Shown here: one piece after another, positions 1-64,000 of the stretch
Layout of the letters: the number at the start of each line of letters is the position of its first letter
Numbering within the stretch: the first letter of the stretch is position 1
Assembly (NCBI GenBank): GCA_016185205.1
Contig: JACPOA010000031.1
Coordinates: forward strand, 186,001 to 250,000
DNA length: 64,000 nt
Source of the DNA: Hyphomicrobiales bacterium
Lineage (GTDB): Bacteria > Pseudomonadota > Alphaproteobacteria > Rhizobiales > Xanthobacteraceae
Direction: 5' to 3'
Notes under the pieces: model-generated
The model's input: only the letters and a program-made list of their open reading frames with translations
Told to the model about the DNA's origin: nothing
Databases searched by the model: none
Position numbers and translations under genes: made by a program

Positions 1-614
1 CGCAGGCCAAGATTTCGCCGGCGCGCATGCGGCGCATCGCGCGCGAGGAACTGCGCGTCACGAACGAGCCGTTCTCCGTGCACGATTTCCTCAAGCCCGG
101 CATCGAGGAATTCTGCCAACTGCTGCCCTCGTTCCTGGCGCGGCCGATCCTGCGCGTGTCCGAGCGCAAAGGCTGGCTCGGCCGCTTCCATATCGGCATG
201 GAGATCAACTCCACCTCGATCAGCGGCTATTTGCGCTTTTTGATGCTGGCCAAGCTGCGGCGCTTGCGCCCGTTCGGCCACCGCTACAAGCAGGAGCAGA
301 TGCAGATCGAAAGCTGGCTCGGCCTGATCGCCAAGGCGGCGGGTCAATCGCTCGATCTCGGCCTCGAGATCGCCGAATGCTCCCGCCTGATCAAGGGCTA
401 TGGCGACACGCATGTGCGCGGGCTGGCCAATTTCGCCATCATCGCGGACCGGCTGATCGGCCCGGCGCTGGCCGGACAAATCCCCAGCCCACGCGCCGCC
501 GATGCCATCGCCAGCGCGCGCACCGCCGCCCTGCTCGATCCGGAGGGGGAAGGCCTCGCCAAATGCCTGGCCGAGATCGAGGGCCAGAGCGCGTTGCGGA
601 TAGCGGCGGAATAG
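1..614 (+). CDS. Indolepyruvate oxidoreductase beta-type protein, C-terminal part (5' end outside window)
   Basis: The reading frame is already open at base 3 and ends at the TAG at 612-614, so only the C-terminal roughly 200 residues are seen. The ATG at 27 is internal to an open frame and is probably not the true start. The segment with LIKGYGDTH followed by RGLANFAII, and the ending with AALLDPEG, resembles the C-terminal region of the large IorB-like proteins of Rhizobiales. Those proteins pair with an IorA-type ThDP subunit to convert arylpyruvates oxidatively to aryl-CoA. No cofactor-binding motif falls in the visible part, so the assignment rests on remembered family similarity. A hairpin follows 11 bases after the stop. 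Confidence 0.6.
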   Translation, partial: QAKISPARMRRIAREELRVTNEPFSVHDFLKPGIEEFCQLLPSFLARPILRVSERKGWLGRFHIGMEINSTSISGYLRFLMLAKLRRLRPFGHRYKQEQMQIESWLGLIAKAAGQSLDLGLEIAECSRLIKGYGDTHVRGLANFAIIADRLIGPALAGQIPSPRAADAIASARTAALLDPEGEGLAKCLAEIEGQSALRIAAE

Positions 615-625
615 CGCTTTCTTGT

Positions 626-648
626 ACCTCCCCCTTGCAGGGGGAGGT
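626..648. repeat. Short palindromic dispersed repeat / possible terminator
   Basis: A perfect 9-bp inverted repeat (ACCTCCCCC at 626-634, GGGGGAGGT at 640-648) with a 5-base loop lies just downstream of the first gene. No T-run follows, so intrinsic termination is uncertain. The form is that of the small G-rich palindromes scattered between genes in Bradyrhizobium-like genomes; a related one lies at 33271-33288. The rest of the 147-base gap shows nothing else recognisable. Confidence 0.6.
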
Positions 649-761
649 ATGAAGGAGTGTGCGTTGTCAGCCTTGCACCCGTCGCGTAAAACAGCCGCCG
701 CAACAACCAACACAAGCGTCCGGCCAACTCATCAGGCAGGCGCACGCCGGGGGCGAAACGA

Positions 762-2465
762 ATGGCGGTCACACCGACTGGGCAACGGCCCGCGATTGCC
801 GCCGAAGCCTTCCTGCGCGCGCTCGCCGATCACGGCGCCGATTATCTGTTCGTCAATCCCGGCACTGATTTTCCGCCGATCGTGGAAGCTTTCGGCCGCG
901 CCAAGAAGACCAATGCCAAGGTTCCTAAACCTGTTTTAGTGCCGCACGAGAACCTGGCGGTCGCCATGGCGCACGGCGCCTATCTGATGAGCGGCCGCCC
1001 TCAGGCGATGATGGTTCACACCAGCGTCGGCACCGCCAACACCATCAACAATCTCGTCAACCTGTCGCGTGATCGCGTGCCGCTGATCCTGGCCGCCGGC
1101 CGCACGCCGCTCACCGAGAAGGGCGCGTTCGGCACGCGCTCGCGCCCGATCCAATGGGGCCAGGAAATGTTCGACCAGGCCGGCATGGTGCGCGAGCTGG
1201 TGAAATGGGATTACGAATTGCGCGTGCCGTCCCAGGTCGGCGACATGGTCGCGCGCGGCGTGGAAGTGGCGATGGCGCATCCGCGCGGGCCGGTCTACCT
1301 GATGCTGCCGCGCGAGCCGCTGTCGGCGCCGCTCTCCGAGCCGATCGCGCCGATCAAGCCGCGCGCGGCGGCGGCGCCCGTGCATCCCGATCCGAAGTCG
1401 ATCGCCACGCTGGCGGAATGGATCGCAGGTGCCGAGCGGCCGCTGATCATCACCACCGTGCTTGCTCCCGAGGCGGTGCGAGCGCTGAGCGCGCTGGCCG
1501 AGCGCTGCGCCATCCCCGTGATCGCGCATAGTCCGCGCAGCGTCTGCCTGCCGTCCAGCCATCCCATGCATTTCGGCTTCGAGCCGGGCACCCTGGTCAG
1601 CGATGCCGATCTGGTGATCGTGCTGGAATGCGACGTGCCGTGGATTCCACATCTACAACATCCGACGGCGGGCTGCCGCGTCGCGCATGTCGCGGAAGAC
1701 CCGTTCTTCGTGCGCTATCCGATGCGCAGCTTCCCAAGCGACCTCAGCGTTCAGGCCGGCGCGAGCAATGCGCTGGAAGCGCTGATCGTGGCGGTCGAGC
1801 CGCGCCTGCAGATGGCGGACGCGCGCATCGCCGCGCGCCGCGCCCGCCTGACCGAGCGCATGCGCACAAGGCGCGCGCAGCTGACCAAGGATTCCGCCGT
1901 CGGCGAGCGCATCTCGCCGGAATATCTGTCGCGCGCCATCGGCGAGGCGTTGGGCGAGGACGCCATAATCTTCAACGAATATCCGCTGCGGCCGGACCAT
2001 TGCCCGCGCGAGAAGCCGGGTACTTTCTTCGCAGTCGGCAACGCCGGCGGCCTCGGCTGGGGCTTCGGCGCGGCGCTCGGCGCCAAGCTGGCGGCGCCCG
2101 ACGCCTTCGTGGTGGCGACGCTGGGCGACGGCGCCTACATGTTCTCCAACCCGACCGTCGGCCACTGGGTGTCGGCCGCGCATGATCTGCCGATCCTCAC
2201 CATCGTCTTCAACAACAGCCGCTACGGCGCCGTGCGCCGCGCCACGCTGTCGATGTTCAAGGACGGCGTTGCCGGCGAGAGCGATGGCCGCATGCTGGCC
2301 GATCTCGATCCGGCGCCGCCCTACGATGAGATCGCGCGCGCGCAAGGCGCTTATGCCGAGCGCGTGGAGAAGCCGTCCGACCTGCCTGACGCGCTCACGC
2401 GCGCCCGCGACGCCGTCGTCAGCGGGCGCCGGCAGGCACTACTCAACGTCATTACGCCGTACTAG
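762..2465 (+). CDS. Thiamine diphosphate-dependent decarboxylase/synthase family enzyme
   Basis: This 567-residue protein has the standard three-domain layout of the acetolactate synthase / benzoylformate decarboxylase family. The N-terminal PYR domain carries the cofactor-activating glutamate in PHENLAVAMAHGAY (E63). The C-terminal PP domain has the ThDP/Mg motif, GDG at 455-457 with NN at 484-485. No FAD-domain signature of true acetolactate synthases is obvious to me. Substrate is unknown; a 2-keto acid is expected. The gene lies between an arylpyruvate-oxidoreductase-like gene and an ACMSD-like amidohydrolase 45 bp downstream, which suggests aromatic 2-keto-acid metabolism, but that is inference from context. 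The ATG at 762 gives normal family length. Confidence 0.85.
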   Translation: MAVTPTGQRPAIAAEAFLRALADHGADYLFVNPGTDFPPIVEAFGRAKKTNAKVPKPVLVPHENLAVAMAHGAYLMSGRPQAMMVHTSVGTANTINNLVNLSRDRVPLILAAGRTPLTEKGAFGTRSRPIQWGQEMFDQAGMVRELVKWDYELRVPSQVGDMVARGVEVAMAHPRGPVYLMLPREPLSAPLSEPIAPIKPRAAAAPVHPDPKSIATLAEWIAGAERPLIITTVLAPEAVRALSALAERCAIPVIAHSPRSVCLPSSHPMHFGFEPGTLVSDADLVIVLECDVPWIPHLQHPTAGCRVAHVAEDPFFVRYPMRSFPSDLSVQAGASNALEALIVAVEPRLQMADARIAARRARLTERMRTRRAQLTKDSAVGERISPEYLSRAIGEALGEDAIIFNEYPLRPDHCPREKPGTFFAVGNAGGLGWGFGAALGAKLAAPDAFVVATLGDGAYMFSNPTVGHWVSAAHDLPILTIVFNNSRYGAVRRATLSMFKDGVAGESDGRMLADLDPAPPYDEIARAQGAYAERVEKPSDLPDALTRARDAVVSGRRQALLNVITPY

Positions 2466-2510
2466 TTCGTTCAACCCGTATAAAAGAAAAAAGCAGTTCC
2501 GGAGGACTTC

Positions 2511-3521
2511 ATGCGCATCGACGCCTACACCCATTTCATTCCGGAAAAATTCTTCAACAAGATCGTAGAAAGCGGCCATGCCGATATCGGCAAGCGCGTG
2601 CGCGAGATCCCCTGCATCCATGATCTCGAGATCCGCCGCAAGATCGTCGGCGGATTTGCGGACTACGCGCAGATCCTGTCCTATCCGATGCCGCCGCTGG
2701 AGGCGCTGGCCAAGGGCGCGCAGATCGAGGAATACGCCAAGCTGGTGAACGACGGCTTCGCCGAGATTTGCGCGAAATATCCCGACCAGTTCCCCGGCTG
2801 GGTGGCGCAGGCGCCGATGGCCGCACCCGATGCCGGCGTGCGCGAATGCGAGCGCGCGCTCAAGAACGGCGCGCTCGGCGTGCAGATCAACACCAATATC
2901 GCCGGCATGCCGCTCGACCATCCGGATTTCGATCCGTTCTTCGCCGCCATGGACAAATTGAAGAAGCCGATCTGGATGCACCCGGCGCGCGCCGCCAATT
3001 TCCCGGATTATCTGACCGAGAAGAAGTCAAAATACGAAATCTGGTGGACCCTGGGCTGGTCCTACGAGACCGCCGCCGCTATGTCGCGGCTGGTGTTCTC
3101 CGGCATGCTCGACAAATACCCGAACGTGAAGATCATCACCCACCATTTCGGCGGCATCGTGCCGATGCTGGAAGGCCGCATCGGGCCGGGCTGGGACCAG
3201 CTCGGCGCCCGCACCTCGGACGAGGACCTGAGCCTTGTGCTCAAGCGCCTGAAGAAGCGGCCGCTCGATTATTTCAAGCACGACTTCTACGCCGACACCG
3301 CGGTGTTCGGCGGCGTGCCGGCCACCCATGCGGGGCTCGCCTTCTACGATCTCGACAAAATCGTGTTCGCCTCCGACTGCCCATTCGACCCCGAGAAGGG
3401 CACGCAATACACGCGCGAAACGCTGCGTATCCTCGATGGCATCGACATGCCGAAGGCCGACAAGGAAAAGATCTTCCACGGCAATCTCGAGGCGCTCACC
3501 GGCAGGAAACTCGTGAAGTAG
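2511..3521 (+). CDS. Amidohydrolase family protein (ACMSD / gamma-resorcylate decarboxylase-like)
   Basis: This 336-residue TIM-barrel metal-dependent hydrolase belongs to the amidohydrolase-2 group, which includes aminocarboxymuconate-semialdehyde decarboxylase. Visible likely metal or active-site positions are H8 (in DAYTHFIP), H157 (WMHPAR), H211-H212 (THHFGG) and D289 (ASDCPFDP). The usual N-terminal HxH reads Y6-x-H8 here, so one classical zinc ligand is a tyrosine. The start has a strong Shine-Dalgarno (GGAGG, about 8 bases upstream). It follows the ThDP enzyme by 45 bp and is probably co-transcribed. Decarboxylation or hydrolysis of an aromatic acid is plausible; the substrate is unknown. 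Confidence 0.88.
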   Translation: MRIDAYTHFIPEKFFNKIVESGHADIGKRVREIPCIHDLEIRRKIVGGFADYAQILSYPMPPLEALAKGAQIEEYAKLVNDGFAEICAKYPDQFPGWVAQAPMAAPDAGVRECERALKNGALGVQINTNIAGMPLDHPDFDPFFAAMDKLKKPIWMHPARAANFPDYLTEKKSKYEIWWTLGWSYETAAAMSRLVFSGMLDKYPNVKIITHHFGGIVPMLEGRIGPGWDQLGARTSDEDLSLVLKRLKKRPLDYFKHDFYADTAVFGGVPATHAGLAFYDLDKIVFASDCPFDPEKGTQYTRETLRILDGIDMPKADKEKIFHGNLEALTGRKLVK

Positions 3522-3555
3522 CCGCGCGCTGGGCCGTTTAGATCAGCGTCGCCGG

Positions 3556-4353
3556 TTATCGGTTCCGAAATTTTTCTTGCGCAACGGCAACTGTATCCCA
3601 GACCGGCTCCTGCAACGGCGTCTGCTCCTCGGCGGCGCCATCGAGCAGCACGTAATCATGTTTCCGGAAAAAGGCTCCCATCGGTTCCCAAAGCTCGCGG
3701 GGGCCTTCGATCAAGATCGTTGGACGATATTTCGCTATCGTCGCCTCGCCGCCTTCGAGCACGTGCATCTCCGCGCCTTCGACATCGATCTTGATGGCGG
3801 TCGGAGGCCGCAGCGACTGCGCGAGACTGTCAATGCGCATGGTGACGACCGATCTGACCTCGTCGGCGGTAACGCCGTGATCGTTCCAGTTTCCGACGCC
3901 TTCCAACCTGTTCATCGCGCGGCTGAATTTTGAAATCTGAAACGTCGCGGTGCTGTTCGCGCTTGAGATTGCAAGGCAGAACAAAGCGACTTTCAGCGTC
4001 TTGTTCAGTGGCAGTCGGTGGCTCCGCAGCAACTGGACGGCCAGCTCCACGTCCGGCTCAAATCCGTAGATCATGCCGGCTTTGGCCTTGAGCGCGGCGG
4101 GGAACGCAAACAGTCCGAGATTGCAGCCGACATCCCAAACGACTGCGTCGGGAGCGATCCAATCGCGAATAAACCGCGCGTGCGCCGGGTCTATCAGTAC
4201 ACCTCCCGGCCGCAGGACCTTAAGGCTGCTGCCCGCGGAAACGTAAGCTTCGAAGACGCCATCGGCGCTGTTAATTTTTCGCCGTATATAAGTCGACGCC
4301 ATCGCTCGGAAGGCAAGGCGTCGCCACAGCGGAGATTGAGCCCCAATTCCCAT
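3556..4353 (-). CDS. FkbM family SAM-dependent methyltransferase
   Basis: This 265-residue protein has a class I methyltransferase glycine motif ([13 protein letters not shown], about residues 72-84), an acidic residue at the end of the second strand (FEPD), and the FkbM hallmark [16 protein letters not shown]. FkbM proteins O-methylate sugars, polyketides or other metabolites; the target here cannot be read from sequence. It is convergent with the amidohydrolase (34 bp between stops) and divergent from mutS (84 bp between starts), so it is a stand-alone gene. Third-position base use is slightly more A/T-rich than in neighbouring mutS, compatible with an accessory gene. Confidence 0.9.
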
Positions 4354-4437
4354 GATTCACAAATGCCATGCCGCGCTCGTTTCAGCGGCGAGAACCAAAT
4401 TACCCCCTCAGCCCGCCTTCTGCTACCATTACAACCC

Positions 4438-7215
4438 ATGGCCCTCGTCCATCCCATCGGCCTTTCCGAGCCTGACGCACCGGGCGGCCCGCCGCCACCC
4501 GGCGACGGCCGCGTGACGCCCACAGCGGCCGGCGAAGCCGGGCGCGTGACACCCATGATGGAGCAGTACATCGAGATCAAGGCCGCCAATCCGGACTGCC
4601 TGCTGTTCTACCGGATGGGCGATTTTTACGAGATGTTCTTCGACGACGCCGAGACCGCCTCGCGCGCGCTCGGCATCATGCTCACCAAGCGCGGCAAGCA
4701 TCAGGGCCGCGACATCCCGATGTGCGGCGTGCCGGTGGAACGCGCCGACGAATATCTGCATCGCCTGATCGCGCTCGGCCACCGCGTCGCGGTCTGTGAG
4801 CAGCTCGAGGACCCGGCCGAGGCCAAGAAGCGCGGGCCCAAGAGCGTGGTGCGGCGCGACGTCATCCGCCTGGTCACGCCCGGCACGCTCACCGAAGACA
4901 CGCTGCTCGATGCCAAGCGCAACAATTACCTGCTGGCGGTCGCGCGCGCGCGCACCTCTTCGAGCGGCGACGACAACCGCTTCGGGTTGGCCTGGATCGA
5001 CATCTCGACTGGTGAGTTCCACATCACCGAATGCGATCGTGCGTCGCTCTCCGCCGAGATCGCACGGCTGGAGCCGAGCGAGATCATCGTTTCCGACGCG
5101 CTGTTCAGCGACGGCGACCTAGTGCCGACCTGGCGTTCGCTGCCGGCGGTGACGCCGCTCACCCGCGACGTGTTCGACGGCGCCAGTGCCGAACGGCGGC
5201 TCACGGCGTTCTTCGCGGTGGCGACCAGCGAGGCCTTCGGCGTCCTGTCGCGGCTGGAACTGACCGCGGCGGCGGCCTGCGTGACTTACGTCGAGCGCAC
5301 GCAGATCGGCAAACGCCCGCCGCTGTCGCCGCCGCTGCGCGAAGCGGCCTCCGCCACCATGGCCATCGACCAGGCCACGCGCGGCAATCTCGAACTGATG
5401 CGCACGCTGTCCGGCGAGCGGCGCGGCTCGCTGCTGGACGCCATCGACCGCAGCGTGACCTCGGCCGGCTCCCGCCTGCTGGCGCAACGGCTGTCGGCGC
5501 CGCTCACCGATCCCGCCGCGATCGCGCGCCGGCTCGACGCGGTGGCGAGTTTCGTCGACAATTTGGGCGCGCGCGCCGACACCCGCTCGCAGCTCGCTGC
5601 AGCGCCCGATCTGGCTCGCGCGCTGGCTCGCATCGCCGTGGGGCGCGGCGGCCCGCGCGACCTCGCCGCCATCCGCGACGGTGTGCTCGCCGCCGCCGAT
5701 CTGGCGCGCGCGCTCGGCTCGCTGAAAGACACGCCGGCCGAAATCGCCGACGCCCTGCAATCCTGCCGACGGCCGGACGGCATGCTCGCGGCCGAGTTGT
5801 CCGCCGCGCTGGCGGCCGAGCTGCCGGCCTTCAAGCGCGACGGCGGCTTCGTGCGCGAAGGCTATGCCGCCGCGCTCGACGAGACGCGGCGCTTGCGCGA
5901 CGAATCCCGCCGCGTGGTCGCCGCCTTGCAGGCGCGCTACGCCGAGCAGACCGGCATCCGCGGCCTCAAGATCCGCCACAACAATGTGCTCGGTTATTTT
6001 GTCGAGGTCACCGCCCAGCACGGCGACAGACTGATGGCGGCGCCGCTTAACGCCACCTTCATCCATCGCCAGACGCTGGCCGGCCAGGTGCGCTTCACCT
6101 CGACCGAGCTGGGCGAGCTGGAAGCCAAGATCGCCAGCGCCGCCGAACGCTCGCTCGGGCTCGAGCTGGAGATTTTCGAGCGGCTCACCGCCGCGGTGAT
6201 TGCCGACAGCGCCGCGCTCAAAGCTTGCGCCGAGGCGCTCGCCTGTCTCGACGTCGCCAGCGCGCTCGCCCAGCTGGCGTCTGAGCGCGGCTATGCGCGC
6301 CCGATCGTCGACGACAACCTCGCTTTCGTGATCGAGGGCGGCCGCCATCCGGTGGTGGAACAGGCTTTGGCGCGCGACGGCACGCCATTCGTCGCCAACG
6401 ACTGCGATCTGTCGCCGCCCGGCGAGGCGCAGGCCGGCCGCATCTGGCTGCTCACCGGCCCCAACATGGCGGGCAAATCCACGTTCCTCAGGCAGAACGC
6501 GCTGATCGCGATCCTGGCGCAGACCGGCAGCTTCGTGCCGGCGAGAGCCGCGCACATTGGTGTGGTTGATCGTTTATTCTCACGCGTCGGCGCCGCCGAC
6601 GATCTGGCGCGCGGGCGCTCGACTTTCATGGTCGAGATGGTGGAGACCGCCGCCATCCTCAATCAGGCCGGCCCGCGCTCGCTGGTGATCCTGGACGAAA
6701 TCGGGCGCGGCACGGCCACCTTCGACGGCCTGTCGATCGCCTGGGCCACAGTCGAGCATCTGCACGACGTCAACAAATGCCGCGCGCTGTTTGCCACGCA
6801 TTTCCACGAGCTGACGGCGCTCGCCGCCCGGCTCGACCGCCTGCACAACGCCACGGTGCGGGTGAAGGAATGGAAGGGCGACGTGGTGTTCCTGCACGAG
6901 GTGGTGCCGGGCTCGGCCGACCACTCCTACGGCATCCAAGTGGCGAAACTGGCCGGTCTGCCGGCGAGCGTGATCGAGCGCGCCAAACTGGTGCTGGCCA
7001 AGCTCGAGCAGGAAGACCGCGCCAAGCCGAAGGGCTTCGAGGACCTGCCGCTGTTCGCGGCGCCCTATGTGCCGCCGCAGAAAGTGCAGGACGATGCCTT
7101 CGAGCTGATGGTGGCCGCCGTCGCCGCGCTCAATCCCGACGACATGTCGCCGCGCGAGGCGATGGAAGCGCTCTACATGCTGAAGAAGAAGCTGGCGGAG
7201 ACGGAGAAAAAGTAG
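4438..7215 (+). CDS. mutS: DNA mismatch repair protein MutS
   Basis: MutS recognises mismatches and small loops and, with MutL, starts strand-directed repair. The mismatch-wedging Phe-x-Glu is F63-Y64-E65 (GDFYEMFF). The ATPase domain has Walker A GPNMAGKS (674-681), a Walker B/signature region with DEIGRGT (753-759), and a downstream ATHFHEL. From the ATG at 4438 the protein has 925 residues, slightly longer than E. coli MutS because of an N-terminal proline/glycine-rich extension. An ATG at 4558 would start close to the conserved domain, so the extension is uncertain. The frame is open further upstream to 4018, but that part overlaps the divergent FkbM gene and looks non-coding. Confidence 0.97.
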
Positions 7216-7219
7216 CGCC

Positions 7220-8989
7220 ATGATGAACGTCGCCGAAAGAACGCGAGTTTCGGCAACGGAAGCGGCGCAAAGCTGGCTCGCCCAGTTCGCGGCCGCGCTG
7301 CAAGTGCAGGATGCGGCCGCGGCGGCCGAACTCTTTCTGGCCGACGGGCTCTGGCGCGACGTGCTGGCCTTCACCTGGACCATCCAGACCATGGCCGGCC
7401 GGCCAGCGATCGAAGCGAAATTGCGCGAGACGCTGGCGCGCACCCAGCCAAAAACTTTCCGCATTCCGGGGAAGCGCACGCCGCCGCGCTGGGTCAGCCG
7501 CGCCGGCACCGAATGCATCGAGGCGATCTTCGAATTCGAGACCGCGTTCGGCCCGGCCCATGGCGTCTTGCGCCTGGTGCCCAGTGCAGAATCGCCCGGG
7601 CGTCTGCGCGCCTGGACGCTGATCACGAATTTGCAGGAACTGAGAGGCCACGAAGAAGCGTTCAAGAAACACACGCCAACCGCCACCGACAGCACGCGCG
7701 ACTTCGGCGCCGAGAACTGGCTCGATCGCCTCAGCAAAGCGAGGGCCTACGCCGATCGCGATCCCACGGTCATCATAGTCGGCGGCGGTCAGGCCGGGCT
7801 CTCGCTTGCGGCGCGCCTACACCAGCTCGGCGTCGACACGCTGATCGTCGACCGACATGCGCGCATCGGCGACAATTGGCGCAAGCGTTATCATTCGCTC
7901 ACGCTGCACAATGAAGTTCACGTGAACCACCTGCCCTATCTGCCGTTTCCGCCGACTTTTCCGACCTTTATTCCGAAGGACAGGCTGGCGAACTGGTTCG
8001 AGTCCTACGTCGAAAGCATGGAGCTGAATTTTTGGACCGGCACCGAATTGGTCGGTGGCAGCTATGACGAGCGGCGCCGGCAATGGAACGTCACGCTGCG
8101 GCGCTCCGACGGCAGCGCCCGCATCATGCACCCGCGCCATCTGGTGTTTGCGACCGGCGTCAGCAGCATTCCCTTCACGCCGGCGCTGTCCGGGCTCGAT
8201 GCGTATCGCGGCACCGCCGTGCATTCCGGCGATTTCAAGAACGCCGAAGAATGGAAGGACCGCAAGGCGCTGGTGCTCGGCAGCGGGACCAGCGGCCACG
8301 ACGTGGCCCAGGAACTGCACGCGCACGGCGCCGAGGTTACGATCATCCAGCGCAGCCCGACTTATGTCGTGAGCCTGAAGGAGGCGCAGAGCGTCTACGC
8401 GATCTATTCCGAAGGCATTCCGTTCGACGACTGCGACCTGCTGGCGACCTCGTTTCCTTATCCGGTGCTGCGGCGCTCCTACCAGATCTCAACCGCGCAG
8501 GGCCGCGCGGTCGACAGAGCGCTGCTTGATGGGTTGGCGGCGCGCGGCTTCCGGCTTTTTTTCGGGGAAGACGAGACTGGCTTCCAGATGATGTATCTGC
8601 GGCGCGGCGGCGGCTATTACTTCAACGTCGGCTGTTCCGATCTGATCATTTCCGGTGCGATCGGCCTGCTGCAATATGCCGACATCGAAAGCTTCGTCGC
8701 GCAGGGCGCGCGGCTGCGCGACGGCCGCGTGGTGCCGGCGGACTTGCTCGTGCTGGCGACCGGCTACAAAAATCAGCAGGACACCGTGCGCGCCTATCTC
8801 GGCGACGAGATCGCCGACAAGATCGGACCGGTCTGGGGCTTCGACCAGGGCGGTGAATTGCGCAATATGTGGCGGCGCACCGCGCAGCCGGGGCTTTGGT
8901 TCACCGCCGGCAGCCTGGCGCAATGCCGGATCTATTCGCGCACTCTGGCGCTGCAAATCAAGGCTTTGGAAGAAGGGCTGCTGAATTAA
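7220..8989 (+). CDS. SnoaL-like domain fused to flavin-dependent monooxygenase / NAD(P)-FAD oxidoreductase
   Basis: This 589-residue protein has two parts. Residues about 10-145 form a SnoaL/NTF2-like alpha+beta domain. The rest is a class-B-type flavoprotein with an FAD-binding GGGQAG (about 188-193), a second Rossmann motif GSGTSG for NADPH (354-359) and a C-terminal ATGY (LVLATGYKN). This resembles flavin-containing monooxygenases of the YUCCA/Baeyer-Villiger-like group. The start follows the mutS stop by 4 bases, so translational coupling is likely although the functions look unrelated. Its 3' end overlaps the convergent membrane-protein gene by 32 bp. Substrate is unknown. The indole-pyruvate-like gene at the left edge makes an aryl-pyruvate substrate conceivable, but that is weak inference. 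Confidence 0.88.
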   Translation: MMNVAERTRVSATEAAQSWLAQFAAALQVQDAAAAAELFLADGLWRDVLAFTWTIQTMAGRPAIEAKLRETLARTQPKTFRIPGKRTPPRWVSRAGTECIEAIFEFETAFGPAHGVLRLVPSAESPGRLRAWTLITNLQELRGHEEAFKKHTPTATDSTRDFGAENWLDRLSKARAYADRDPTVIIVGGGQAGLSLAARLHQLGVDTLIVDRHARIGDNWRKRYHSLTLHNEVHVNHLPYLPFPPTFPTFIPKDRLANWFESYVESMELNFWTGTELVGGSYDERRRQWNVTLRRSDGSARIMHPRHLVFATGVSSIPFTPALSGLDAYRGTAVHSGDFKNAEEWKDRKALVLGSGTSGHDVAQELHAHGAEVTIIQRSPTYVVSLKEAQSVYAIYSEGIPFDDCDLLATSFPYPVLRRSYQISTAQGRAVDRALLDGLAARGFRLFFGEDETGFQMMYLRRGGGYYFNVGCSDLIISGAIGLLQYADIESFVAQGARLRDGRVVPADLLVLATGYKNQQDTVRAYLGDEIADKIGPVWGFDQGGELRNMWRRTAQPGLWFTAGSLAQCRIYSRTLALQIKALEEGLLN

Positions 8990-9773
8990 GTTGGCGCAAT
9001 CCCCACAGCAGCGCGTTCCAGCCGATGCCGATTGACAGGCCGATCGCGTAGGACCGCCACACGCCGAGCGGCTCCGCCAAAATATGCACGGCGAGCAGGC
9101 TGAGGCCTAGCCCGATGAGCGGCGCCTGCACATGCGCCGCCACGCTGGCAGTGGCCGGTCCGCCGATGCGCGGATGCAGAATCGCGAAATAGGAGCCCAT
9201 CGCCACCGGAAAGAAGGCGAACAGACCGGACGCGAACGAGCCGATGGCGGCGCTCGCGGCGGTAACCACGATGACGCAGAACGTAACCACGCCGGCACGC
9301 CAGGCCAGATCGGCGCCGGTGAAGGCCACGCGCGCGGTCGCTAAGGCCTCGGCGCGAAAGCCGCGGCCGGCAAGGATGGCCAAAGGAAACACCACGGCAT
9401 TGAGCAGCACGGCGCTGCCGGCGCTCCAGTCCACCAGCCGCGTCAAGCCGGCGCAGCAGAACCAAATCACGAAGGCGCCGCCGATGCTGACCGCTAGCGA
9501 GCGCCGCTGCGCCAACGCGGCATACGTAAGCGCGAAGATCGCGCAGACGGCGTTGGAGACCACGCTGCCGACAGCGCTCTGCCCGATGAAGGCCGGCGGA
9601 TGCTCGATGGCGAGGATGATCATGGCGGCGCCGCCGGCGGTCGGCAGCGAAGCGATCAGCGAGCCGATGAACGGGCCGCTGCGCTCGACCACCAGCGAGG
9701 CGGCCACCACGATCGAGGCGGTCATCGCGATCTTGAGCAGCAGGCCGACGGTGAAGAGCAGCATCGGCGACAT
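8958..9773 (-). CDS. Integral membrane protein, second of two tandem paralogues
   Basis: A very hydrophobic 271-residue protein with several probable transmembrane helices and no recognised catalytic motif. I do not recognise the family. It is clearly paralogous to the gene just upstream: both contain the block QSAV-x-S-(7 residues)-IFAL-x-Y-A-LAQRRSL-x-VS, and both share the pattern ending each N-terminal third. The ATG at 9773 (MSPMLLFTVG) lies 5 bases after the stop of its paralogue, so the two form one transcription unit. The frame is open far upstream of this ATG, but there it runs antisense-like across the paralogue. A transporter made of two homologous half-subunits is one possibility. 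Confidence 0.75.
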   Translation of the reverse strand: MSPMLLFTVGLLLKIAMTASIVVAASLVVERSGPFIGSLIASLPTAGGAAMIILAIEHPPAFIGQSAVGSVVSNAVCAIFALTYAALAQRRSLAVSIGGAFVIWFCCAGLTRLVDWSAGSAVLLNAVVFPLAILAGRGFRAEALATARVAFTGADLAWRAGVVTFCVIVVTAASAAIGSFASGLFAFFPVAMGSYFAILHPRIGGPATASVAAHVQAPLIGLGLSLLAVHILAEPLGVWRSYAIGLSIGIGWNALLWGLRQLNSAALLPKP

Positions 9774-9778
9774 CGCGC

Positions 9779-10573
9779 TCAAACCCGAAAGCCGCGCAAG
9801 CGGGCGCCGTAGACCAGCAAGGTCCAGGCGATCGAGGTCGCCAGCGCCAGCGTCAATCCGATCGCGCTGCCGAACGGCTCGGCGGTGAAATGCAGCATGA
9901 TGGCAGCGAACGCGAAGCCGACCAGTCCGAGCACCGCATTGGCCATCACCGCGGCGGTCGGCTTGCCGCCGGCCCGGCGGTGCAGAATGATGATCACGCT
10001 GATCAGGATGATCGGAAACACCGCCAGGATGCCGCTGCCCCCCGGGCCGATGCGGAAGCTCAAGCTGACCGTGACGCCGACCAGCGTCGCCACCATCAGC
10101 GCGCGCAGCGCCAATTCGTACCAGCGCGGGCGTACGCGCGGGATCGGCACTTCGCGCAGCGGCCGCGCCAGCCACAGGCAGACGCTCAGCATCGCGACAT
10201 TCAGCACGGCGGCGCCGGCAAGGTTCCAGGGCATGGCGTGGATGGTCAGCGCCAGCACCAGCCAGACCAGGAAGGCGCCCGGCAGGCTGACGATGAGCGA
10301 GCGCCGTTGCGCCAGCAGTGCATAGACCAGCGCGAAGATCACGTTGACCGCGTTGATGGCCAGGCTGGCAACGGCGCTTTGCGCGATGAAATACGCATCG
10401 TGGTCCATGGCGAGGAACACATAGACCGGCCCGCCGCCCAGCGGCAGCGTCGCCACCAGGCCACCGACCAGCGGACCGGCGCGCTCGGCCGTCACCGTCG
10501 CCGCCAGCACGAAGCCGGCGGTGATGGCCATCTTGACGATGAGCGTGATGACGAAAGCGAGGTCGGCGGGCAT
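9779..10573 (-). CDS. Integral membrane protein, first of two tandem paralogues
   Basis: A 264-residue multi-spanning membrane protein starting MPADLAFVITLIVKM. Hydrophobic segments run through the whole length with short charged loops (AERAGP, LAQRRS, RRAGGKPTAAV). It aligns over most of its length with the 271-residue product of the next gene in the operon, which points to a tandem duplication followed by divergence. No ATPase, substrate-binding protein or regulator is adjacent; the next gene upstream on this strand is an alcohol dehydrogenase more than 130 bp away, with a repeat element between. Function is unknown; small two-component exporters have a similar paired arrangement, but the sequence does not prove that. 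Confidence 0.75.
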   Translation of the reverse strand: MPADLAFVITLIVKMAITAGFVLAATVTAERAGPLVGGLVATLPLGGGPVYVFLAMDHDAYFIAQSAVASLAINAVNVIFALVYALLAQRRSLIVSLPGAFLVWLVLALTIHAMPWNLAGAAVLNVAMLSVCLWLARPLREVPIPRVRPRWYELALRALMVATLVGVTVSLSFRIGPGGSGILAVFPIILISVIIILHRRAGGKPTAAVMANAVLGLVGFAFAAIMLHFTAEPFGSAIGLTLALATSIAWTLLVYGARLRGFRV

Positions 10574-10603
10574 GTATTTCGACTATGCACCAAACTTATT
10601 GCT

Positions 10604-10698
10604 GTCGTCCCGGCCGAGCGTCAGCGAGGGTCGGGACCCATACTCCGCAGTCCCTCGATCGTCCAGTGGCTATGCCCGCTTGCGAAAGCAGGGACGAC
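10604..10698. repeat. REP-like mosaic palindromic element
   Basis: The element is bounded by an 8-bp inverted repeat, GTCGTCCC (10604-10611) and GGGACGAC (10691-10698). Inside are further palindromic pieces: a CCGGCCGAGCG...GGTCGGG segment and a CCCGCTTGCGAAAGCAGGG hairpin near the right end. It lies in the 134-base gap downstream of the alcohol dehydrogenase stop and upstream of the membrane-protein pair. Elements of this wording are common between genes in Bradyrhizobium-type genomes; it may also end transcription of the dehydrogenase gene. Confidence 0.7.
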
Positions 10699-10707
10699 CG
10701 GAGAGTG

Positions 10708-11769
10708 TTATCCCGCCGGCGTGAGCACCGTGCGGCCGACCACCTTGCCGGCCTTGATGTCGGAAATCACCTCCTGCGCGCCGTCGAGCCGCTTGGTCTT
10801 GGTCGGCACCAGCGGCAGCGGCGCCTTGCGCACCAGCGCGATCAGCTCGTTAAGCTCCTGCAGGCTGCCGGTATAGGAGCCCTGCAGCGTCATGGCGCGG
10901 ATCGGAAGGAACGGCAGCGGCAGCGCGATCTCGCCGCCGAACAGACCGACGATGATGTATTTGCCGCCCTTGACCAGGCTGTCGATCCCGAGCTGCGCGG
11001 TCTGCGCGTTGCCGACGAAATCGATCACCGCCCACACCGGTCCCTTGGTGATGTTCTTGATCTGCTGAAGCGCATCGACGTCATTGGGATCGATGGCCGC
11101 GATCGCACCCTGGCGCTTGGCCGCATCGCGCTTGACCGGATCGATGTCGACCGCGATGGCGCCCTTGCCCTTCATCGCCTTGAGAATTGAAATACAGATG
11201 AGCCCGAGGCCGCCGGCGCCGATCACCACCACCGGCTCGCTCTTCACCAGATTTCCGAGCTTCTTGAGCGCGCCATAGGCGGTGAGCCCCGAGCAGGCCA
11301 GCGGCGCCGCCTGCTCCGGCTTCATGACTTTCGGATAGGCCACCAGATAGCGCGGATGCGGCACCAGCAGATGCGTGGCATAGCCGCCGTCGCGATAGAC
11401 GCCGAGGAATCGGGGGGCCATGCAGAGCTGTTCGTCGCCCCTCTTGCACACCGCGCAGGTGCCGCAGCCGATCCAGGGGTAGACCAGCCGCTTGTCGCCG
11501 AGCTTAACGCCCTTGGCGCGCGGGCCGACCGCCACCACCTCGCCGACATTCTCATGGCCCATGGTGAGCGGCAGTTTCACGCCGCGATCCTGCAGCTGCA
11601 AAATCTTGCCGCCGCCGAGATCGTAGAAGCCCTCCCAGATGTGCAGATCGGAATGGCAGACGCCGGCCGCCAATACTTTAAGCACCACCTCGCTGCCCTT
11701 GGGCTTCGGCGTGGCGGTCTCGGCGAATTGCATCGGCTCGCCGCAACGGCAGACTTGAAAACTGCGCAT
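10708..11769 (-). CDS. Zinc-dependent alcohol dehydrogenase (medium-chain)
   Basis: This 353-residue MDR-family enzyme oxidises an alcohol or reduces an aldehyde with NAD(P)(H). Catalytic zinc ligands are visible as C38 (GVCHSD) and H72-E73 (GHENVG), with a further cysteine in PLACSGLTAYGAL. The structural zinc lobe is complete (C102, C105, C108, C116). The Rossmann motif is GAGGLG. The glycine-rich insert before GHE (about residues 50-66) suggests the group of bacterial alcohol dehydrogenases acting on short or aromatic alcohols, but the substrate is not defined. It is monocistronic, divergent from glnD, with palindromic repeats on both sides. Confidence 0.92.
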   Translation of the reverse strand: MRSFQVCRCGEPMQFAETATPKPKGSEVVLKVLAAGVCHSDLHIWEGFYDLGGGKILQLQDRGVKLPLTMGHENVGEVVAVGPRAKGVKLGDKRLVYPWIGCGTCAVCKRGDEQLCMAPRFLGVYRDGGYATHLLVPHPRYLVAYPKVMKPEQAAPLACSGLTAYGALKKLGNLVKSEPVVVIGAGGLGLICISILKAMKGKGAIAVDIDPVKRDAAKRQGAIAAIDPNDVDALQQIKNITKGPVWAVIDFVGNAQTAQLGIDSLVKGGKYIIVGLFGGEIALPLPFLPIRAMTLQGSYTGSLQELNELIALVRKAPLPLVPTKTKRLDGAQEVISDIKAGKVVGRTVLTPAG

Positions 11770-11791
11770 ATCGTTCTTCTCCCGCCTCTAT

Positions 11792-11827
11792 TTTTGTCAT
11801 GGCTTTTGTCATGGCCGGGCCCGGCCA
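11792..11827. repeat. Tandem 12-mer plus 16-bp palindrome
   Basis: Two perfect head-to-tail copies of TTTTGTCATGGC (11792-11803 and 11804-11815) run into a perfect 16-bp palindrome, TGGCCGGGCCCGGCCA (11812-11827). It sits in the 204-base divergent gap between the alcohol dehydrogenase and glnD, starting 23 bases upstream of the dehydrogenase ATG. The GTCATGGCCGGG wording is that of a frequent dispersed repeat in Bradyrhizobium relatives, so a repeat remnant is likelier than a specific operator. Confidence 0.65.
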
Positions 11828-11973
11828 CGATAAGGAACCACCGTCACCCGCCGGCCGCAAGCCCGGCTACCAACCGGAAATTTTCTTCTAAAATGCTCGA
11901 AATGCGCCCTGGCACGAATATCTTTGCTGCCGGGCGGTGACTTGACGCCCCTCGTCCGCTATCCCGATTGCCT

Positions 11974-14802
11974 ATGGACACCCGCACGCCCGACAACGAC
12001 GCCCGCGCGCGCCCGGCAACCCCGTCCCGGGCCGCGGTCGAATTGATCGACGCGCCGGCCATTGCCGCCGAGCTGGAACTGCTCGCCAAGGCGCATACCG
12101 GCGGCGAACGCGAATTGCGCACGGCGCTGGCGCAGCGGCTGAAAACCGCGCTCAACGACGGCCGCGCCAAGGCCGAGCAGCTGCTGCTCAAGGATCGTCT
12201 CGGCCGCGGCTGCGCCGAGCAGCTGTGCCGGATGGAAGACGAGATCATCCGCATCCTGTTCGAGTTCGCCATCAAGCATCTTTATCCGTCGCAAAATCCG
12301 TCCGAGGCCGAGCACATGGCGGTGGTCGCCACCGGCGGCTACGGACGTGGGTTGCAGGCGCCCGGCTCCGACATCGATCTGTTGTTCCTGCTGCCCTACA
12401 AGCAGACCGCCTGGGGCGAGTCGATCGCGGAAGCGATCCTCTATTGCCTGTGGGACACCGGGCTGAAGGTCGGCCACGCCACCCGCTCGGTCGACGAATG
12501 CATCCGTCAGTCCAAGGCGGACATGACCATCCGCACCGCCATCCTGGAAGCGCGCTTCCTGCTTGGCGACCGCAAGCTGTATGACGAGCTGGTGACGCGC
12601 TTCGACAAGGACGTGGTGCGCAACACGGCGTCGGAATTCGTCGCCGCCAAGCTGGGCGAGCGCGAGGACCGCGTCCGCCGCTCCGGCCAATCGCGCTATC
12701 TGGTCGAGCCGAACGTGAAGGACGGCAAGGGCGGCTTGCGCGACCTGCATACTTTGTTCTGGATCGCCAAATACGTCTACCGCGTGCGCGAGCCGGACGA
12801 GTTGATCAAGCGCGGCGTGTTCGACAAGCAGGAATATCAGCGGTTCCGCCGCTGCGAGGATTTCCTCTGGTCGGTGCGCTGCCACATGCATTTCCTCACC
12901 GGCCGCGCCGAGGAGCGGTTGTCGTTCGACATCCAGCGCGAGATCGCGGTGCGGCTCGGCTACACCGAGCATCCCGGCCAGCAGGACGTCGAGCGCTTCA
13001 TGAAGCACTACTTCCTGGTCGCCAAGGACGTCGGCGATCTCACCGCCATCCTGTGCGCGGAACTGGAAGACAGCCATGCTAAGAGCGTGCCGGTCTTGAG
13101 CCGCATGATGGCGAAGCTGCGCCCGGTCAAGCGCAAGAAGCTGGCCGAGAGCGACGACTTCATTGTCGACAAGAACCGCATCCTGCTCGCCAACGCCAAC
13201 GCCTTCAAGCGCGATCCGGTCAACCTGATCCGTGTCTTCCATCTGGCGCAGAAACACAATCTCGCCTTCCACCCGGACGCCATGCGCGCGGTGACGCGCT
13301 CGCTCAAGCTGATCGATGCCGAGCTGCGCGAGAACGAGGAGGCCAGCGGGCTGTTCCTGGAAATCCTCACCTCCCAGAACGATCCGGAAACCGTGCTGCG
13401 GCGGATGAACGAGGCCGGCGTGCTCGGCCGCTTCGTGCCGGCCTTCGGCAAGATCGTGGCGATGATGCAGTTCAACATGTATCACCACTACACGGTCGAC
13501 GAGCACCTGCTGCGCTGCATCGGCGTGCTGGCGGAGATCGACCGCGGCGCCAACCTCGAGACGCCGCTGGCCAACGATCTGATCAAAAAGCTGTTGCCCG
13601 GCCACCGTATGGTGCTCTACGTCGCGCTATTCCTGCACGACATCGCCAAGGGCCGCATCGAGGACCATTCGATCGCCGGCGCGCGGGTGGCGCGGCGGTT
13701 CTGCCCGCGGCTGGGATTTTCGTCGGCCGATACCGAATTGATCGCCTGGCTGGTCGAAACCCATCTGGTGATGTCGAGCGTGGCGCAGTCGCGCGATCTG
13801 TCCGACCGCAAAACAATAGAGAATTTCGCCGCGGTGGTGCAGTCGGCCGAACGGCTCAAGCTGCTCGCCATCCTCACCACCGCCGACATCCGCGCGGTCG
13901 GACCGGGCGTGTGGAACGGCTGGAAGGCGCAACTGCTGCGCACGCTGTATTACGAGACCGAGCCGGTGCTCACCGGCGGCTTCTCCGAGGTCAACCGCGC
14001 GCAGCGCGTCGCCATCGCGCAGGCCGAATTCCGCGAGGCGCTCAAGGACTGGCCGAAGGACACGCTGCAGGCCTATATCGCCAAGCTCTATCCGGCCTAT
14101 TGGCTGAAAGTCGATCTGCCGCACAAGCTCGAGCACGCGCGCTTCGTGCGCGCCGCCGAGGACGCCGGCAAGACCCTGGCCACCACCATCGGCTTCGATG
14201 CCGAGCGCGCGGTGACCGAGCTCACCGTGCTGGCGCCCGATCATCCCTGGCTGCTGTCGATCATCGCCGGCGCCTGCGCCATGGCCGGCGCCAATATCGT
14301 GGACGCGCAGATCTACACCACCACCGACGGCATGGCGCTCGACACCATTTCGCTGTCGCGCGAATTCGATCGCGACGAGGACGAGCAGCGCCGTGCCAAC
14401 CGCATCGCCGAGTCGATCGAGAAGGCGCTGCGCGGCGAATTGCGGCTGCCCGACATGGTGGGCAAGCGCGCGGCGCCGAAAGGCCGCATCCGGGCGTTCG
14501 CGCTCGAGCCGTCGGTCACCATCAACAACCAGTGGTCGCACCGCTACACCATGGTGGAAGTCACCGGCCTCGACCGCACCGGCCTGCTCTATGAAATGAC
14601 CACGACGCTGTCCAAGCTCAACCTCAACATCGCCTCCGCCCATGTCGCCACCTTCGGCGAACGGGTGGTCGACGTGTTCTACGTCACCGACCTGATGGGC
14701 GCGCAGATCACCTCGCCCACGCGGCAGGCCGCGATCAAGCGCGCGCTGATCGGCTTGTTCGCGGGCGGCGACGGCAAGCAGGGCAAGAGCGCCGGTGAAT
14801 AG
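11974..14802 (+). CDS. glnD: Bifunctional uridylyltransferase / uridylyl-removing enzyme (PII sensor) GlnD
   Basis: GlnD senses glutamine and adds UMP to, or removes it from, PII proteins (GlnB/GlnK), setting nitrogen control. The nucleotidyltransferase motif is GYGRG followed by GSDIDLL (G131-S132-D133-x-D135). The HD phosphohydrolase centre is LHDIAKG (H555-D556). Two C-terminal ACT domains follow (LTVLAPDHPWLLSIIAG and VTGLDRTGLLYEMT), which bind glutamine. At 942 residues it has normal alphaproteobacterial length. I chose the ATG at 11974; a TTG two codons upstream is also in frame. It stands alone with 123 apparently empty bases after the stop. Confidence 0.97.
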   Translation: MDTRTPDNDARARPATPSRAAVELIDAPAIAAELELLAKAHTGGERELRTALAQRLKTALNDGRAKAEQLLLKDRLGRGCAEQLCRMEDEIIRILFEFAIKHLYPSQNPSEAEHMAVVATGGYGRGLQAPGSDIDLLFLLPYKQTAWGESIAEAILYCLWDTGLKVGHATRSVDECIRQSKADMTIRTAILEARFLLGDRKLYDELVTRFDKDVVRNTASEFVAAKLGEREDRVRRSGQSRYLVEPNVKDGKGGLRDLHTLFWIAKYVYRVREPDELIKRGVFDKQEYQRFRRCEDFLWSVRCHMHFLTGRAEERLSFDIQREIAVRLGYTEHPGQQDVERFMKHYFLVAKDVGDLTAILCAELEDSHAKSVPVLSRMMAKLRPVKRKKLAESDDFIVDKNRILLANANAFKRDPVNLIRVFHLAQKHNLAFHPDAMRAVTRSLKLIDAELRENEEASGLFLEILTSQNDPETVLRRMNEAGVLGRFVPAFGKIVAMMQFNMYHHYTVDEHLLRCIGVLAEIDRGANLETPLANDLIKKLLPGHRMVLYVALFLHDIAKGRIEDHSIAGARVARRFCPRLGFSSADTELIAWLVETHLVMSSVAQSRDLSDRKTIENFAAVVQSAERLKLLAILTTADIRAVGPGVWNGWKAQLLRTLYYETEPVLTGGFSEVNRAQRVAIAQAEFREALKDWPKDTLQAYIAKLYPAYWLKVDLPHKLEHARFVRAAEDAGKTLATTIGFDAERAVTELTVLAPDHPWLLSIIAGACAMAGANIVDAQIYTTTDGMALDTISLSREFDRDEDEQRRANRIAESIEKALRGELRLPDMVGKRAAPKGRIRAFALEPSVTINNQWSHRYTMVEVTGLDRTGLLYEMTTTLSKLNLNIASAHVATFGERVVDVFYVTDLMGAQITSPTRQAAIKRALIGLFAGGDGKQGKSAGE

Positions 14803-14925
14803 AGTTGTTTGCGCATGATCCCGCGCCGATTTGTCGCAAATGATTATGAGATTACGTCACGCAAAACGACGCAACGGCGTTAATGACAGGGAGCCAGGCG
14901 CGTACCAATGTGATCGTCGGCCGCG

Positions 14926-15099
14926 CTAGTGCTTGCCCTGCGCGCGGCGCGGTGCGTCTTCGCAGTACTGCGTGATCTCGAGATGGACCATTTGCAGCAA
15001 ACGGGCGGCGTCCAAGAATTCGTTCTGGCGCGCCAGCTCAGCCAGCTGCTTGCTCATCGCGGCGATGTATTCGGCCGATTCGCTGCTGTTCTTTTTCAT
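14926..15099 (-). CDS. Small conserved hypothetical protein (57 aa)
   Basis: A 57-residue acidic/amphipathic protein beginning MKKNSSESAEYIAAMSKQ, with LAELARQNEFLDAARLLQMVHLE after it. It looks helical, possibly a helical hairpin. I recall similar short unannotated proteins with the MSKQLAELAR pattern in Bradyrhizobium-like genomes, so I treat it as real. The frame remains open upstream, but only this part has protein-like composition. Its ATG is 24 bp from the ATG of the divergent small gene at 15124, so the two 5' ends or promoters must overlap. Function unknown. Confidence 0.6.
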   Translation of the reverse strand: MKKNSSESAEYIAAMSKQLAELARQNEFLDAARLLQMVHLEITQYCEDAPRRAQGKH

Positions 15100-15123
15100 G
15101 GCCAACCCCACTGGAAGTCCCCC

Positions 15124-15378
15124 ATGGCCAACAACCATAATCCCGAAAGCGATCGTTCCAACATCCTTTGCTTTCAACCGCCGGTGACCAAAAGTGACGG
15201 TGAAGGTTGTCCTGAGCCTGCGAGCGCTGACACGCTGGCGCCGGAGGGCCTGCGTCTGTGCAAGGCGTTTTTTGCAATCGAGGACTCCGCGCTGCGGGCC
15301 TCGCTGATTGCGCTGCTGGAAAATATCGCGGGGCGCGACGCCGCCACGGGCGCCGGCCTCAAGCGCGACGAGTGCTAA
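15124..15378 (+). CDS. Small conserved hypothetical protein (84 aa)
   Basis: An 84-residue protein starting MANNHNPESDRSNILCF, with a low-complexity linker and a C-terminal helix (EGLRLCKAFFAIEDSALR, then ASLIALLENIAG). The C-terminal block resembles short hypothetical proteins of Rhizobiales that I remember, often with a polar N-terminus and this LCxAFxxIED helix; those are sometimes near helix-turn-helix regulators. No catalytic motif is visible. It is divergent from the 57-aa gene and ends 16 bases before a very strong hairpin followed by a T-run, which fits a transcription terminator. Confidence 0.6.
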   Translation: MANNHNPESDRSNILCFQPPVTKSDGEGCPEPASADTLAPEGLRLCKAFFAIEDSALRASLIALLENIAGRDAATGAGLKRDEC

Positions 15379-15394
15379 AAGTTTTTCGCTCATT

Positions 15395-15460
15395 CCCGCG
15401 TACTCGCCGCCGCGAAGCCAAAGCGGCTTCGCTTTGGCTTCGCGGCGGCGAGTACGCGGG
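15395..15460 (+). terminator. 66-bp hairpin with perfect 30-bp arms, probable terminator
   Basis: The arms 15395-15424 and 15431-15460 are perfect reverse complements over 30 bases, around a 6-base loop (GGCTTC). Outside them an extra CGCTC/GAGCG pairing is possible, and TTTTT follows at 15471-15475 on the plus strand. It lies between the convergent 84-aa gene and cusA (stop at 15477). It can serve as terminator for the small gene and as a transcript-end structure for cusA. The outer wording (CATTCCCGCG) is that of a dispersed repeat family, which suggests a repeat that expanded into a near-perfect palindrome. Confidence 0.8.
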
Positions 15461-15476
15461 GACGAGCGGGTTTTTC

Positions 15477-18400
15477 TCACTCGGCCGCAACGCGCTCCAG
15501 TGCCGGCTTCGAGCTGCGAAGCGAGAAGCCCTTCACCACCGCGTAGATCGCCGGAATGACGACGAGGGTGAGCACGGTCGACGACACCATGCCGCCGATC
15601 ATCGGCACCGCGATGCGCTGCATCACCTCGGCGCCGGTGCCGTGGCTCCACATGATCGGCAGCAGGCCGGCCATGATGGCGGCGACCGTCATCATCTTCG
15701 GGCGCACGCGATCGACCGCGCCGGACATGATCGCGGCGTAGAGATCTTCGCGAGTGAATTCATCGCCCTCGATGGCGCGCTCCGCCTTCAGTTCGGTCAA
15801 TGCGTTGTCGAGATAGATCAGCATCACCACGCCGGTTTCGGCCGCGACACCGGTCAGCGCGATGAAGCCGACCGCGACCGCGACCGAAAGATTGAAGCCG
15901 AGCGCCCACATCAGCCAAAAGCCCCCGGCGAGAGCGAACGGCACCGACAGCATCACGATCAGCGTCTCGGTCACCCGCCGGAAGTTCAGATAGAGCAGGA
16001 GGAAGATGATCAGCAGCGTGACCGGCACCACGATCTTGAGGCGCTCCTTGGCGCGCTCCATGTATTCGAACTGACCGCTCCAGGTGACGTAATAGCCGGG
16101 CGGGAACTTGACCTGCGCCGCCACCGCCTTCTGCGCGTCGGCCACGTAGCCGCCGATATCGCGGTCGCGCAGGTCGATATAGATGTAGGCGGCAAGCTGT
16201 GCATTCTCGGTGCGGATGGTGGCCGGGCCCTTGGCCAGCTCGATCTTGGCGACCTCGCCGAGCGGCACCGTGCCGCCGTTCGGCAACGGGATCAGCACTT
16301 GCGTAGCGATCGCCTGCGGGTCGCTACGCAATTCGCGCGGATAACGGATGCTCACGGTGTAGCGCTCGCGACCCTCAACCGTCGTGGTCACCGCCTCAGC
16401 GCCGAGCGCGGTGGCGATCACGTCCTGCACGTCGGTGATCATCAGGCCGTAACGCGCGAGCTGCGCGCGATTGGGCTCGATATTGAGATAATAGCCGCCG
16501 AGGATGCGCTCGGCGAAGGCGCTGGTGGTGCCTGGCACGGTGCGCACCGCCGCCTCGATCTGGCGTGCTACATTCTCCATCTCGGCCAGATCGGTGCCGT
16601 AGACCTTGACGCCGACCGGTGTGCGGATGCCGGTGGCGAGCATGTCGGTGCGCGCCTTGATCGGCATCGTCCAGGCGTTGGATACGCCGGGAAACTGCAG
16701 CGCCTTGTCCAGCTCCGCGATCAGCTTGTCGGTGGTCATGCCGGGCCGCCATTCGCTTTCCGGCTTCAAGTTGATCACGGTCTCGAACATCTCGGTCGGC
16801 GCCGGGTCGGTGGCCGTCGTGGCACGTCCGGCCTTGCCCCATACCGAGGCGACCTCGGGGAAGCTCTTGATAATCTTGTTCTGGGTTTGCAGCAGCTCTG
16901 CCGCCTTGGTGACCGACAGGCCGGGCAGCGTGGTCGGCATGTAGAACAGCGTGCCCTCGTTGAGCGTGGGCATGAACTCGCTGCCGAGCCGCGAGGCCGG
17001 CCACAGACTCACAATCAGAATGCCGAGTGCGATCAGGATGGTTGCGGCTTTATATTTAAGCGCGCCGCGGATCACCGGTCGATAGATCCAGATCAAAAAA
17101 CGGTTCACCGGGTTCTTGTGCTCGGGCATGATCTTGCCGCGCACGAACAGCATCATCAGCATCGGCACCAGCGTCACCGACAGCAAGGCCCCCGCCGCCA
17201 TGGCGAAAGTCTTGGTATAGGCGAGCGGCTTGAACATGCGGCCTTCCTGCGCCTCGAGCGCGAAGATCGGCAGAAACGACACGGTAATGATCAGCAGGCT
17301 GAAGAACAGCGCAGGGCCAACCTCGATCGCGGCCTCGATCAGCACCTCGCTTCTCGGCTTGCCGGGGTCGGCGCGCTCCAGGTGCTTGTGGGCGTTTTCG
17401 ATCATGACGATCGCCGCATCGACCATGGCGCCGATGGCGATGGCGATGCCGCCGAGACTCATGATGTTCGAACTCAAGCCCAACAGGTACATGCACAGAT
17501 AGGAGATCAGCACGCCGAGCGGCAGCGTGATAATCGCCACCAGCGCACTGCGCACATGCAGCAGGAACACCACGCATACGATGGCGACGATGATGCTCTC
17601 CTCGATCAAGGTCCGCTTGAGATTCTCGATAGCGCGGTAGATCAGGTCCGAGCGGTCGTAGACCGCGTCGAGGCTGACGCCCTGCGGCAGGCTGGGCGCG
17701 ATTTCGGCGAGCCGCTCCTTGACGTTCTTGATGACGGTGAGCGCGTTCGCGCCGAAGCGTTGCAGCACGATGCCGGTGACGGCTTCGCCCTCGCCGTCCA
17801 CCTCGGTGATGCCGCGGCGTTCGTCCGGCACCAGTTCGACGCGCGCCACGTCGCGCAACAGCACCGGCACGCCGCGGTCGTTTTTGACCACGATCTGTTC
17901 CAAGTCAGACAGGCTTTTGACGTAGCCGCGTCCGCGCACGATGAATTCGTGCTCCGCGAGCTCGACGGTGCGACCGCCGACATCGATATTGCTCGAGCGC
18001 AAGGCATCGCGAATTTTCGACAGTGATATACCGAGCGATTGCAGCCGGCGCGGATCGATCACCACGCTGTACTGCTTGACGAAGCCGCCGACGCTGGCAA
18101 CCTCGGAGACGCCCTCCGCCTTGATGAGGCCATAGCGGATGTACCAATCCTGAATGGTGCGCAACTCGACCAGGCTCTTCTGCGCTCCGCGCACCACGTA
18201 TTGGTAGACCCAGCCGACGCCGGTGGCGTCCGGCCCGAGGCTTGGCGCCACGCCGGCCGGCAGCCGGCGGGCAGCCGAATTGAGATATTCGAGCACGCGC
18301 GAGCGCGCCCAATAGAGATCGGTGCCGTCTTCGAAGATCACGTAGACGAACGAGACGCCGAATGACGAAAACCCGCGCACCACCTTCGACTTAGGCACGC

Positions 18401-18623
18401 TCAGCATGGCCGTGGTCAGCGGATAGGTCACCTGATCCTCGACCACCTGCGGCGCCTGGCCGGGATATTCGGTGTAGATGATCACCTGCACGTCGGACAG
18501 GTCGGGGATGGCGTCGAGCGGCACCCGCAATACCGCGTACAGGCCCGCCAGCGTCAGGAACACGCTGGCAAATCCGACCAACAGCAGGTTGCGCGCCGAC
18601 CAACGGATGACGGCTGCAATCAT
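15477..18623 (-). CDS. cusA: Heavy-metal efflux RND pump, CusA (Cu+/Ag+) type
   Basis: This 1048-residue inner-membrane proton-driven pump of the HME-RND family forms a trimer with the CusB adaptor and an outer-membrane channel. The three methionines that bind Cu+/Ag+ in E. coli CusA (M573, M623, M672) are conserved here as M562 (LFYMP), M612 (PTEMFET) and M661 (RTDMLATG), all with the same offset of 11. Copper/silver rather than Co/Zn/Cd specificity is therefore likely. The central charged helix segment GAMVDAAIVMIENAHK and the terminal GLLPIMWSHGTGAEVM block are also typical. The start overlaps the end of cusB by 4 bases (ATGA). No outer-membrane component is present in the window. Confidence 0.95.
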   Translation of the reverse strand: MIAAVIRWSARNLLLVGFASVFLTLAGLYAVLRVPLDAIPDLSDVQVIIYTEYPGQAPQVVEDQVTYPLTTAMLSVPKSKVVRGFSSFGVSFVYVIFEDGTDLYWARSRVLEYLNSAARRLPAGVAPSLGPDATGVGWVYQYVVRGAQKSLVELRTIQDWYIRYGLIKAEGVSEVASVGGFVKQYSVVIDPRRLQSLGISLSKIRDALRSSNIDVGGRTVELAEHEFIVRGRGYVKSLSDLEQIVVKNDRGVPVLLRDVARVELVPDERRGITEVDGEGEAVTGIVLQRFGANALTVIKNVKERLAEIAPSLPQGVSLDAVYDRSDLIYRAIENLKRTLIEESIIVAIVCVVFLLHVRSALVAIITLPLGVLISYLCMYLLGLSSNIMSLGGIAIAIGAMVDAAIVMIENAHKHLERADPGKPRSEVLIEAAIEVGPALFFSLLIITVSFLPIFALEAQEGRMFKPLAYTKTFAMAAGALLSVTLVPMLMMLFVRGKIMPEHKNPVNRFLIWIYRPVIRGALKYKAATILIALGILIVSLWPASRLGSEFMPTLNEGTLFYMPTTLPGLSVTKAAELLQTQNKIIKSFPEVASVWGKAGRATTATDPAPTEMFETVINLKPESEWRPGMTTDKLIAELDKALQFPGVSNAWTMPIKARTDMLATGIRTPVGVKVYGTDLAEMENVARQIEAAVRTVPGTTSAFAERILGGYYLNIEPNRAQLARYGLMITDVQDVIATALGAEAVTTTVEGRERYTVSIRYPRELRSDPQAIATQVLIPLPNGGTVPLGEVAKIELAKGPATIRTENAQLAAYIYIDLRDRDIGGYVADAQKAVAAQVKFPPGYYVTWSGQFEYMERAKERLKIVVPVTLLIIFLLLYLNFRRVTETLIVMLSVPFALAGGFWLMWALGFNLSVAVAVGFIALTGVAAETGVVMLIYLDNALTELKAERAIEGDEFTREDLYAAIMSGAVDRVRPKMMTVAAIMAGLLPIMWSHGTGAEVMQRIAVPMIGGMVSSTVLTLVVIPAIYAVVKGFSLRSSKPALERVAAE

Positions 18624-20026
18624 TTCGGTTGCTCCGGGTCGGTGAAAGTCTTGAGCGCGCTCTGCAGGTTGCTCTCGGCGTCGATCAGGAACGTCGCGGT
18701 GGTGACGATGTCCTCGCCTGGCTTGAGGCCCTCGACGATTTCGACATAGCCGTCGCCGCGGCGGCCGAGCTTGACCGGGCGCGGCTCGAAGCGGCCTTCG
18801 CCCTTCGACACCAGCACGATCTGCTGCTTCCCGTTGTCGATGATGGCGCTCACCGGAACGGTGGTGACGGCGCCATGGTCGGCGTCGGCGAGGAACGTGA
18901 CGTCGGCATACATGTCCGGTTTCAGCCGCTCGTCCGGATTGGCGACTTCGATGCGCACCCGCACAGTGCGGGTTTCCGTCTTCACTTCCGGATAGATGAA
19001 GGTGACTTTGCCCTCGACCGGCTGATTGCGATAGGCGCGGAACGTCACGGTGGCGCGGTCGCCCAGCTTGATCTCGGCCAGATCGCCTTCCGCGACGTCG
19101 GCTATTACCCAGACATTAGTCAGGTCGACGATGCGATAGAGTTCGTCGCCGGCAACGATCTTCTGGCCGTTAATCACGCGCTTGACCATGACGGTGCCGC
19201 CGGCCGGCGCCAGCCAGTCGATGATGCGCGGATTGCTGCCGCTGTCGCGGATCTCGCGGATGCGGGCTTCGGGCACGCCGAGATTGCGCAGCCGCTGCAT
19301 GGCGCCTTCGAGCGATTTGCCGAGGCCCACGTTCGCCGTACCGGACCAGCTCTTGGCCACCAGCAAATCACTGAATGCCTGCTGGATATCCGGGCTGTAG
19401 ACGCGGAACAGCGGCTCGCCGGCGCGCACGATCTGACCGGTGGTATTGACGAACAGGTCCTCGACATAGCCGTCCGAGCGCATGGTCACGATGGTGGCGC
19501 GGCGCTCGTCGATGGCGACGGTGCCGACCGCGCGCACCGGGCGCGTCAGCACGCGCGCCTCGGCCGGCTCGGTGCGCACGCCGCTGCGCTGCACGCGCTC
19601 GACGCTCACCTTGATGGTCTTGCCGTCGCTCGGCGCGTCGCCGTCATAGACGGCGATGTAATCCATCCCCATCGAGTCCTTCTTCGGCACCGGCGAGGTG
19701 TCGGGCAGACCCATCGGATTGCGATAGAAAAGTATCTTGCGGTCGCCTGCCGGCTTCGGCGGCTTCGGCGGATCGAAGCTCGGCTCGGCGTCGTCATAGA
19801 CCGGAAGGAAGGCGCGGCCCTGCGCGTCGTTCTTCGGCAGTGCCGACCAGTTGGGCGCGCCGCTCGGATCGCGATAGTAAAGAATAGTTCGCTCGGCCGC
19901 CGCCGCCCGCGGCGCAACGCTCAGCTGCGTCGCCGCGCTACCGGAGCGCTGGACATAGCCGTAGCCTGCGAGCGCAGCGCCCGCGAGCAGCAGCGACAAC
20001 AATAAGACGGCGCGATTTTGAGTCAT
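18620..20026 (-). CDS. cusB: Efflux RND periplasmic adaptor, CusB type, with two heavy-metal-binding repeats
   Basis: This 468-residue membrane-fusion protein with an N-terminal signal/anchor (residues 1-22) bridges CusA and an outer-membrane factor. Two copies of the short heavy-metal-binding repeat precede the barrel-sandwich region. Repeat 2 (about 98-128) is canonical, with YRNPMG and KKDSMGMDYIAVYD. Repeat 1 (about 48-78) keeps the frame (YYRDPSG, LPVYDD) but lacks the methionines (PS instead of PM, QGRA instead of MGMD). The adaptor body contains lipoyl-like and beta-barrel segments (VEDLFVNTTGQIVRAGEPLF; VNGQKIVAGDELY). It is translationally coupled to cusA. Confidence 0.93.
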   Translation of the reverse strand: MTQNRAVLLLSLLLAGAALAGYGYVQRSGSAATQLSVAPRAAAAERTILYYRDPSGAPNWSALPKNDAQGRAFLPVYDDAEPSFDPPKPPKPAGDRKILFYRNPMGLPDTSPVPKKDSMGMDYIAVYDGDAPSDGKTIKVSVERVQRSGVRTEPAEARVLTRPVRAVGTVAIDERRATIVTMRSDGYVEDLFVNTTGQIVRAGEPLFRVYSPDIQQAFSDLLVAKSWSGTANVGLGKSLEGAMQRLRNLGVPEARIREIRDSGSNPRIIDWLAPAGGTVMVKRVINGQKIVAGDELYRIVDLTNVWVIADVAEGDLAEIKLGDRATVTFRAYRNQPVEGKVTFIYPEVKTETRTVRVRIEVANPDERLKPDMYADVTFLADADHGAVTTVPVSAIIDNGKQQIVLVSKGEGRFEPRPVKLGRRGDGYVEIVEGLKPGEDIVTTATFLIDAESNLQSALKTFTDPEQPK

Positions 20027-20123
20027 GGCTGTCTCGTTTCGATCAAGCCTGCCGAGAAGACGGTTGAGCGGCGGCGGCCACAGCTGCGGCCACCGCCCGA
20101 TTTAAAGTTGACGCGCGGCCGGC

Positions 20124-20513
20124 TTACTTGACGGCCTTGAGGATGACCTTGCCGATTACCGTCTCCGGCTCGCCCTGCACCTTAGCGGAAACGCTCAGCA
20201 GATACCGGCCCGCCATCGGCAGATCGGTCTTGAAGGCGTAGACGCCGGGTTCCTTGCTGGGCACGGCGGCAACCGGCGACACCATGTCGGCCATGTTGTC
20301 GGGCCCCATGTCGACGCGGGTGCGCACGATGACGGCATCCGCCACCGGCTTACCGCTCGGCTTATGGGTGAGACGCACGGCGACCACCACGTCGTCGCCC
20401 TTCTTCCATTCCGGTGCGACCGACTCGAAGGCGTAGTCTGCGGCGCCTGCGAAGGCTGCAGCATTGGTCAGGCTCATCGTAACCGCGACCGCGAGTAGAT
20501 AGTTCGTCTTCAT
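20124..20513 (-). CDS. FixH-like / YtkA-like exported protein
   Basis: This 129-residue protein has a cleavable signal (MKTNYLLAVAVTMSLTNAAAFAGA). The mature domain has the FixH/YtkA pattern: VAVRLTHKPSGKPVADA, a methionine-rich segment VDMGPDNMADMVSP, and PGVYAFKTDLPMAGRY. FixH domains occur in cbb3-oxidase maturation and beside copper exporters. Here the gene is the second of the cus operon, 97 bp before cusB, and the Met-rich loop suggests periplasmic copper handling. Exact role is unproven. Confidence 0.8.
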   Translation of the reverse strand: MKTNYLLAVAVTMSLTNAAAFAGAADYAFESVAPEWKKGDDVVVAVRLTHKPSGKPVADAVIVRTRVDMGPDNMADMVSPVAAVPSKEPGVYAFKTDLPMAGRYLLSVSAKVQGEPETVIGKVILKAVK

Positions 20514-20625
20514 CTTAATATCTCCTGATGGCTTTTCCGATCGGCGCCGCTTCGTTGTGATTGAGCGGCAGCCGAATTGACGCGAGTATTCAAGCTCACG
20601 CCATGCTGAACGAGCGTGGAGGCGA

Positions 20626-21000
20626 TCAGGCGCGGGGCGGCCGAAAGGGCGGACTGCCGATCAGCGAGGAAACACTGATCCTCGCGCGCACCGGCTTGAG
20701 CGCAGCACTCTCGGGCGCCGAGTAGGCAATGCCGGAAACGTCGGTGTCGGTGAAGCAAATGCAGGTGGCCGCGCAGGCCGCGAGACGCCCGCCGTGATCG
20801 GCGGTCTTTTGCGTTTCGCTGGACGCGCCGTGGTGTTGTTGGTCGCAGTCCGGCATCGCTTGCGTGACCGCCATTTTCGTGGACGCGACGGCCGCAAAGC
20901 CGAGCGTCACCGGCAGCGTGGCGATGGCCACGGCCAGCAGCAGGACGAAAATGCTTCGAGCGGTACGTATCGTCACAGCGGCTTTCGTTAACGACGCCAT
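20626..21000 (-). CDS. Exported or membrane-anchored hypothetical protein with Cys/His/Met residues
   Basis: A 124-residue protein with an N-terminal hydrophobic segment (SIFVLLLAVAIATLPVTLGFA). After it come potential soft-metal ligands: AMPDCDQQHHGA and CAATCICF. I do not recognise a named domain. It is the first gene of the cus operon, 112 bp before the FixH-like gene, and such short Cys/His proteins are frequent at the head of copper-resistance operons, so periplasmic copper binding or sensing is a reasonable guess. The ATG at 21000 lies about 26 bases after the transcription start predicted from the upstream FixK-like box. Confidence 0.65.
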   Translation of the reverse strand: MASLTKAAVTIRTARSIFVLLLAVAIATLPVTLGFAAVASTKMAVTQAMPDCDQQHHGASSETQKTADHGGRLAACAATCICFTDTDVSGIAYSAPESAALKPVRARISVSSLIGSPPFRPPRA

Positions 21001-21032
21001 GGTGCGTCTAGCGATATTAGGTGCATCTATAA

Positions 21033-21076
21033 ATATTATGACCCGAGGTGCCCAGCCTATCTTTGATAAAGGTCAA
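21033..21076 (-). promoter_or_regulatory. FixK/FNR-like box and -10 element of the cus operon
   Basis: TTGAT-AAAG-GTCAA at 21063-21076 matches the FixK/FNR consensus TTGAY-N4-RTCAA. On the minus strand a TAATAT hexamer lies at 21033-21038. If transcription starts near 21026, the box centre is about 43 bases upstream, the class II activator position. This predicts low-oxygen induction of the copper efflux operon. The box is also about 150 bp upstream of the divergent PBP1A gene. Inference from sequence only. Confidence 0.6.
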
Positions 21077-21226
21077 ATGATGACCGTTGCAGCTAGCGTT
21101 AAGGCCGGCCAGGCCCGAAAAACGCCTGCTATCGGGGCCAAATCCCCCTTAACGAGCCCTTAAATCGGCCCCCGTAGCGTAACCCTCGGGGGACCGGCGC
21201 GACGCGCCGGCCACGTGGGTCGCGTC

Positions 21227-23341
21227 ATGGCATCGGGACGAGGACATTCGGACGCGCGCCGGGAGCCGGTGTTCGACAGCGGCCCCGACTTGCGCGTGGC
21301 GGCGGGCGAGCGCGCCGGCGCGGGCATACATAAATCCGCTAGGCGTCCGGGGCGCCGCAGGCGCTCATCCGGCGGCGGCGGCAAGCGGCGCTCGTTCATC
21401 GGCCGGCTGATCTATTGGAGCCTGGTGCTCGGCCTGTGGCTGGTGATCGGCGGCGTCGGCACGGTGGCTTACGTCGGCGCGCATCTGCCGCCGATCCAGT
21501 CCCTGGAAATCCCCAAGCGGCCGCCCTCGATCCAGATATTGGACATGGCGGGGCGCGCATTGGCCCGCCGTGGCGATCTGGCCGGCGCGCCCTTGGCGCT
21601 GAAAGAGATGCCTGCTCACGTTCCTCGGGCCTTCGTCGCCATCGAGGATCGGCGCTTCTACGAGCATTACGGCGTCGACCCGTTCGGCATCGCGCGCGCG
21701 GCTTTTGCCAACATTTTGCATCGCGGCGTGGCGCAGGGCGGCTCCACCATCACGCAGCAATTGGCCAAAAATCTCTTTTTGACTCAAGAACGTACCATCA
21801 CGCGCAAGCTGCAGGAGGCGATGCTGGCGCTCTGGCTGGAGCGCAAATTTTCCAAGACGCAGATTCTCGAACTGTATTTGAATCGCGTCTATTTCGGGTC
21901 GGGCGCCTACGGCATCGAGCAGGCCTCGCTGCGCTATTTCGGCAAGTCCGCCAGGCACATAAGCCTCGCCGAGGCCGCGCTGCTCGCCGGCCTGGTGAAG
22001 TCGCCGTCGCGTCTTGCACCGACGCGCAATTTCGACGGCGCCGAACGCCGCGCGCAAGTCGTGCTCGCGGCCATGGCCGAACAGGGCTTCATCAGCGACG
22101 CCAACGCGCATGTCGCGATGACGAAGCCGCCGCGCATCGTCGCGCAAACCGGCAACGGCGCGGTCAATTACGTCGCCGACTGGATCATGGACGCGCTCAA
22201 CGATGTGCTCGGCCATGTCGAGGAAGACATCGTGGTGCGCACTACGATCGATGCCGGCCTGCAGGCCGGCGCGGAACGCGCGCTGATCGACGAGCTGACG
22301 ACGAAGGGCGACAAGAACGGCGTCAGCCAGGGCGCGCTGGTCGCCATGACGTCAGACGGCGCAGTGCGCGCCCTGGTCGGCGGCCGCAACTACGCCGACA
22401 GCCAGTTCAATCGCGCGGTCGCCGCCAAGCGCCAGCCCGGCTCCGCGTTCAAGCCGTTCGTCTACCTGACCGCGCTCGAACGCGGGCTTAACCCCGACAG
22501 CGTGCGCGAGGACAGACCGATCAAGATCAAGGGCTGGCAGCCGGAAAACTACGGCCACGAATATTTCGGACCGGTCACGCTGACCAAGGCGCTGGCGCTG
22601 TCGCTCAACACCGTGTCGGTGCGCCTCACCATGGAATTCACGCCGATGTCGGTGATCCGCACCGCGCACCGGCTCGGCATTGCCTCCAAGCTCGAGCCCA
22701 ACGCCTCGATCTCGCTCGGGACGTCCGAAGTCTCGATGCTCGAGCTGGTCGGCGCCTATGCGCCGTTTTCCAATGGCGGCTTCGCGGTGGCGCCGCATGT
22801 CATCGAGCGCATCAGCGGCGAGCACGGCAAGCTGCTCTATGCGCACAGCGACCAGCAGCTCGGCCGCATCATCGAGGCGCGTTATGTGGACATGATGAAC
22901 ACGATGCTGCAGGAGACGCTGACCATCGGCACCGCGCGCAAGGCCACGCTGCCGGGCTGGCCGGCGGCCGGCAAGACCGGCACCAGCCAGGATTTCCGCG
23001 ACGCCTGGTTCATCGGCTACACCTCGAAGCTGGTCACCGGCGTCTGGCTCGGCAACGATGACGGTTCGCCGACCAAGAAGGTCACCGGCGGCGGCATGCC
23101 GGTCGAGATCTGGAGCCGCTTCATGCGCGAGGCGCATCAGGGCGTGCCGGTCGCGGCGCTCCCCGGCGCAAACGGCGGCGGCTTGTTCTCGGGACTGTTC
23201 GGCGGCCAGGCGCCGGAGCGATCGACGATCGGCATGGCGCCGGTGCCGCCGGCCGCGATCGGCGCAGGCGCCGGCAGCACGCCGCAGGCCCGCGGCGGCA
23301 GCATCGACAATTGGCTGATCGACAAACTATTCGGCCGCTGA
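21227..23341 (+). CDS. Penicillin-binding protein 1A (bifunctional glycosyltransferase/transpeptidase)
   Basis: This 704-residue class A PBP polymerises and cross-links peptidoglycan in the periplasm. A basic cytoplasmic tail and one transmembrane helix (LIYWSLVLGLWLVIGGVG) lead to the GT51 domain, with catalytic glutamate E140 (AIEDRRFYEHYG) and the GGSTITQQLAKN motif. The transpeptidase motifs are S406-AFK, S459-LN and K583-TGT. I chose the ATG at 21227; a GTG at 21215 is in frame. The stop overlaps the convergent MFS gene by 15 bp. Confidence 0.95.
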   Translation: MASGRGHSDARREPVFDSGPDLRVAAGERAGAGIHKSARRPGRRRRSSGGGGKRRSFIGRLIYWSLVLGLWLVIGGVGTVAYVGAHLPPIQSLEIPKRPPSIQILDMAGRALARRGDLAGAPLALKEMPAHVPRAFVAIEDRRFYEHYGVDPFGIARAAFANILHRGVAQGGSTITQQLAKNLFLTQERTITRKLQEAMLALWLERKFSKTQILELYLNRVYFGSGAYGIEQASLRYFGKSARHISLAEAALLAGLVKSPSRLAPTRNFDGAERRAQVVLAAMAEQGFISDANAHVAMTKPPRIVAQTGNGAVNYVADWIMDALNDVLGHVEEDIVVRTTIDAGLQAGAERALIDELTTKGDKNGVSQGALVAMTSDGAVRALVGGRNYADSQFNRAVAAKRQPGSAFKPFVYLTALERGLNPDSVREDRPIKIKGWQPENYGHEYFGPVTLTKALALSLNTVSVRLTMEFTPMSVIRTAHRLGIASKLEPNASISLGTSEVSMLELVGAYAPFSNGGFAVAPHVIERISGEHGKLLYAHSDQQLGRIIEARYVDMMNTMLQETLTIGTARKATLPGWPAAGKTGTSQDFRDAWFIGYTSKLVTGVWLGNDDGSPTKKVTGGGMPVEIWSRFMREAHQGVPVAALPGANGGGLFSGLFGGQAPERSTIGMAPVPPAAIGAGAGSTPQARGGSIDNWLIDKLFGR

Positions 23342-24547
23342 AGCCTGTTCACTCTTGCCGGCGCGGGCGCGCAGCGCGCGCGTCGAAATCCACAGCAGCA
23401 GCGACGCGCAGCCCATGACCGCTACCGCGGCCGCGAGCGGCCATGCGCTTTGCCCGAGCAGCCAGCCGACCACCGCCCCGCACAGCGCCGCGGCAGTCTG
23501 CTGGATGAAGCCGAGCAGCGCGGAAGCGGCGCCCGCGCGCTCGGGAAACGGCGTCATGGCGCCGGCGATCGCTTGCGGCAGCACCATGCCGAGGCCGGCG
23601 AGATAGAGCGCCATCGGCAATACCAGCGAAGCAGCGGAGGTCAGCCCGAGCGCGAGCGCCACCACCATACCGAGCCCGCCGCCCGCCATCGCGGCGGCGC
23701 CGATGCCGAGCGTGCGGTCGATCCCGAGCCGCATCACCAGCCGCGCCGCCAGCATTGTGCCGCCCATATAGCCGACCGAGCCAACCGCGAAGGCGACGCC
23801 GAATTGGAACGGCGTGAGGCCATAGAGATTTTGCAGCACGAAGGATGTCCCGGAAATCCAGGCGAACAGTCCGCCGAAGCCGGTCGAAGCCAGCCCGAGA
23901 TAGGCAAGATAGGCCGGGTTGCGCGCCACCACGCGATAGGACCTGAGCATCGAGGCCGGTGACACCGGCTCGGCCGCGCGCGCGGGCAAGGTTTCCGGCA
24001 GCAGCGGCCAGACAATCGCCGCGCCGATCAGTCCGCCGCCGACCAGAGTGAAAAAGACCGAGCGCCAACCGAAACCGGTCTGCAACAGGCCGCCGCCGAT
24101 CGGCGCCAGCACCGGCGCCAGCGCCATCACCGCACCCATCACCGACAATTCGCGCCCTGCCCGCGCGCCGGAATAAAGATCGCGCACGATGGCGCGCGCC
24201 AGCACGATGCCGCTGGAGCCGCCCAGAGCCTGCACGGCGCGCGCAACGATCAGCATCTCAATGGACGTCGCCAGCGCACAGGCGAGACTCGCCGCGCAAT
24301 AGAGCGCGAGCGCGGTCAGCAGAACCGGCTTGCGGCCATGCCGGTCGGATAGCGGCCCGTAGACGATCTGCCCGACCGCGAAGCCGATCAGATAGGCCGA
24401 GATGGTGAGCTGCACTTGCGCCGTGGAGGCGCCGAGTTGGCGCGCGATGTCCGGCAGTGAAGCCAGATACATATCGGTGCTGAGCGGCCCGATCGCAGTC
24501 AAAGCCGCCAGCAATGCCGTGAGCGCGAAAGTACCGGGACGCAGCAT
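23327..24547 (-). CDS. MFS multidrug exporter, Bcr/CflA family
   Basis: This 406-residue protein has 12 predicted membrane segments. It begins with the Bcr/CflA pattern: an acidic residue in TM1 (GPLSTDMYLASLP), the antiporter-type loop QIVYGPLSDRHGRKPVLL, and LGGSSGIVLARAIVRD in TM4. Members export drugs (bicyclomycin, chloramphenicol, sulfonamides) or small metabolites such as cysteine by proton exchange. It appears monocistronic, overlapping the end of the PBP1A gene tail-to-tail; the next gene downstream lies on the opposite strand. Confidence 0.92.
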   Translation of the reverse strand: MLRPGTFALTALLAALTAIGPLSTDMYLASLPDIARQLGASTAQVQLTISAYLIGFAVGQIVYGPLSDRHGRKPVLLTALALYCAASLACALATSIEMLIVARAVQALGGSSGIVLARAIVRDLYSGARAGRELSVMGAVMALAPVLAPIGGGLLQTGFGWRSVFFTLVGGGLIGAAIVWPLLPETLPARAAEPVSPASMLRSYRVVARNPAYLAYLGLASTGFGGLFAWISGTSFVLQNLYGLTPFQFGVAFAVGSVGYMGGTMLAARLVMRLGIDRTLGIGAAAMAGGGLGMVVALALGLTSAASLVLPMALYLAGLGMVLPQAIAGAMTPFPERAGAASALLGFIQQTAAALCGAVVGWLLGQSAWPLAAAVAVMGCASLLLWISTRALRARAGKSEQASAAE

Positions 24548-24627
24548 GAGTTAGGATTTCCGGTGATAGTCGCGCCCGTGACTATCTCATGAACCGCGGT
24601 AGCGCCAGCGATGCGCCGGCATGGCTG

Positions 24628-25398
24628 TCAACCGCCCTGCAACCCGTAGCGATGCAGTTCGGCGCCATGCGCCTCAAGCCAGCTCTTGGCGCTGCGCATA
24701 TGCGGACAGATGCGCTCGACCAGCCGCCAGAACGCCCGGCTGTGGTTCATCTCGACCAGATGCGCGACCTCGTGGGCGGCGAGATAATCGAGCACGAAGG
24801 GCGGCGCCAGGATCAGCCGCCATGAGTAGGACAGCACGCCGGTGGTCGAGCACGAGCCCCAGCGGCTCGACGGATCGCGGATCGACACGCGCTTGATGCT
24901 GACGGCGAGCGCGTCGGCCGCGCGCCGGCTGGCCGCTTCCAGATCGCGCTTGGCCTCGCGCTTGAGGAAATCGCGCACCCGGCGCGCAACGTACGGCGCC
25001 TGCCCGGCGACGCAGAGCAGGCGCTCGTCGGCCTCCCCGGTCTCGATCCAGACCGTGCCACGCGCAGCGCGCCGGTGCACGATGCGGTGCGCGGCGCCGC
25101 GCAGCGGCAGCAGCGCACCGTCGGCAAAGGGCGCGGCGTCGGGAAGCCGCTGCAGCCGCGCCGCGATCCAGGCGCCGTGCTTCTGCGCGAATTCACGCGC
25201 CTGCGTCAGGCTGCCGCGCGGCGGCATGGTGAGCACGACGTCGCGCGTGGCGGAATGGATGCGCAACGTATAGCGACGCGCCTGTCGGTGGCGGCGCACA
25301 CGCACCAGATAGACCTCGCGCTCGAACGCGATGCTGATCGCCGAAGGCTCGGTCGGCCGGCGGAAGAGTAAGGCGCGCAGCGGCAGGGACATCGTCAA
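24628..25398 (-). CDS. YgjP-like (DUF45) metal-dependent hydrolase
   Basis: This 256-residue protein of the YgjP/SprT-like M48 group has the zinc motif H209-E210-V-A-H213 (LAAHEVAHL), followed by NHS (H219) as probable third ligand and a C-terminal SAKSWLEAHG. The central RDPSSRWGSCSTTGVLSYSW block is the family signature. Biological role is not well defined; family members are predicted metallopeptidases. It lies 56 bp downstream of phaZ on the same strand, but a functional link is not evident. Confidence 0.9.
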   Translation of the reverse strand: MTMSLPLRALLFRRPTEPSAISIAFEREVYLVRVRRHRQARRYTLRIHSATRDVVLTMPPRGSLTQAREFAQKHGAWIAARLQRLPDAAPFADGALLPLRGAAHRIVHRRAARGTVWIETGEADERLLCVAGQAPYVARRVRDFLKREAKRDLEAASRRAADALAVSIKRVSIRDPSSRWGSCSTTGVLSYSWRLILAPPFVLDYLAAHEVAHLVEMNHSRAFWRLVERICPHMRSAKSWLEAHGAELHRYGLQGG

Positions 25399-25454
25399 CC
25401 CAGAATCGGTTTGCAGATGTCAGTGTGCCACAGCTAAGCGCTTCAAGGCGAGAT

Positions 25455-26885
25455 CTACTCGACGGCGGCCAGCTTGGCAGCACCGGCATGGGCGGCATGG
25501 GCGGCACCATTGCCGTGCTGGCTGCGCCGGCCATCGTGCGACAGCACGAAGTCGGCGATGCGCGGCGCGATTTCGGAGCGGAAGCGCGAGCCATTGAACA
25601 CGCCGTAATGGCCGACCGCCGGCTGCACGTAATGCACCTTGTTGTCGGACGGGATATGCATGCACAGCCGATGCGCGGCCTCGGTCTGGCCGACCGCGGA
25701 GATATCGTCGTGCTCGCCCTCCACCGTCATCAAGGCGACGCGCTTGATCTGCGCCGGATCGATCGGACGGCCGCGATGCGTCATCTCGCCCTTGGGCAGC
25801 GCGTGACGGATGAACACGGTGTCGACGGTCTGCAGATAGAACTCGGCGGCGAGATCCATGACCGCGAGATATTCGTCGTAGAATTCGCGATGCTTCTGCG
25901 CCGAGTCGCCGTCGCCTTTGACCAGATGGCGGAACAGATTTTGATGCGCCTCGATGTGGCGGTCGAGATTCATGCTGACGAAGCCGTGTAGCTGCAAGAA
26001 GCCCGGATAGACATCGCGCATGAAACCGGGATGCGGGAACGGCACCTTGGTGACGACGTGGTTGCGGAACCAGTCGATCCCGCGCGACTCGGCCATCTTG
26101 TTGACCGCGTTGGAATTGATGCGGGTGTCGATCGGCCCGCCCATCAGAATCATGGAATGCGGGACATAAGGGTCCTTGTCGGCTTCCATCAGCGCCACCG
26201 CCGCCAGCACCGGCACCGACGGCTGGCACACCGCGATCACATGCGCGTCGCCGCCCAGCATGTGCAGCATGGAAATGATGTAGTCGATATAGTCGTCGAG
26301 ATCGAAGCGGCCATCCGACAACGGCACCGAGCGGGCGCTTTGCCAGTCGGTGATATAGACATCGTGGTTGGGCAGGAACGCCTCGACCGTGCCGCGCAGC
26401 AGCGTGGCGTAGTGGCCCGACATCGGTGCCACCAGCAGGAGCTTCGGCTGCGGACGGCGCGGCGCGCGGGTGAAGGCACGTTCGAAATGCAGCAGCCGGC
26501 AGAACGGGCGTTCCCAGACGGTGTTGATATGGATCGGTACGCGCTCGCCGCCGACGGTGATGGCATCGATCTGCCATTCCGGACGGCCGTAGCGGCGCGT
26601 CACCCGCTCGAACAATTCCATGCTCGCCGCGATCGACTTGCCGTAGGTCGTGTGCGCGAAGGGATTGGCCGGATTGCGGTAGAACAGGCGGGCGGCGTCG
26701 GCGAAGGCGCGCGCCGGATCGAGCGCGGCATGGCCCATTTCGTAGAGCCAGTACATCGGCGTCGCCAGCAATACACCGGCCTCGCCGGGCAGCCGTGCGG
26801 CTCCGTCGAACTCGCCGATCGGCGTCGGCTTGATTTCTTTCCCCACCCCGTGCTGCACCGCAGCAGAGTGTCGTGTTTCGGTCAT
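25455..26885 (-). CDS. phaZ: Intracellular polyhydroxyalkanoate (PHB) depolymerase
   Basis: This enzyme hydrolyses stored native PHB granules to hydroxybutyrate oligomers. It has 476 residues from the ATG at 26885. The lipase-box-like AVCQPSVPVL carries a cysteine nucleophile (C220), as in Ralstonia-type intracellular PhaZ, with an acidic residue in GEHDDISAVGQT and a histidine in PAVGHYGVFNGSRFR completing the triad. The frame is open 15 codons further (ATG at 26930), but the family normally starts near MTETRH. The upstream 87 bases are strikingly A/T-rich and probably hold the promoter (a TTGACT at 26925-26930 on this strand). The C-terminal Ala/His-rich tail is low complexity. Confidence 0.93.
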   Translation of the reverse strand: MTETRHSAAVQHGVGKEIKPTPIGEFDGAARLPGEAGVLLATPMYWLYEMGHAALDPARAFADAARLFYRNPANPFAHTTYGKSIAASMELFERVTRRYGRPEWQIDAITVGGERVPIHINTVWERPFCRLLHFERAFTRAPRRPQPKLLLVAPMSGHYATLLRGTVEAFLPNHDVYITDWQSARSVPLSDGRFDLDDYIDYIISMLHMLGGDAHVIAVCQPSVPVLAAVALMEADKDPYVPHSMILMGGPIDTRINSNAVNKMAESRGIDWFRNHVVTKVPFPHPGFMRDVYPGFLQLHGFVSMNLDRHIEAHQNLFRHLVKGDGDSAQKHREFYDEYLAVMDLAAEFYLQTVDTVFIRHALPKGEMTHRGRPIDPAQIKRVALMTVEGEHDDISAVGQTEAAHRLCMHIPSDNKVHYVQPAVGHYGVFNGSRFRSEIAPRIADFVLSHDGRRSQHGNGAAHAAHAGAAKLAAVE

Positions 26886-26972
26886 GACGTCAACATAAGT
26901 ATAAGTCCTTGGCGCCGGGTATACAGTCAAAAAAATAGCATAAAATCTCTGTAATAATTGGACTTTTTTAAC

Positions 26973-27791
26973 CTATTCGCCGGTCTGCAGCAGCGAGCCC
27001 TGCACCCTTGCGCTCTGCAGCAGCTTGAGAAAGGCCAATGACGCAACTGCGAACAGCAGCACGTTGAGCGCCAGCGATTCGAGCATCAGGTCGGCGCGGA
27101 AGACATGGTCGATCAGCAGCGCCCGCATGCCCTCAAACACATAGGTCGGCGGCAGCGACCAGGCCACGTATTGCAGGAAGTCGGGCAATATCGATACCGG
27201 GTAGTAGACGCAGGTGAGCGGCAGGAACAGGAACATGATGGTCCAGGCCATGCCCTCCGCGCCCATGCCGTTGCGCAACAACAGTCCGGCGACAAAAATG
27301 CCGATCGCCCAACTGGTGAGCATGAGGTTGGCGAAGAAGGCCGCCAGCGCCAAGCCGAGCGACCACAGATTGAAGTCGAAGAAGGCAATGGCCAGCAAGC
27401 TCACCGGCACCATGCCGATCGCCAACCGCACGATGCTCATGATCATCAGCGCGGCGATGAACTCGACCGGGCGCAGCGGCGAGATCATGATGTTGCCGAG
27501 GTTGCGCGACCACATTTCCTCCAAGAATGAAATCGAAAATCCGAGTTGGCCGCGGAACAAAATGTCCCACAGCAGCACCGAGCCGATGAACAAGCCGCCG
27601 GCCTGCGCGAAGAAGCCTACATTCTGCGACACGTAAAGCTGCAGGAAGCCCCACATCAGCATCTGCACGGCCGGCCAATAGATCAGGTCGAGAATGCGCG
27701 GCCAAGACGAGCGCAGCAGGTACCAGTAGCGCCGCACCATGGCGGCGACGCGATTAAGCGAAAAGTCGACGCCGCTGTCGCTGATGCTCAT
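26973..27791 (-). CDS. ABC-2 type transporter permease
   Basis: A 272-residue membrane protein with about six transmembrane segments and the ABC-2 family pattern (LGNIMISPLRPVEFIAALM and the PLTCVYYPVSILPDFLQYVAWSLPPTYVFEG region). It forms an exporter with the ATPase encoded immediately upstream, whose stop overlaps this start by 4 bases. The frame extends upstream but only within the ATPase gene. Substrate is unknown; related systems export drugs, polysaccharides or lipids. The pair is divergent from the actS-actR redox regulators. Confidence 0.9.
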   Translation of the reverse strand: MSISDSGVDFSLNRVAAMVRRYWYLLRSSWPRILDLIYWPAVQMLMWGFLQLYVSQNVGFFAQAGGLFIGSVLLWDILFRGQLGFSISFLEEMWSRNLGNIMISPLRPVEFIAALMIMSIVRLAIGMVPVSLLAIAFFDFNLWSLGLALAAFFANLMLTSWAIGIFVAGLLLRNGMGAEGMAWTIMFLFLPLTCVYYPVSILPDFLQYVAWSLPPTYVFEGMRALLIDHVFRADLMLESLALNVLLFAVASLAFLKLLQSARVQGSLLQTGE

Positions 27792-28549
27792 TGCGCCGCC
27801 TCGCGCTGCTGGCCGGTCCCGCGCGCCACGTCGAGAAATACTTCTTCCAGCGTTTGGCGGCCGTAACGATCGAGCAGGCGCTCGGGTGTGTCGTCGTCTT
27901 CGATACGGCCCTTTTTCATGATGATGACGCGCTCGCAAAGACGCTCGACTTCCGTCATATTGTGCGAGGCAAGCAGCACGGCGGCGCCGTGTTCGATACG
28001 ATAGCGCTCGAGCCGGGAGCGCACCCAGTCGGCGGTATCGGGATCGAGCGAGGCGGTCGGCTCGTCGAGCAGCAGTACTTCGGGGCGGTTGATCAGCGCC
28101 TTAGCGAGCGAAACACGCGTCTTCTGCCCGGCCGACAGTTTGCCGTTGGGCCGGTCGAGGAATTCGACCAGGTCAAGATCGGTGGCGAGGCTGGCGATGC
28201 GATCATCGATATCGGGCACCGCGTAGAGCTGGGCGAACACCGACAGATTTTGCCGCACCGTCAACCGCATCGGCATATCGACATAGGGGCTTTCGAAATT
28301 CATCCGGTGCAGCACCCGGTAGCGCTCGCGCGGCATCTGCGCGCCCAGCACCGTGATGGTGCCGGAGGTGGGGGTGACCAGGCCCATGATCATGGCGATG
28401 GTGGTGGTCTTGCCGGCGCCGTTGCCGCCGAGCAGCCCGGTGATCGAGCCGGGCGCCAAGCGGAACGAGATGCCGTCGACCGCGGTCGCGCCCTTGTAGC
28501 GCTTGACCAGGGCGTCGACGGCGATGGCTGAGATGACGGCTCCATTCAT
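27788..28549 (-). CDS. ABC-2 type transporter ATP-binding protein
   Basis: This 253-residue ATPase has Walker A GGNGAGKTT, signature LSAGQK (a conservative variant of LSGGQ), Walker B VLLLDEPTASLD and the switch histidine in LLASHNMTE. It couples ATP hydrolysis to the ABC-2 permease encoded 3' of it (ATGA overlap). I use the ATG at 28549 (MNGAVIS). A start at 28585 is possible but would overlap the promoter region of the divergent sensor kinase gene. Confidence 0.92.
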   Translation of the reverse strand: MNGAVISAIAVDALVKRYKGATAVDGISFRLAPGSITGLLGGNGAGKTTTIAMIMGLVTPTSGTITVLGAQMPRERYRVLHRMNFESPYVDMPMRLTVRQNLSVFAQLYAVPDIDDRIASLATDLDLVEFLDRPNGKLSAGQKTRVSLAKALINRPEVLLLDEPTASLDPDTADWVRSRLERYRIEHGAAVLLASHNMTEVERLCERVIIMKKGRIEDDDTPERLLDRYGRQTLEEVFLDVARGTGQQREAAQ

Positions 28550-28638
28550 TAAGTGAGATTTGACGCGTGCCCGCGCCAAGCGCAAGCCCCGCCAGCCTGC
28601 GATTTGTGCGCCCGGCGCAGCACGCTACACTGACGCCC

Positions 28639-29958
28639 ATGCCCTCGCTTGGCCTTGCCCAGCAACACCCGCGCCGCAACGTGCGTCTCGACACGCTGGT
28701 GCGGCTGCGCTGGCTCGCCATCATCGGCCAGACCACTGCCGTGCTGGTGGTTCACTACGGGCTCGATTTCGATCTGCCGATCTGGGCCTGCCTGGCGGTG
28801 ATCATGCTGTCGGGCTGGCTCAATATCGCGCTGCGCCTGCGTTTCCATATGACGCAGCGGTTGGAACCCGATCGCGCCGCTTGGCTGCTCGCCTTCGATA
28901 TCGCGGAGCTGGCGATGCTGCTGTTCCTGACCGGCGGCCTGCAGAATCCGTTCGCCTTCCTGTTTCTGGGGCCGGTGCTGCTGTCGGCGACCGCATTGCC
29001 GCCGCGCTTCACGCTGCTGCTCGGCGCGCTGGCGATCCTGTGCGCGACCGTACTGGTGTTCGTGCATTACCCGCTGCCGTGGGACAGCTACGATCCGTTG
29101 CAGCTGCCGCCGCTCTACATGATCGGCGTCTGGCTTTCGATCCTGCTGGCCATCGGCTTCATCGGCGTCTACGCTTGGCAGATCACCGAAGAATCCCGCC
29201 AGCTCGCCGACGCGCTGGCTGCCACCGAGCTGGTGCTCACGCGCGAGCAACACCTCTCGCAGCTCGACGGCCTCGCCGCTGCCGCCGCGCACGAGCTGGG
29301 CACGCCGTTGTCGACCATCTCGGTGATCGCCAAGGAGCTGGAGAACGCGATCCCCGCCGACGCGCCGCATGGCGACGACGTGCGGCTGCTGCGCTCGCAG
29401 GCCACGCGCTGCCGCGACATCCTGGCCAAGCTCACCGAACTGTCGGCGAGCGGCGAGCCGTTCGACCGCATGCCGCTCACCGCCCTGATCGAGGAGGTAG
29501 TGGCGCCGCATCGTAATTTCGGCGTCGCCATCGACGTGACGGTGGCGCCGGACCGCGACGGCGAGCCGGTCGGCGCGCGCAATCCGGCGATCCTGTACGG
29601 CCTCGGCAATCTGCTGGAAAACGCCGTCGATTTCGCCGGCGAGCGGGTCGCGGTCGACGCGCAGTGGAGCGAGGACGCCGTCGCAGTGACCATCACCGAC
29701 GACGGCCCCGGCTTTGCGGCCAACATTATGGACCGTATCGGAGAGCCTTATGTGTCCAGCCGCCGCCGCAACCCGAACGAGAGCGGCGCCGAACCGGGCG
29801 GATTGGGCCTGGGTTTCTTCATCGCCAAGACCCTGCTGGAGCGCTCGGGCGCAACGCTGACCTTCGAAAACCGCAGCTTCCCCGAGCGCGGCGCCATCAT
29901 TACGGTACGCTGGCGCAGGCCTGACTTCGAGCGGCCATTGACCTTCGCAACGCCTTGA
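28639..29958 (+). CDS. actS: Redox-sensing histidine kinase ActS/RegB/PrrB family
   Basis: This 439-residue membrane kinase has about six N-terminal helices and monitors the quinone pool and thiol redox state. The ubiquinone-binding signature GGxxNPF is present as GGLQNPF (99-105). The H-box AAHELGTPLST carries H218. A cysteine in TRCRDIL lies exactly 40 residues later (C258), the same spacing as between H225 and the redox-active C265 of Rhodobacter RegB. The ATPase part has NLLENAVDFA, DDGPGF and GGLGLGFFIAKTLL. Under low oxygen such kinases phosphorylate ActR/RegA to control respiration and CO2/N2 fixation genes. The start at 28639 removes a poorly conserved extension. Confidence 0.95.
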   Translation: MPSLGLAQQHPRRNVRLDTLVRLRWLAIIGQTTAVLVVHYGLDFDLPIWACLAVIMLSGWLNIALRLRFHMTQRLEPDRAAWLLAFDIAELAMLLFLTGGLQNPFAFLFLGPVLLSATALPPRFTLLLGALAILCATVLVFVHYPLPWDSYDPLQLPPLYMIGVWLSILLAIGFIGVYAWQITEESRQLADALAATELVLTREQHLSQLDGLAAAAAHELGTPLSTISVIAKELENAIPADAPHGDDVRLLRSQATRCRDILAKLTELSASGEPFDRMPLTALIEEVVAPHRNFGVAIDVTVAPDRDGEPVGARNPAILYGLGNLLENAVDFAGERVAVDAQWSEDAVAVTITDDGPGFAANIMDRIGEPYVSSRRRNPNESGAEPGGLGLGFFIAKTLLERSGATLTFENRSFPERGAIITVRWRRPDFERPLTFATP

Positions 29959-30049
29959 GATCGCGCTGACTACGCACTATTTTCATGCTGTGTTGATGGG
30001 GCACCATGACTAGGATGCCTTTCTGCTGCAACCGGAAGCGGGTAAAAGC

Positions 30050-30628
30050 GTGGATATCGCCGTGACCGACCTCGCCAATCCCGCGGCAGCTGAGAAGCTT
30101 CCCCGCGAACGCTCCGTGCTGATCGTGGAGGACGACCGTTCGTTCCTGCAACGGCTCGCCAAGGCGCTCGAGCAGCGCGGCTTTACCGTCAGCACCGCCG
30201 AATCGGTGGCCGATGGATTACTTATGGTGCAACAGGTCGCACCCGCCTTCGCGGTGGTCGACATGCGGCTGGGCGACGGCAACGGCCTCGATGTGATTTC
30301 CGCACTTAAGCGGCGGCGGCCGGAAGCGCGCGGCATCATCCTCACCGGCTACGGCAATATCGCGACCGCGGTCAACGCCGTGAAGCTCGGCGCGGTGGAT
30401 TATTTGGCCAAGCCCGTCGACGCCGACGACGTGGTGGCGGCCTTGCTCGCGCAGGACCACACCACGATCGGGCCACCGGAAAATCCGATGTCGGCCGACC
30501 GCGTGCGCTGGGAGCATATCCAGCGCATTTACGAATTATGCGGCCGCAACGTCTCGGAAACCGCGCGCCGACTCAACATGCACCGCCGCACGCTACAGCG
30601 GATTCTGGCCAAGCGCGCGCCACGGTGA
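30050..30628 (+). CDS. actR: Response regulator ActR/RegA/PrrA
   Basis: This 192-residue two-domain regulator has a receiver domain with phospho-acceptor D71 (VVDMRLGDGNGLD), the conserved T in ILTGYG and K in LAKPVDADD. A short linker leads to a Fis-type helix-turn-helix at the C-terminus (SETARRLNMHRRTLQRIL), identical in style to RegA/PrrA. It is the partner of the kinase 91 bp upstream. The start codon is a GTG at 30050. A hairpin between 30636 and 30671 closes the unit. Confidence 0.95.
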   Translation: MDIAVTDLANPAAAEKLPRERSVLIVEDDRSFLQRLAKALEQRGFTVSTAESVADGLLMVQQVAPAFAVVDMRLGDGNGLDVISALKRRRPEARGIILTGYGNIATAVNAVKLGAVDYLAKPVDADDVVAALLAQDHTTIGPPENPMSADRVRWEHIQRIYELCGRNVSETARRLNMHRRTLQRILAKRAPR

Positions 30629-30635
30629 TTGTTGC

Positions 30636-30671
30636 CATTCCGGGTCCGCGCCTCCGGCGCGTCCCGGAATG
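30636..30671. terminator. Hairpin between convergent actR and mmcB
   Basis: CATTCCGGG (30636-30644) pairs with CCCGGAATG (30663-30671), with a second inner stem CGCGCC/GGCGCG. It fills the 48-base gap between convergent stop codons. It lacks a T-run on either side but is well placed to end both transcripts. It also matches the wording of dispersed CATTCCGGG repeats in related genomes. Confidence 0.6.
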
Positions 30672-30676
30672 ACAAG

Positions 30677-31162
30677 TTACCCCACATCCCCATACGGCCC
30701 ATTCGGATCGGCGAGCGATTGCAGCCGGAGCGCGGCGGCACGCGCGATAGCGAGCATCATCGATTTGCGCGTGGCGGCCGGCAGCCGGTGCTCGGGCGCC
30801 CGGCATTTGAATTCGGCGCTGAAGGCATCCGCCACGATCAGCCCGCAGTCGGGCGGAAAGATCTCGCACGGCACGTCCAGGTGCGTGGCGAAGAACAGCC
30901 GATCGCAATGGGTGCGGTAGTCCTGCCATTTCTGGTCGGCGCGGAAGTCGGCGACCGAGGATTTGATCTCGACGATCCAGATTTCGCCGCCGCCATCGAG
31001 CGCCACCAGATCGGCGCGCCGGCCGGACGGCAGCGGCAATTCGCTCACCACGCAGAAGCCGTGCGCATGCAGCAGCCGCGACGTTCCGCGCGCAATCTTG
31101 AGCGCCGTGTCGGACTGGCGGCCATCGACCGGCACTTGCAGCGGTTTGGCGACGAGTTTCAT
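30677..31162 (-). CDS. mmcB: MmcB family DNA repair protein
   Basis: A 161-residue protein of the alphaproteobacterial MmcB family, part of a DNA-damage response first described in Caulobacter. It has the PD-(D/E)xK nuclease-like core: D51 in RRADLVAL, then E65-I-K67 in IWIVEIKSS, and helices with a WQDYRTHCDRLFFATH segment. The start overlaps the end of mtnA by 4 bases, so they are co-transcribed. Its biochemical activity is not established. Confidence 0.88.
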   Translation of the reverse strand: MKLVAKPLQVPVDGRQSDTALKIARGTSRLLHAHGFCVVSELPLPSGRRADLVALDGGGEIWIVEIKSSVADFRADQKWQDYRTHCDRLFFATHLDVPCEIFPPDCGLIVADAFSAEFKCRAPEHRLPAATRKSMMLAIARAAALRLQSLADPNGPYGDVG

Positions 31163-32262
31163 GATGGTAGTTTAGCACGTTCCGGAAACGCCGCGGCCAG
31201 CGCCGCGCGGTTGGCGGCGATCACGCCGCGCTCGGTGATCAGCCCGGTCACCAGCCGCGCCGGCGTCACGTCGAAGCCGTAATTGGCAACCGGAGAGCCG
31301 TCCGGCACCACTTGCACCGATACGACGCGGCCGTCTGCGGTCTTGCCGGTCATGCAGGCGACTTCGGAGGCCGCGCGCTGCTCGATCGGAATTTCAGCGA
31401 GCCCGTCATGAAGCGTGAAGTCGATGGTCGGCGATGGCAGCGCCACATAGAACGGCAGCTTGTTGTCTTGCGCCGCCAGCGCCTTCAAATAGGTGCCGAT
31501 CTTGTTGCAGACGTCGCCCTGCGCGGTGACGCGGTCGGCGCCGACGATCACCAAGTCTACCAGACCGTGCTGCATCAGGTGGCCGCCGGTATTGTCGGGG
31601 ATCACGGTATGCGGCACGCCGTGCTGGCCGAGTTCCCAGGCGGTGAGCGAGGCGCCCTGATTGCGCGGGCGGGTCTCGTCGGCGAACACATGCACGGCCA
31701 CGCCTTTGTCGTGCGCCAGGTAGATCGGCGCCGTGGCGGTGCCCCAGTCGACCGTCGCCAGCCAGCCGGCATTGCAGTGGGTGAGCACGTTGACGCGCTC
31801 GCCGTTTTTGCGCACGGCGATATCCTCGATAATTTTAAGGCCGTGGCGGCCGATCGCCTGATTGATGGCGATATCCTGCTCGGCAATCTCGTTGGCGCGG
31901 TGCAAGGCGGCGGCGACGCGCTCGCCGCGCGGCCGGTTGCGCAGCGCCGCCAGCATCTCGTCGAGCGCCCAGCGCAGATTGACCGCCGTCGGCCGGGTCG
32001 CGAGCAGACAGGCCGTGGCGCGCTCGAGGCTCTCGTCGGAGGCATCCTCCCGCATCGCCAGCCACACGCCATAGGCCGCCGCCGCGCCGATCAGCGGCGC
32101 GCCGCGCACCTGCATGGATCGGATCGCATGCGCGGCGTCTTCCAGCGTCTTCAGCGGCGCAACAGCGAAACGATGCGGCAGCAGCGTCTGGTCGATGATG
32201 CCGAGCGAAGCGCCGTCGCTCTCGACCCAGATGGTGCGTGTTTGCTTGCCGTCCACCTTCAT
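31159..32262 (-). CDS. mtnA: S-methyl-5-thioribose-1-phosphate isomerase
   Basis: MtnA converts methylthioribose-1-phosphate to methylthioribulose-1-phosphate in methionine salvage. The protein has 367 residues. The catalytic cysteine is C163 (THCNAGWLAT) and the catalytic aspartate D243 (VGADRVTAQGDV), close to the positions in Bacillus MtnA. The MQVRGAPLIGAAAAYG signature is present. I chose the ATG at 32262 because the residues upstream (to 32388) look non-coding. No other salvage genes are in the window. It is divergent from the VWA gene. Confidence 0.94.
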   Translation of the reverse strand: MKVDGKQTRTIWVESDGASLGIIDQTLLPHRFAVAPLKTLEDAAHAIRSMQVRGAPLIGAAAAYGVWLAMREDASDESLERATACLLATRPTAVNLRWALDEMLAALRNRPRGERVAAALHRANEIAEQDIAINQAIGRHGLKIIEDIAVRKNGERVNVLTHCNAGWLATVDWGTATAPIYLAHDKGVAVHVFADETRPRNQGASLTAWELGQHGVPHTVIPDNTGGHLMQHGLVDLVIVGADRVTAQGDVCNKIGTYLKALAAQDNKLPFYVALPSPTIDFTLHDGLAEIPIEQRAASEVACMTGKTADGRVVSVQVVPDGSPVANYGFDVTPARLVTGLITERGVIAANRAALAAAFPERAKLPS

Positions 32263-32436
32263 GCGCGATTCATAACTCGCTTCAACCGAGCCGACAAATT
32301 GCGGCGGGCCGCCCAAGGTCGGACGGAAGCCGCTATAAATCGGTCCGTGGCCGGCCCCAATTCCGGCCTTTGGCCGACGCGATGGCAACGGAACATTCCC
32401 CCCGCTCTAAGATTCTTCCATCAAAGGAGCGAACTC

Positions 32437-33261
32437 ATGCCGACGAAGTTTGCGAGGGTCGCGGCTCTCGCTTTTTTTATGCTGCCGTTCGCTTGGGCCG
32501 GTCAAAGCTCGGCCCATGAAGGCGTCGAAACTTCGGCCAAGATCAAGCCCGTGGTCGAAGTCGCCTTCGTGCTCGACACCACCGGCTCCATGGGACCGCT
32601 GATCGAAAGCGCCAAGCGCAAGATCTGGTCGATCACCACCGCGATCGTCGATGCCAATCCCGAGGCCGATATCCGCATGGGGCTGGTGGCCTATCGCGAC
32701 ATCGGGGACGACTACATCACCAAGACCGTCAACATCACCAACGACATCCAGGACCTCTACGCCAATCTGCTGGAACTCAAGGCGCGCGGCGGCGGCGACT
32801 GGCCCGAAAGCGTCAACGAGGCGCTGCACGTTGGCGTAACAAAGCTCGCATGGACGCAAGGCCCGGAAATCTGCCGCATCATGTTCCTGGTCGGCGCCAC
32901 GCCGAGAGCGACCGCCACCGAAATGGCCGGCTACATGGCGCGCAATACGGCGAAAAATTCCGGCGAAGCCATCACCGGCGCCGGCGATCTGGTGGCCGAC
33001 GTCAAGGCCGGGCGGCAGAAGCTCGCCACGGTCAAGGACGACGACCTGCCTGAGACCGTGCGCAACATGAAAGCGGCGGAACGCCAGGACTTCATCGACA
33101 AGCAGTTGGCTAGTCGAAAGGCGCTCAACGAGCGCATGGCCGCGCTGGTCCAGCAGCGCGACCGTTACGTGCTCGAGCAAGCCAAGAAAGGCCCGACCCG
33201 CACCGCCGACAGCTTCGACCGCGCGGTCGAGGAGACGCTGCGCGCGCAGATCAAGCGCTAG
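32437..33261 (+). CDS. Exported von Willebrand factor A domain protein, VWA domain apparently shortened
   Basis: A 274-residue protein with a signal peptide (to about SAHEG) and the start of a VWA domain with an intact DxTGS MIDAS (D47-T-T-G-S51), then MGLVAYRDIGDDY and GGGDWPESVNEALH. After RIMFLVG (near 32895) the expected DAPPH and second half of the VWA fold are not present. Instead a charged helical region continues (DLVADVKAGRQKLATV; MKAAERQDFIDKQLASRK) to the end, a tail that normally follows a complete domain in this family as I remember it. An in-frame internal deletion of several tens of residues is likely. The ATG at 32437 has a good AAAGGAG ribosome-binding site. Confidence 0.8.
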   Translation: MPTKFARVAALAFFMLPFAWAGQSSAHEGVETSAKIKPVVEVAFVLDTTGSMGPLIESAKRKIWSITTAIVDANPEADIRMGLVAYRDIGDDYITKTVNITNDIQDLYANLLELKARGGGDWPESVNEALHVGVTKLAWTQGPEICRIMFLVGATPRATATEMAGYMARNTAKNSGEAITGAGDLVADVKAGRQKLATVKDDDLPETVRNMKAAERQDFIDKQLASRKALNERMAALVQQRDRYVLEQAKKGPTRTADSFDRAVEETLRAQIKR

Positions 33262-33270
33262 ATATCTTTT

Positions 33271-33288
33271 CTCCCCGCAAGCGGGGAG
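33271..33288. repeat. Short G/C palindrome (dispersed repeat)
   Basis: CTCCCCGC (33271-33278) and GCGGGGAG (33281-33288) are perfect arms around AA. It lies in the 60-base gap after the VWA gene and before the alpha/beta hydrolase. No T-run follows. Same type as the element at 626-648. Confidence 0.6.
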
Positions 33289-33321
33289 AGGTGATAAAAA
33301 GAGTCCGCGGGGTGAAAACCA

Positions 33322-34173
33322 ATGCAAACCATCAACTACGAAGTCGAATACGACAACCGCGCGCGTGTGCCCGAGCACCCGCATATCTTCGCGCGCTGGC
33401 AGCGCGAGGCGGCAGCTTTCCGTGCCGGCGCGCGCGAGGCGGAACTGGGCCTGCGTTACGGGCCGTCGCCGCGCCAGACCATCGACCTGTTTCCGGCCAA
33501 GGACGATGGCGAGCAGACACCGCTGGCGCTGTTTATCCATGGCGGCTGGTGGCGCTCGCTCGAGCCTGCGATGTTTTCCCAATTGGCCGCCGGCCCGAAC
33601 GCGCGCGGCGTCACGGTCGCGCTCGCCGGCTACGAGCTCTGCCCGCAGGTCTCGATTGCGCAGATTATCGAGCAGATGCGCAGCGCCTGTCTGTGGCTGT
33701 GGCGCCAGCAACGCAAGCGCATATTCGTCTACGGCCATTCCGCCGGCGGCCATCTCGCCGCCTGCCTGCTGGCGCAGGACTGGAAGGCCTTTGCCTCCGA
33801 CGCGCCGGCCGATCTGGTGCCGGCGGCTTACGCGATCTCCGGCGTGTTCGATCTCAGCCCGCTGACACAGGTGTCGATGAACCAGGATTTGCGGCTCGAC
33901 GATGCGGAAGCAAGACGCGTGTCGCCACTACATTGGAAAGTTCCCGCCAGCCGCAGCTTCGACGCCGTTGTGGGCGCGCTCGAGTCGAACGAGTTTCTGC
34001 GCCAGAGCCATGCAATCGTCGACGGCTGGGGCACACGCGGCGTCGCGACGCGTTATGAAGAGATCGCCGGCGTCAATCATTTCACCGTGGTCGATCCGCT
34101 GGCGGATGCGCTGAGCGCAATGACCAAGCGTGTGGTGGAACTGGCGAGGCAACCGGGGGCGATGGCACCCTGA
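33322..34173 (+). CDS. Alpha/beta hydrolase (HSL / arylformamidase-like)
   Basis: This 283-residue serine hydrolase has the oxyanion motif HGGWW (73-77), nucleophile elbow GHSAGG (S140), and a late histidine in GVNHFTVVD (about 253). The HGGWW motif and size are like kynurenine formamidase-type and bacterial lipase/esterase HSL enzymes. Actual substrate is unknown. It follows the VWA gene by 60 bp with a palindrome between, and its end faces the HU gene. Confidence 0.88.
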   Translation: MQTINYEVEYDNRARVPEHPHIFARWQREAAAFRAGAREAELGLRYGPSPRQTIDLFPAKDDGEQTPLALFIHGGWWRSLEPAMFSQLAAGPNARGVTVALAGYELCPQVSIAQIIEQMRSACLWLWRQQRKRIFVYGHSAGGHLAACLLAQDWKAFASDAPADLVPAAYAISGVFDLSPLTQVSMNQDLRLDDAEARRVSPLHWKVPASRSFDAVVGALESNEFLRQSHAIVDGWGTRGVATRYEEIAGVNHFTVVDPLADALSAMTKRVVELARQPGAMAP

Positions 34174-34200
34174 CCTTCGATCGCTTGTCCCCGCACCAAC

Positions 34201-34228
34201 AAAAACCCCGCCGGCGTCTCGGCGGGGC
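34201..34228 (-). terminator. Rho-independent terminator of the HU gene
   Basis: Read on the minus strand, CCCCGCCG and CGGCGGGG (positions 34220-34227 and 34206-34213) form a perfect 8-bp stem with a 6-base loop, followed directly by TTTTT (34201-34205). It lies 27 bases after the HU stop codon. Clear intrinsic terminator. Confidence 0.9.
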
Positions 34229-34255
34229 TTTCGAACGCCAACGCTAAAACGGCGA

Positions 34256-34570
34256 TCAGATCGCCATCTTGAGTTCCTTGGTGGCGCGGAAGGCGACCTT
34301 CTTGCTGGCCTTGATCTTGATCGCCTCGCCGGTCGCCGGATTGCGGCCCATGCGGGCGGCGCGCTTGCGCACTTGCAGGATGCCGAGCCCGGCGATCTTC
34401 ACCCGCTCGCCCTTCTTCAGGTGCTTGGTGATCAGACCGACGAGGTCCTCGAGCATCTGCTGGCCCTGCTTCTTGGTCATCTGATGCTGGTCCGCCAGCG
34501 TGTAGGCCAGATGCTTGGTGGTGATCGGCTTGCTGGCCTTGGGTTTCGCCGTTGTGGCTCCGTTTGCCAT
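34256..34570 (-). CDS. HU/IHF family DNA-binding protein
   Basis: A 104-residue histone-like protein that bends and compacts DNA. The core from TTKHLAYTLADQ onward is a full HU fold, including the GERVKIAGLGILQVRKRAARMGRNPATGEAI segment with the conserved RxxRNPxTGE arm. The N-terminus has an extra Ala/Lys-rich stretch (ATTAKPKASKP) that may add DNA contacts. Followed by a strong intrinsic terminator; single-gene unit. Confidence 0.95.
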   Translation of the reverse strand: MANGATTAKPKASKPITTKHLAYTLADQHQMTKKQGQQMLEDLVGLITKHLKKGERVKIAGLGILQVRKRAARMGRNPATGEAIKIKASKKVAFRATKELKMAI

Positions 34571-34755
34571 GGATGTCTGCTCCCTCGTTGCGCACCATGC
34601 GCGGTCCCATTAGGCCTAGGAGATTCGCGCGGTCTGCGCAAAGCGCCGGCGGCACGAATAGCGATTTAACCACAGAAACTCGGCTTTTTTGGCGGTTCCG
34701 TGCCCGCTTACCGCCCGTTGCCGCTCGGGGCGGTTTCGTCTATTGAGGACGGCAG

Positions 34756-34832
34756 GCGCCCGTAGCTCAGCTGGATAGAGCGTTGCCCTCCGAAGGCAAA
34801 GGTCGGACGTTCGAATCGTCTCGGGCGCGCCA
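34756..34832 (+). tRNA. tRNA-Arg (anticodon CCG)
   Basis: The 77-base gene folds as a cloverleaf. Acceptor stem GCGCCCG (34756-34762) pairs with CGGGCGC (34822-34828), the D-arm contains AGCTCAGCTGGATAGAGC, the anticodon loop CTCCGAA sits in a GCC/GGC-based stem giving anticodon CCG, and the T-arm has GTTCGAATC. CCA is encoded (34830-34832). It decodes CGG. The gene lies exactly where base composition changes, so it may be the integration site of the right-hand region. Confidence 0.95.
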
Positions 34833-35145
34833 GTTTCTTCCTGAATCAAAGGAGAGGATCACGCATCGGCATCCACTGCCGGCGCTCGATTGTTGAGAAT
34901 TTCGGTAAACTTGCGCCGAGCGGCAGGCGGCGGTTGGCTAGCTCTTCTCCCACCCTTGCTTGCAATATCGACGCTTCTCGCGACAACCCTGCACGATAAG
35001 CGCGCGAGCCGATTGCTTCATTTTCCAATAGCCGCATCGCATGAGCAACGGTCCGCACTTCGCAACTTCCAGGCGTTGCTATCAACCTAAAAATAGGCAC
35101 AATAACTGCGCCTGTTTGGCGTGTGGCGTCTCGGAAACAACTCAA
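34833..35145. other. Intergenic region between tRNA-Arg and molybdenum hydroxylase operon
   Basis: This 313-base stretch has no convincing gene. An open frame on the minus strand covers it but continues antisense through the hydroxylase gene and has no homologue I recognise. Near its right end are CCTAAAAATAGG (35086-35097) and the 25-bp motif described separately. No integrase, direct repeat of the tRNA 3' end, or insertion sequence is visible. Confidence 0.6.
35079..35103 (+). promoter_or_regulatory. Shared 25-bp motif, copy 1 (before Mo-hydroxylase operon)
   Basis: It starts CTATCA, has CTAAAAATAGG at positions 9-19, and contains the partial palindrome CCTA-N4-TAGG. It matches the copy at 55182-55206 (read on the minus strand) at 19 of 25 positions and the copy at 60982-61006 at 14. 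It ends 42 bases before the ATG of the molybdopterin subunit, a position suited to an operator or activator site. Confidence 0.5.
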
Positions 35146-37497
35146 ATGGCAACGCACGGAATTGGAGCCTCCGTCCTCCGCAAAGAGGACGATCGGTTCC
35201 TGCGGGGACGTGGGCAATACGTCGGCGATTTTCGTCTGACCGGCACACGCGATGTGGCCTTTGTTCGAAGTCCTGTGGCGCACGCTCGACTGGAACACGT
35301 TCACGTTCCAGATGAATTCAAGAACGTCGTTTTCACCGCAAAACATCTGACTGGCATCAAGCCGATCATCTCGGCCCCATCGGTCAAAGGCTTCAAGTAC
35401 TCCGTTGAACCGATCCTGGCCACCGACAAGCTGCGCTATGTCGGTGAAATGGTGGCGATGTGCGTGGCGCCGACCCGTGCCGAAGCGGAGGATATCGCTG
35501 GCGCCGTCACGCTCGAATTTGAGGAATTGCCGCCCGTCACCGATATGCTTTCGGCTTGCGAACCCGGCTCGCCGCTGGTTCACGAGGAGTGGGGTGACAA
35601 TATTTTCGTCGAATTCAGCGAGAATGGGCCGATCGAGGAGGTCGCCAAAACCGCGGCGATCAAAGTCACCAAGACAATCCGAACCGCCCGGCATTGCATG
35701 TTCCCCATGGAAGGGCGGGGCGTCATTGCCTATCGTGATCCGCGGTTGAGATACCTCACGCTCATTACGTCGACGCAGTTCCCGCACTCGGTTCAGACCG
35801 GCCTTTGCGAGTGCCTCGGGCTCGACCACGGCCTTGTTCGGATCATCTCGCCCGATGTCGGCGGTGGCTTCGGATACAAGGGACTCTTGTGCCCCGAAGA
35901 GGTCGCTCTCGGCTGGCTTGCGCTGCAGGTCGACCATCCCGTGCGCTGGCTTGAGGACTGCCGAGAACATCTCACGGCGAATGCGAATTGCCGCGAACAT
36001 CACTATCAGATCACCGGTTATGCGGATGCCGATGGCAAATTGCTGGCCATTGATTGTGTCGCGCATGTCGATGCAGGGGCTTATTCCGCCTACCCGATTT
36101 CTTCCGGCCTTGAGGCCGCACAAATCGCCAACCTCCTGCCCGGGCCATACGTTTTCTCGGCATACCGTTGCCGGTCTTTCGCGGTTGCGACCAACAAGTG
36201 TCCGACACTCCCCTATCGCGGCGTCGCCCGATCCGGCGTTTGCCTGGCAATCGAGGCGATCATGGATGCGATTGCTCGCGAAGCCGGGATGGAGCCAACC
36301 GAAGTCCGGTTGCGCAACATGGTCCGCCCGGAGCAAATGCCATTCGAGAATGTGGTCGGCAAGCATTTTGACAGCGGCGATCATCCTGAATGCATGCGAC
36401 GCGCCATCGAAGCCATTCGCCTGTCGGAGATCCGTGCGCGCCAGCAACGGCCAGAGCCCGATGGGCGGCTGATCGGCGTCGGACTTTCATTTTTCGTCGA
36501 ACAAGGTGCGCACGGAACCTCGGTGCTGGCGTCCTGGGGACGCCCGATCGTACCCGGCTATGAACAGGCAAATGTAAAGCTCACCGCCGATGGTGATGTT
36601 GAAATTCACGTCGGCACCCATTCACACGGGCAAGGGCACGAGACGACCTATGCCCAGGTCGCCTATGAGATTCTTGGGGTCAATTTCGATAAGATTAAGG
36701 TCGTTCAAGGCGACACACTTTACACGCCGTATTCGACATCTACCTGGGGTTCGCGTTCCATGGTGTATGGCGGCGGCGCGGTTGCCAATGCGTCTCGTCT
36801 CTTGGCCAAACGCGCAGCGCACATCGGTGCCTGGCTGTTACAAACCGACGTGGCGAATGTCCGCGTCGCCGACGGAAAAGTCATCGCCGGCAACAGCAGC
36901 GTCACGCTACGCGAGGTCGCGCGAGCCTGGTATTTGCAGCCGCAAAACCTTCCGCCCAATATCGACACAGGCGGGCTTGACGTGACTGCGGGATACCGCG
37001 CCGAGCGCGATAGCGGAACCTTCACCTACGCCGCACACGCCGCAGTCGTCGCCGTCGACCCGGCGACCGGGACCATCGAGATCTTGGATTATGTGGTGGT
37101 CGAAGACGGCGGCACACTCGTCAACCCGATGATCGTCGATGGGCAGATTTGTGGCGGTACGGCGCAAGGCATCGGCACCTGCCTGTACGAGATCATGCCC
37201 TTCGATGCGCAAGGCCAACCGCTGGCATCGACGATGATCGACTACATGCTGCCCGGGGCGACAGAAGTGCCGGATATTCGCGTGCTGCACATGCAGACGC
37301 CGTCACCCTATACCGAATTCGGAATCAAGGGCCTCGGCGAAGGCGGCGCGGTCGGACCGCCGGCCGCCATCGTTTCGGCGGTCAATGATGCGCTGCGGCC
37401 GCTCAACGTCGAAGTCCAGGATTTGCCGGTAACACCAGAGCGGATTCTGGCCGCCATCGATGCGTCACCCAAACGGGCAACGGTTGATCACGCATGA
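35146..37497 (+). CDS. Molybdenum hydroxylase large (molybdopterin-binding) subunit, xanthine dehydrogenase family
   Basis: This 783-residue catalytic subunit of an aerobic-type Mo hydroxylase hydroxylates an aromatic or heteroaromatic carbon or an aldehyde, using water. The N-terminal RKEDDRFLRGRGQYVGD motif and the catalytic glutamate in GLGEGGAVGPP (E732) are present. The substrate loop reads PYRGVARSG, resembling the AYRGAGR type and lacking the AYxCSFR with active-site Cys of true (form I) CO dehydrogenase, so CO oxidation is unlikely. Overlaps the FAD subunit gene by 4 bases. The ATG at 35146 fits family length. Third codon positions are richer in A/T than in genes left of the tRNA. Confidence 0.92.
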   Translation: MATHGIGASVLRKEDDRFLRGRGQYVGDFRLTGTRDVAFVRSPVAHARLEHVHVPDEFKNVVFTAKHLTGIKPIISAPSVKGFKYSVEPILATDKLRYVGEMVAMCVAPTRAEAEDIAGAVTLEFEELPPVTDMLSACEPGSPLVHEEWGDNIFVEFSENGPIEEVAKTAAIKVTKTIRTARHCMFPMEGRGVIAYRDPRLRYLTLITSTQFPHSVQTGLCECLGLDHGLVRIISPDVGGGFGYKGLLCPEEVALGWLALQVDHPVRWLEDCREHLTANANCREHHYQITGYADADGKLLAIDCVAHVDAGAYSAYPISSGLEAAQIANLLPGPYVFSAYRCRSFAVATNKCPTLPYRGVARSGVCLAIEAIMDAIAREAGMEPTEVRLRNMVRPEQMPFENVVGKHFDSGDHPECMRRAIEAIRLSEIRARQQRPEPDGRLIGVGLSFFVEQGAHGTSVLASWGRPIVPGYEQANVKLTADGDVEIHVGTHSHGQGHETTYAQVAYEILGVNFDKIKVVQGDTLYTPYSTSTWGSRSMVYGGGAVANASRLLAKRAAHIGAWLLQTDVANVRVADGKVIAGNSSVTLREVARAWYLQPQNLPPNIDTGGLDVTAGYRAERDSGTFTYAAHAAVVAVDPATGTIEILDYVVVEDGGTLVNPMIVDGQICGGTAQGIGTCLYEIMPFDAQGQPLASTMIDYMLPGATEVPDIRVLHMQTPSPYTEFGIKGLGEGGAVGPPAAIVSAVNDALRPLNVEVQDLPVTPERILAAIDASPKRATVDHA

Positions 37498-38315
37498 AGC
37501 CGGTCGCTTTTGATATCGTCCGCGCGCGCAGCCTGGCCGAGGCCACGCGACTGCTTGCGGAATCGGGCGGCACCGCGCGGCTGGTGGCCGGCGCGCAATC
37601 GCTCGGGCCCATGCTCAACCTGCGCCTGGCACAACCGCGTCTTTTGATTGACATCACCGGCATCCCGGACTTGACGCGGATCGAGGATACCGACGATTCG
37701 GTCACGATCGGCGCTTGTGTCAGCACGGCAAATATCGAAGACGGCCGTTTGCCCGGGCGCGGCTTGGATACGCTGCCGGCCGTGGCCGCGCATATCGCCT
37801 ATCGCGCCGTGCGCAATCGCGGCACCATCGGCGGCAGCCTGTGTCACGCTGACCCGGCTGCGGATTGGGTTTCCACGCTCTGCGCACTGGGCGCGGAATG
37901 TCTCATCACCGGCGTGAACGGTAAACGCCGACTGCTAGCCGATCAATTCATCTCTGGCGCCTATCAAACCGCGCTCGCCGCTGACGAAATATTGGAAGCG
38001 ATCCGTGTTCCGCGACTTTCTGCGGGTGGCCGTTGCGGTTACTACAAAGTCTGCCGCAAGGCCGGTGAATTCGCCATGGCGATCGGCGTCGTGCTGAACG
38101 ATCTTGATCGCGGCGTATTTCGCGTCGTCATCGGGGCAACGAAAGGGCGGCCAATTGTCATTACGGATGCGCGTGACCTTCAGCGCGCAGACGAGTCGAT
38201 CGACGATGACGCCATTCTGCGCGTGTTCGACAAACACGGCATTGTCGATCGCATCGCCCGCCGTCAAAAACTCGCCGCGCTTGCGCGCGCTTACAATCAA
38301 GCGATGAAGCCATGA
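37494..38315 (+). CDS. Molybdenum hydroxylase medium (FAD-binding) subunit
   Basis: This 273-residue CoxM-like flavoprotein carries electrons from the Fe-S subunit to the acceptor. FAD-binding motifs of the family are present: VAGAQSLGPMLNLRL (family AGGxSLxPxM) and RNRGTIGGSLCHADPAAD (TxGG/T(I)GGS motif). It is translationally coupled on both sides (4-base overlaps) and so belongs to a single three-gene operon in the order L-M-S, which is characteristic of many uncharacterised xanthine-dehydrogenase-type enzymes. Confidence 0.92.
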   Translation: MKPVAFDIVRARSLAEATRLLAESGGTARLVAGAQSLGPMLNLRLAQPRLLIDITGIPDLTRIEDTDDSVTIGACVSTANIEDGRLPGRGLDTLPAVAAHIAYRAVRNRGTIGGSLCHADPAADWVSTLCALGAECLITGVNGKRRLLADQFISGAYQTALAADEILEAIRVPRLSAGGRCGYYKVCRKAGEFAMAIGVVLNDLDRGVFRVVIGATKGRPIVITDARDLQRADESIDDDAILRVFDKHGIVDRIARRQKLAALARAYNQAMKP

Positions 38316-39517
38316 TACCGATCTGCCTCACCGTTAATGGACGCGTCGTGTCCAAAACCATCGAACCGCGGACTCATCTGGCGGATTTTCTTCGCGAGCG
38401 CCTCAACCTGACCGCCACGCATTTGCGTTGCGAGCAAGGCGCATGCGGTGCATGCACACTGCTTATCGACGGGCAGCCCGCCCGCTCATGCATAACCTAC
38501 GTTGCCTTGTGCGAGGGCGCTGACATCACCACAGTTGAAGGACTTGAGGACGACCCTATCATGGTCGCTCTGAGACGTGCGTTTTCGAAGGAGCACGGAC
38601 TGCAGTGCGGCTACTGCACGCCGGGTATGTTGGTGACTGCCCGCGATATCGTCATGCGGCTTTCCAATGCCGACCAAGCCCGCATCCGTACTGAGCTCAG
38701 CGGTAACCTTTGCCGCTGTACTGGCTATGTAGGCATTGTACGTGCGATTAGTCATGTCGTGGACGAGCGGCGCAGAGGCGAACTGGCGGGCATCGTGCGT
38801 CAGGAAGGCCCGCTCGGGCCAGTCGGGGCACGGCCGGCCGGATCAAACTCCGGCCGAGTGACCAACGCGCCAACCGCCGCCCCGAGCGCAAGGAAGGAAA
38901 CCTCACTTGGCGAGATTGCACTTGGGCTCGGAGGCCGCCAGCCGAACGTTGAGATCAAGCAATCCTTCGTGGTTTCGCGTTCACCCGCAGATGTATGGAA
39001 TTTCTTCTCTGATATTGCTCATGTCGTGCCGTGCCTACCAGGCGCGAGCCTCATTCGCCCGCCGGCTGGTGAGCACGTTGAAGGGAAGATGTCGGTCAAG
39101 CTTGGCCCAATAACTGCGAATTTCGTCGGACATGCCCGCATTATGCGCGACGACGCGCAACAGCGCGGCGTCATCATGGGAGCTGGCAACGACCAGTCGG
39201 GCGGATCACGGGCAGCGGGCGAGGCCGAGTATGTCTTGGAGCCGACCGCAAGCGGCGGTACGCGGGTTATGCTGACGATCCGGGCGCTGTTGGTCGGACC
39301 ACTGGCGCAGTTCGGCCGTAGCGGCATTGTCGAAGATATCGTGGCTCGGATCACCGAGGCATTCGCGTACAATCTCGAAGCCCGTCTCACCGGCGCGGTA
39401 TCGGTTGACGATCAAAGCGTTCAAGCGCCGCTCAAAGTCGGCACCCTGTTCCGGCAAGTCATGTGGGCTCGAATGAAAGCGATGTTCGCAACAATCTTTG
39501 TAGGTCCGAAGCCGTAA
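38312..39517 (+). CDS. Fusion of 2Fe-2S subunit (CoxS type) with CoxG/SRPBCC domain
   Basis: A 401-residue protein. Residues 1-150 are a normal small subunit with the plant-type [2Fe-2S] cysteines C40, C45, C48, C60 and the second cluster C99, C102, C134, C136. A low-complexity linker (about 150-205) leads to a CoxG/SRPBCC domain (about 212-375, VSRSPADVWNFFSDIAHV...CLPGASL). In CO dehydrogenase clusters CoxG is a separate protein proposed to anchor the enzyme to the membrane; here the tether is built into the Fe-S subunit. Third gene of the operon. Confidence 0.92.
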   Translation: MIPICLTVNGRVVSKTIEPRTHLADFLRERLNLTATHLRCEQGACGACTLLIDGQPARSCITYVALCEGADITTVEGLEDDPIMVALRRAFSKEHGLQCGYCTPGMLVTARDIVMRLSNADQARIRTELSGNLCRCTGYVGIVRAISHVVDERRRGELAGIVRQEGPLGPVGARPAGSNSGRVTNAPTAAPSARKETSLGEIALGLGGRQPNVEIKQSFVVSRSPADVWNFFSDIAHVVPCLPGASLIRPPAGEHVEGKMSVKLGPITANFVGHARIMRDDAQQRGVIMGAGNDQSGGSRAAGEAEYVLEPTASGGTRVMLTIRALLVGPLAQFGRSGIVEDIVARITEAFAYNLEARLTGAVSVDDQSVQAPLKVGTLFRQVMWARMKAMFATIFVGPKP

Positions 39518-39592
39518 CGCCAATCGAAATCGCGTCCGGTCGGGCCGGCAGGTCAGACGAACGAAGATTTGATGGCTCGCCGGCGGTCGCCG

Positions 39593-40588
39593 CTAGATCT
39601 TGAATTCTGTCAGCGTATTAGGCGCGAATAATTCTTCCGGCTTGAACAGCCGATCGATCAATCCTTGCTCCTTGGCATAACCCATCAGCGTTTCGACATT
39701 TCGCCAGTTCGCGGCGAACCCCTCCGGCCAGAAATCGTTGCCGAATACTTCCAACGTTTCTTCAAGCGCCGGCAGGTACCACGGCAGACTGTAGGGCAGC
39801 GCGTTCACGTCCAACATCATGTCGTAGCATCGACGCGTGCTCTCGCGGAACGCCTTGAACAGGCTCTGAGCGACCCAGGGAGCGTGTTCGTAGAACGAGC
39901 GCTTCATCACCACCGTATGCATAATCGGTACAAAGCCGGTCTTTTCATAGAACTTACGCTCATCCGTTTTGTAATCAGGGAAGAGCCGCGTCACGTCCGG
40001 ATGCCGCTTGCGATAGGCGGAAGGAATTCGTGGACCGATCAAAGCGTCAATCTCCCCTGCCTCCAGCATGGCATTGAGGGATTTACCATCGGGGATCTGC
40101 TCGATTTCCACATTGGCATCGACACGGACATTCATGCGGTCGGCACGGTTTGGCTCCTCGATGCCTCCGGTACGCCAGCGTATCGCATCCGGCGGCACGC
40201 CATAGTCATGCTCGAACATCGCGCGCAACCATAGGGCTGCGGTCATGGAATATTCCGGCACGCCCATGATCTTGCTGCGCAAATCCTCGGGCCGTTTTAT
40301 GCCGGACTTGCGGTTGATAAAAATGAAGCCGTGGCGAAAGCAGCGCGATGGAAACAACGGGATAGCCACAAAGTCGTGACCGCCGCGCGATTTGGAAATC
40401 AGATAATAAGCAAGCGAACATTCGGCGACATCGAATTCGGCATAGCGCAGCACGCGCCAGAATACTTCCTCGATCGGCATTTCGACGTATTGGAGGTCAA
40501 ATCCTTCCGGTTGCACCGATCCATCGATCAGCGCCCGCGTGCGGTCGTACCGCCCGCCCGCCATGGTAATCTGTAATCGTGCTGCCAT
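39593..40588 (-). CDS. 4,5-dihydroxyphthalate decarboxylase-like / periplasmic-binding-fold protein
   Basis: This 331-residue protein resembles Pht5-type 4,5-dihydroxyphthalate decarboxylases and related periplasmic-binding-fold proteins. It has MAARLQITMAGGRYDRTRAL at the start, then FDVAECSLAYYLISKSRG, GVPEYSMTAALWLRAMFEHDYGV and PLFPSRCFRHGFIFIN. No signal peptide is visible, so it is probably cytoplasmic and enzymatic. The ATG at 40588 has a GGAGG site; a start at 40624 is less likely. It is convergent with the Mo-hydroxylase operon and divergent from the transporter. Decarboxylation of a hydroxylated aromatic acid would fit the neighbourhood, but many relatives are only binding-protein homologues of unknown role. 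Confidence 0.78.
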   Translation of the reverse strand: MAARLQITMAGGRYDRTRALIDGSVQPEGFDLQYVEMPIEEVFWRVLRYAEFDVAECSLAYYLISKSRGGHDFVAIPLFPSRCFRHGFIFINRKSGIKRPEDLRSKIMGVPEYSMTAALWLRAMFEHDYGVPPDAIRWRTGGIEEPNRADRMNVRVDANVEIEQIPDGKSLNAMLEAGEIDALIGPRIPSAYRKRHPDVTRLFPDYKTDERKFYEKTGFVPIMHTVVMKRSFYEHAPWVAQSLFKAFRESTRRCYDMMLDVNALPYSLPWYLPALEETLEVFGNDFWPEGFAANWRNVETLMGYAKEQGLIDRLFKPEELFAPNTLTEFKI

Positions 40589-40658
40589 TTTTCTCGCCTC
40601 CAACCGAGGTGTTTTCTGCGTCAAGGCGCGCCTCTATCAGATACTAATGTTACGAACA

Positions 40659-40674
40659 CAGCAACAATTTGCTG
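40659..40674. promoter_or_regulatory. Perfect inverted repeat, possible operator
   Basis: CAGCAA-N4-TTGCTG (arms 40659-40664 and 40669-40674) is a perfect 6-bp dyad in the 251-base divergent promoter region between the decarboxylase-like gene and the ABC transporter. An A/T-rich stretch (40706-40739, with TTTATAAAC and TATTAT) just to the right probably contains a promoter for the transporter. Binding protein unknown. Confidence 0.4.
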
Positions 40675-40839
40675 AGCCGAAAATTGCGCCAGCGCACTGC
40701 GTCTCTTTGATATTTCGTCTTTATAAACAATGTATTATGCGATCTTCGCTGATGCCACAAAGGGCGTCACCTGCCCAACCTTCGGCCTTGCTACGCAAGC
40801 TCAGATCGGCGAACGTGGTATGGTTTTCTTGATGATAGT

Positions 40840-41679
40840 ATGAAGTCATTCCTCAGGGCCTCCGTCATGCGAGCCGCGATTTTGCCCACAGACACGATGA
40901 GCGCCGAAAATTCCCGCCAACATCTCTCGCCGCCGGTGCTGCGCATCAAGGCCGTGCGCAAGCTTTATCGCGAACTTGAGGCGATCCGGAATGTTTCGCT
41001 TGATGTCGCGGCATGCGAATTCGTGAGTGTCCTCGGCCCCAGCGGTTGCGGCAAAAGCACACTGCTGATGATGGTCGCCGGCCTGATCGATAAGACCGAC
41101 GGCGAGATTTTAATCAACGGCACACCGGTGACTGGTCCGCGCCCCGAAGTCGGTGTCGTATTTCAGCAGCCGGTCTTGCTGCCGTGGCGGACCGTTCTCG
41201 ACAATGTGCTGTTCCCGATTGAGCTCTTGAGACTACCGCGCGCAAAATACGTTCAACGCGCGATGGAGCTTCTGGCGATGGCGAAGATCGATGACTTCGC
41301 GCATCGTCTGCCGCGGCAGCTCTCCGGCGGAATGCGTCAACGTGCATCAATTTGCCGTGCACTCATCCACGATCCGAGCATCCTGCTCATGGACGAGCCG
41401 TTTAGCGCGTTGGACGCCATTACCCGGGACGAGATGGGTGTCGAGTTGCTCCGCATCTGGCAGGCCAACCGCAAGACCGTCATTTTCGTGACCCACAGCA
41501 TCCGCGAAGCGGCATTCCTATCGGACCGGGTCCTTGTAATGGGTCGGCGCCCGGCGACCATTATTGAGGAAATGACGATCGATCTTCCTCGTCCGCGGCA
41601 CATCGCGATGATGGAAGAAGAGCAATTCAATCAACATGTCCGCAAGCTACGCAAAGCGATAGAGGCGAGCCATGTCTAA
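40840..41679 (+). CDS. ABC transporter ATP-binding protein, SsuB/TauB type
   Basis: ATPase of a nitrate/sulfonate/taurine-type importer. Walker A GPSGCGKST, signature LSGGMRQR, Walker B ILLMDEPFSALD and switch THSIREA are intact. The longest frame from the ATG at 40840 gives 279 residues, but ATGs at 40867 and 40897 are also in frame. The latter (MSAENSRQH) gives usual family length and would leave free a half-copy of the shared regulatory motif at 40832-40843, so I suspect a later start. No start has a clear ribosome-binding site. Overlaps the permease by 8 bases. Confidence 0.9.
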   Translation: MKSFLRASVMRAAILPTDTMSAENSRQHLSPPVLRIKAVRKLYRELEAIRNVSLDVAACEFVSVLGPSGCGKSTLLMMVAGLIDKTDGEILINGTPVTGPRPEVGVVFQQPVLLPWRTVLDNVLFPIELLRLPRAKYVQRAMELLAMAKIDDFAHRLPRQLSGGMRQRASICRALIHDPSILLMDEPFSALDAITRDEMGVELLRIWQANRKTVIFVTHSIREAAFLSDRVLVMGRRPATIIEEMTIDLPRPRHIAMMEEEQFNQHVRKLRKAIEASHV

Positions 41680-42472
41680 GTTGTTTAATAAGATACGCAT
41701 TTTCATTATCGAATTGGGCTGGCCGATCGGGATTAGCTTGGCCATGCTGGTGCTTTGGGAAATTGCCGTCCGCGAACTCGGCATCCGTAGCATCATTTTG
41801 CCTCCACCGTCCGAGATCATCGATGCAATGATCCAGCGCCACGAACTCCTGCTGGCACATTTGTGGCCTTCGCTCTACCTGACTGTGCTGGGCTTCGCGC
41901 TATCAGTCGTCGGCGGCATGGCGGTCGCAGTCTTGATCACCTATTCGTCGATCCTGCGAAAGGGTTTTTACCCGATCATTGTCGTGTCGCAGGTCGTTCC
42001 GAAGATTGCGATCGCGCCCTTGTTCATCGTCTGGTTCGGAACCGGAACGATGTCCAGCCTGCTGCTGGCCTTCCTCATCGCCTTCTTTCCGATGACGATC
42101 AATTCCGCCTTGGGATTTCAATCGATCGATGAAGACATTCACCGGATGGCGCGCACCTTCATGGGCACGCGCGGGCAGATCTTCTGGAAGATCAGGATGC
42201 CGAATGCCATGCCCTACATCTTCAGTGGGATGAAGATCTCGATCACACTGGCGATCATCGGCGTCATCGTGTCGGAGTTCGTCGCATCGCAGGAAGGCAT
42301 CGGCTACCTCATCAAGCTTGCCGGCGGACTGCTCGACACGCCGCTGATGATGGCGGCGATCACCGTCCTGAGCATCAGCGGTCTTGCCCTGTATGGCCTT
42401 ATCGTGCTCGCCGAACAGCGTACGGTCTACTGGCAGACGCCGACGGACATGAGCGGCGGGGCCGGAGGCTAG
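41672..42472 (+). CDS. ABC transporter permease, SsuC/TauC type
   Basis: A 266-residue inner-membrane permease with about six helices. The cytoplasmic EAA loop (MARTFMGTRGQIFWKIRMPNAMPYIFSGMKIS) marks the binprotdep/BPD family. It works with the ATPase upstream and the periplasmic binding protein encoded two genes downstream. The family imports small organic anions or heteroaromatics (taurine, sulfonates, pyrimidine precursors); the substrate is not readable. An amidase gene follows after 2 bases, suggesting an amide or N-containing cargo. Confidence 0.9.
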   Translation: MSKLFNKIRIFIIELGWPIGISLAMLVLWEIAVRELGIRSIILPPPSEIIDAMIQRHELLLAHLWPSLYLTVLGFALSVVGGMAVAVLITYSSILRKGFYPIIVVSQVVPKIAIAPLFIVWFGTGTMSSLLLAFLIAFFPMTINSALGFQSIDEDIHRMARTFMGTRGQIFWKIRMPNAMPYIFSGMKISITLAIIGVIVSEFVASQEGIGYLIKLAGGLLDTPLMMAAITVLSISGLALYGLIVLAEQRTVYWQTPTDMSGGAGG

Positions 42473-42474
42473 CG

Positions 42475-43521
42475 ATGGTGCAAACCGCGCGGGAGATCGA
42501 TGGCACGATGAAACACCTGCCCGCGCGTTTCGACACCGTTCATATCGGCTTTCACGATGCTGGGCTCGATCCGGTACTCGAGATCGATAGCGGCAGCGAG
42601 GTCGTTGTCAGCACTGTTTCCGCCGACCCCGAGCATGACGTCCCCGCGCAATGGCTACCGCCACAAATTCATGACATTTTTGTACGGGCAAAGCGCGGCA
42701 CCGGACCGCACATCCTCACGGGGCCGATTGCGGTTCGCGGCGCTCGGAGCGGGCAGGTCTTGCAGGTCGATATCCTGGACATCAGACTCACGCAGCCTTA
42801 CGGCTACAACATCGTGAGTCCGGTCAAGGGGATGTTCGGGACCGAGACACCGACCCAGAAGACCACGATCATCCCCATCGACCTTGAGACCGGTCTCGCC
42901 GAAGTGGCGCCGGGTCTACGCGTGCCGACGCGCCCATTTTTCGGGCAACTCGGCGTTGCGCCTCCGCGCGAATGGGGGCGTCTCGACAGCCGGCCGCCCA
43001 ATAAGTACGGCGGCAACATCGACAACAAGGAGATGGTGCCGGGAACGCGCCTGTTCCTGCCGATATGGGTCGACGGCGCACTGTTCAGCGTCGGCGACGG
43101 CCACGCCGCGCAGGGCGACGGCGAGGTGAACCAGACGGCGATCGAAACCAGCCTCGATGGCCACTTCCGGTTATCGCTGCGGAGCGATTTTACGATCGAG
43201 TTGCCGCTTGCGGTGACGCCCAATCATCTGATGACAATGGCGTTCCATGAAGATCTCGATGATGCCGCACGCATCGCCATGCGAACCATGATCGGATTGC
43301 TCGAACGGCACTACGGCATGCAATTCCATGACGCCTACCGGCTCTGCAGCATTGCCGCCGATATGCGCGTCACGCAATTTGTCAATGGAAACCGCGGCAT
43401 CCATGTTCTGCTCGCCCGCGATCTGCTGCGGCAACTGCCATGCACGCTCGATCTTTTCGAGCAGTTGCCGGCGGTCGCATCACGGTCGAGCAAGCAGATG
43501 CCGCTGGCTCAACGGTCGTGA
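42475..43521 (+). CDS. Acetamidase/formamidase family protein
   Basis: A 348-residue enzyme of the FmdA/AmdA family that hydrolyses short amides to acid plus ammonia. The signature is intact: GQLGVAPP, GGNIDNKEMVPGTRLFLP, and FSVGDGHAAQGDGEVNQTAIE. It lies between the permease and binding protein of the ABC transporter and begins 2 bases after the permease stop with a GGAGG site overlapping that stop region, so it is made together with the importer. Its natural substrate may be the imported compound or an intermediate. The C-terminus is somewhat divergent. Confidence 0.92.
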   Translation: MVQTAREIDGTMKHLPARFDTVHIGFHDAGLDPVLEIDSGSEVVVSTVSADPEHDVPAQWLPPQIHDIFVRAKRGTGPHILTGPIAVRGARSGQVLQVDILDIRLTQPYGYNIVSPVKGMFGTETPTQKTTIIPIDLETGLAEVAPGLRVPTRPFFGQLGVAPPREWGRLDSRPPNKYGGNIDNKEMVPGTRLFLPIWVDGALFSVGDGHAAQGDGEVNQTAIETSLDGHFRLSLRSDFTIELPLAVTPNHLMTMAFHEDLDDAARIAMRTMIGLLERHYGMQFHDAYRLCSIAADMRVTQFVNGNRGIHVLLARDLLRQLPCTLDLFEQLPAVASRSSKQMPLAQRS

Positions 43522-43560
43522 ACTTGGAATGTCAACAAACCAAACAGGGGACAGACGAAC

Positions 43561-44649
43561 ATGGCTCGATTAGATCGGCGATCATTCCTGACGTTGGCCG
43601 GAGCGGTCGGCGCAACAGGCGCACTGGGTATTTCCGCCCCCTCCATCGCGCGGGCGACCACCGAGGTTAAACTGACATTGCCGTGGCTGCCGCTCGGTAC
43701 CTTCAGCTACGCCTTCATAGCCAAGAAGATGGGCTTTTGGGAAAAGCGCGGGCTCGATGTGACAATCGACCGCGGCTTTGGCTCCGGCAAGGTCTGCGTG
43801 CCGGTGGATCAGGGCCAATACGATTTCGGCATTCTCGACTTGGCGGTCATGATGAACTGCGCGGGACGCGGACTTGACCTCGTCTCCGTTGCCGCCATCT
43901 GGCCGACGTCACCGGTCGGAATTTTTTCGCTCAAAGAATACAACATCGTGAAGCCGAAGGACCTGGAAGGTCAAACCGTCGCCTTCGATGTCGGTAGCGG
44001 CGACTTCCAGCTTTGGCCCGCCTTCGTCAAAGCCACTGGCATCGACGACAGCAAGATCACCAAGGTCACCATGGATGCCGCGGCGCTGATCAAGGCGCTG
44101 GCCGAAAAGCAGGTGAAGGCGGAAGGAAATTTCTTCGGCAGCATCGCGCCCAGCCTGTGGGCGCAGGGCATGGAGATCAACAGCATCCTTTATTCGGACT
44201 ACGGCATCAAGATGCTCAGCAACGTGGTGGCTTGCAAACGTTCTACGATCGAAAAGAAGCCGGAGCTCTGCAAACAATTCGTCGAAGGGCTCATGGACGG
44301 GCTCAAATATGTTTACCTGAACCCGGAGAAGTCGGTCGAAATGCATTTTGAAAGCGTTAAAGAATTCAAGGGCGGCAGTGTCACCAACAAGAAAGTAATC
44401 GAATACGGTCAGGCTGTGAGCACCGCGCTGGGCATGGTGCCGGCGTTCAAGCAGCAAGGCTTAGGTTACATGGAGCCTGCTCTCGTCGAACAGACGGCCA
44501 ATACCGTCGCGACCTATATGGGCGTGAAGTCTTTGCCCAAGACTGACACCATGTACACGAACAAATTCGTCGGATCTGTGAAGCTCAGCGACAGCGAATG
44601 GAGCAGCACCGAAGCGAGGTCCAAGAAATATCTACCAAAGCCCGCCTGA
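43561..44649 (+). CDS. ABC transporter substrate-binding protein, NMT1/SsuA type, probable Tat substrate
   Basis: A 362-residue periplasmic binding protein of the SsuA/TauA/ThiY group. The N-terminus DRRSFLTLAGAVGATGALGI carries a twin-arginine motif, which predicts folded export through Tat. The mature part begins near EVKLTLPWLPLGTFSYAF and has the family pattern KKMGFWEKRGLDVTIDRGFGSG. It completes the importer formed with the ATPase and permease of the same operon. A strong intrinsic terminator follows at 44682-44720. Confidence 0.9.
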   Translation: MARLDRRSFLTLAGAVGATGALGISAPSIARATTEVKLTLPWLPLGTFSYAFIAKKMGFWEKRGLDVTIDRGFGSGKVCVPVDQGQYDFGILDLAVMMNCAGRGLDLVSVAAIWPTSPVGIFSLKEYNIVKPKDLEGQTVAFDVGSGDFQLWPAFVKATGIDDSKITKVTMDAAALIKALAEKQVKAEGNFFGSIAPSLWAQGMEINSILYSDYGIKMLSNVVACKRSTIEKKPELCKQFVEGLMDGLKYVYLNPEKSVEMHFESVKEFKGGSVTNKKVIEYGQAVSTALGMVPAFKQQGLGYMEPALVEQTANTVATYMGVKSLPKTDTMYTNKFVGSVKLSDSEWSSTEARSKKYLPKPA

Positions 44650-44681
44650 CCGGTCAAAGCTGAACGCTAGTGTCGCGGCCG

Positions 44682-44720
44682 TTGGCTCGCCCGCTTAAAC
44701 CGAGCGAGCCAATTTTCTTT
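44682..44720 (+). terminator. Rho-independent terminator of the SsuABC-type operon
   Basis: TTGGCTCGC (44682-44690) and GCGAGCCAA (44704-44712) form a perfect 9-bp stem with a 13-base loop, followed by TTTTCTTT. It lies 33 bases after the binding-protein stop and 29 bases before the end of gcvP on the opposite strand. Confidence 0.85.
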
Positions 44721-44748
44721 GGAACGAACGACGCGGCGGAGTGCTCGG

Positions 44749-47634
44749 CTACTCGGCTGCGGCTTGAAACTGCTCGACCGGCGGGCACGTGCAGATCAGA
44801 TTGCGATCGCCATAGACGTTGTCGATCCGGTTTACGGGCGGCCAGTACTTGCTGGTTGCCGACACGCCTTTGGGAAAGCAGGCCTGCATTCTGGAATACG
44901 GGCGCTGCCAAGTTTCGTCCGCCAGTTCGAGAACGGTATGAGGCGCGTTCTTCAGCAGATTGTTGTCTTGCAGCGCCTGCCCCTGTTCGATCGATCGAAT
45001 TTCCTCGCGGATCGCAATCATCGCGTCGCAGAACCGATCGATCTCCATTTTAGATTCCGATTCCGTGGGTTCGATCATCAACGTTCCGGCAACCGGAAAA
45101 CTCATGGTCGGCGCATGAAAGCCGTAGTCAATGAGCCGCTTGGCGACATCGTCGACGCTGACCCCCGCGGAGTTTTTCAACGGCCGCAGATCGACGATGC
45201 ACTCGTGGGCAACCCGTCCAAAGCGGCCTTTGTAGAGAAGCGGATAATGGGGATCGAGCCGCCTGGCGATGTAGTTGGCATTGAGGATGGCGATTGTCGT
45301 CGCCGCCGTCAGCCCCTCGCCGCTCATCATCAGGCAATATAGCCACGGGATCACCAGGATCGACGCCGAGCCGTAAGGCGCCGCCGATACCGGCCCGACG
45401 ATACTCGGCCCGTCCGGTTGCTCCGGGTGGCCCGGCAAGAACGGTGCGAGGTGCGCTTTGACGCCGATAGGCCCCATGCCCGGCCCGCCTCCACCATGGG
45501 GGATGCAGAACGTCTTGTGCAGATTGAGGTGGCCGACGTCCGCGCCATAGTCCGCCGGACGCGCCAAACCGACCTGCGCGTTCAAATTGGCGCCATCGAG
45601 ATAGACTTGGCCGTCGTGGCTATGAACGATGTCGCAGATCGCGCGCACTTCCTCCTCGAACACGCCGTGCGTCGACGGATAAGTGATCATGATCGCCGCG
45701 AGACGATCGGCGTTAGCCTCCGCTTTGGCACGAAGGTCGGCGACATCGATATTTCCGCTTTCGTTGCAGCGAACCACGACAACGTCCATGCCCGCCATGT
45801 GGGCCGAAGCGGGATTCGTTCCATGAGCGGAAGCTGGAATGAGGCAGATCGTGCGATGGCCCTGCCCCCGGCTCTGATGGTAGGCGCGGACGGCAAGCAG
45901 GCCGGCATATTCTCCCTGCGCTCCGGAATTCGGTTGAAATGAAATTGCGTCATAGCCGGTAATTTCACGCAACGTTGCACCGAGCTGCGCAATCAGGCTG
46001 GCGTAGCCTTGCGCCTGCGACACCGGCGCGAACGGGTGAAGATTGGCGAATTCCGGCCAAGTCAGCGGCATCATTTCGGCCGTTGCGTTGAGCTTCATCG
46101 TGCATGACCCAAGCGGGATCATGCTGCGATCGAGCGCAAGGTCGCGGTCCGCGAGACGCCGCATGTATCGCAGCAATTCGGTTTCCGATCGATACTGGTG
46201 AAACACCGGGTGGGTGAGAAACTCGCTCGAACGGCGAAGGTCGGTAGCGATGTCGCCGCGCGCACCGGCGAGTTCGACGCTGCGACGGGCCGCTGTTTCC
46301 GGCGAATCGCCGAACGCGCACCACACCTTCTCAATGGTGTCCCGAGTGGTCGTTTCATCGCAGCTGATGCCGACGCACGACGTGCCGTGATGCGACGGAA
46401 TATCGCGGAGATTAATGCCGCTATCGCGGGCACGATCGAGGACCTCCTGGCGTCGCGCGCCAACGTCAACGGTTATCGTATCGAAGAACGCCGATGTACT
46501 GACTTTACAACCCAGAGCGACCAAACCGGCGCGGAGAACCGCTGCCGTCTTGGATATACGCCGGGCGATTGCCGTCAGGCCTTCCGGTCCGTAGTAGACG
46601 GCATACATCGAGGCGATCACCGCCAGCAGGACCTGCGCGGTGCAGATGTTCGACGTCGCTTTTTCCCGACGGATGTGCTGTTCCCGCGTTTGCAAGGCGA
46701 GCCGATAGGCTCGATTGCCATGGCTATCGATGGAGACGCCTGCGAGACGGCCGGGAAGCGCCCGCTTGTGAGCGTCGCGGGTCGCGATGTAGGCCGCATG
46801 CGGCCCGCCATAACCCATCGGCACGCCGAAGCGTTGCGCCGAACCGACCGCGATGTCCGCACCGAGTTCGCCCGGCGGCTTCAGCAGGGTGAGTGCGAGC
46901 AGGTCTGCCGCGATTACAGAGATCGCATTGTTAGCCTTGAGCTTCGCGATCGGCTCACGGAAGTCGCGGATTTCCCCGAACGTTCCCGGATATTGAAAGA
47001 TCGCGCCGAACACTTCGGACGCATCCAGGTCCCGCATCGAATCACCGACGTGAACTTGCCACCCGAGAGCCTCGGCGCGGGTCTTGAGAACCGCGAGGGT
47101 CTGCGGATGGCAGTCATGATCGGCGAAAAACACCGTCCGTTCCGTTTCTGAAATCCGCTGCGCCATGGCCATGGCTTCCGCCGCGGCCGTGGCTTCGTCC
47201 AAAAGCGAGGCATTGGCGATCTCCAAGCCGGTGAGATCGGCCACCATCGTTTGGAAATTGATCAAGGCCTCAAGCCGACCTTGGCTGATTTCGGGCTGAT
47301 AAGGGGTATAGGCCGTATACCAGGCCGGATTTTCGAGAATGTTGCGCTGGATAACCGGGGGCAAAATGGTGCCGTAATATCCTTGGCCAATCAGCGACGT
47401 CATTGCAATGTTTTGCGACGCAACTTGGCGGGCTCGCTCCAGCGCCTCCGCTTCCGATAGCGCCGACGGTAGATAAAGCGGCCGACGCTGACGAATGTCC
47501 TGCGGGAGCGTTTGAGCAAGGAGTTCGTCGAGGCTGGCGGCACCAACCACGGCCAGCATCTCGCTCACGTCTTTAGGCGAAGGCCCGATGTGGCGGCTTG
47601 CGAAGGGTAAGAGCGTCGATGATTCGGTTGGCAT
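44749..47634 (-). CDS. gcvP: Glycine dehydrogenase (decarboxylating), P-protein
   Basis: P-protein of the glycine cleavage system: it decarboxylates glycine on PLP and transfers the aminomethyl group to lipoyl-GcvH. At 961 residues it is the fused single-chain form. The PLP-binding lysine is K707 in [21 protein letters not shown], with the glycine-rich loop right after it. The N-terminus [14 protein letters not shown] is standard. Last gene of gcvT-gcvH-gcvP, 32 bp after gcvH, with the whole operon behind a glycine riboswitch. Confidence 0.97.
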
Positions 47635-47666
47635 GGTAGGCCTCGTCGTCGTTGGATCGGACGGAA

Positions 47667-48044
47667 CTAAGCGTGCGGAGCGCCGGCAATCAGCGCCCGA
47701 TAAGCTTGCTCATCCATCAGTTTGTCCAGTTGCGATTGATCGGCGATCTTCATCTTGAACAGCCAGCCCTTGCCCATCGGATCGGAATTCACCAGAGAGG
47801 GGTTGTCGGCGACCTCCTGGTTGACGTCGACGATCTCGCCTGTAATTGGCGAGTAGACGTCCGACGCGGCTTTGACCGATTCGACAACAACTGCTGCAGC
47901 ACCCGCTTCAAATGACGCGCCGGACTTCGGTAAGTCGACGAAAACCACATCGCCCAGTTGCTCTTGAGCATATTGCGTGATTCCAACGGTTGCGGAATCG
48001 TTTTCGACCAGGATCCATTCGTGATCCGACGTGAATTTCAGCAT
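47667..48044 (-). CDS. gcvH: Glycine cleavage system H-protein
   Basis: A 125-residue lipoyl carrier protein that shuttles the aminomethyl group between P-, T- and L-proteins. The lipoylated lysine is K58 in [15 protein letters not shown], and the C-terminal [18 protein letters not shown] is typical. I use the ATG at 48044 ([10 protein letters not shown]); the frame is open upstream but that part is not conserved. Sits 22 bp after gcvT. Confidence 0.96.
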
Positions 48045-48066
48045 GTGCGATCTCCCGGCCTTTGCA

Positions 48067-49215
48067 TCAGCGTTTGTAATTTGAAGCGACGAAGGGAAGT
48101 TTCGATTGCTGCATCGCGACGCGTTCGCCGCGGAGCTCGGCATAGATCGGCGCGCCCGAAGCGGCGATGGATGCCATTACGTATCCCATGGCAACCGGCG
48201 CATTGATGCTGGGACCGAACCCGCCCGACGTCACGATGCCGATCTCGTCAGACGACGAGCGATCGCGGAATAGCCGAGCGCCATGACGAACTGGCGCGCG
48301 CCCCTCCGGGCGCAAGCCTACGCGCCGGCGTGGCGCCCCGTGCACGAGCTGATCCAGGATCGTTTTTGCGCCGGGAAATCCGCCGGCGCGGCCGCCGCCG
48401 CTCCTGCGGCAAGCCTGGATACTCCATTCAAGCGCCGCTTCGACCGGAGTAGTGTCCGGATCTAAATCGGAGCCATAGAGGCAGAGGCCAGCCTCCAATC
48501 GCAGACTGTCACGCGCGCCAAGGCCGATCATTTCAGCCTGAGGATGCTTTAGCAGACTGCGCGCGACCGCCTCGGCGATGGCGGCCGGCACACTGATTTC
48601 AAAACCGTCCTCGCCGGTGTAGCCCGAGCGCGACACGATGCAATCCGCTCCCAGAAGCTTGACCGCGCGCACATCCATGAAACGCATCGAGCGAACGTCC
48701 GGAACAAGCGCAGTCAGCACCACCTCCGCCAGCGGACCTTGAAGAGCCAGCAAAGCCCAGTCGTCGAGGCGGTCTATCTCACAGTGCTTCGAAAGCATCT
48801 CGCGCAGATAAATCTCGTCGGCGTCCTTGCAGCCGGCATTCGCGACGATCAAGAGCCGGTCGCCTAATCGCGCGATCATCAGGTCATCGCGGACACCACC
48901 TTGCTCGTTCGTCAGCAGTGCGTAACGCTGCCGGCCCGACGCAAGGCCGAGAATATCCATTGGAACGACGGATTCTAATTCGCGCGCCGCGTCATCACCA
49001 CGTTTGCTGCGCGACCGGATTTCGAACTGGCCCATATGCGACACGTCGAATAGACCGGCAGCGACGCGAACATGGAGATGTTCTTTCAGAATTCCGTTCG
49101 CGTACTGGACCGGCATCGCATAGCCGGCGAACGGAACCATGCGCGCGTCGAGCTCGACATGCAGCCCATGGAGCGGCGTCCGCTTGAGCGGGGTGTCGGT
49201 GGGAGCTGCGGTCAT
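48067..49215 (-). CDS. gcvT: Glycine cleavage system aminomethyltransferase (T-protein)
   Basis: A 382-residue enzyme that releases ammonia and transfers the one-carbon unit to tetrahydrofolate. Family blocks seen: [63 protein letters not shown]. First gene of the gcvTHP operon, about 140 bases downstream of the riboswitch aptamers. No gcvL or lipoylation genes are in the window. Confidence 0.95.
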
Positions 49216-49354
49216 GACGGCACCTGCTCACAATCGAACAGGCCGCAAGGATACGACGGCGCCATGGGTTTAGAATAAATACAGCAATCTGCGCAGCGAC
49301 TAGCTGTAAGCATACGGGCACCCCTGATCCGGCCAGATAAGCCGGGATTGCGGT

Positions 49355-49508
49355 GCCCCCTCTGTCTTGGTGCCTGAGAGTGTTATCCCGTCGGCGGGCG
49401 CGTAGCGCCTCTCTCCAGAGTGTCGATGTCCTTGCGATTCTTGTGCCTGAGAGTTTCCGGGGCGGTTGCTCCTTCGGCGTCGGTCGAAACCGATCTCTCC
49501 CGCAAGGA
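49355..49508 (-). promoter_or_regulatory. Tandem glycine riboswitch
   Basis: On the minus strand two consecutive glycine aptamers are visible. Aptamer I (49430-49507) has P1 CCTTGCG/CGCAAGG, the GGGAGAG and CCGAAGGAGCAA elements and AAACTCTCAGGCA. Aptamer II (about 49359-49421) has GGAGAGAGGCGC, CACTCTCAGGCACCAAGACAGAG and a short P1 CTCTG/CAGAG. This is the classic cooperative architecture that switches gcv operons on with glycine. Between aptamer II and gcvT the leader can form a stem TACAGC/GCTGTA followed by TTTATT, which may be the switching terminator. Confidence 0.93.
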
Positions 49509-49541
49509 ATTTCGGTAGGCTCTTCGCTCCTTCACGTGAAT

Positions 49542-49556
49542 CTATTGGAACAATAG
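49542..49556. promoter_or_regulatory. Perfect 6-bp dyad CTATTG-N3-CAATAG
   Basis: CTATTG (49542-49547) and CAATAG (49551-49556) flank GAA, about 35 bases upstream of the first riboswitch aptamer on the minus strand and therefore in the gcv promoter zone. The right half GAACAATAG also appears in the shared motif copy at 60982-61006, but the rest differs, so it is only a possible related site. Confidence 0.35.
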
Positions 49557-49691
49557 CACAGAATGTCGCTATGTCATGGCGAAACTTCGTGTAGATGTTC
49601 ATGTTGCTGTCCAGTGGCATCGGGCTTCCATCGATGCCATGATGGCCTGAATGGAGGGGCTGACCCCTTCTGCGTCCGAACCACACGAATC

Positions 49692-50333
49692 ATGACGACT
49701 GAGGCGAAGCTCGGCTCGGCTATCGACCAGCGCCGGTCCATACGCCACTACCTACCAGGCCCGATCGATGAATCGGCGATCGAGCGGATTCTGCTCGCGG
49801 CGATGCAAGCCCCTTCAGCCCATAACAGACAGCCGTGGCGGTTTGCGGTCCTCGACGATCGCGCGAGCAAAGTCAGCCTTGTCACCGCGATGGGACAGCG
49901 GCTTCGCCAGGATCGGTCCGCGGACGGGGACGATTCCAAGGTCATTGAGGACGACGTTGTCCGATCTTACGCGAGGATCACCGAGGCACCGGCGGTCATC
50001 GTCGTTTGCCTCGATACTCGCGACATGGACCGCTATCCGGACGAACAGCGCAACACCGCAGAATATCTGATGGCGGTGCAAAGCACGGCGATGGCTGTGC
50101 AAAACCTACTGCTGGCCGTCCATACCGAGAGGCTCGGCGCTTGCGTCATGTGCGCGCCGCTGTTTTGCCCGGACTGCGTCTCGAACAGCCTAGGTTTGCC
50201 GAGCGAATGGAGGCCACAAATGCTGGTGACGATCGGCATCCCGGCCAAGGCTGGCAGGATTCGTCCGCGCTTGCCGCTGGCGGCCGTCGTCCACTGGCCG
50301 CGACGCAAAGACTACCCAAGCTCAGCCCGCTAG
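49692..50333 (+). CDS. Nitroreductase family protein, resembling the C-terminal domain of FbiB
   Basis: A 213-residue FMN enzyme. The N-terminal QRRSIRHYLPGP and APSAHNRQPWRF mark the nitroreductase fold. The later segment (TAEYLMAVQSTAMAVQNLLL; APLFCPDCVSNSLGLPSEW; TIGIPAKAG) is like the C-terminal nitroreductase domain of FbiB, which reduces dehydro-F420-0 in coenzyme F420 synthesis. Given fbiC and cofC about 11 kb away, a role in F420 maturation is plausible but unproven; BluB and generic nitroreductases are alternatives. Its end overlaps livF by 12 bp tail-to-tail. I chose the ATG at 49692, not further upstream where two small inverted repeats lie (49615-49639, 49655-49668). Confidence 0.8.
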   Translation: MTTEAKLGSAIDQRRSIRHYLPGPIDESAIERILLAAMQAPSAHNRQPWRFAVLDDRASKVSLVTAMGQRLRQDRSADGDDSKVIEDDVVRSYARITEAPAVIVVCLDTRDMDRYPDEQRNTAEYLMAVQSTAMAVQNLLLAVHTERLGACVMCAPLFCPDCVSNSLGLPSEWRPQMLVTIGIPAKAGRIRPRLPLAAVVHWPRRKDYPSSAR

Positions 50334-51026
50334 ATAGGCGCTGCGGACGTGCGGATTGTCGACCAGATCGCGGCCGCTCCCCGACAGCGCCAGTGATCCC
50401 GATTCCAGCAGATAGGCGTGGTCGCACATCTCCAATGCGGCCAAAGCGTTCTGCTCGACCATCAGGACGGTTGTCCCCGTGTCGCGAATGCCGGTGATGA
50501 TGTCGAAGGTGAGCTCCACGATATTCGGAGCGAGCCCGAGTGACGGCTCATCGAACATGATGAGCTTGGGTCGCGACATGAGCGCGCGGGCGATCGCGAG
50601 CATTTGCTGCTCGCCGCCCGACAGCGTGCCGGCCGGTTGTTGCCGCCGTTCGGCGAGCCGCGGAAACTGCTCGAAGATGCGAGCCAAATCCTTTGCAATC
50701 TCCTCCCAATCCCTTCGCAGATAGCGTCCCATTTCGAGATTTTCCGCGACCGTCATGTAGGGGAAGACATGGCGCCCTTCGGGACAGTGGGCAATTCCAA
50801 GCGAAAGGATTTTTCGAGCCGAGGCGTTGGTGATGTCCTGGCCATCGAAAATGATCTTGCCGCCGGCGGCCGGCAGCAGCCCCGAAATGGCCTTGAGCGT
50901 CGTCGTCTTGCCGGCACCGTTGGTCCCGATCAACGCGACGAGCTGCCCTCGCCCAACCTTGAGCGAGATGCCTTTCACCGCCGTCACCTTGCCGTAACGG
51001 CAGACGAGATCGCTAAGCTCAAGCAC
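50322..51026 (-). CDS. livF: Branched-chain amino acid-type ABC transporter ATPase LivF
   Basis: A 234-residue ATPase with Walker A GTNGAGKTT, signature LSGGEQQ and the Walker B LIMFDEPSLGLAP typical of LivF. It is the last gene of livKHMGF, overlapping livG by 8 bases. The family transports branched-chain amino acids but many paralogues carry aromatic acids, amides or urea, so the real cargo is set by the binding protein. Confidence 0.93.
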   Translation of the reverse strand: MLELSDLVCRYGKVTAVKGISLKVGRGQLVALIGTNGAGKTTTLKAISGLLPAAGGKIIFDGQDITNASARKILSLGIAHCPEGRHVFPYMTVAENLEMGRYLRRDWEEIAKDLARIFEQFPRLAERRQQPAGTLSGGEQQMLAIARALMSRPKLIMFDEPSLGLAPNIVELTFDIITGIRDTGTTVLMVEQNALAALEMCDHAYLLESGSLALSGSGRDLVDNPHVRSAYLAG

Positions 51027-51804
51027 GCTTTTTCCCCTGCCCCAGATAGGCGCGAATCACTTCAGGGTTGCTCTGGATCTCGGCCGGCGTGCCCTCGGCG
51101 ATGATGCGGCCGTAATTGAGCACGACGATACGATCGCACACTTCCATCACCATCGGCATGTCGTGTTCGACCAGCAGAATGGTTACGCCTGAATCGCGAA
51201 TCTTCCCCACCAGTTTGACGAAGCGCGCCGTTTCGGACGGGTTCATACCGGAGACCGGCTCATCGAGCAGCAGCATCGACGGCTTGACCGCGAGCGCGAG
51301 CGCTACGCCGATCAATCGCTGTTCGCCGTAAGGCAAAGTGCCAGCCTGCTCATAGGCGCGCTGCTCGAGCCCGACGAAACGCAGGATTTCGTGCGCGGCG
51401 TCTACCAGCTCGCGCTCGGATGACGTCTCGCGGCCGGTTTGCAGCAGCGTGTCCCACAATTTCGAGCGGCCGCGGCAATGCAGGCCGGTGAGCACGTTCT
51501 GGAAGACGGTTCTCTCCTGGAACACGCTGGTGCGCTGAAAGGTTCTGGCCAGCCCGAGCTTGGCGATCTCATAAGGCTTCATGCCGTTCAGCAGCTTCGA
51601 GCGGTAGCGCACGTCGCCGCTGGTCTGCTTCAGGAAGCCGGTGATGACATTGAAGGCCGTCGTCTTGCCCGCTCCGTTCGGGCCAATCAGCCCGATGATC
51701 TCGCCGGCGCAGACGGAGAAGGTCATATCCGAAATGGCGATGAGCCCGCCGAAGTGAACGGCAACCTGATCGATCGAGAGGACGGTTTCCGCCTGCGCAA
51801 TCAT
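51019..51804 (-). CDS. livG: Branched-chain amino acid-type ABC transporter ATPase LivG
   Basis: A 261-residue ATPase with Walker A GPNGAGKTT, Walker B MLLLDEPVSGMNP, and the LivG-type insert between Walker A and signature (RTFQRTSVFQERTVFQNVL). The signature is LPYGEQRL in place of LSGGQ, normal for LivG. Overlaps livM by 4 bases and livF by 8. Confidence 0.93.
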   Translation of the reverse strand: MIAQAETVLSIDQVAVHFGGLIAISDMTFSVCAGEIIGLIGPNGAGKTTAFNVITGFLKQTSGDVRYRSKLLNGMKPYEIAKLGLARTFQRTSVFQERTVFQNVLTGLHCRGRSKLWDTLLQTGRETSSERELVDAAHEILRFVGLEQRAYEQAGTLPYGEQRLIGVALALAVKPSMLLLDEPVSGMNPSETARFVKLVGKIRDSGVTILLVEHDMPMVMEVCDRIVVLNYGRIIAEGTPAEIQSNPEVIRAYLGQGKKRA

Positions 51805-52826
51805 TTCTGAGACGCCTCCGACGCGGCCGGAGCCGGCGATCTTTTACGGCCGGACATGTAATGCTCGATCGCGGGCACGATGCCGCGCGGCAGGAAATAG
51901 ACGACCGCCACCATTAGCACGCCATAGATGATCCACTGTACTTCGGGCTCGATCGCCATGGCGCGCAAGGCCTCCGGCACGAAGCCGAACAGCGCGCCGC
52001 CGACGATCGGGCCCGCCAGCGTGCCTTTTCCTCCCGTGATCACCATGATCACCATCGTCACGGTGTAGATGAACAGGAAGATGTCGGGGTCGACGATGCG
52101 GATGTAGTGGGTGTAAAGCGCACCCGCCATGCCCGCGATACCTGCCGATACGACGGTGGCGACCACCAGATAGTGCGTGACGTCGATGCCAACCGACATG
52201 GCCAGCGACTCGTTCTCCCGCAACGCGATCATGGCCCGGCCAGCGCGAGAATTGACCAGCCGCGCGATGATGACGTAGCAGGCGACCGCTGTCGCAAGCA
52301 CGAGAAGATAGACCGCCGGCTTGCGCAGGAACGACAGCTCGAACGCGTCGGCGCCGAGGACCAGAGCCGGGATGTTATTGAGTGCCATCGGGCCTTGCGT
52401 CAGCTCGACCCAGTTCAGCGCGACGAGTCGCACGACCTCGGCGAAGCTGATCGAGACGATCACGAAATAGGCCCCACGCACCCGGAACGATAGTTTGCCG
52501 ATGGCATAGCCGGTGAGCCCCGCGACCACGATGGCGCACAGCATCGCGAACCAGACCGGCTTCGGTGCGAGGCCGACGGTGAAATCCGGCAGCAGATGCA
52601 CCTCGAAGCCGAGCGAAACGAGCGCACTCGTGTAGGCACCGATACCGAAGAACGCGACATGCCCGAGCGAGAGCTGGCCCGTGAAGCCGAGCAGCAGGTT
52701 GAGGCTCATGGCCGCGATAATGAATATCCCGGTCGTGATCATCACATGCAGCACGTAGAAATCGTTCAGCCAGAGCGGGACTGACGTTAGCAGCGCCACG
52801 AATAACCAGGGGAGGAAACGACTCAC
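51801..52826 (-). CDS. livM: Branched-chain amino acid-type ABC transporter permease LivM
   Basis: A 341-residue permease with about ten hydrophobic segments. LivM-type blocks are present: SLNLLLGFTGQLSLGHVAFFGIGAYTSA, RAGRAMIALRENESLAMSVGIDV and TGGKGTLAGPIVGGALFGFVPE. Coupled to livH and livG by 4-base overlaps. Confidence 0.93.
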   Translation of the reverse strand: MSRFLPWLFVALLTSVPLWLNDFYVLHVMITTGIFIIAAMSLNLLLGFTGQLSLGHVAFFGIGAYTSALVSLGFEVHLLPDFTVGLAPKPVWFAMLCAIVVAGLTGYAIGKLSFRVRGAYFVIVSISFAEVVRLVALNWVELTQGPMALNNIPALVLGADAFELSFLRKPAVYLLVLATAVACYVIIARLVNSRAGRAMIALRENESLAMSVGIDVTHYLVVATVVSAGIAGMAGALYTHYIRIVDPDIFLFIYTVTMVIMVITGGKGTLAGPIVGGALFGFVPEALRAMAIEPEVQWIIYGVLMVAVVYFLPRGIVPAIEHYMSGRKRSPAPAASEASQK

Positions 52827-53722
52827 CCGATCCGTTCCTTCTGCGCGAAAAGACCGGTCGGCCGCACCAGCAGGATCAGGATGATGAGCAGGAATCCCAT
52901 GGCATCACGGTAGCCCGAGGAGATGTAGCCGGCGCCTATCTCTTCCACAAATGCGAGGATGAAGCCGCCCAAAGTGGCCCCGGTGATGTTACCGAGACCG
53001 CCGAGGATGACGATCGCGAAAGCCTTCGAGGCTGCGAGATCGCCCATCGTCGGCGCGACGACGAATACGGGGCCGAGCAGCGCGCCGGCCGCGGCCGCGA
53101 GGCTGGAACCCAGCGCGAACGTTGCGGTGTGGATGCGGTCGATCCGGATGCCCATGAGCGCAGCCGTATCCCGATCCTGGAATGTCGCGCGCATCGCCTT
53201 GCCCAGCCGCGTGCGGTTGACGAGATAGTAGGTCGCGCCGATCAGCAGAAGCGCAATCGCGAACACGTAGACCCGGTTCCAGGAGACCGATAAGGGGCCG
53301 AGCACAAACGGTTCGGCGGGAAACGGGTTGGCGATCGAGTGCGCCACGCCTGACCACACGAATTGCTCGGTGTTCTGCATCGCGATCCAGGCGCCGATCA
53401 TCACCAGCATTGTGGTGTCGATGTCGGCGCCGCGCAGGCGGCTGAGCAGCAGCAGCTCGATGGCGCCACCAAGCGCCGCCCCGAGCACCATCGCCAGCAC
53501 GAGGGCTAGGAAAAAATTGACGCCTAGCAACATCACCAGCGCGTACATACAGTAGGCGCCAAAGGCATAGAGTTCGCCATGGGTGAAATTGACCAGGCGC
53601 ATGATGCCGAAGATCAGCGTCAGCCCTATCCCCAGGAGCGCATAGGTGCCGCCGAGGATCGTTGCATTCAGAAGATGCTGTACCAGCTGGTCCAAGTCTT
53701 CGCGCTCCAAGCAAAGCGTCAC
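52823..53722 (-). CDS. livH: Branched-chain amino acid-type ABC transporter permease LivH
   Basis: A 299-residue permease with LivH blocks GLTLIFGIMRLVNFTHGELYAFGAY, RTRLGKAMRATFQDRDTAALMGI and ILGGLGNITGATLGGFILA. The start at 53722 gives a slightly long N-terminus (MTLCLEREDLDQ); it lies 54 bases after the livK stop, with a strong hairpin filling the gap. Confidence 0.92.
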   Translation of the reverse strand: MTLCLEREDLDQLVQHLLNATILGGTYALLGIGLTLIFGIMRLVNFTHGELYAFGAYCMYALVMLLGVNFFLALVLAMVLGAALGGAIELLLLSRLRGADIDTTMLVMIGAWIAMQNTEQFVWSGVAHSIANPFPAEPFVLGPLSVSWNRVYVFAIALLLIGATYYLVNRTRLGKAMRATFQDRDTAALMGIRIDRIHTATFALGSSLAAAAGALLGPVFVVAPTMGDLAASKAFAIVILGGLGNITGATLGGFILAFVEEIGAGYISSGYRDAMGFLLIILILLVRPTGLFAQKERIG

Positions 53723-53727
53723 AAGTG

Positions 53728-53765
53728 CGAGGGCACGAGCGCCAGGGCGGCGGCTCGTGCCCTCG
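53728..53765 (-). terminator. Intercistronic hairpin between livK and livH (attenuator or mRNA stabiliser)
   Basis: Arms 53728-53740 and 53753-53765 are a perfect 13-bp inverted repeat (CGAGGGCACGAGC and GCTCGTGCCCTCG) with a 12-base loop. No T-run follows. Such hairpins after a binding-protein gene usually raise its expression over the permease genes by partial termination or by protecting the 3' end. Confidence 0.8.
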
Positions 53766-53776
53766 TGTCATTTTGA

Positions 53777-54934
53777 TCAGAAAGAGGTCTTCCCCACTTT
53801 GCCGTTGGCGATCGTCACCAAATAGACGGTGGGCACGTTCTGTCCGCTCTCCTTGCCGGCCGGTCCCTGTTTGGTGAAGGCGATGTCGCCGTAGACCCCC
53901 TTCACCTTGACGCCCCAAAGCGCAGCGCGGATGGCCTCAGGTTCCGGCTTGCCGGCCGCCTTGATGGCGGCGACGGCAACGAAGACGCCGTCATAACCGC
54001 GATAACCCTCGGTCAGCCCCCCGACGTTGTGACCGCGCTTCTTCCACTCGTCCATGTAGCGCTTGGCGACGTCCGGGTTCTTGGTCACTTCGGGGAACCA
54101 AGGCGGGAAGAAGGTGGTGTGGAACGAGCCGTTAGCCGCATCGCCCGCTTGTTCGATCAACTGATCGGGTGAGTTCGAGCCGCCGCAGGAGACGACCCGG
54201 ACCTTGAGCTGCTGTTCCTTGGCCTGCTTCAGGATCAGCGTGAGCTGCTCGACTGCGGTGGTCACAAACAAGGTATCGCCGCCCGAGGCCTTGATTTTGG
54301 CGAGCTGCGCGGAGAAGTCGGTCGCTTTCGGATCCATCGTCTCCATGATCCCGACTTGCACGCCATTGGCTTTCAGCATCTTCGAGAACTCGGCGCCCGA
54401 GCCGATACCGAAGTCGTTGTTGGTGTAGAGGAAGTCCGCCTTCTTGATGCCCATCTTGGCGACCAGCGACTGGAAGGCCTTCGCTTCCATTTCGGAGGTC
54501 GGGCTGATGCGGAAGATATAGGGGTTGCCCGAGGTGGTGATCTTGCCCGAGGAGGAGGTCTCGACCACCATCGGCACGCGGTACTCTTCGAGCTTGGGCA
54601 TCACCGCCAGCGTCAGCGTCGAACTCCACGCGCCGACGAGGACAGGTACCTTGTCTTTCTGGATGAGCTTCTCGACGGTGCTGACCGCTTCCGTCGGATT
54701 GGACTTGTTGTCTTCGATGATGAGCTGGATCTTCTTGCCCAGCACGCCGCCGGCCTTGTTGATCTCGTCTTCGGCGATTTTCGCGCCCTGCGCCACGTAG
54801 TTGCCCGACGCCGCGAACGCGCCGGTCAGCGGCTGCGTGACGCCGATTTTGATCGTCTCCTGCGCATACGCGCCCGAGACGCCGCCGCCGGCCATTATGG
54901 CCGCCGCCGTCATCAGCAATGCGAGCTTCCTCAT
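53777..54934 (-). CDS. livK: Branched-chain amino acid-type ABC substrate-binding protein (LivK-like)
   Basis: A 385-residue periplasmic protein with signal peptide MRKLALLMTAAAIMAGGGVSGAYA. The mature part starts QETIKIGVTQPLTGAFAASG and shows the Peripla_BP_6 pattern (AEDEINKAGGVLGKKIQLIIEDNKSNP; GAWSSTLTLAVMPKLEEYRVPMV). The ATG at 54934 is chosen because the frame upstream to 55177 does not look like protein and the signal peptide fits. First gene of livKHMGF. Ligand unknown; the gene neighbourhood suggests an organic nitrogen compound rather than simple leucine. Confidence 0.92.
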   Translation of the reverse strand: MRKLALLMTAAAIMAGGGVSGAYAQETIKIGVTQPLTGAFAASGNYVAQGAKIAEDEINKAGGVLGKKIQLIIEDNKSNPTEAVSTVEKLIQKDKVPVLVGAWSSTLTLAVMPKLEEYRVPMVVETSSSGKITTSGNPYIFRISPTSEMEAKAFQSLVAKMGIKKADFLYTNNDFGIGSGAEFSKMLKANGVQVGIMETMDPKATDFSAQLAKIKASGGDTLFVTTAVEQLTLILKQAKEQQLKVRVVSCGGSNSPDQLIEQAGDAANGSFHTTFFPPWFPEVTKNPDVAKRYMDEWKKRGHNVGGLTEGYRGYDGVFVAVAAIKAAGKPEPEAIRAALWGVKVKGVYGDIAFTKQGPAGKESGQNVPTVYLVTIANGKVGKTSF

Positions 54935-55181
54935 GTCGACTCCCTCTGATATGCGTCGACCTCGGTCGACGACCTGTTGCACCCTTGAAAACCACTCGGC
55001 CAAACCGGATCGAGCGGGACGCAGAGACGATTGCTTATTGTAGCCAGCCGATTGGGGATTGAGAGCCACGGTCGCCGCTTTGGCGCAAGGCAATTCGTAA
55101 CTGTTCGGCAGAGTGCGGCGCCGACGGTCCGACTGTGTCTCAGATGCGGCCTGCACGGGCACCCTCCAATCTCGCACGCTA

Positions 55182-55206
55182 AGTCATCCTATTTTTAGAA
55201 TGATAG
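55182..55206 (-). promoter_or_regulatory. Shared 25-bp motif, copy 2 (upstream of liv operon)
   Basis: Read on the minus strand it begins CTATCATTCTAA, continues AAATAGG and ends ATGACT. It agrees with the copy at 60982-61006 at 20 of 25 positions and with the copy at 35079-35103 at 19 of 25. On the plus strand it includes the dyad TCATCCTA-N4-TAGAATGA (55184-55203, 7 of 8 matching pairs). It is about 250 bases upstream of livK, in the same orientation. Confidence 0.55.
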
Positions 55207-55252
55207 TAATGGTTCAAAAATCAGGCAAGCTCAAACTTTGACCAATGACGAT

Positions 55253-55289
55253 ATAAAAAAGTGCCGAAATAGCCGGCAGGCATATCGGC
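55253..55289 (-). terminator. Probable Rho-independent terminator after sdaA
   Basis: On the minus strand GCCGA (55285-55289) can pair with TCGGC (55263-55267) around a loop with its own GCCGG, followed by AC and TTTTTT (55255-55260). It lies about 30 bases after the sdaA stop and would end the five-gene operon. Confidence 0.55.
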
Positions 55290-55316
55290 TAGGTCGTTGG
55301 ATGGAAGGGCGGCCAT

Positions 55317-56687
55317 TCAGCACTCAGGAACGTTGACGGCAAGACCGCCGCGCGAGGTCTCCTTGTATTTCGACTGCATGTCGGCGCCGGTTTGTCGCAT
55401 CGTTTCAATTACTTGATCGAGCGAGACGCGATGGGTCCCATCGCCGCGCAGCGCCAGCCATGCGGCATTGATCGCCTTCACCGCGCCAAATGCATTTCGC
55501 TCGATGCACGGTATTTGCACGAAGCCGCCGATCGGATCGCAGGTCATACCAAGATGATGCTCGATGCCGATCTCGGCGGCATTTTCGATTTGCCGGTTGC
55601 TGCCGCCGAGTGCTGCAGTTAATCCGGCCGCTGCCATCGAGCACGCGGTCCCGACTTCTCCCTGACACCCGACCTCCGCGCCGGAGATCGACGCATTCAT
55701 TTTGCACAGCGATCCGATCGCTGCCGCCGTGAGAAGGAACGTCCGCTCGCCCTGCTGGGGGTCGCCCGGGCAATGATCGCGGTAATATTTGAGGACGGCC
55801 GGGATCACGCCAGCGGCACCATTGGTCGGCGCAGTCACGACGCGTCCGCCGGCTGCGTTCTCTTCATTGACCGCGATGGTATGGATATTCACACTTTCCA
55901 TCGCCTCGTGCGGCCGTTGAAAATTGCGCTGATCGGCGCTGTTCAAACGCTCGTGTAGCGAACGTGCCCGTCGCTGGACATTGAGGCCGCCGGGCAATTG
56001 GCCGGTCGCCCGGATGCCACGTTCGATGCAATCGAACATGACGGCCGCAATGCGGTCGATGCTTGCAAGCACCGTGGTTTCCGGCCGCAACGCTTTCTCG
56101 TTCGCGAGGACGAGATCGGCGATCGCGATGGAATTGGCGTGGCAAAGCGAAAGGAGCTCTTCGGCGCTGCGGTAATTGAACGGAAATGCGACCTGGGACG
56201 CCTGCGCCGCGGTGTCCTCGCCTTCCCGGATGATGAAGCCGCCACCGACCGAATGCCAAGTCTCCTCCACCAAGGCGCGGCCATCGGCATCGAATGCCGC
56301 CAAGGTCAAAGTATTGGAGTGGCCCGGCAATATCCGTTCCAGGTCAAAAACGATATCGCGTTCTCGCCTGAACGGAATCGAATGGTCGCCCGTCAGCGGC
56401 AGCCGGCCGGTCGCACAAATATCGGCAAAACGCTTGTTGGCGTCATCCGGATCGATCGTCTCGGGCAGGCAACCGATAAGGCCGAGCGCAATGGCCTTTT
56501 CGGTGGCATGCCCCTTTCCCGTCCACGCCAGCGAGCCGAAGAGCGTGACCTGAATGCGCACGATTCCGGCCGACCGCGGATGCTTCAGCACCGAGGCGCG
56601 AAAGCAACCCGCGGCTTTCATGGGGCCGGTGGTATGCGAAGACGAAGGACCGATGCCGATCTTGAAGAGATCGAAGACGCTGATCAT
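55317..56687 (-). CDS. sdaA: L-serine ammonia-lyase (iron-sulfur dependent)
   Basis: A 456-residue single-chain L-serine dehydratase that makes pyruvate and ammonia. The N-terminal [24 protein letters not shown] is the beta-domain signature. The alpha domain has the [4Fe-4S] cysteines in [24 protein letters not shown] and [14 protein letters not shown]. The start follows the LLM oxidoreductase stop by 24 bases, so it is the last gene of the PLP/CoA-transferase operon. It may act on serine made from glycine (gcv plus serine hydroxymethyltransferase) or on a related hydroxy-amino acid released in that pathway. Confidence 0.95.
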
Positions 56688-56711
56688 CGGTTCTCCACCG
56701 AATTATCCACC

Positions 56712-57665
56712 CTAGCTCTTCAGCCGAGGAATGATCTCGCGTGCGATGATCTCGATCTGCTCCATCTCGTACCGGTAAGGCACAAAGATCAGCTTTTGCA
56801 CGCCGACCGCGAGGTGCGCCTTCAATTGCTCGACGCATTCGTCGACCGTGCCGAGGATCGCGCTGTCCTTGGTCGAGTCGCTCCAGGAAGCGAAATCCCA
56901 TTCCTTGCCGAGCCATTCCATCATGCCGCTCTCGACCTCCGCTCGCGACTTCCCGATGCGAATCGGAAGCTGCGAAGCATTGAGCAGCGAGTCGGGATCT
57001 TTGCCGCCTTCCTTGGCGAAATCGCGAATCTTGGCCCACGACTTGGCGAAGCTGTCGGCCCGATAGAAATACGTCAGCCATCCGTCGCCGTCGACCGCGG
57101 CGCGCTTTAGGACGCGGTCGACATAGCCGCCGATCAGGATCGGCGGTCGCGGCTTCTGCACCGGCTTCGGATACATGACGCCCGCCGGGATCTTGTGGAA
57201 CATGTATTCGCCGCGGACCGTCTCCTCGGTCCAGAACCGCGTCAAGATCTCGAGGTTCTCGTCCATGATCTTGCCGCGCTTTTCGAACGGCACGCCGACG
57301 GCGTCGAATTCGCGCCGGTACCAGCCTGAGGCCATGCCCATCAGCAGGCGACCGTTCGACAGCAGATCCATGCTGGCCAATTGCTTGGCGAGAATCACCG
57401 GATTGCGCATCGGCAGCACAAGGATGCCAGTGCCGAGCTTGATCTTATTGGTGCGCGCGGCGATGGCGGTGAGCAGCGTGAGCGATTCGATGATGGGGAA
57501 GTTCGGCTCCACGCCGAGCAGAATGTGATCCCAAACCCACAGCGAGTCAAAGCCGAGCTGCTCCATCTTCACGCCGTATTCGACCAGGGCCCGCGCGTCC
57601 GGCATTTCCGGATACGCCGTGAAATTGCGTGCCGCGATGCCGAACGTTCCGCTCAACGACTTCAT
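56712..57665 (-). CDS. LLM class flavin/F420-dependent oxidoreductase
   Basis: A 317-residue luciferase-like (TIM-barrel) protein of the type that uses F420 or FMN. The pattern GFDSLWVWDHILLG, the KIKLGTGILVLPMRNPVILAKQLASMD block and ASGWYRREFDAVGVPFEKRG are characteristic of F420-associated LLM families. With cofC and fbiC two genes upstream of the operon, F420 use is likely but not provable from these residues. It is the fourth gene of the operon (33 bp after CoA-transferase B). Confidence 0.88.
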   Translation of the reverse strand: MKSLSGTFGIAARNFTAYPEMPDARALVEYGVKMEQLGFDSLWVWDHILLGVEPNFPIIESLTLLTAIAARTNKIKLGTGILVLPMRNPVILAKQLASMDLLSNGRLLMGMASGWYRREFDAVGVPFEKRGKIMDENLEILTRFWTEETVRGEYMFHKIPAGVMYPKPVQKPRPPILIGGYVDRVLKRAAVDGDGWLTYFYRADSFAKSWAKIRDFAKEGGKDPDSLLNASQLPIRIGKSRAEVESGMMEWLGKEWDFASWSDSTKDSAILGTVDECVEQLKAHLAVGVQKLIFVPYRYEMEQIEIIAREIIPRLKS

Positions 57666-57698
57666 GTTGAATTTCTCCCCGATGATTCTGCTGCGTCG

Positions 57699-58469
57699 CT
57701 ACGCGATAAAGAGCCGCTCTGGATCGAGCGTGCGGAGCAAGGACAATTCATGTTCGGTTGGCGGCTCGGTCACGCCGGTGTCGTGCGTGAATTCGAGCTT
57801 GAATCCGGTATTGTCCTGCACCTGTTCGCGGGTGACGCCCGGATTGAGCGCGAGCGGCTTCATCCGCCGCGTCTCCTCGTCGAAGCCGAACACCGCAAGA
57901 TCGGTCACAACGCGAAACATGCCGCCGGCCGGCAGCCCGCTTTCGCGGCGCGTATCGCGGCCGCGCAGCCAGCCGGGGCTGGTGATGAAATCGACCTGCT
58001 CCACAAACCGCCGCTTTTCGTGCTGCATCGCCACGATCATGTTCGTGAGACTGGAGATGTCGTTGCCGCCGCCGGTGCCCGGCAGCCGCGTCGTCGGCTT
58101 CTTCGGGTCGCCGATGAACGAGCTGTTGAGATTGCCGTATTGATCAATCTGCGCCCCACCCATGAAGCCGACATCGATGTAGCCGCGCTGCAGCAGCAGC
58201 AAGACGTCGGCGCTGCTGAGCACCATATTGGCCCGCTGGGTGCAGCGCTGGTCGTTGGTCGAGGGCGGCAGCTTTCCGGGCTCGATGAGCGCGCCGATGA
58301 CGCCGCCTTCGAACAGGATCGTCAGACCGGGACAGTGCAGGCGCTGCGCCAGCGTCGCCGCGAGCAGCGGAATGCCGACGCCGGCGAACACCACCTGCCC
58401 GTCCTTGAGTTGACGCGCGCTCAGAATGGCGAGCAGCTCGCGCGCCGTATAGGCTGACTTAAGTGTCAT
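57699..58469 (-). CDS. CoA-transferase subunit B (glutaconate CoA-transferase / IpdB-like)
   Basis: A 256-residue family I CoA-transferase beta-type subunit: YTARELLAILSARQLKDGQVVFAGVGIPLLAATLAQ, then LFEGGVIGAL and GFMGGAQIDQYGNLNSSFIGD. Overlaps the A-subunit gene by 11 bases. The size pair (319/256) matches glutaconate CoA-transferase or the IpdAB-type ring hydrolases better than the short-chain acyl CoA-transferases. Whether it transfers CoA or hydrolyses a ring cannot be told here. Confidence 0.88.
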   Translation of the reverse strand: MTLKSAYTARELLAILSARQLKDGQVVFAGVGIPLLAATLAQRLHCPGLTILFEGGVIGALIEPGKLPPSTNDQRCTQRANMVLSSADVLLLLQRGYIDVGFMGGAQIDQYGNLNSSFIGDPKKPTTRLPGTGGGNDISSLTNMIVAMQHEKRRFVEQVDFITSPGWLRGRDTRRESGLPAGGMFRVVTDLAVFGFDEETRRMKPLALNPGVTREQVQDNTGFKLEFTHDTGVTEPPTEHELSLLRTLDPERLFIA

Positions 58470-59418
58470 AGATCGATTTTCCCGCGCGTGCGGCCACGAG
58501 CAGATCGTCGAGCCCGATGAGGTCGAGGAACTCGGTCCACGACTTCGGGCCGTATACGAACCGCTCCAGATATTCCTGCATGCCTTTGACAGGATCCTTG
58601 TTCACCAAATCGACGTAGTACTGCATGTGCCGCATCATCGGCTCATAGACGCCGTAACATTCGTGCGGCGCGCAGCCGAACGGAAGCTCGACAACCGCGT
58701 CGACGGTGAAGAATGGAATCTTGGTCTGGTCCGGCGCACGCCGAATCTGATCATTGGTAATGATACGTTCGGTGGTCAAAATGACCTTGTTGGCGGCCAT
58801 CGCCAGGTCCATATCCATAAACTGCAGGCCATCGATCTGCGCGTTGCCGTAAGGATCGCACCGCTGCACGTGGATCAGGGCCACATCGGGATTGAGCGCG
58901 GGAACCAGCAGGAGCTTTTCGCCGGTAAACGGACAGTCCATTTCCTTGGCTTCGGGCCGCAGCTGCAAAACGTCGGAACCGAGCATTGAGCGTATCGGCA
59001 TGAATGGGATGCCCATGGCGCCGGCACGAAAACGCATGCCGAGTGCCATATGACTCCATTCGTCATAGCGCGCCTTGCCGGTCTCGGCATAGTGACGCAT
59101 CACCTTGGAGACGCCCCACAGAATTCCCTGGCTGAACCAGCTGGTCGTTATCCGCTCGCACGCGCCCGAGCCGAACAGCAGATCGCCGTCGCTGGATACG
59201 ATGCAGCGGGACACCGATAGCTTTTTCCGCTTGGCGCGAATGAGCGCCCAGATCAACCCCATCGGCGTGCGCGACATGGTGCTGCCGCCGACACCGACGG
59301 AATCTCCATCGTGCACGAAGGATGCCGCCTCCTCGAGCGAAACAACCTTTTCGCGCAAACTCCGATCGCGCTGCGCGATATCCTTTCGCAGCTTGCTGTA
59401 GGGAATGACCTCGCTCAT
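58459..59418 (-). CDS. CoA-transferase subunit A (glutaconate CoA-transferase / IpdA-like)
   Basis: A 319-residue alpha-type subunit: SLEEAASFVHDGDSVGVGGSTMSRTP near the N-terminus (glycine-rich CoA loop) and LIHVQRCDPYGNAQIDGLQFMDMDLAMAANKVILTTE as the core signature. Partner of the subunit encoded immediately downstream. Its start overlaps the end of the PLP-enzyme gene by 4 bases, so stoichiometric expression is likely. Confidence 0.88.
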   Translation of the reverse strand: MSEVIPYSKLRKDIAQRDRSLREKVVSLEEAASFVHDGDSVGVGGSTMSRTPMGLIWALIRAKRKKLSVSRCIVSSDGDLLFGSGACERITTSWFSQGILWGVSKVMRHYAETGKARYDEWSHMALGMRFRAGAMGIPFMPIRSMLGSDVLQLRPEAKEMDCPFTGEKLLLVPALNPDVALIHVQRCDPYGNAQIDGLQFMDMDLAMAANKVILTTERIITNDQIRRAPDQTKIPFFTVDAVVELPFGCAPHECYGVYEPMMRHMQYYVDLVNKDPVKGMQEYLERFVYGPKSWTEFLDLIGLDDLLVAARAGKSIYDT

Positions 59419-60911
59419 GTCGCCTTCCTGTCGCCAACTTCAGCGTTGAATTCCTGTATGAGACGGTCCCATGCCGGAATGCTATCGACGAGAGAGTGCC
59501 AAAATTCCTGACTCTTGCGACGGTCGAAATCTTCGACCGAGATGCCCTGCTGCTCGACCCAAGTGTAATAACCGAGATTGAAAATGCGCTTACGATCGAT
59601 GTGACGAAGCTCCATCACGTGATCGTCGGCGATGCCCTCCAAATGGCGCGCGAAAATCTCGCCGGCATTTACGTCGTCGAACCCCTCAGGATACCGTCGC
59701 GCAAGATAGGTCTGCCGTTCGCTGCCATAGAGCGCGGCGCTATCGGTCGCCACGGTCATCACCACATCGTTGGGACCGTAATTGAGATGTTTGGCAAGCT
59801 TGATGGCAGCCACGATATTCGCCAGGCCCGAAATTCCGATATCGGTAAATTTCTGAATCAGCTCCGACTCGATCTTCCGTCGGCTGGCCATGTAATTGCG
59901 GCCGTGCTCGCTTCCGAACAGTAGATTCAACGCATCGCTCGCCGCATCCGAGACCCCAACTACGACGTCGGTATTCATGACGTTGTGGATGAGCGGGATA
60001 TGCTTGTCGCCGATGCCCTGAATGTTGTGCTCGCCATAACCGTTGCAAAACATTGTCGGGCACTCGATCGCCTCCATGGCGGCGATCTTTGTACCATAGA
60101 GTTTTTTGAGTCGATCGCCAGCGGCGATCGTGCCTGCCGATCCGGTCGCCGAGACAAATGCTGCAAGACGATAATCTTTATGATCCCATTTGAGATGGCC
60201 GAATACGCGTTCGAACGCATGCCCAGTGCAATGATAATGGATTAGATAATTGGCAAATTCTGAAAACTGATTGAGAATCACGTTCTGCTGGTCTCGCTTA
60301 AGCTCCGCGCATTTGTCGTAAATCTCCTTGACGTTGCTTTCCGTGCCGGGCGTGCGGATGATGTCCGCAGGATCGGCGACCCAATTCTGCAGCCAATCAA
60401 AGCGCTCGCGACTCATCCCGGCGGGAAGAACGGCAACGCCGCGACAGCCGAGAATGCGCGAGATTGCAACCCCGCCGCGGCAATAATTTCCGGTCGAGGG
60501 CCATACCGCCCGGTCATGCGAAGGGTCGAATTGACCCGTCACCAGCCGAGGCACCAGACAGGCGTAAGCCGCGAGCACCTTGTGCGCACCGATCATTGGA
60601 AAGCGGCAACCGAGAAGGACCACGACCGGCGCCTTTACGCCGGTTAGTTCCGGCGGCAGCACCACGTAACCTGGGACATCGATTTGCGTCTTGCGGTCGG
60701 CACTGTTGAACCAGTGGACCCGCCAGAGATTGGCGGCATCCGCCGCGTCCGGGTCGACCCGCGAAAGGTCCGGCAATTTCTCAGGCTCGATCTCGCCGGG
60801 ATCGGCAAGCTCGCTCCAAGTCGGGAGCGTGCCATGAACTTGGCGGAGACGGTCGACCGCAGCGCGCCGGCGGGTGCCATCGACAACATTCGGTTGAATG
60901 AAAAGACTCAT
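59415..60911 (-). CDS. Fold-type II PLP-dependent enzyme of unknown substrate
   Basis: A 498-residue protein with an apparent cysteine-synthase/threonine-synthase fold. Probable PLP lysine in MIGAHKVLAAYA, the asparagine/phosphate loop STGNYCRGGVA, and the glycine-rich phosphate-binding ATGSAGTIAAGDRLK. A roughly 85-residue N-terminal extension and a long C-terminal domain distinguish it from ordinary cysteine synthases. I know similar sequences only as 'pyridoxal-phosphate dependent protein, beta subunit'. First gene of the operon with CoA-transferase, LLM oxidoreductase and serine dehydratase; a beta-elimination or beta-replacement on an amino-acid-like intermediate is a reasonable guess. 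Confidence 0.8.
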   Translation of the reverse strand: MSLFIQPNVVDGTRRRAAVDRLRQVHGTLPTWSELADPGEIEPEKLPDLSRVDPDAADAANLWRVHWFNSADRKTQIDVPGYVVLPPELTGVKAPVVVLLGCRFPMIGAHKVLAAYACLVPRLVTGQFDPSHDRAVWPSTGNYCRGGVAISRILGCRGVAVLPAGMSRERFDWLQNWVADPADIIRTPGTESNVKEIYDKCAELKRDQQNVILNQFSEFANYLIHYHCTGHAFERVFGHLKWDHKDYRLAAFVSATGSAGTIAAGDRLKKLYGTKIAAMEAIECPTMFCNGYGEHNIQGIGDKHIPLIHNVMNTDVVVGVSDAASDALNLLFGSEHGRNYMASRRKIESELIQKFTDIGISGLANIVAAIKLAKHLNYGPNDVVMTVATDSAALYGSERQTYLARRYPEGFDDVNAGEIFARHLEGIADDHVMELRHIDRKRIFNLGYYTWVEQQGISVEDFDRRKSQEFWHSLVDSIPAWDRLIQEFNAEVGDRKAT

Positions 60912-60981
60912 CGCACGGGTTCCGTTTCATCCGTCCGCCACCTGCAGGAGACGCCCCCGGCATGTCGCGAAGCGATCATAA

Positions 60982-61006
60982 AGTCATACTATGATTAGAA
61001 CAATAG
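60982..61006 (-). promoter_or_regulatory. Shared 25-bp motif, copy 3 (before PLP/CoA-transferase operon)
   Basis: On the minus strand it begins CTATTGTTCTAA and ends ATAGTATGACT, with TCATACTATGA as an 11-base near-perfect palindrome. It matches copy 2 at 20 of 25 positions. It lies 70-95 bases before the ATG of the PLP enzyme, within the 99-base gap after fbiC, so the PLP operon probably has its own regulated promoter here. A half-copy (11 of 12 bases around ATAGTATGA) is at 40832-40843. Confidence 0.55.
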
Positions 61007-61010
61007 GCAT

Positions 61011-63449
61011 TTATGGCGTCACGGGGGCATCGTGTCCGCCACGCCCCGTGGTGCCTTGGCGGGGCGACGCTGGAGCGGCGCGCTCCGGTTCGAATGATGC
61101 CCGATAGCGTTCCTCCGGCACATCCGCATAAAGCGTGCTGCGCTGCCGGGGCACCCTCCCGATCGACCGAATGATGCCCTCCAAAGTCCCCGGAGTCATC
61201 TCCCGACCGTGGGCCGCCCCCGCCGAGCGCGTGATGGTTTCGTCCATCAACGTCCCGCCGAGATCGTTCGCGCCTGAGCGCAGGCAGACCTTCACGCCGT
61301 CTGGACCCATCTTCACCCAGGAGGCTTGAATGTTGTTCACCAGCGGATGCAATGCAAGCCGGGCCACCGTATGCATCAGCACGGCTTCGCGGAACGTCGG
61401 GCCACGGCGGGCACGGCCTTTCAGGTAGATCGGCGCCTCCATGTGAACGAACGGCAGCGGCACGAATTCGGTGAAGCCTCCCGTCTCGGCCTGCAGTGCG
61501 CGCAAGCGGAGCAGATGTCGCGCCCAATGGATATAGCCGTCGACGTGACCGTACATGATGGTCGCAGTTGTCTTGAAACCGGCGCGATGGGCGGCACCCA
61601 CCACTTCGAGCCAGCGCGCAGTATTGATCTTGTCGGGGCACAGCACGGCGCGAACTTCGTCGTCGAGCACTTCGGCGGCGGTGCCCGGCAAGGTGCCGAG
61701 CCCGGCGTCTTTCAGGCGAAGGAAGAACTCCTCGACCGGGACACCGAGCGTGGCCGCGCCCTGATGAACCTCGAGCGGCGAAAACGCGTGAACGTGCATA
61801 CCGGGCACTGCCTCGCGCACGGCGCGGCAGATGTCGAGATAAGTATTGCCGGTGAAGTCCGGATGGATGCCGCCTTGCATGCAGACTTCGGTGGCGCCGC
61901 GCTCCCAGGCTTCTTTCGCCCGGCGCGCGACTTCCTCGAGCGAGAGATTGTAGGGCCGCCCGCGCAGGTTCTCGCTCATCTTACCCTTAGAGAAGGCGCA
62001 GAACTGGCATTTGAATGAGCAGATATTCGTGTAGCTGATGTTGCGGGTCACAACATACGAGACGACATCGCCGCACGCCCGTTGCCGAAGCGCATCCGCG
62101 GAGGCGCAGACCGCGACAAACTCATCGCCGCGCGTCTGGAAAAGGCGAACGATATCGGCTTCCCCCAGCGCGCGCCCGGCCATGGCGCGATCCAGAATAG
62201 GCACAAGATCACTGGAAGCGACCGCGGGACTTTCGATGCGCTGCGCATCCGCCGGAAGCGCCACCGTTGTACCGGGCGACCAGTCGTCGGTCCGAGGCCA
62301 ACCTTCCGCATCGATGCGATGCAGCAGTGCGGTGCGCAGCGTGGGGTCGACCCAGGTTTGGCCGGCGCGCGCATAGGCCGGATAGATCGCCAGCCGTTCG
62401 ATGAGTTGCTTGCCGGCGGCCTTGGTCGCGCGTTCCAGCACCCGCAGGTGCGGCCACGGCGCTTCCGGATTGACGTAATCGGGAGTGACCGGTGAGACAC
62501 CGCCCCAATCATTGATACCCGCTTCGACCAGCCGACCCAGGGGACCGAGACTGAGGTTCGGCGGCGCCTGAATATTCATAGACGGCGGGAAGATCAGGCG
62601 CGCCATCGCGATGGTCCAGAGGTGCTCGTCAAGCTTCGGGGCGGCAACGTCCGCCATGCGCGTGCCCGGCTTCGGACGAAAATTCTGGATGATAATTTCC
62701 TGAATATGCCCATAGGCCTCGTGCAGATCTCGTAGCGCCAGCAAGGCCTCGATACGCTCCCGCCGAGTCTCGCCGATTCCAATAAGGATCCCGGTCGTGA
62801 ACGGCACACGCTGTTCGCCCGCCATACGGATGGTCGCGAGCCGGGCCGACGGCTCCTTATCAGGCGAACCATGATGCGGTTGCCCGCGCTCCGTGAGGCG
62901 GGGCGAGGCGCTCTCCAGCATCGTCCCTTGCGAAATCGAAACCTTTCGCAGGGCGGCCAGATCGGAGTCATCGAGCAGGCCCGGATTGACGTGCGGCAAC
63001 AGCCCGGTCTGTTCGAAGACGAGCTTGGCCATTTCCGCGAGATACGACAGCGTGGTTGCGTGACCGAGGCGGTCGAGCTCGTTGCGTGCGACCTGAAAGC
63101 GAAGCTCCGGCTTGTCGCCGAGCGTAAACAGCACCTCCTTGCAGCCGGCATCGCGGCCGGCACGCGCGATGTCCAGCACCGCCTCGCGCGACAGAAAGGC
63201 CGGTTCGTCGGCGCGCGGCAGATGGGCAAAGGTGCAATAGTGGCAGACGTCCCGGCAAAGCTTGGTCAGCGGGACGAACACCTTGCGAGAATAGGAAACC
63301 AGCGGACCGTGCGCGCGATCGCGCCGCCGCGCCGCCGCGTGCAATAACGGTTCGAGGTCGTGCAGATCGGCGAACAGAAACGCTCCGTCAGGCGGAAGCG
63401 TCCGTTCGTTCGACAAGTCCCTCAGTATTTTGTCGATCTCAGCAGTCAT
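61011..63449 (-). CDS. fbiC: 7,8-didemethyl-8-hydroxy-5-deazariboflavin (Fo) synthase, CofG-CofH fusion
   Basis: An 812-residue enzyme that makes Fo, the deazaflavin chromophore of coenzyme F420, from tyrosine and a ribityl-diaminouracil. It holds two radical-SAM domains: CofG-like with C65-x3-C69-x2-C72 (LCRDVCHYCTF) and CofH-like with C477-x3-C481-x2-C484 (CSFKCQFCAF). The fused form is usual in Actinobacteria and some Proteobacteria. The start at 63449 is 2 bases after the end of cofC. The frame extends upstream but only through cofC. Its presence shows that the organism makes F420. Confidence 0.95.
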   Translation of the reverse strand: MTAEIDKILRDLSNERTLPPDGAFLFADLHDLEPLLHAAARRRDRAHGPLVSYSRKVFVPLTKLCRDVCHYCTFAHLPRADEPAFLSREAVLDIARAGRDAGCKEVLFTLGDKPELRFQVARNELDRLGHATTLSYLAEMAKLVFEQTGLLPHVNPGLLDDSDLAALRKVSISQGTMLESASPRLTERGQPHHGSPDKEPSARLATIRMAGEQRVPFTTGILIGIGETRRERIEALLALRDLHEAYGHIQEIIIQNFRPKPGTRMADVAAPKLDEHLWTIAMARLIFPPSMNIQAPPNLSLGPLGRLVEAGINDWGGVSPVTPDYVNPEAPWPHLRVLERATKAAGKQLIERLAIYPAYARAGQTWVDPTLRTALLHRIDAEGWPRTDDWSPGTTVALPADAQRIESPAVASSDLVPILDRAMAGRALGEADIVRLFQTRGDEFVAVCASADALRQRACGDVVSYVVTRNISYTNICSFKCQFCAFSKGKMSENLRGRPYNLSLEEVARRAKEAWERGATEVCMQGGIHPDFTGNTYLDICRAVREAVPGMHVHAFSPLEVHQGAATLGVPVEEFFLRLKDAGLGTLPGTAAEVLDDEVRAVLCPDKINTARWLEVVGAAHRAGFKTTATIMYGHVDGYIHWARHLLRLRALQAETGGFTEFVPLPFVHMEAPIYLKGRARRGPTFREAVLMHTVARLALHPLVNNIQASWVKMGPDGVKVCLRSGANDLGGTLMDETITRSAGAAHGREMTPGTLEGIIRSIGRVPRQRSTLYADVPEERYRASFEPERAAPASPRQGTTGRGGHDAPVTP

Positions 63450-63451
63450 GG

Positions 63452-64000
63452 TCAGGCCCCTGCGGCCGCGCGGCCGAGCTGTTGCGTGTTGCGATGCGAG
63501 CGTTGCTCGAGCCGTTTCGTAATGTGGATGGCGGACAGAAATGCGTGCGTTCGCGTTTGCGATTTGAGCGACAGGAATGCGCGCAGATTCTCTGGCCGGT
63601 CGATATCGAGTCCAAGCTCCGGTATATCCAGAACATAGGGAGTAATGCCGGCCCGTATTGCCGCGCGCCAATGCTGATCGAAACTGCACGGCCCGAAGGA
63701 CAAAGGAACCGCATCCGCAGGCCGGCACGCCAGCAGATTGGTGCCACCATCCTCGGTCGCCGGAACAACGGCCAGCCTACGTGGTGCGGCGATAGCGGCG
63801 ACGGCTTTGGCGATGCCGTCCAAAGACAGTTGCGGAATATCCGACGGGACGACGATCACGCCGTCGTCGTGGCTTCGGTCGATATGATGAATCGCGAGCC
63901 TGACCGCGGCATTGATGCCATTGTCTGCGGTATCGGACACAACCACGGCACCGCGGCTGCTCGCTAACGCCGCCACGCAGTCGTCCGAGGTCACCACGAT
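63452..64000 (-). CDS. cofC: 2-phospho-L-lactate (or PEP/3PG) guanylyltransferase CofC, N-terminus cut by window edge
   Basis: CofC activates 2-phospholactate, phosphoenolpyruvate or 3-phosphoglycerate with GTP for F420 side-chain synthesis. The visible 182 codons include IVVTSD at the edge, VVPSDIPQLS, EDGGTNLLACRP and SFGPCSFDQHWRAA, all family blocks. The codon ahead of the first GTG (63998-64000) is still in frame and coding-like, so the real start and roughly the first quarter lie beyond position 64000. Coupled to fbiC with a 2-base gap. cofD and cofE are not in the window. Confidence 0.88.
   Translation of the reverse strand: MVVTSDDCVAALASSRGAVVVSDTADNGINAAVRLAIHHIDRSHDDGVIVVPSDIPQLSLDGIAKAVAAIAAPRRLAVVPATEDGGTNLLACRPADAVPLSFGPCSFDQHWRAAIRAGITPYVLDIPELGLDIDRPENLRAFLSLKSQTRTHAFLSAIHITKRLEQRSHRNTQQLGRAAAGA

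What the first reader, a model, noticed from the sequence alone, without database searches (positions are those of the whole stretch)
35079..61006. A 25-bp motif shared by three promoters defines a possible regulon
Copies at 35079-35103 (+), 55182-55206 (-) and 60982-61006 (-) all read CTAT at 1-4, CTAA at 9-12 and ATAG at 15-18, and two of them end ATGACT. By direct count they match at 20/25, 19/25 and 14/25 in pairs. All three lie in intergenic regions on the strand of the downstream operon: molybdenum hydroxylase, liv transporter and PLP/CoA-transferase/LLM/serine dehydratase. A half-copy overlaps the start of the SsuB-type ATPase (40832-40843). Each contains an imperfect dyad. No regulator gene is in the window. 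Inference: one transcription factor coordinates import and breakdown of a single substrate.
Basis: partly seen in the sequence, partly recalled or inferred. Interest (0 to 1): 0.78.

Follow-up and report, generated by a model that had tools for sequence, protein, structure and literature searches.

The report
Mobile regulon for F420-dependent catabolism
Three look-alike DNA sites are probably the binding sites of one repressor, encoded just outside the window, that seems to switch on a breakdown pathway together with the synthesis of its rare cofactor F420, all carried on a 40-kb island with relatives in other soil bacteria, including nodulating Sinorhizobium.

Summary
The motif is real. CTATNNNNCTAANNATAG occurs three times in the 4.38-Mb genome, all in this window. 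The full element is a 26-bp palindrome, about CTATCATNCTANNNNTAGNATGATAG. Its likely regulator is a GntR/UTRA (HutC-type) protein encoded 8.6 kb right of the window, beside a fourth operator; a fifth precedes the F420 operon. With a matrix fixed beforehand, 34 of 44 loci chosen by regulator similarity alone carry sites: 74 against 5 in reversed sequence, 74 of 74 intergenic. The genes concerned: Mo-hydroxylase, Liv importer, PLP enzyme, GctAB-like CoA-transferase, F420-type LLM oxidoreductase, NADPH:F420 reductase and F420 synthesis. The block is a 40.4-kb island at tRNA-Arg, with an empty site in one relative. Sinorhizobium meliloti GR4, KH35c and KH46 carry the same gene set and operators; a GWAS tied a 26-kb region found only in those strains to nodulation competitiveness, listing its functions separately (PMC8407117, sections 7 and 9). 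Repression and the substrate are inferred.

The parts
34756..34832 (+). tRNA-Arg (CCG), insertion target; exact 39-bp repeat 34796-34834 recurs at 75232-75270, outside the window
   Evidence: ARAGORN; repeat
35079..35104 (+). Operator 1, before Mo-hydroxylase copy 1 (24.2 bits)
35146..39517 (+). Mo-hydroxylase copy 1: large subunit 35146-37497, FAD subunit 37494-38315, Fe-S/CoxG subunit 38312-39517
   Evidence: Pfam
40840..44649 (+). SsuBC/NMT1-type transporter genes and a formamidase-like gene; on the island, no supported operator
   Evidence: Pfam; promoter scores
44749..49215 (-). Glycine cleavage genes gcvP, gcvH, gcvT; on the island, no operator seen
   Evidence: Pfam and NCBIfam; window scan
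49563..50333 (+). Nitroreductase-fold protein, best solved-structure match 4xom (F420:L-glutamate ligase); possible F420 maturation enzyme
   Evidence: the F420 role is inferred
50322..54934 (-). Liv-type importer: LivF, LivG, LivM, LivH and binding protein (53777-54934)
   Evidence: Pfam
55181..55206 (-). Operator 2, before the Liv importer (36.0 bits)
55317..60911 (-). Operon: PLP enzyme 59415-60911, GctA-like 58459-59418, GctB-like 57699-58469, LLM oxidoreductase 56712-57665, L-serine ammonia-lyase 55317-56687
60981..61006 (-). Operator 3, before the PLP operon (29.8 bits)
61011..63449 (-). CofGH (FO synthase), end of the npdG-cofE-cofD-cofC-cofGH operon whose operator and first genes lie right of the window (L039)
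   Evidence: NCBIfam above cut-off (start as called)
63452..64000 (-). CofC, cut by the window end
   Evidence: Pfam

Best explanation
The copies are operators of one HutC-type GntR regulator. Shown by computation: a 26-bp palindrome before the operons of one gene set, tied to that regulator across many Alpha- and Betaproteobacteria. Inferred: the protein is a repressor; without inducer its dimer occupies the palindromes close to the gene starts and blocks transcription, and a pathway compound bound by the UTRA domain releases it. The cell then makes together the Liv importer, the Mo-hydroxylase, F420 with its NADPH:F420 reductase, an F420-dependent LLM reductase, and PLP, CoA-transfer and hydrolytic enzymes that complete the breakdown of a probable N-heterocyclic compound. 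In this genome the set arrived as a 40-kb island at tRNA-Arg.
For: Three exact copies in the genome, all here. Eight of 9 exact copies in seven other family genomes precede homologues of the same operons. Regulator gene beside the operators in L039, L044, L045, L046. Fixed-matrix test on loci chosen by regulator alone: 74 sites of >=16 bits in 34 of 44 loci against 5 reversed; 56 against 0 at >=20 bits; 74 of 74 intergenic. 23 of 23 family genomes with the regulator at E<=1e-78 have CofGH, against 40 of 149 overall. Sites lie a median 55 bp before labelled genes (n=90) and 11 of 21 Mo-hydroxylase sites follow directly on TTG, as a -35 element would. S. meliloti R28 pSymA has sites before six operons, 0 in the reversed control.
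Against: Ten of 44 regulator loci have no site at 16 bits. Regulator genes themselves have a site in only 12 of 35 cases. Relaxed patterns show no excess in the genome. At E<=1e-35 only 30 of 42 regulator-like genomes have CofGH. No binding, expression, F420 or growth data. Loci are related (for example several Ancylobacter and Afipia), so counts are not independent events. Repression and substrate are not tested.
Confidence: 0.72

Rival explanations
1. The palindrome is bound by another factor, or the linked GntR protein is an activator rather than a repressor.
For: The regulator is shown by linkage only; several operators lie over 200 bp from the called start, which also fits activation.
Against: Loci picked by this protein alone carry the sites in 34 of 44 cases, and it matches the repressors YvoA and DasR over most of its length.
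Confidence: 0.18
2. The regulon is real but the pathway is an ordinary purine or uric acid route, as in the reductive uricolytic cluster of E. coli.
For: XDH-type hydroxylase, M20 hydrolase, diaminopropionate ammonia-lyase in some relatives; that paper proposes an F420-dependent LLM-family reductase in Chloroflexota (PMC12507026, abstract and passages).
Against: In this genome the SsnA-like match is below cut-off (232.6 against 455.5 bits) and, like the D-hydantoinase, lies on contig C83, not on the island. GctAB, the Liv importer and 5-oxoprolinase-like genes are not among that cluster's listed parts.
Confidence: 0.12
3. The three copies are a chance resemblance of AT-rich promoter DNA.
For: With mismatches allowed there is no excess over controls.
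Against: Exact-match counts, conservation before orthologous operons, reversed-sequence and column-permuted controls.
Confidence: 0.01

Closest known systems
HutC-subfamily GntR repressors (HutC, PhnF, YvoA/NagR, DasR)
   Same: GntR winged helix plus UTRA domain; full-length-type matches to YvoA and DasR structures; palindromic operators before catabolic operons
   Different: Below the HutC and PhnF family cut-offs; operator half-sites CTATCATNCTA set 4 bp apart; gene set includes F420 synthesis. That DasR-type sites have a CTA-containing half-site is recalled, not from a call
Reductive uric acid pathway (XdhD, YgfK, SsnA, HyuA, YgeW, YgeY, YgeX; PMC12507026)
   Same: Mo-hydroxylase, LLM-family reductase as proposed for Chloroflexota, M20 hydrolase, PLP lyase
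   Different: No SsnA or HyuA on the island; extra GctAB-like transferase, Liv importer, PxpABC-like or M20 variants, serine ammonia-lyase; own regulator
26-kb competitiveness region of S. meliloti GR4, KH35c, KH46 (PMC8407117)
   Same: The same three strains carry this regulator; tagged functions match: F420 synthesis, Liv, Mo-hydroxylase, GctA/B, LLM, M20, PntAB, COG2188 GntR; regulatory-region hits before COG2188 and COG1529 genes
   Different: The sections read list them as separate functions and propose no regulon. That the region is this cluster is my inference from strains and gene list; their coordinates and supplements were not seen
Known F420 biosynthesis clusters of Proteobacteria (review PMC8498797)
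   Same: CofC, CofD, CofE, CofGH and NADPH:F420 reductase
   Different: The passages and section read describe no regulon and call the role open

Membership tests
HutC-subfamily GntR regulator | GntR winged helix and C-terminal UTRA domain | tested here: met
   Pfam above cut-offs for L039:8601-9449 and L044:9043-9819
HutC-subfamily GntR regulator | Equivalence to HutC or PhnF themselves | tested here: not met
   62.0 against 220 bits (HutC) and 65.6 against 156.8 (PhnF)
HutC-subfamily GntR regulator | Palindromic operator before target operons | tested here: met
HutC-subfamily GntR regulator | Effector released by ligand; repression | not testable with these tools
   needs EMSA and a mutant
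F420 biosynthesis pathway | CofC, CofD, CofE, CofGH and NADPH:F420 reductase | tested here: met
   CofGH, CofC, CofD, CofE, npdG
Reductive uric acid pathway | SsnA and HyuA in the cluster | tested here: not met
   SsnA-like below cut-off and D-hydantoinase both on contig C83
Reductive uric acid pathway | Diaminopropionate ammonia-lyase | tested here: inconclusive
   Above cut-off in relative L072; the window's PLP protein is CysK-like and below every cut-off listed
Reductive uric acid pathway | M20 hydrolase of the YgeY kind | tested here: inconclusive
   L039:2793-4061 is above the ArgE/DapE subfamily cut-off (273.2 against 217.6) but below the YgeY models
tRNA-integrated genomic island | tRNA gene at one end and direct repeat of its 3' end at the other | tested here: met
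   39 bp exact, 40.4 kb apart; only a partial tRNA at the right end
tRNA-integrated genomic island | Different base composition and an empty site in a relative | tested here: met
   GC 60.7% inside, 65.0 and 65.2% outside; empty site readable in 1 of 11 other same-genus genomes, G489
tRNA-integrated genomic island | Integrase gene | tested here: inconclusive
   None among island and border proteins scanned; not every frame was scanned

The most novel reading that the evidence does not exclude
In this group of Proteobacteria F420 is an inducible catabolic cofactor: a mobile HutC-type regulon makes F420 when a plant- or soil-derived N-heterocycle is present, uses F420H2 to dearomatise it reductively in aerobic bacteria, and in Sinorhizobium gives the carriers an edge in nodule occupancy.
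Probability: 0.35. Interest if true: 0.9.

Novelty: new variant of a known kind. Interest (0 to 1): 0.76.

Why it matters
[quoted passage not shown] A shared operator tying F420 synthesis to one catabolic gene set predicts when F420 is made and what for in this group, and makes the question testable in S. meliloti. It would also turn scattered hits of a nodulation-competitiveness GWAS into one regulated, removable unit.

Tried and rejected
Relaxed patterns were no better than controls and gave way to a 26-bp matrix. An iterated matrix drifted towards AT-rich DNA (389 sites against 193 reversed at 10 bits), so reported counts use the fixed seed matrix. The first test set of 46 loci (80 sites against 6 reversed at 16 bits) still shared two genomes with the seeds, judged by equal contig lengths (L077 and L078 with G040 and G144); it was repeated without them. 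SsuB half-site: rejected. General regulator of F420: rejected, since 54 of 337 class genomes have CofGH and 3 the regulator. Uric acid route as such: not filed. Ten paper searches found no paper describing this regulon. No structure prediction or fold search was run.
Full report
Check of the observation. The core CTATNNNNCTAANNATAG occurs three times in the 4.38-Mb genome, all in this window; the reversed pattern occurs not at all. In 149 family genomes the reversed pattern occurs 18 times, so about 0.12 per genome is expected and P(>=3) is about 3e-4. With mismatches allowed there is no excess over controls: 9 against 7.7 expected in the window, 41 against 101 in the genome, 44 against 60 for the dyad.

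What the motif is. Eight of 9 exact copies in seven other family genomes lie in front of homologues of the same operons: Mo-hydroxylase, Liv binding protein or PLP/CoA-transferase operon; the ninth (G040:C18) has no such neighbour. Aligned, the sites show a 26-bp palindrome near CTATCATNCTANNNNTAGNATGATAG. In 102 sites of 16 bits or more the inner CTA and TAG are 93-98% conserved (these sites were picked by the matrix, so the figure is not independent).

The regulator. Beside the best copy in this genome, in the same contig 8.6 kb right of the window (L039:8601-9449, window coordinates 72601-73449), lies a 282-aa GntR/UTRA protein. Orthologues stand directly before the Mo-hydroxylase in L044, L045 and L046. 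It matches YvoA and DasR over most of its length but is below the HutC and PhnF cut-offs.

A test that does not reuse the evidence. A symmetric matrix from ten sites (four own, six from family genomes) was fixed. Loci were taken from a scan for the regulator alone (49 loci). In the remaining 44 loci there are 74 sites of 16 bits or more in 34 loci against 5 in the reversed sequences; at 20 bits 56 against 0; 74 of 74 are intergenic although 91% of bases are called coding. Ten loci have none (L062, L063, L066, L080, L087, L090, L092, L103, L104, L106); the three Rhodoplanes loci among them have diverged palindromes. In the earlier 46-locus set, operon heads with a site were YcsF 21 of 29, PxpB 17 of 23, PLP 9 of 11, Mo-hydroxylase large subunit 12 of 24, regulator 12 of 35, Liv binding protein 4 of 11, M20 4 of 8, other genes 8 of 184. 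Many loci are related species, so these are not independent events.

What is regulated. In this genome five operators of 16 bits or more stand before Mo-hydroxylase copies 1 and 2, the Liv importer, the PLP/CoA-transferase/LLM/serine-lyase operon, and the npdG-cofE-cofD-cofC-cofGH operon. Relatives exchange parts: PxpA/B/C-like 5-oxoprolinase genes, diaminopropionate ammonia-lyase and PntA, a Rieske oxygenase branch. The LLM protein is above the cut-off of TIGR03619, an F420-type family (199.2 against 166.9 bits). CTa and CTb match glutaconate CoA-transferase best among solved structures. The nitroreductase-fold protein at 49563-50333 matches 4xom best, deposited as F420:L-glutamate ligase; that this is the FbiB C-terminal domain is recalled.

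Link to F420. Of 149 family genomes 23 have the regulator at E<=1e-78 (the next best is 2e-62) and all 23 have CofGH, against 40 of 149 overall (hypergeometric 1.4e-16, uncorrected for relatedness, with a cut chosen after seeing the table; several rows count stop codons inside the matched stretch). At E<=1e-35 it is 30 of 42. The eight genomes with an exact motif copy all have the regulator, but four of them supplied the regulator alignment, so that is partly circular. An operator of 14 bits or more lies in the cofGH locus (1.5 kb flanks) in 10 of 21 regulator-positive genomes, 1 of 9 negative ones and 0 of 19 class-sample loci (30 of 40 family genomes and 19 of 53 other class genomes had a locus fetched; reversed sequence gives 3 of 21 in the positive group). 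In the class sample 54 of 337 genomes have CofGH and 3 the regulator, so other lineages make F420 without it.

A mobile block. tRNA-Arg lies at 34756-34832. A 39-bp exact repeat of its 3' end lies at 34796-34834 and again at 75232-75270, with GC 60.7% between and 65.0 and 65.2% outside. In same-genus genome G489 (L203) left flank and tRNA are followed directly by the right flank, an empty site; of the 11 other same-genus genomes searched it is the only one where I could read this. No integrase was found among the genes scanned.

Sinorhizobium. The plasmid search with the regulator gave 23 records, 12 of them Sinorhizobium. R28 pSymA holds the gene set, with operators of 14 bits or more before livH, npdG, the CoA-transferase (two), pntA, the Mo-hydroxylase and the binding protein, and none in the reversed sequence. 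In the stretches fetched, GR4 and KH46 show five sites each and KH35c three, lacking the two before the CoA-transferase. PMC8407117 (sections 7 and 9 and passages read) reports k-mers associated with nodule competitiveness in a 26-kb pSymA region present only in GR4, KH35c and KH46, with these functions listed separately. That this region is the cluster is my inference.

How it likely works. Inferred from protein family and position: repression by a dimer on palindromes a median 55 bp before starts, with TTG directly before the site in 11 of 21 Mo-hydroxylase promoters, and release by a pathway compound. A Mo-hydroxylase, an F420-type reductase and cyclic-amide hydrolases suggest oxidation, reductive dearomatisation and ring opening of an N-heterocycle, like the reductive uric acid route, for which an F420-dependent reductase is proposed in Chloroflexota (PMC12507026, abstract and passages). 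It is not filed as that pathway, because SsnA and HyuA are not on the island. The substrate is unknown.

Noticed in passing
window 34756-64000, continuing to window coordinate 75270 (L039:11270): The motif-bearing genes form a 40.4-kb, lower-GC block between a tRNA-Arg gene and a 39-bp repeat of its end; one relative shows the empty site.
   Followed up: yes
L042:16193-19352, L043, L050: In some relatives the operator stands between the Liv binding protein and a divergent AllG-like/SDR/Rieske oxygenase operon.
   Followed up: partly
L190:38677-39870: In S. meliloti R28 the diaminopropionate ammonia-lyase gene appears as two open frames.
   Followed up: no
L072:368-3456, L082:2237-5270, L190:29651-32577: PntA-type transhydrogenase genes carry the operator in these loci, perhaps to supply NADPH for F420 reduction.
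   Followed up: no
L059:7187-8599: An operator-like site precedes a UbiD-family decarboxylase gene in Pseudolabrys.
   Followed up: no
L086:14827-17853: In Rhodovulum sp. PH10 an operator precedes TRAP transporter genes.
   Followed up: no
G000:C83:75594-85560: An SsnA-like gene (below cut-off) and a D-hydantoinase lie on another contig of this genome.
   Followed up: no
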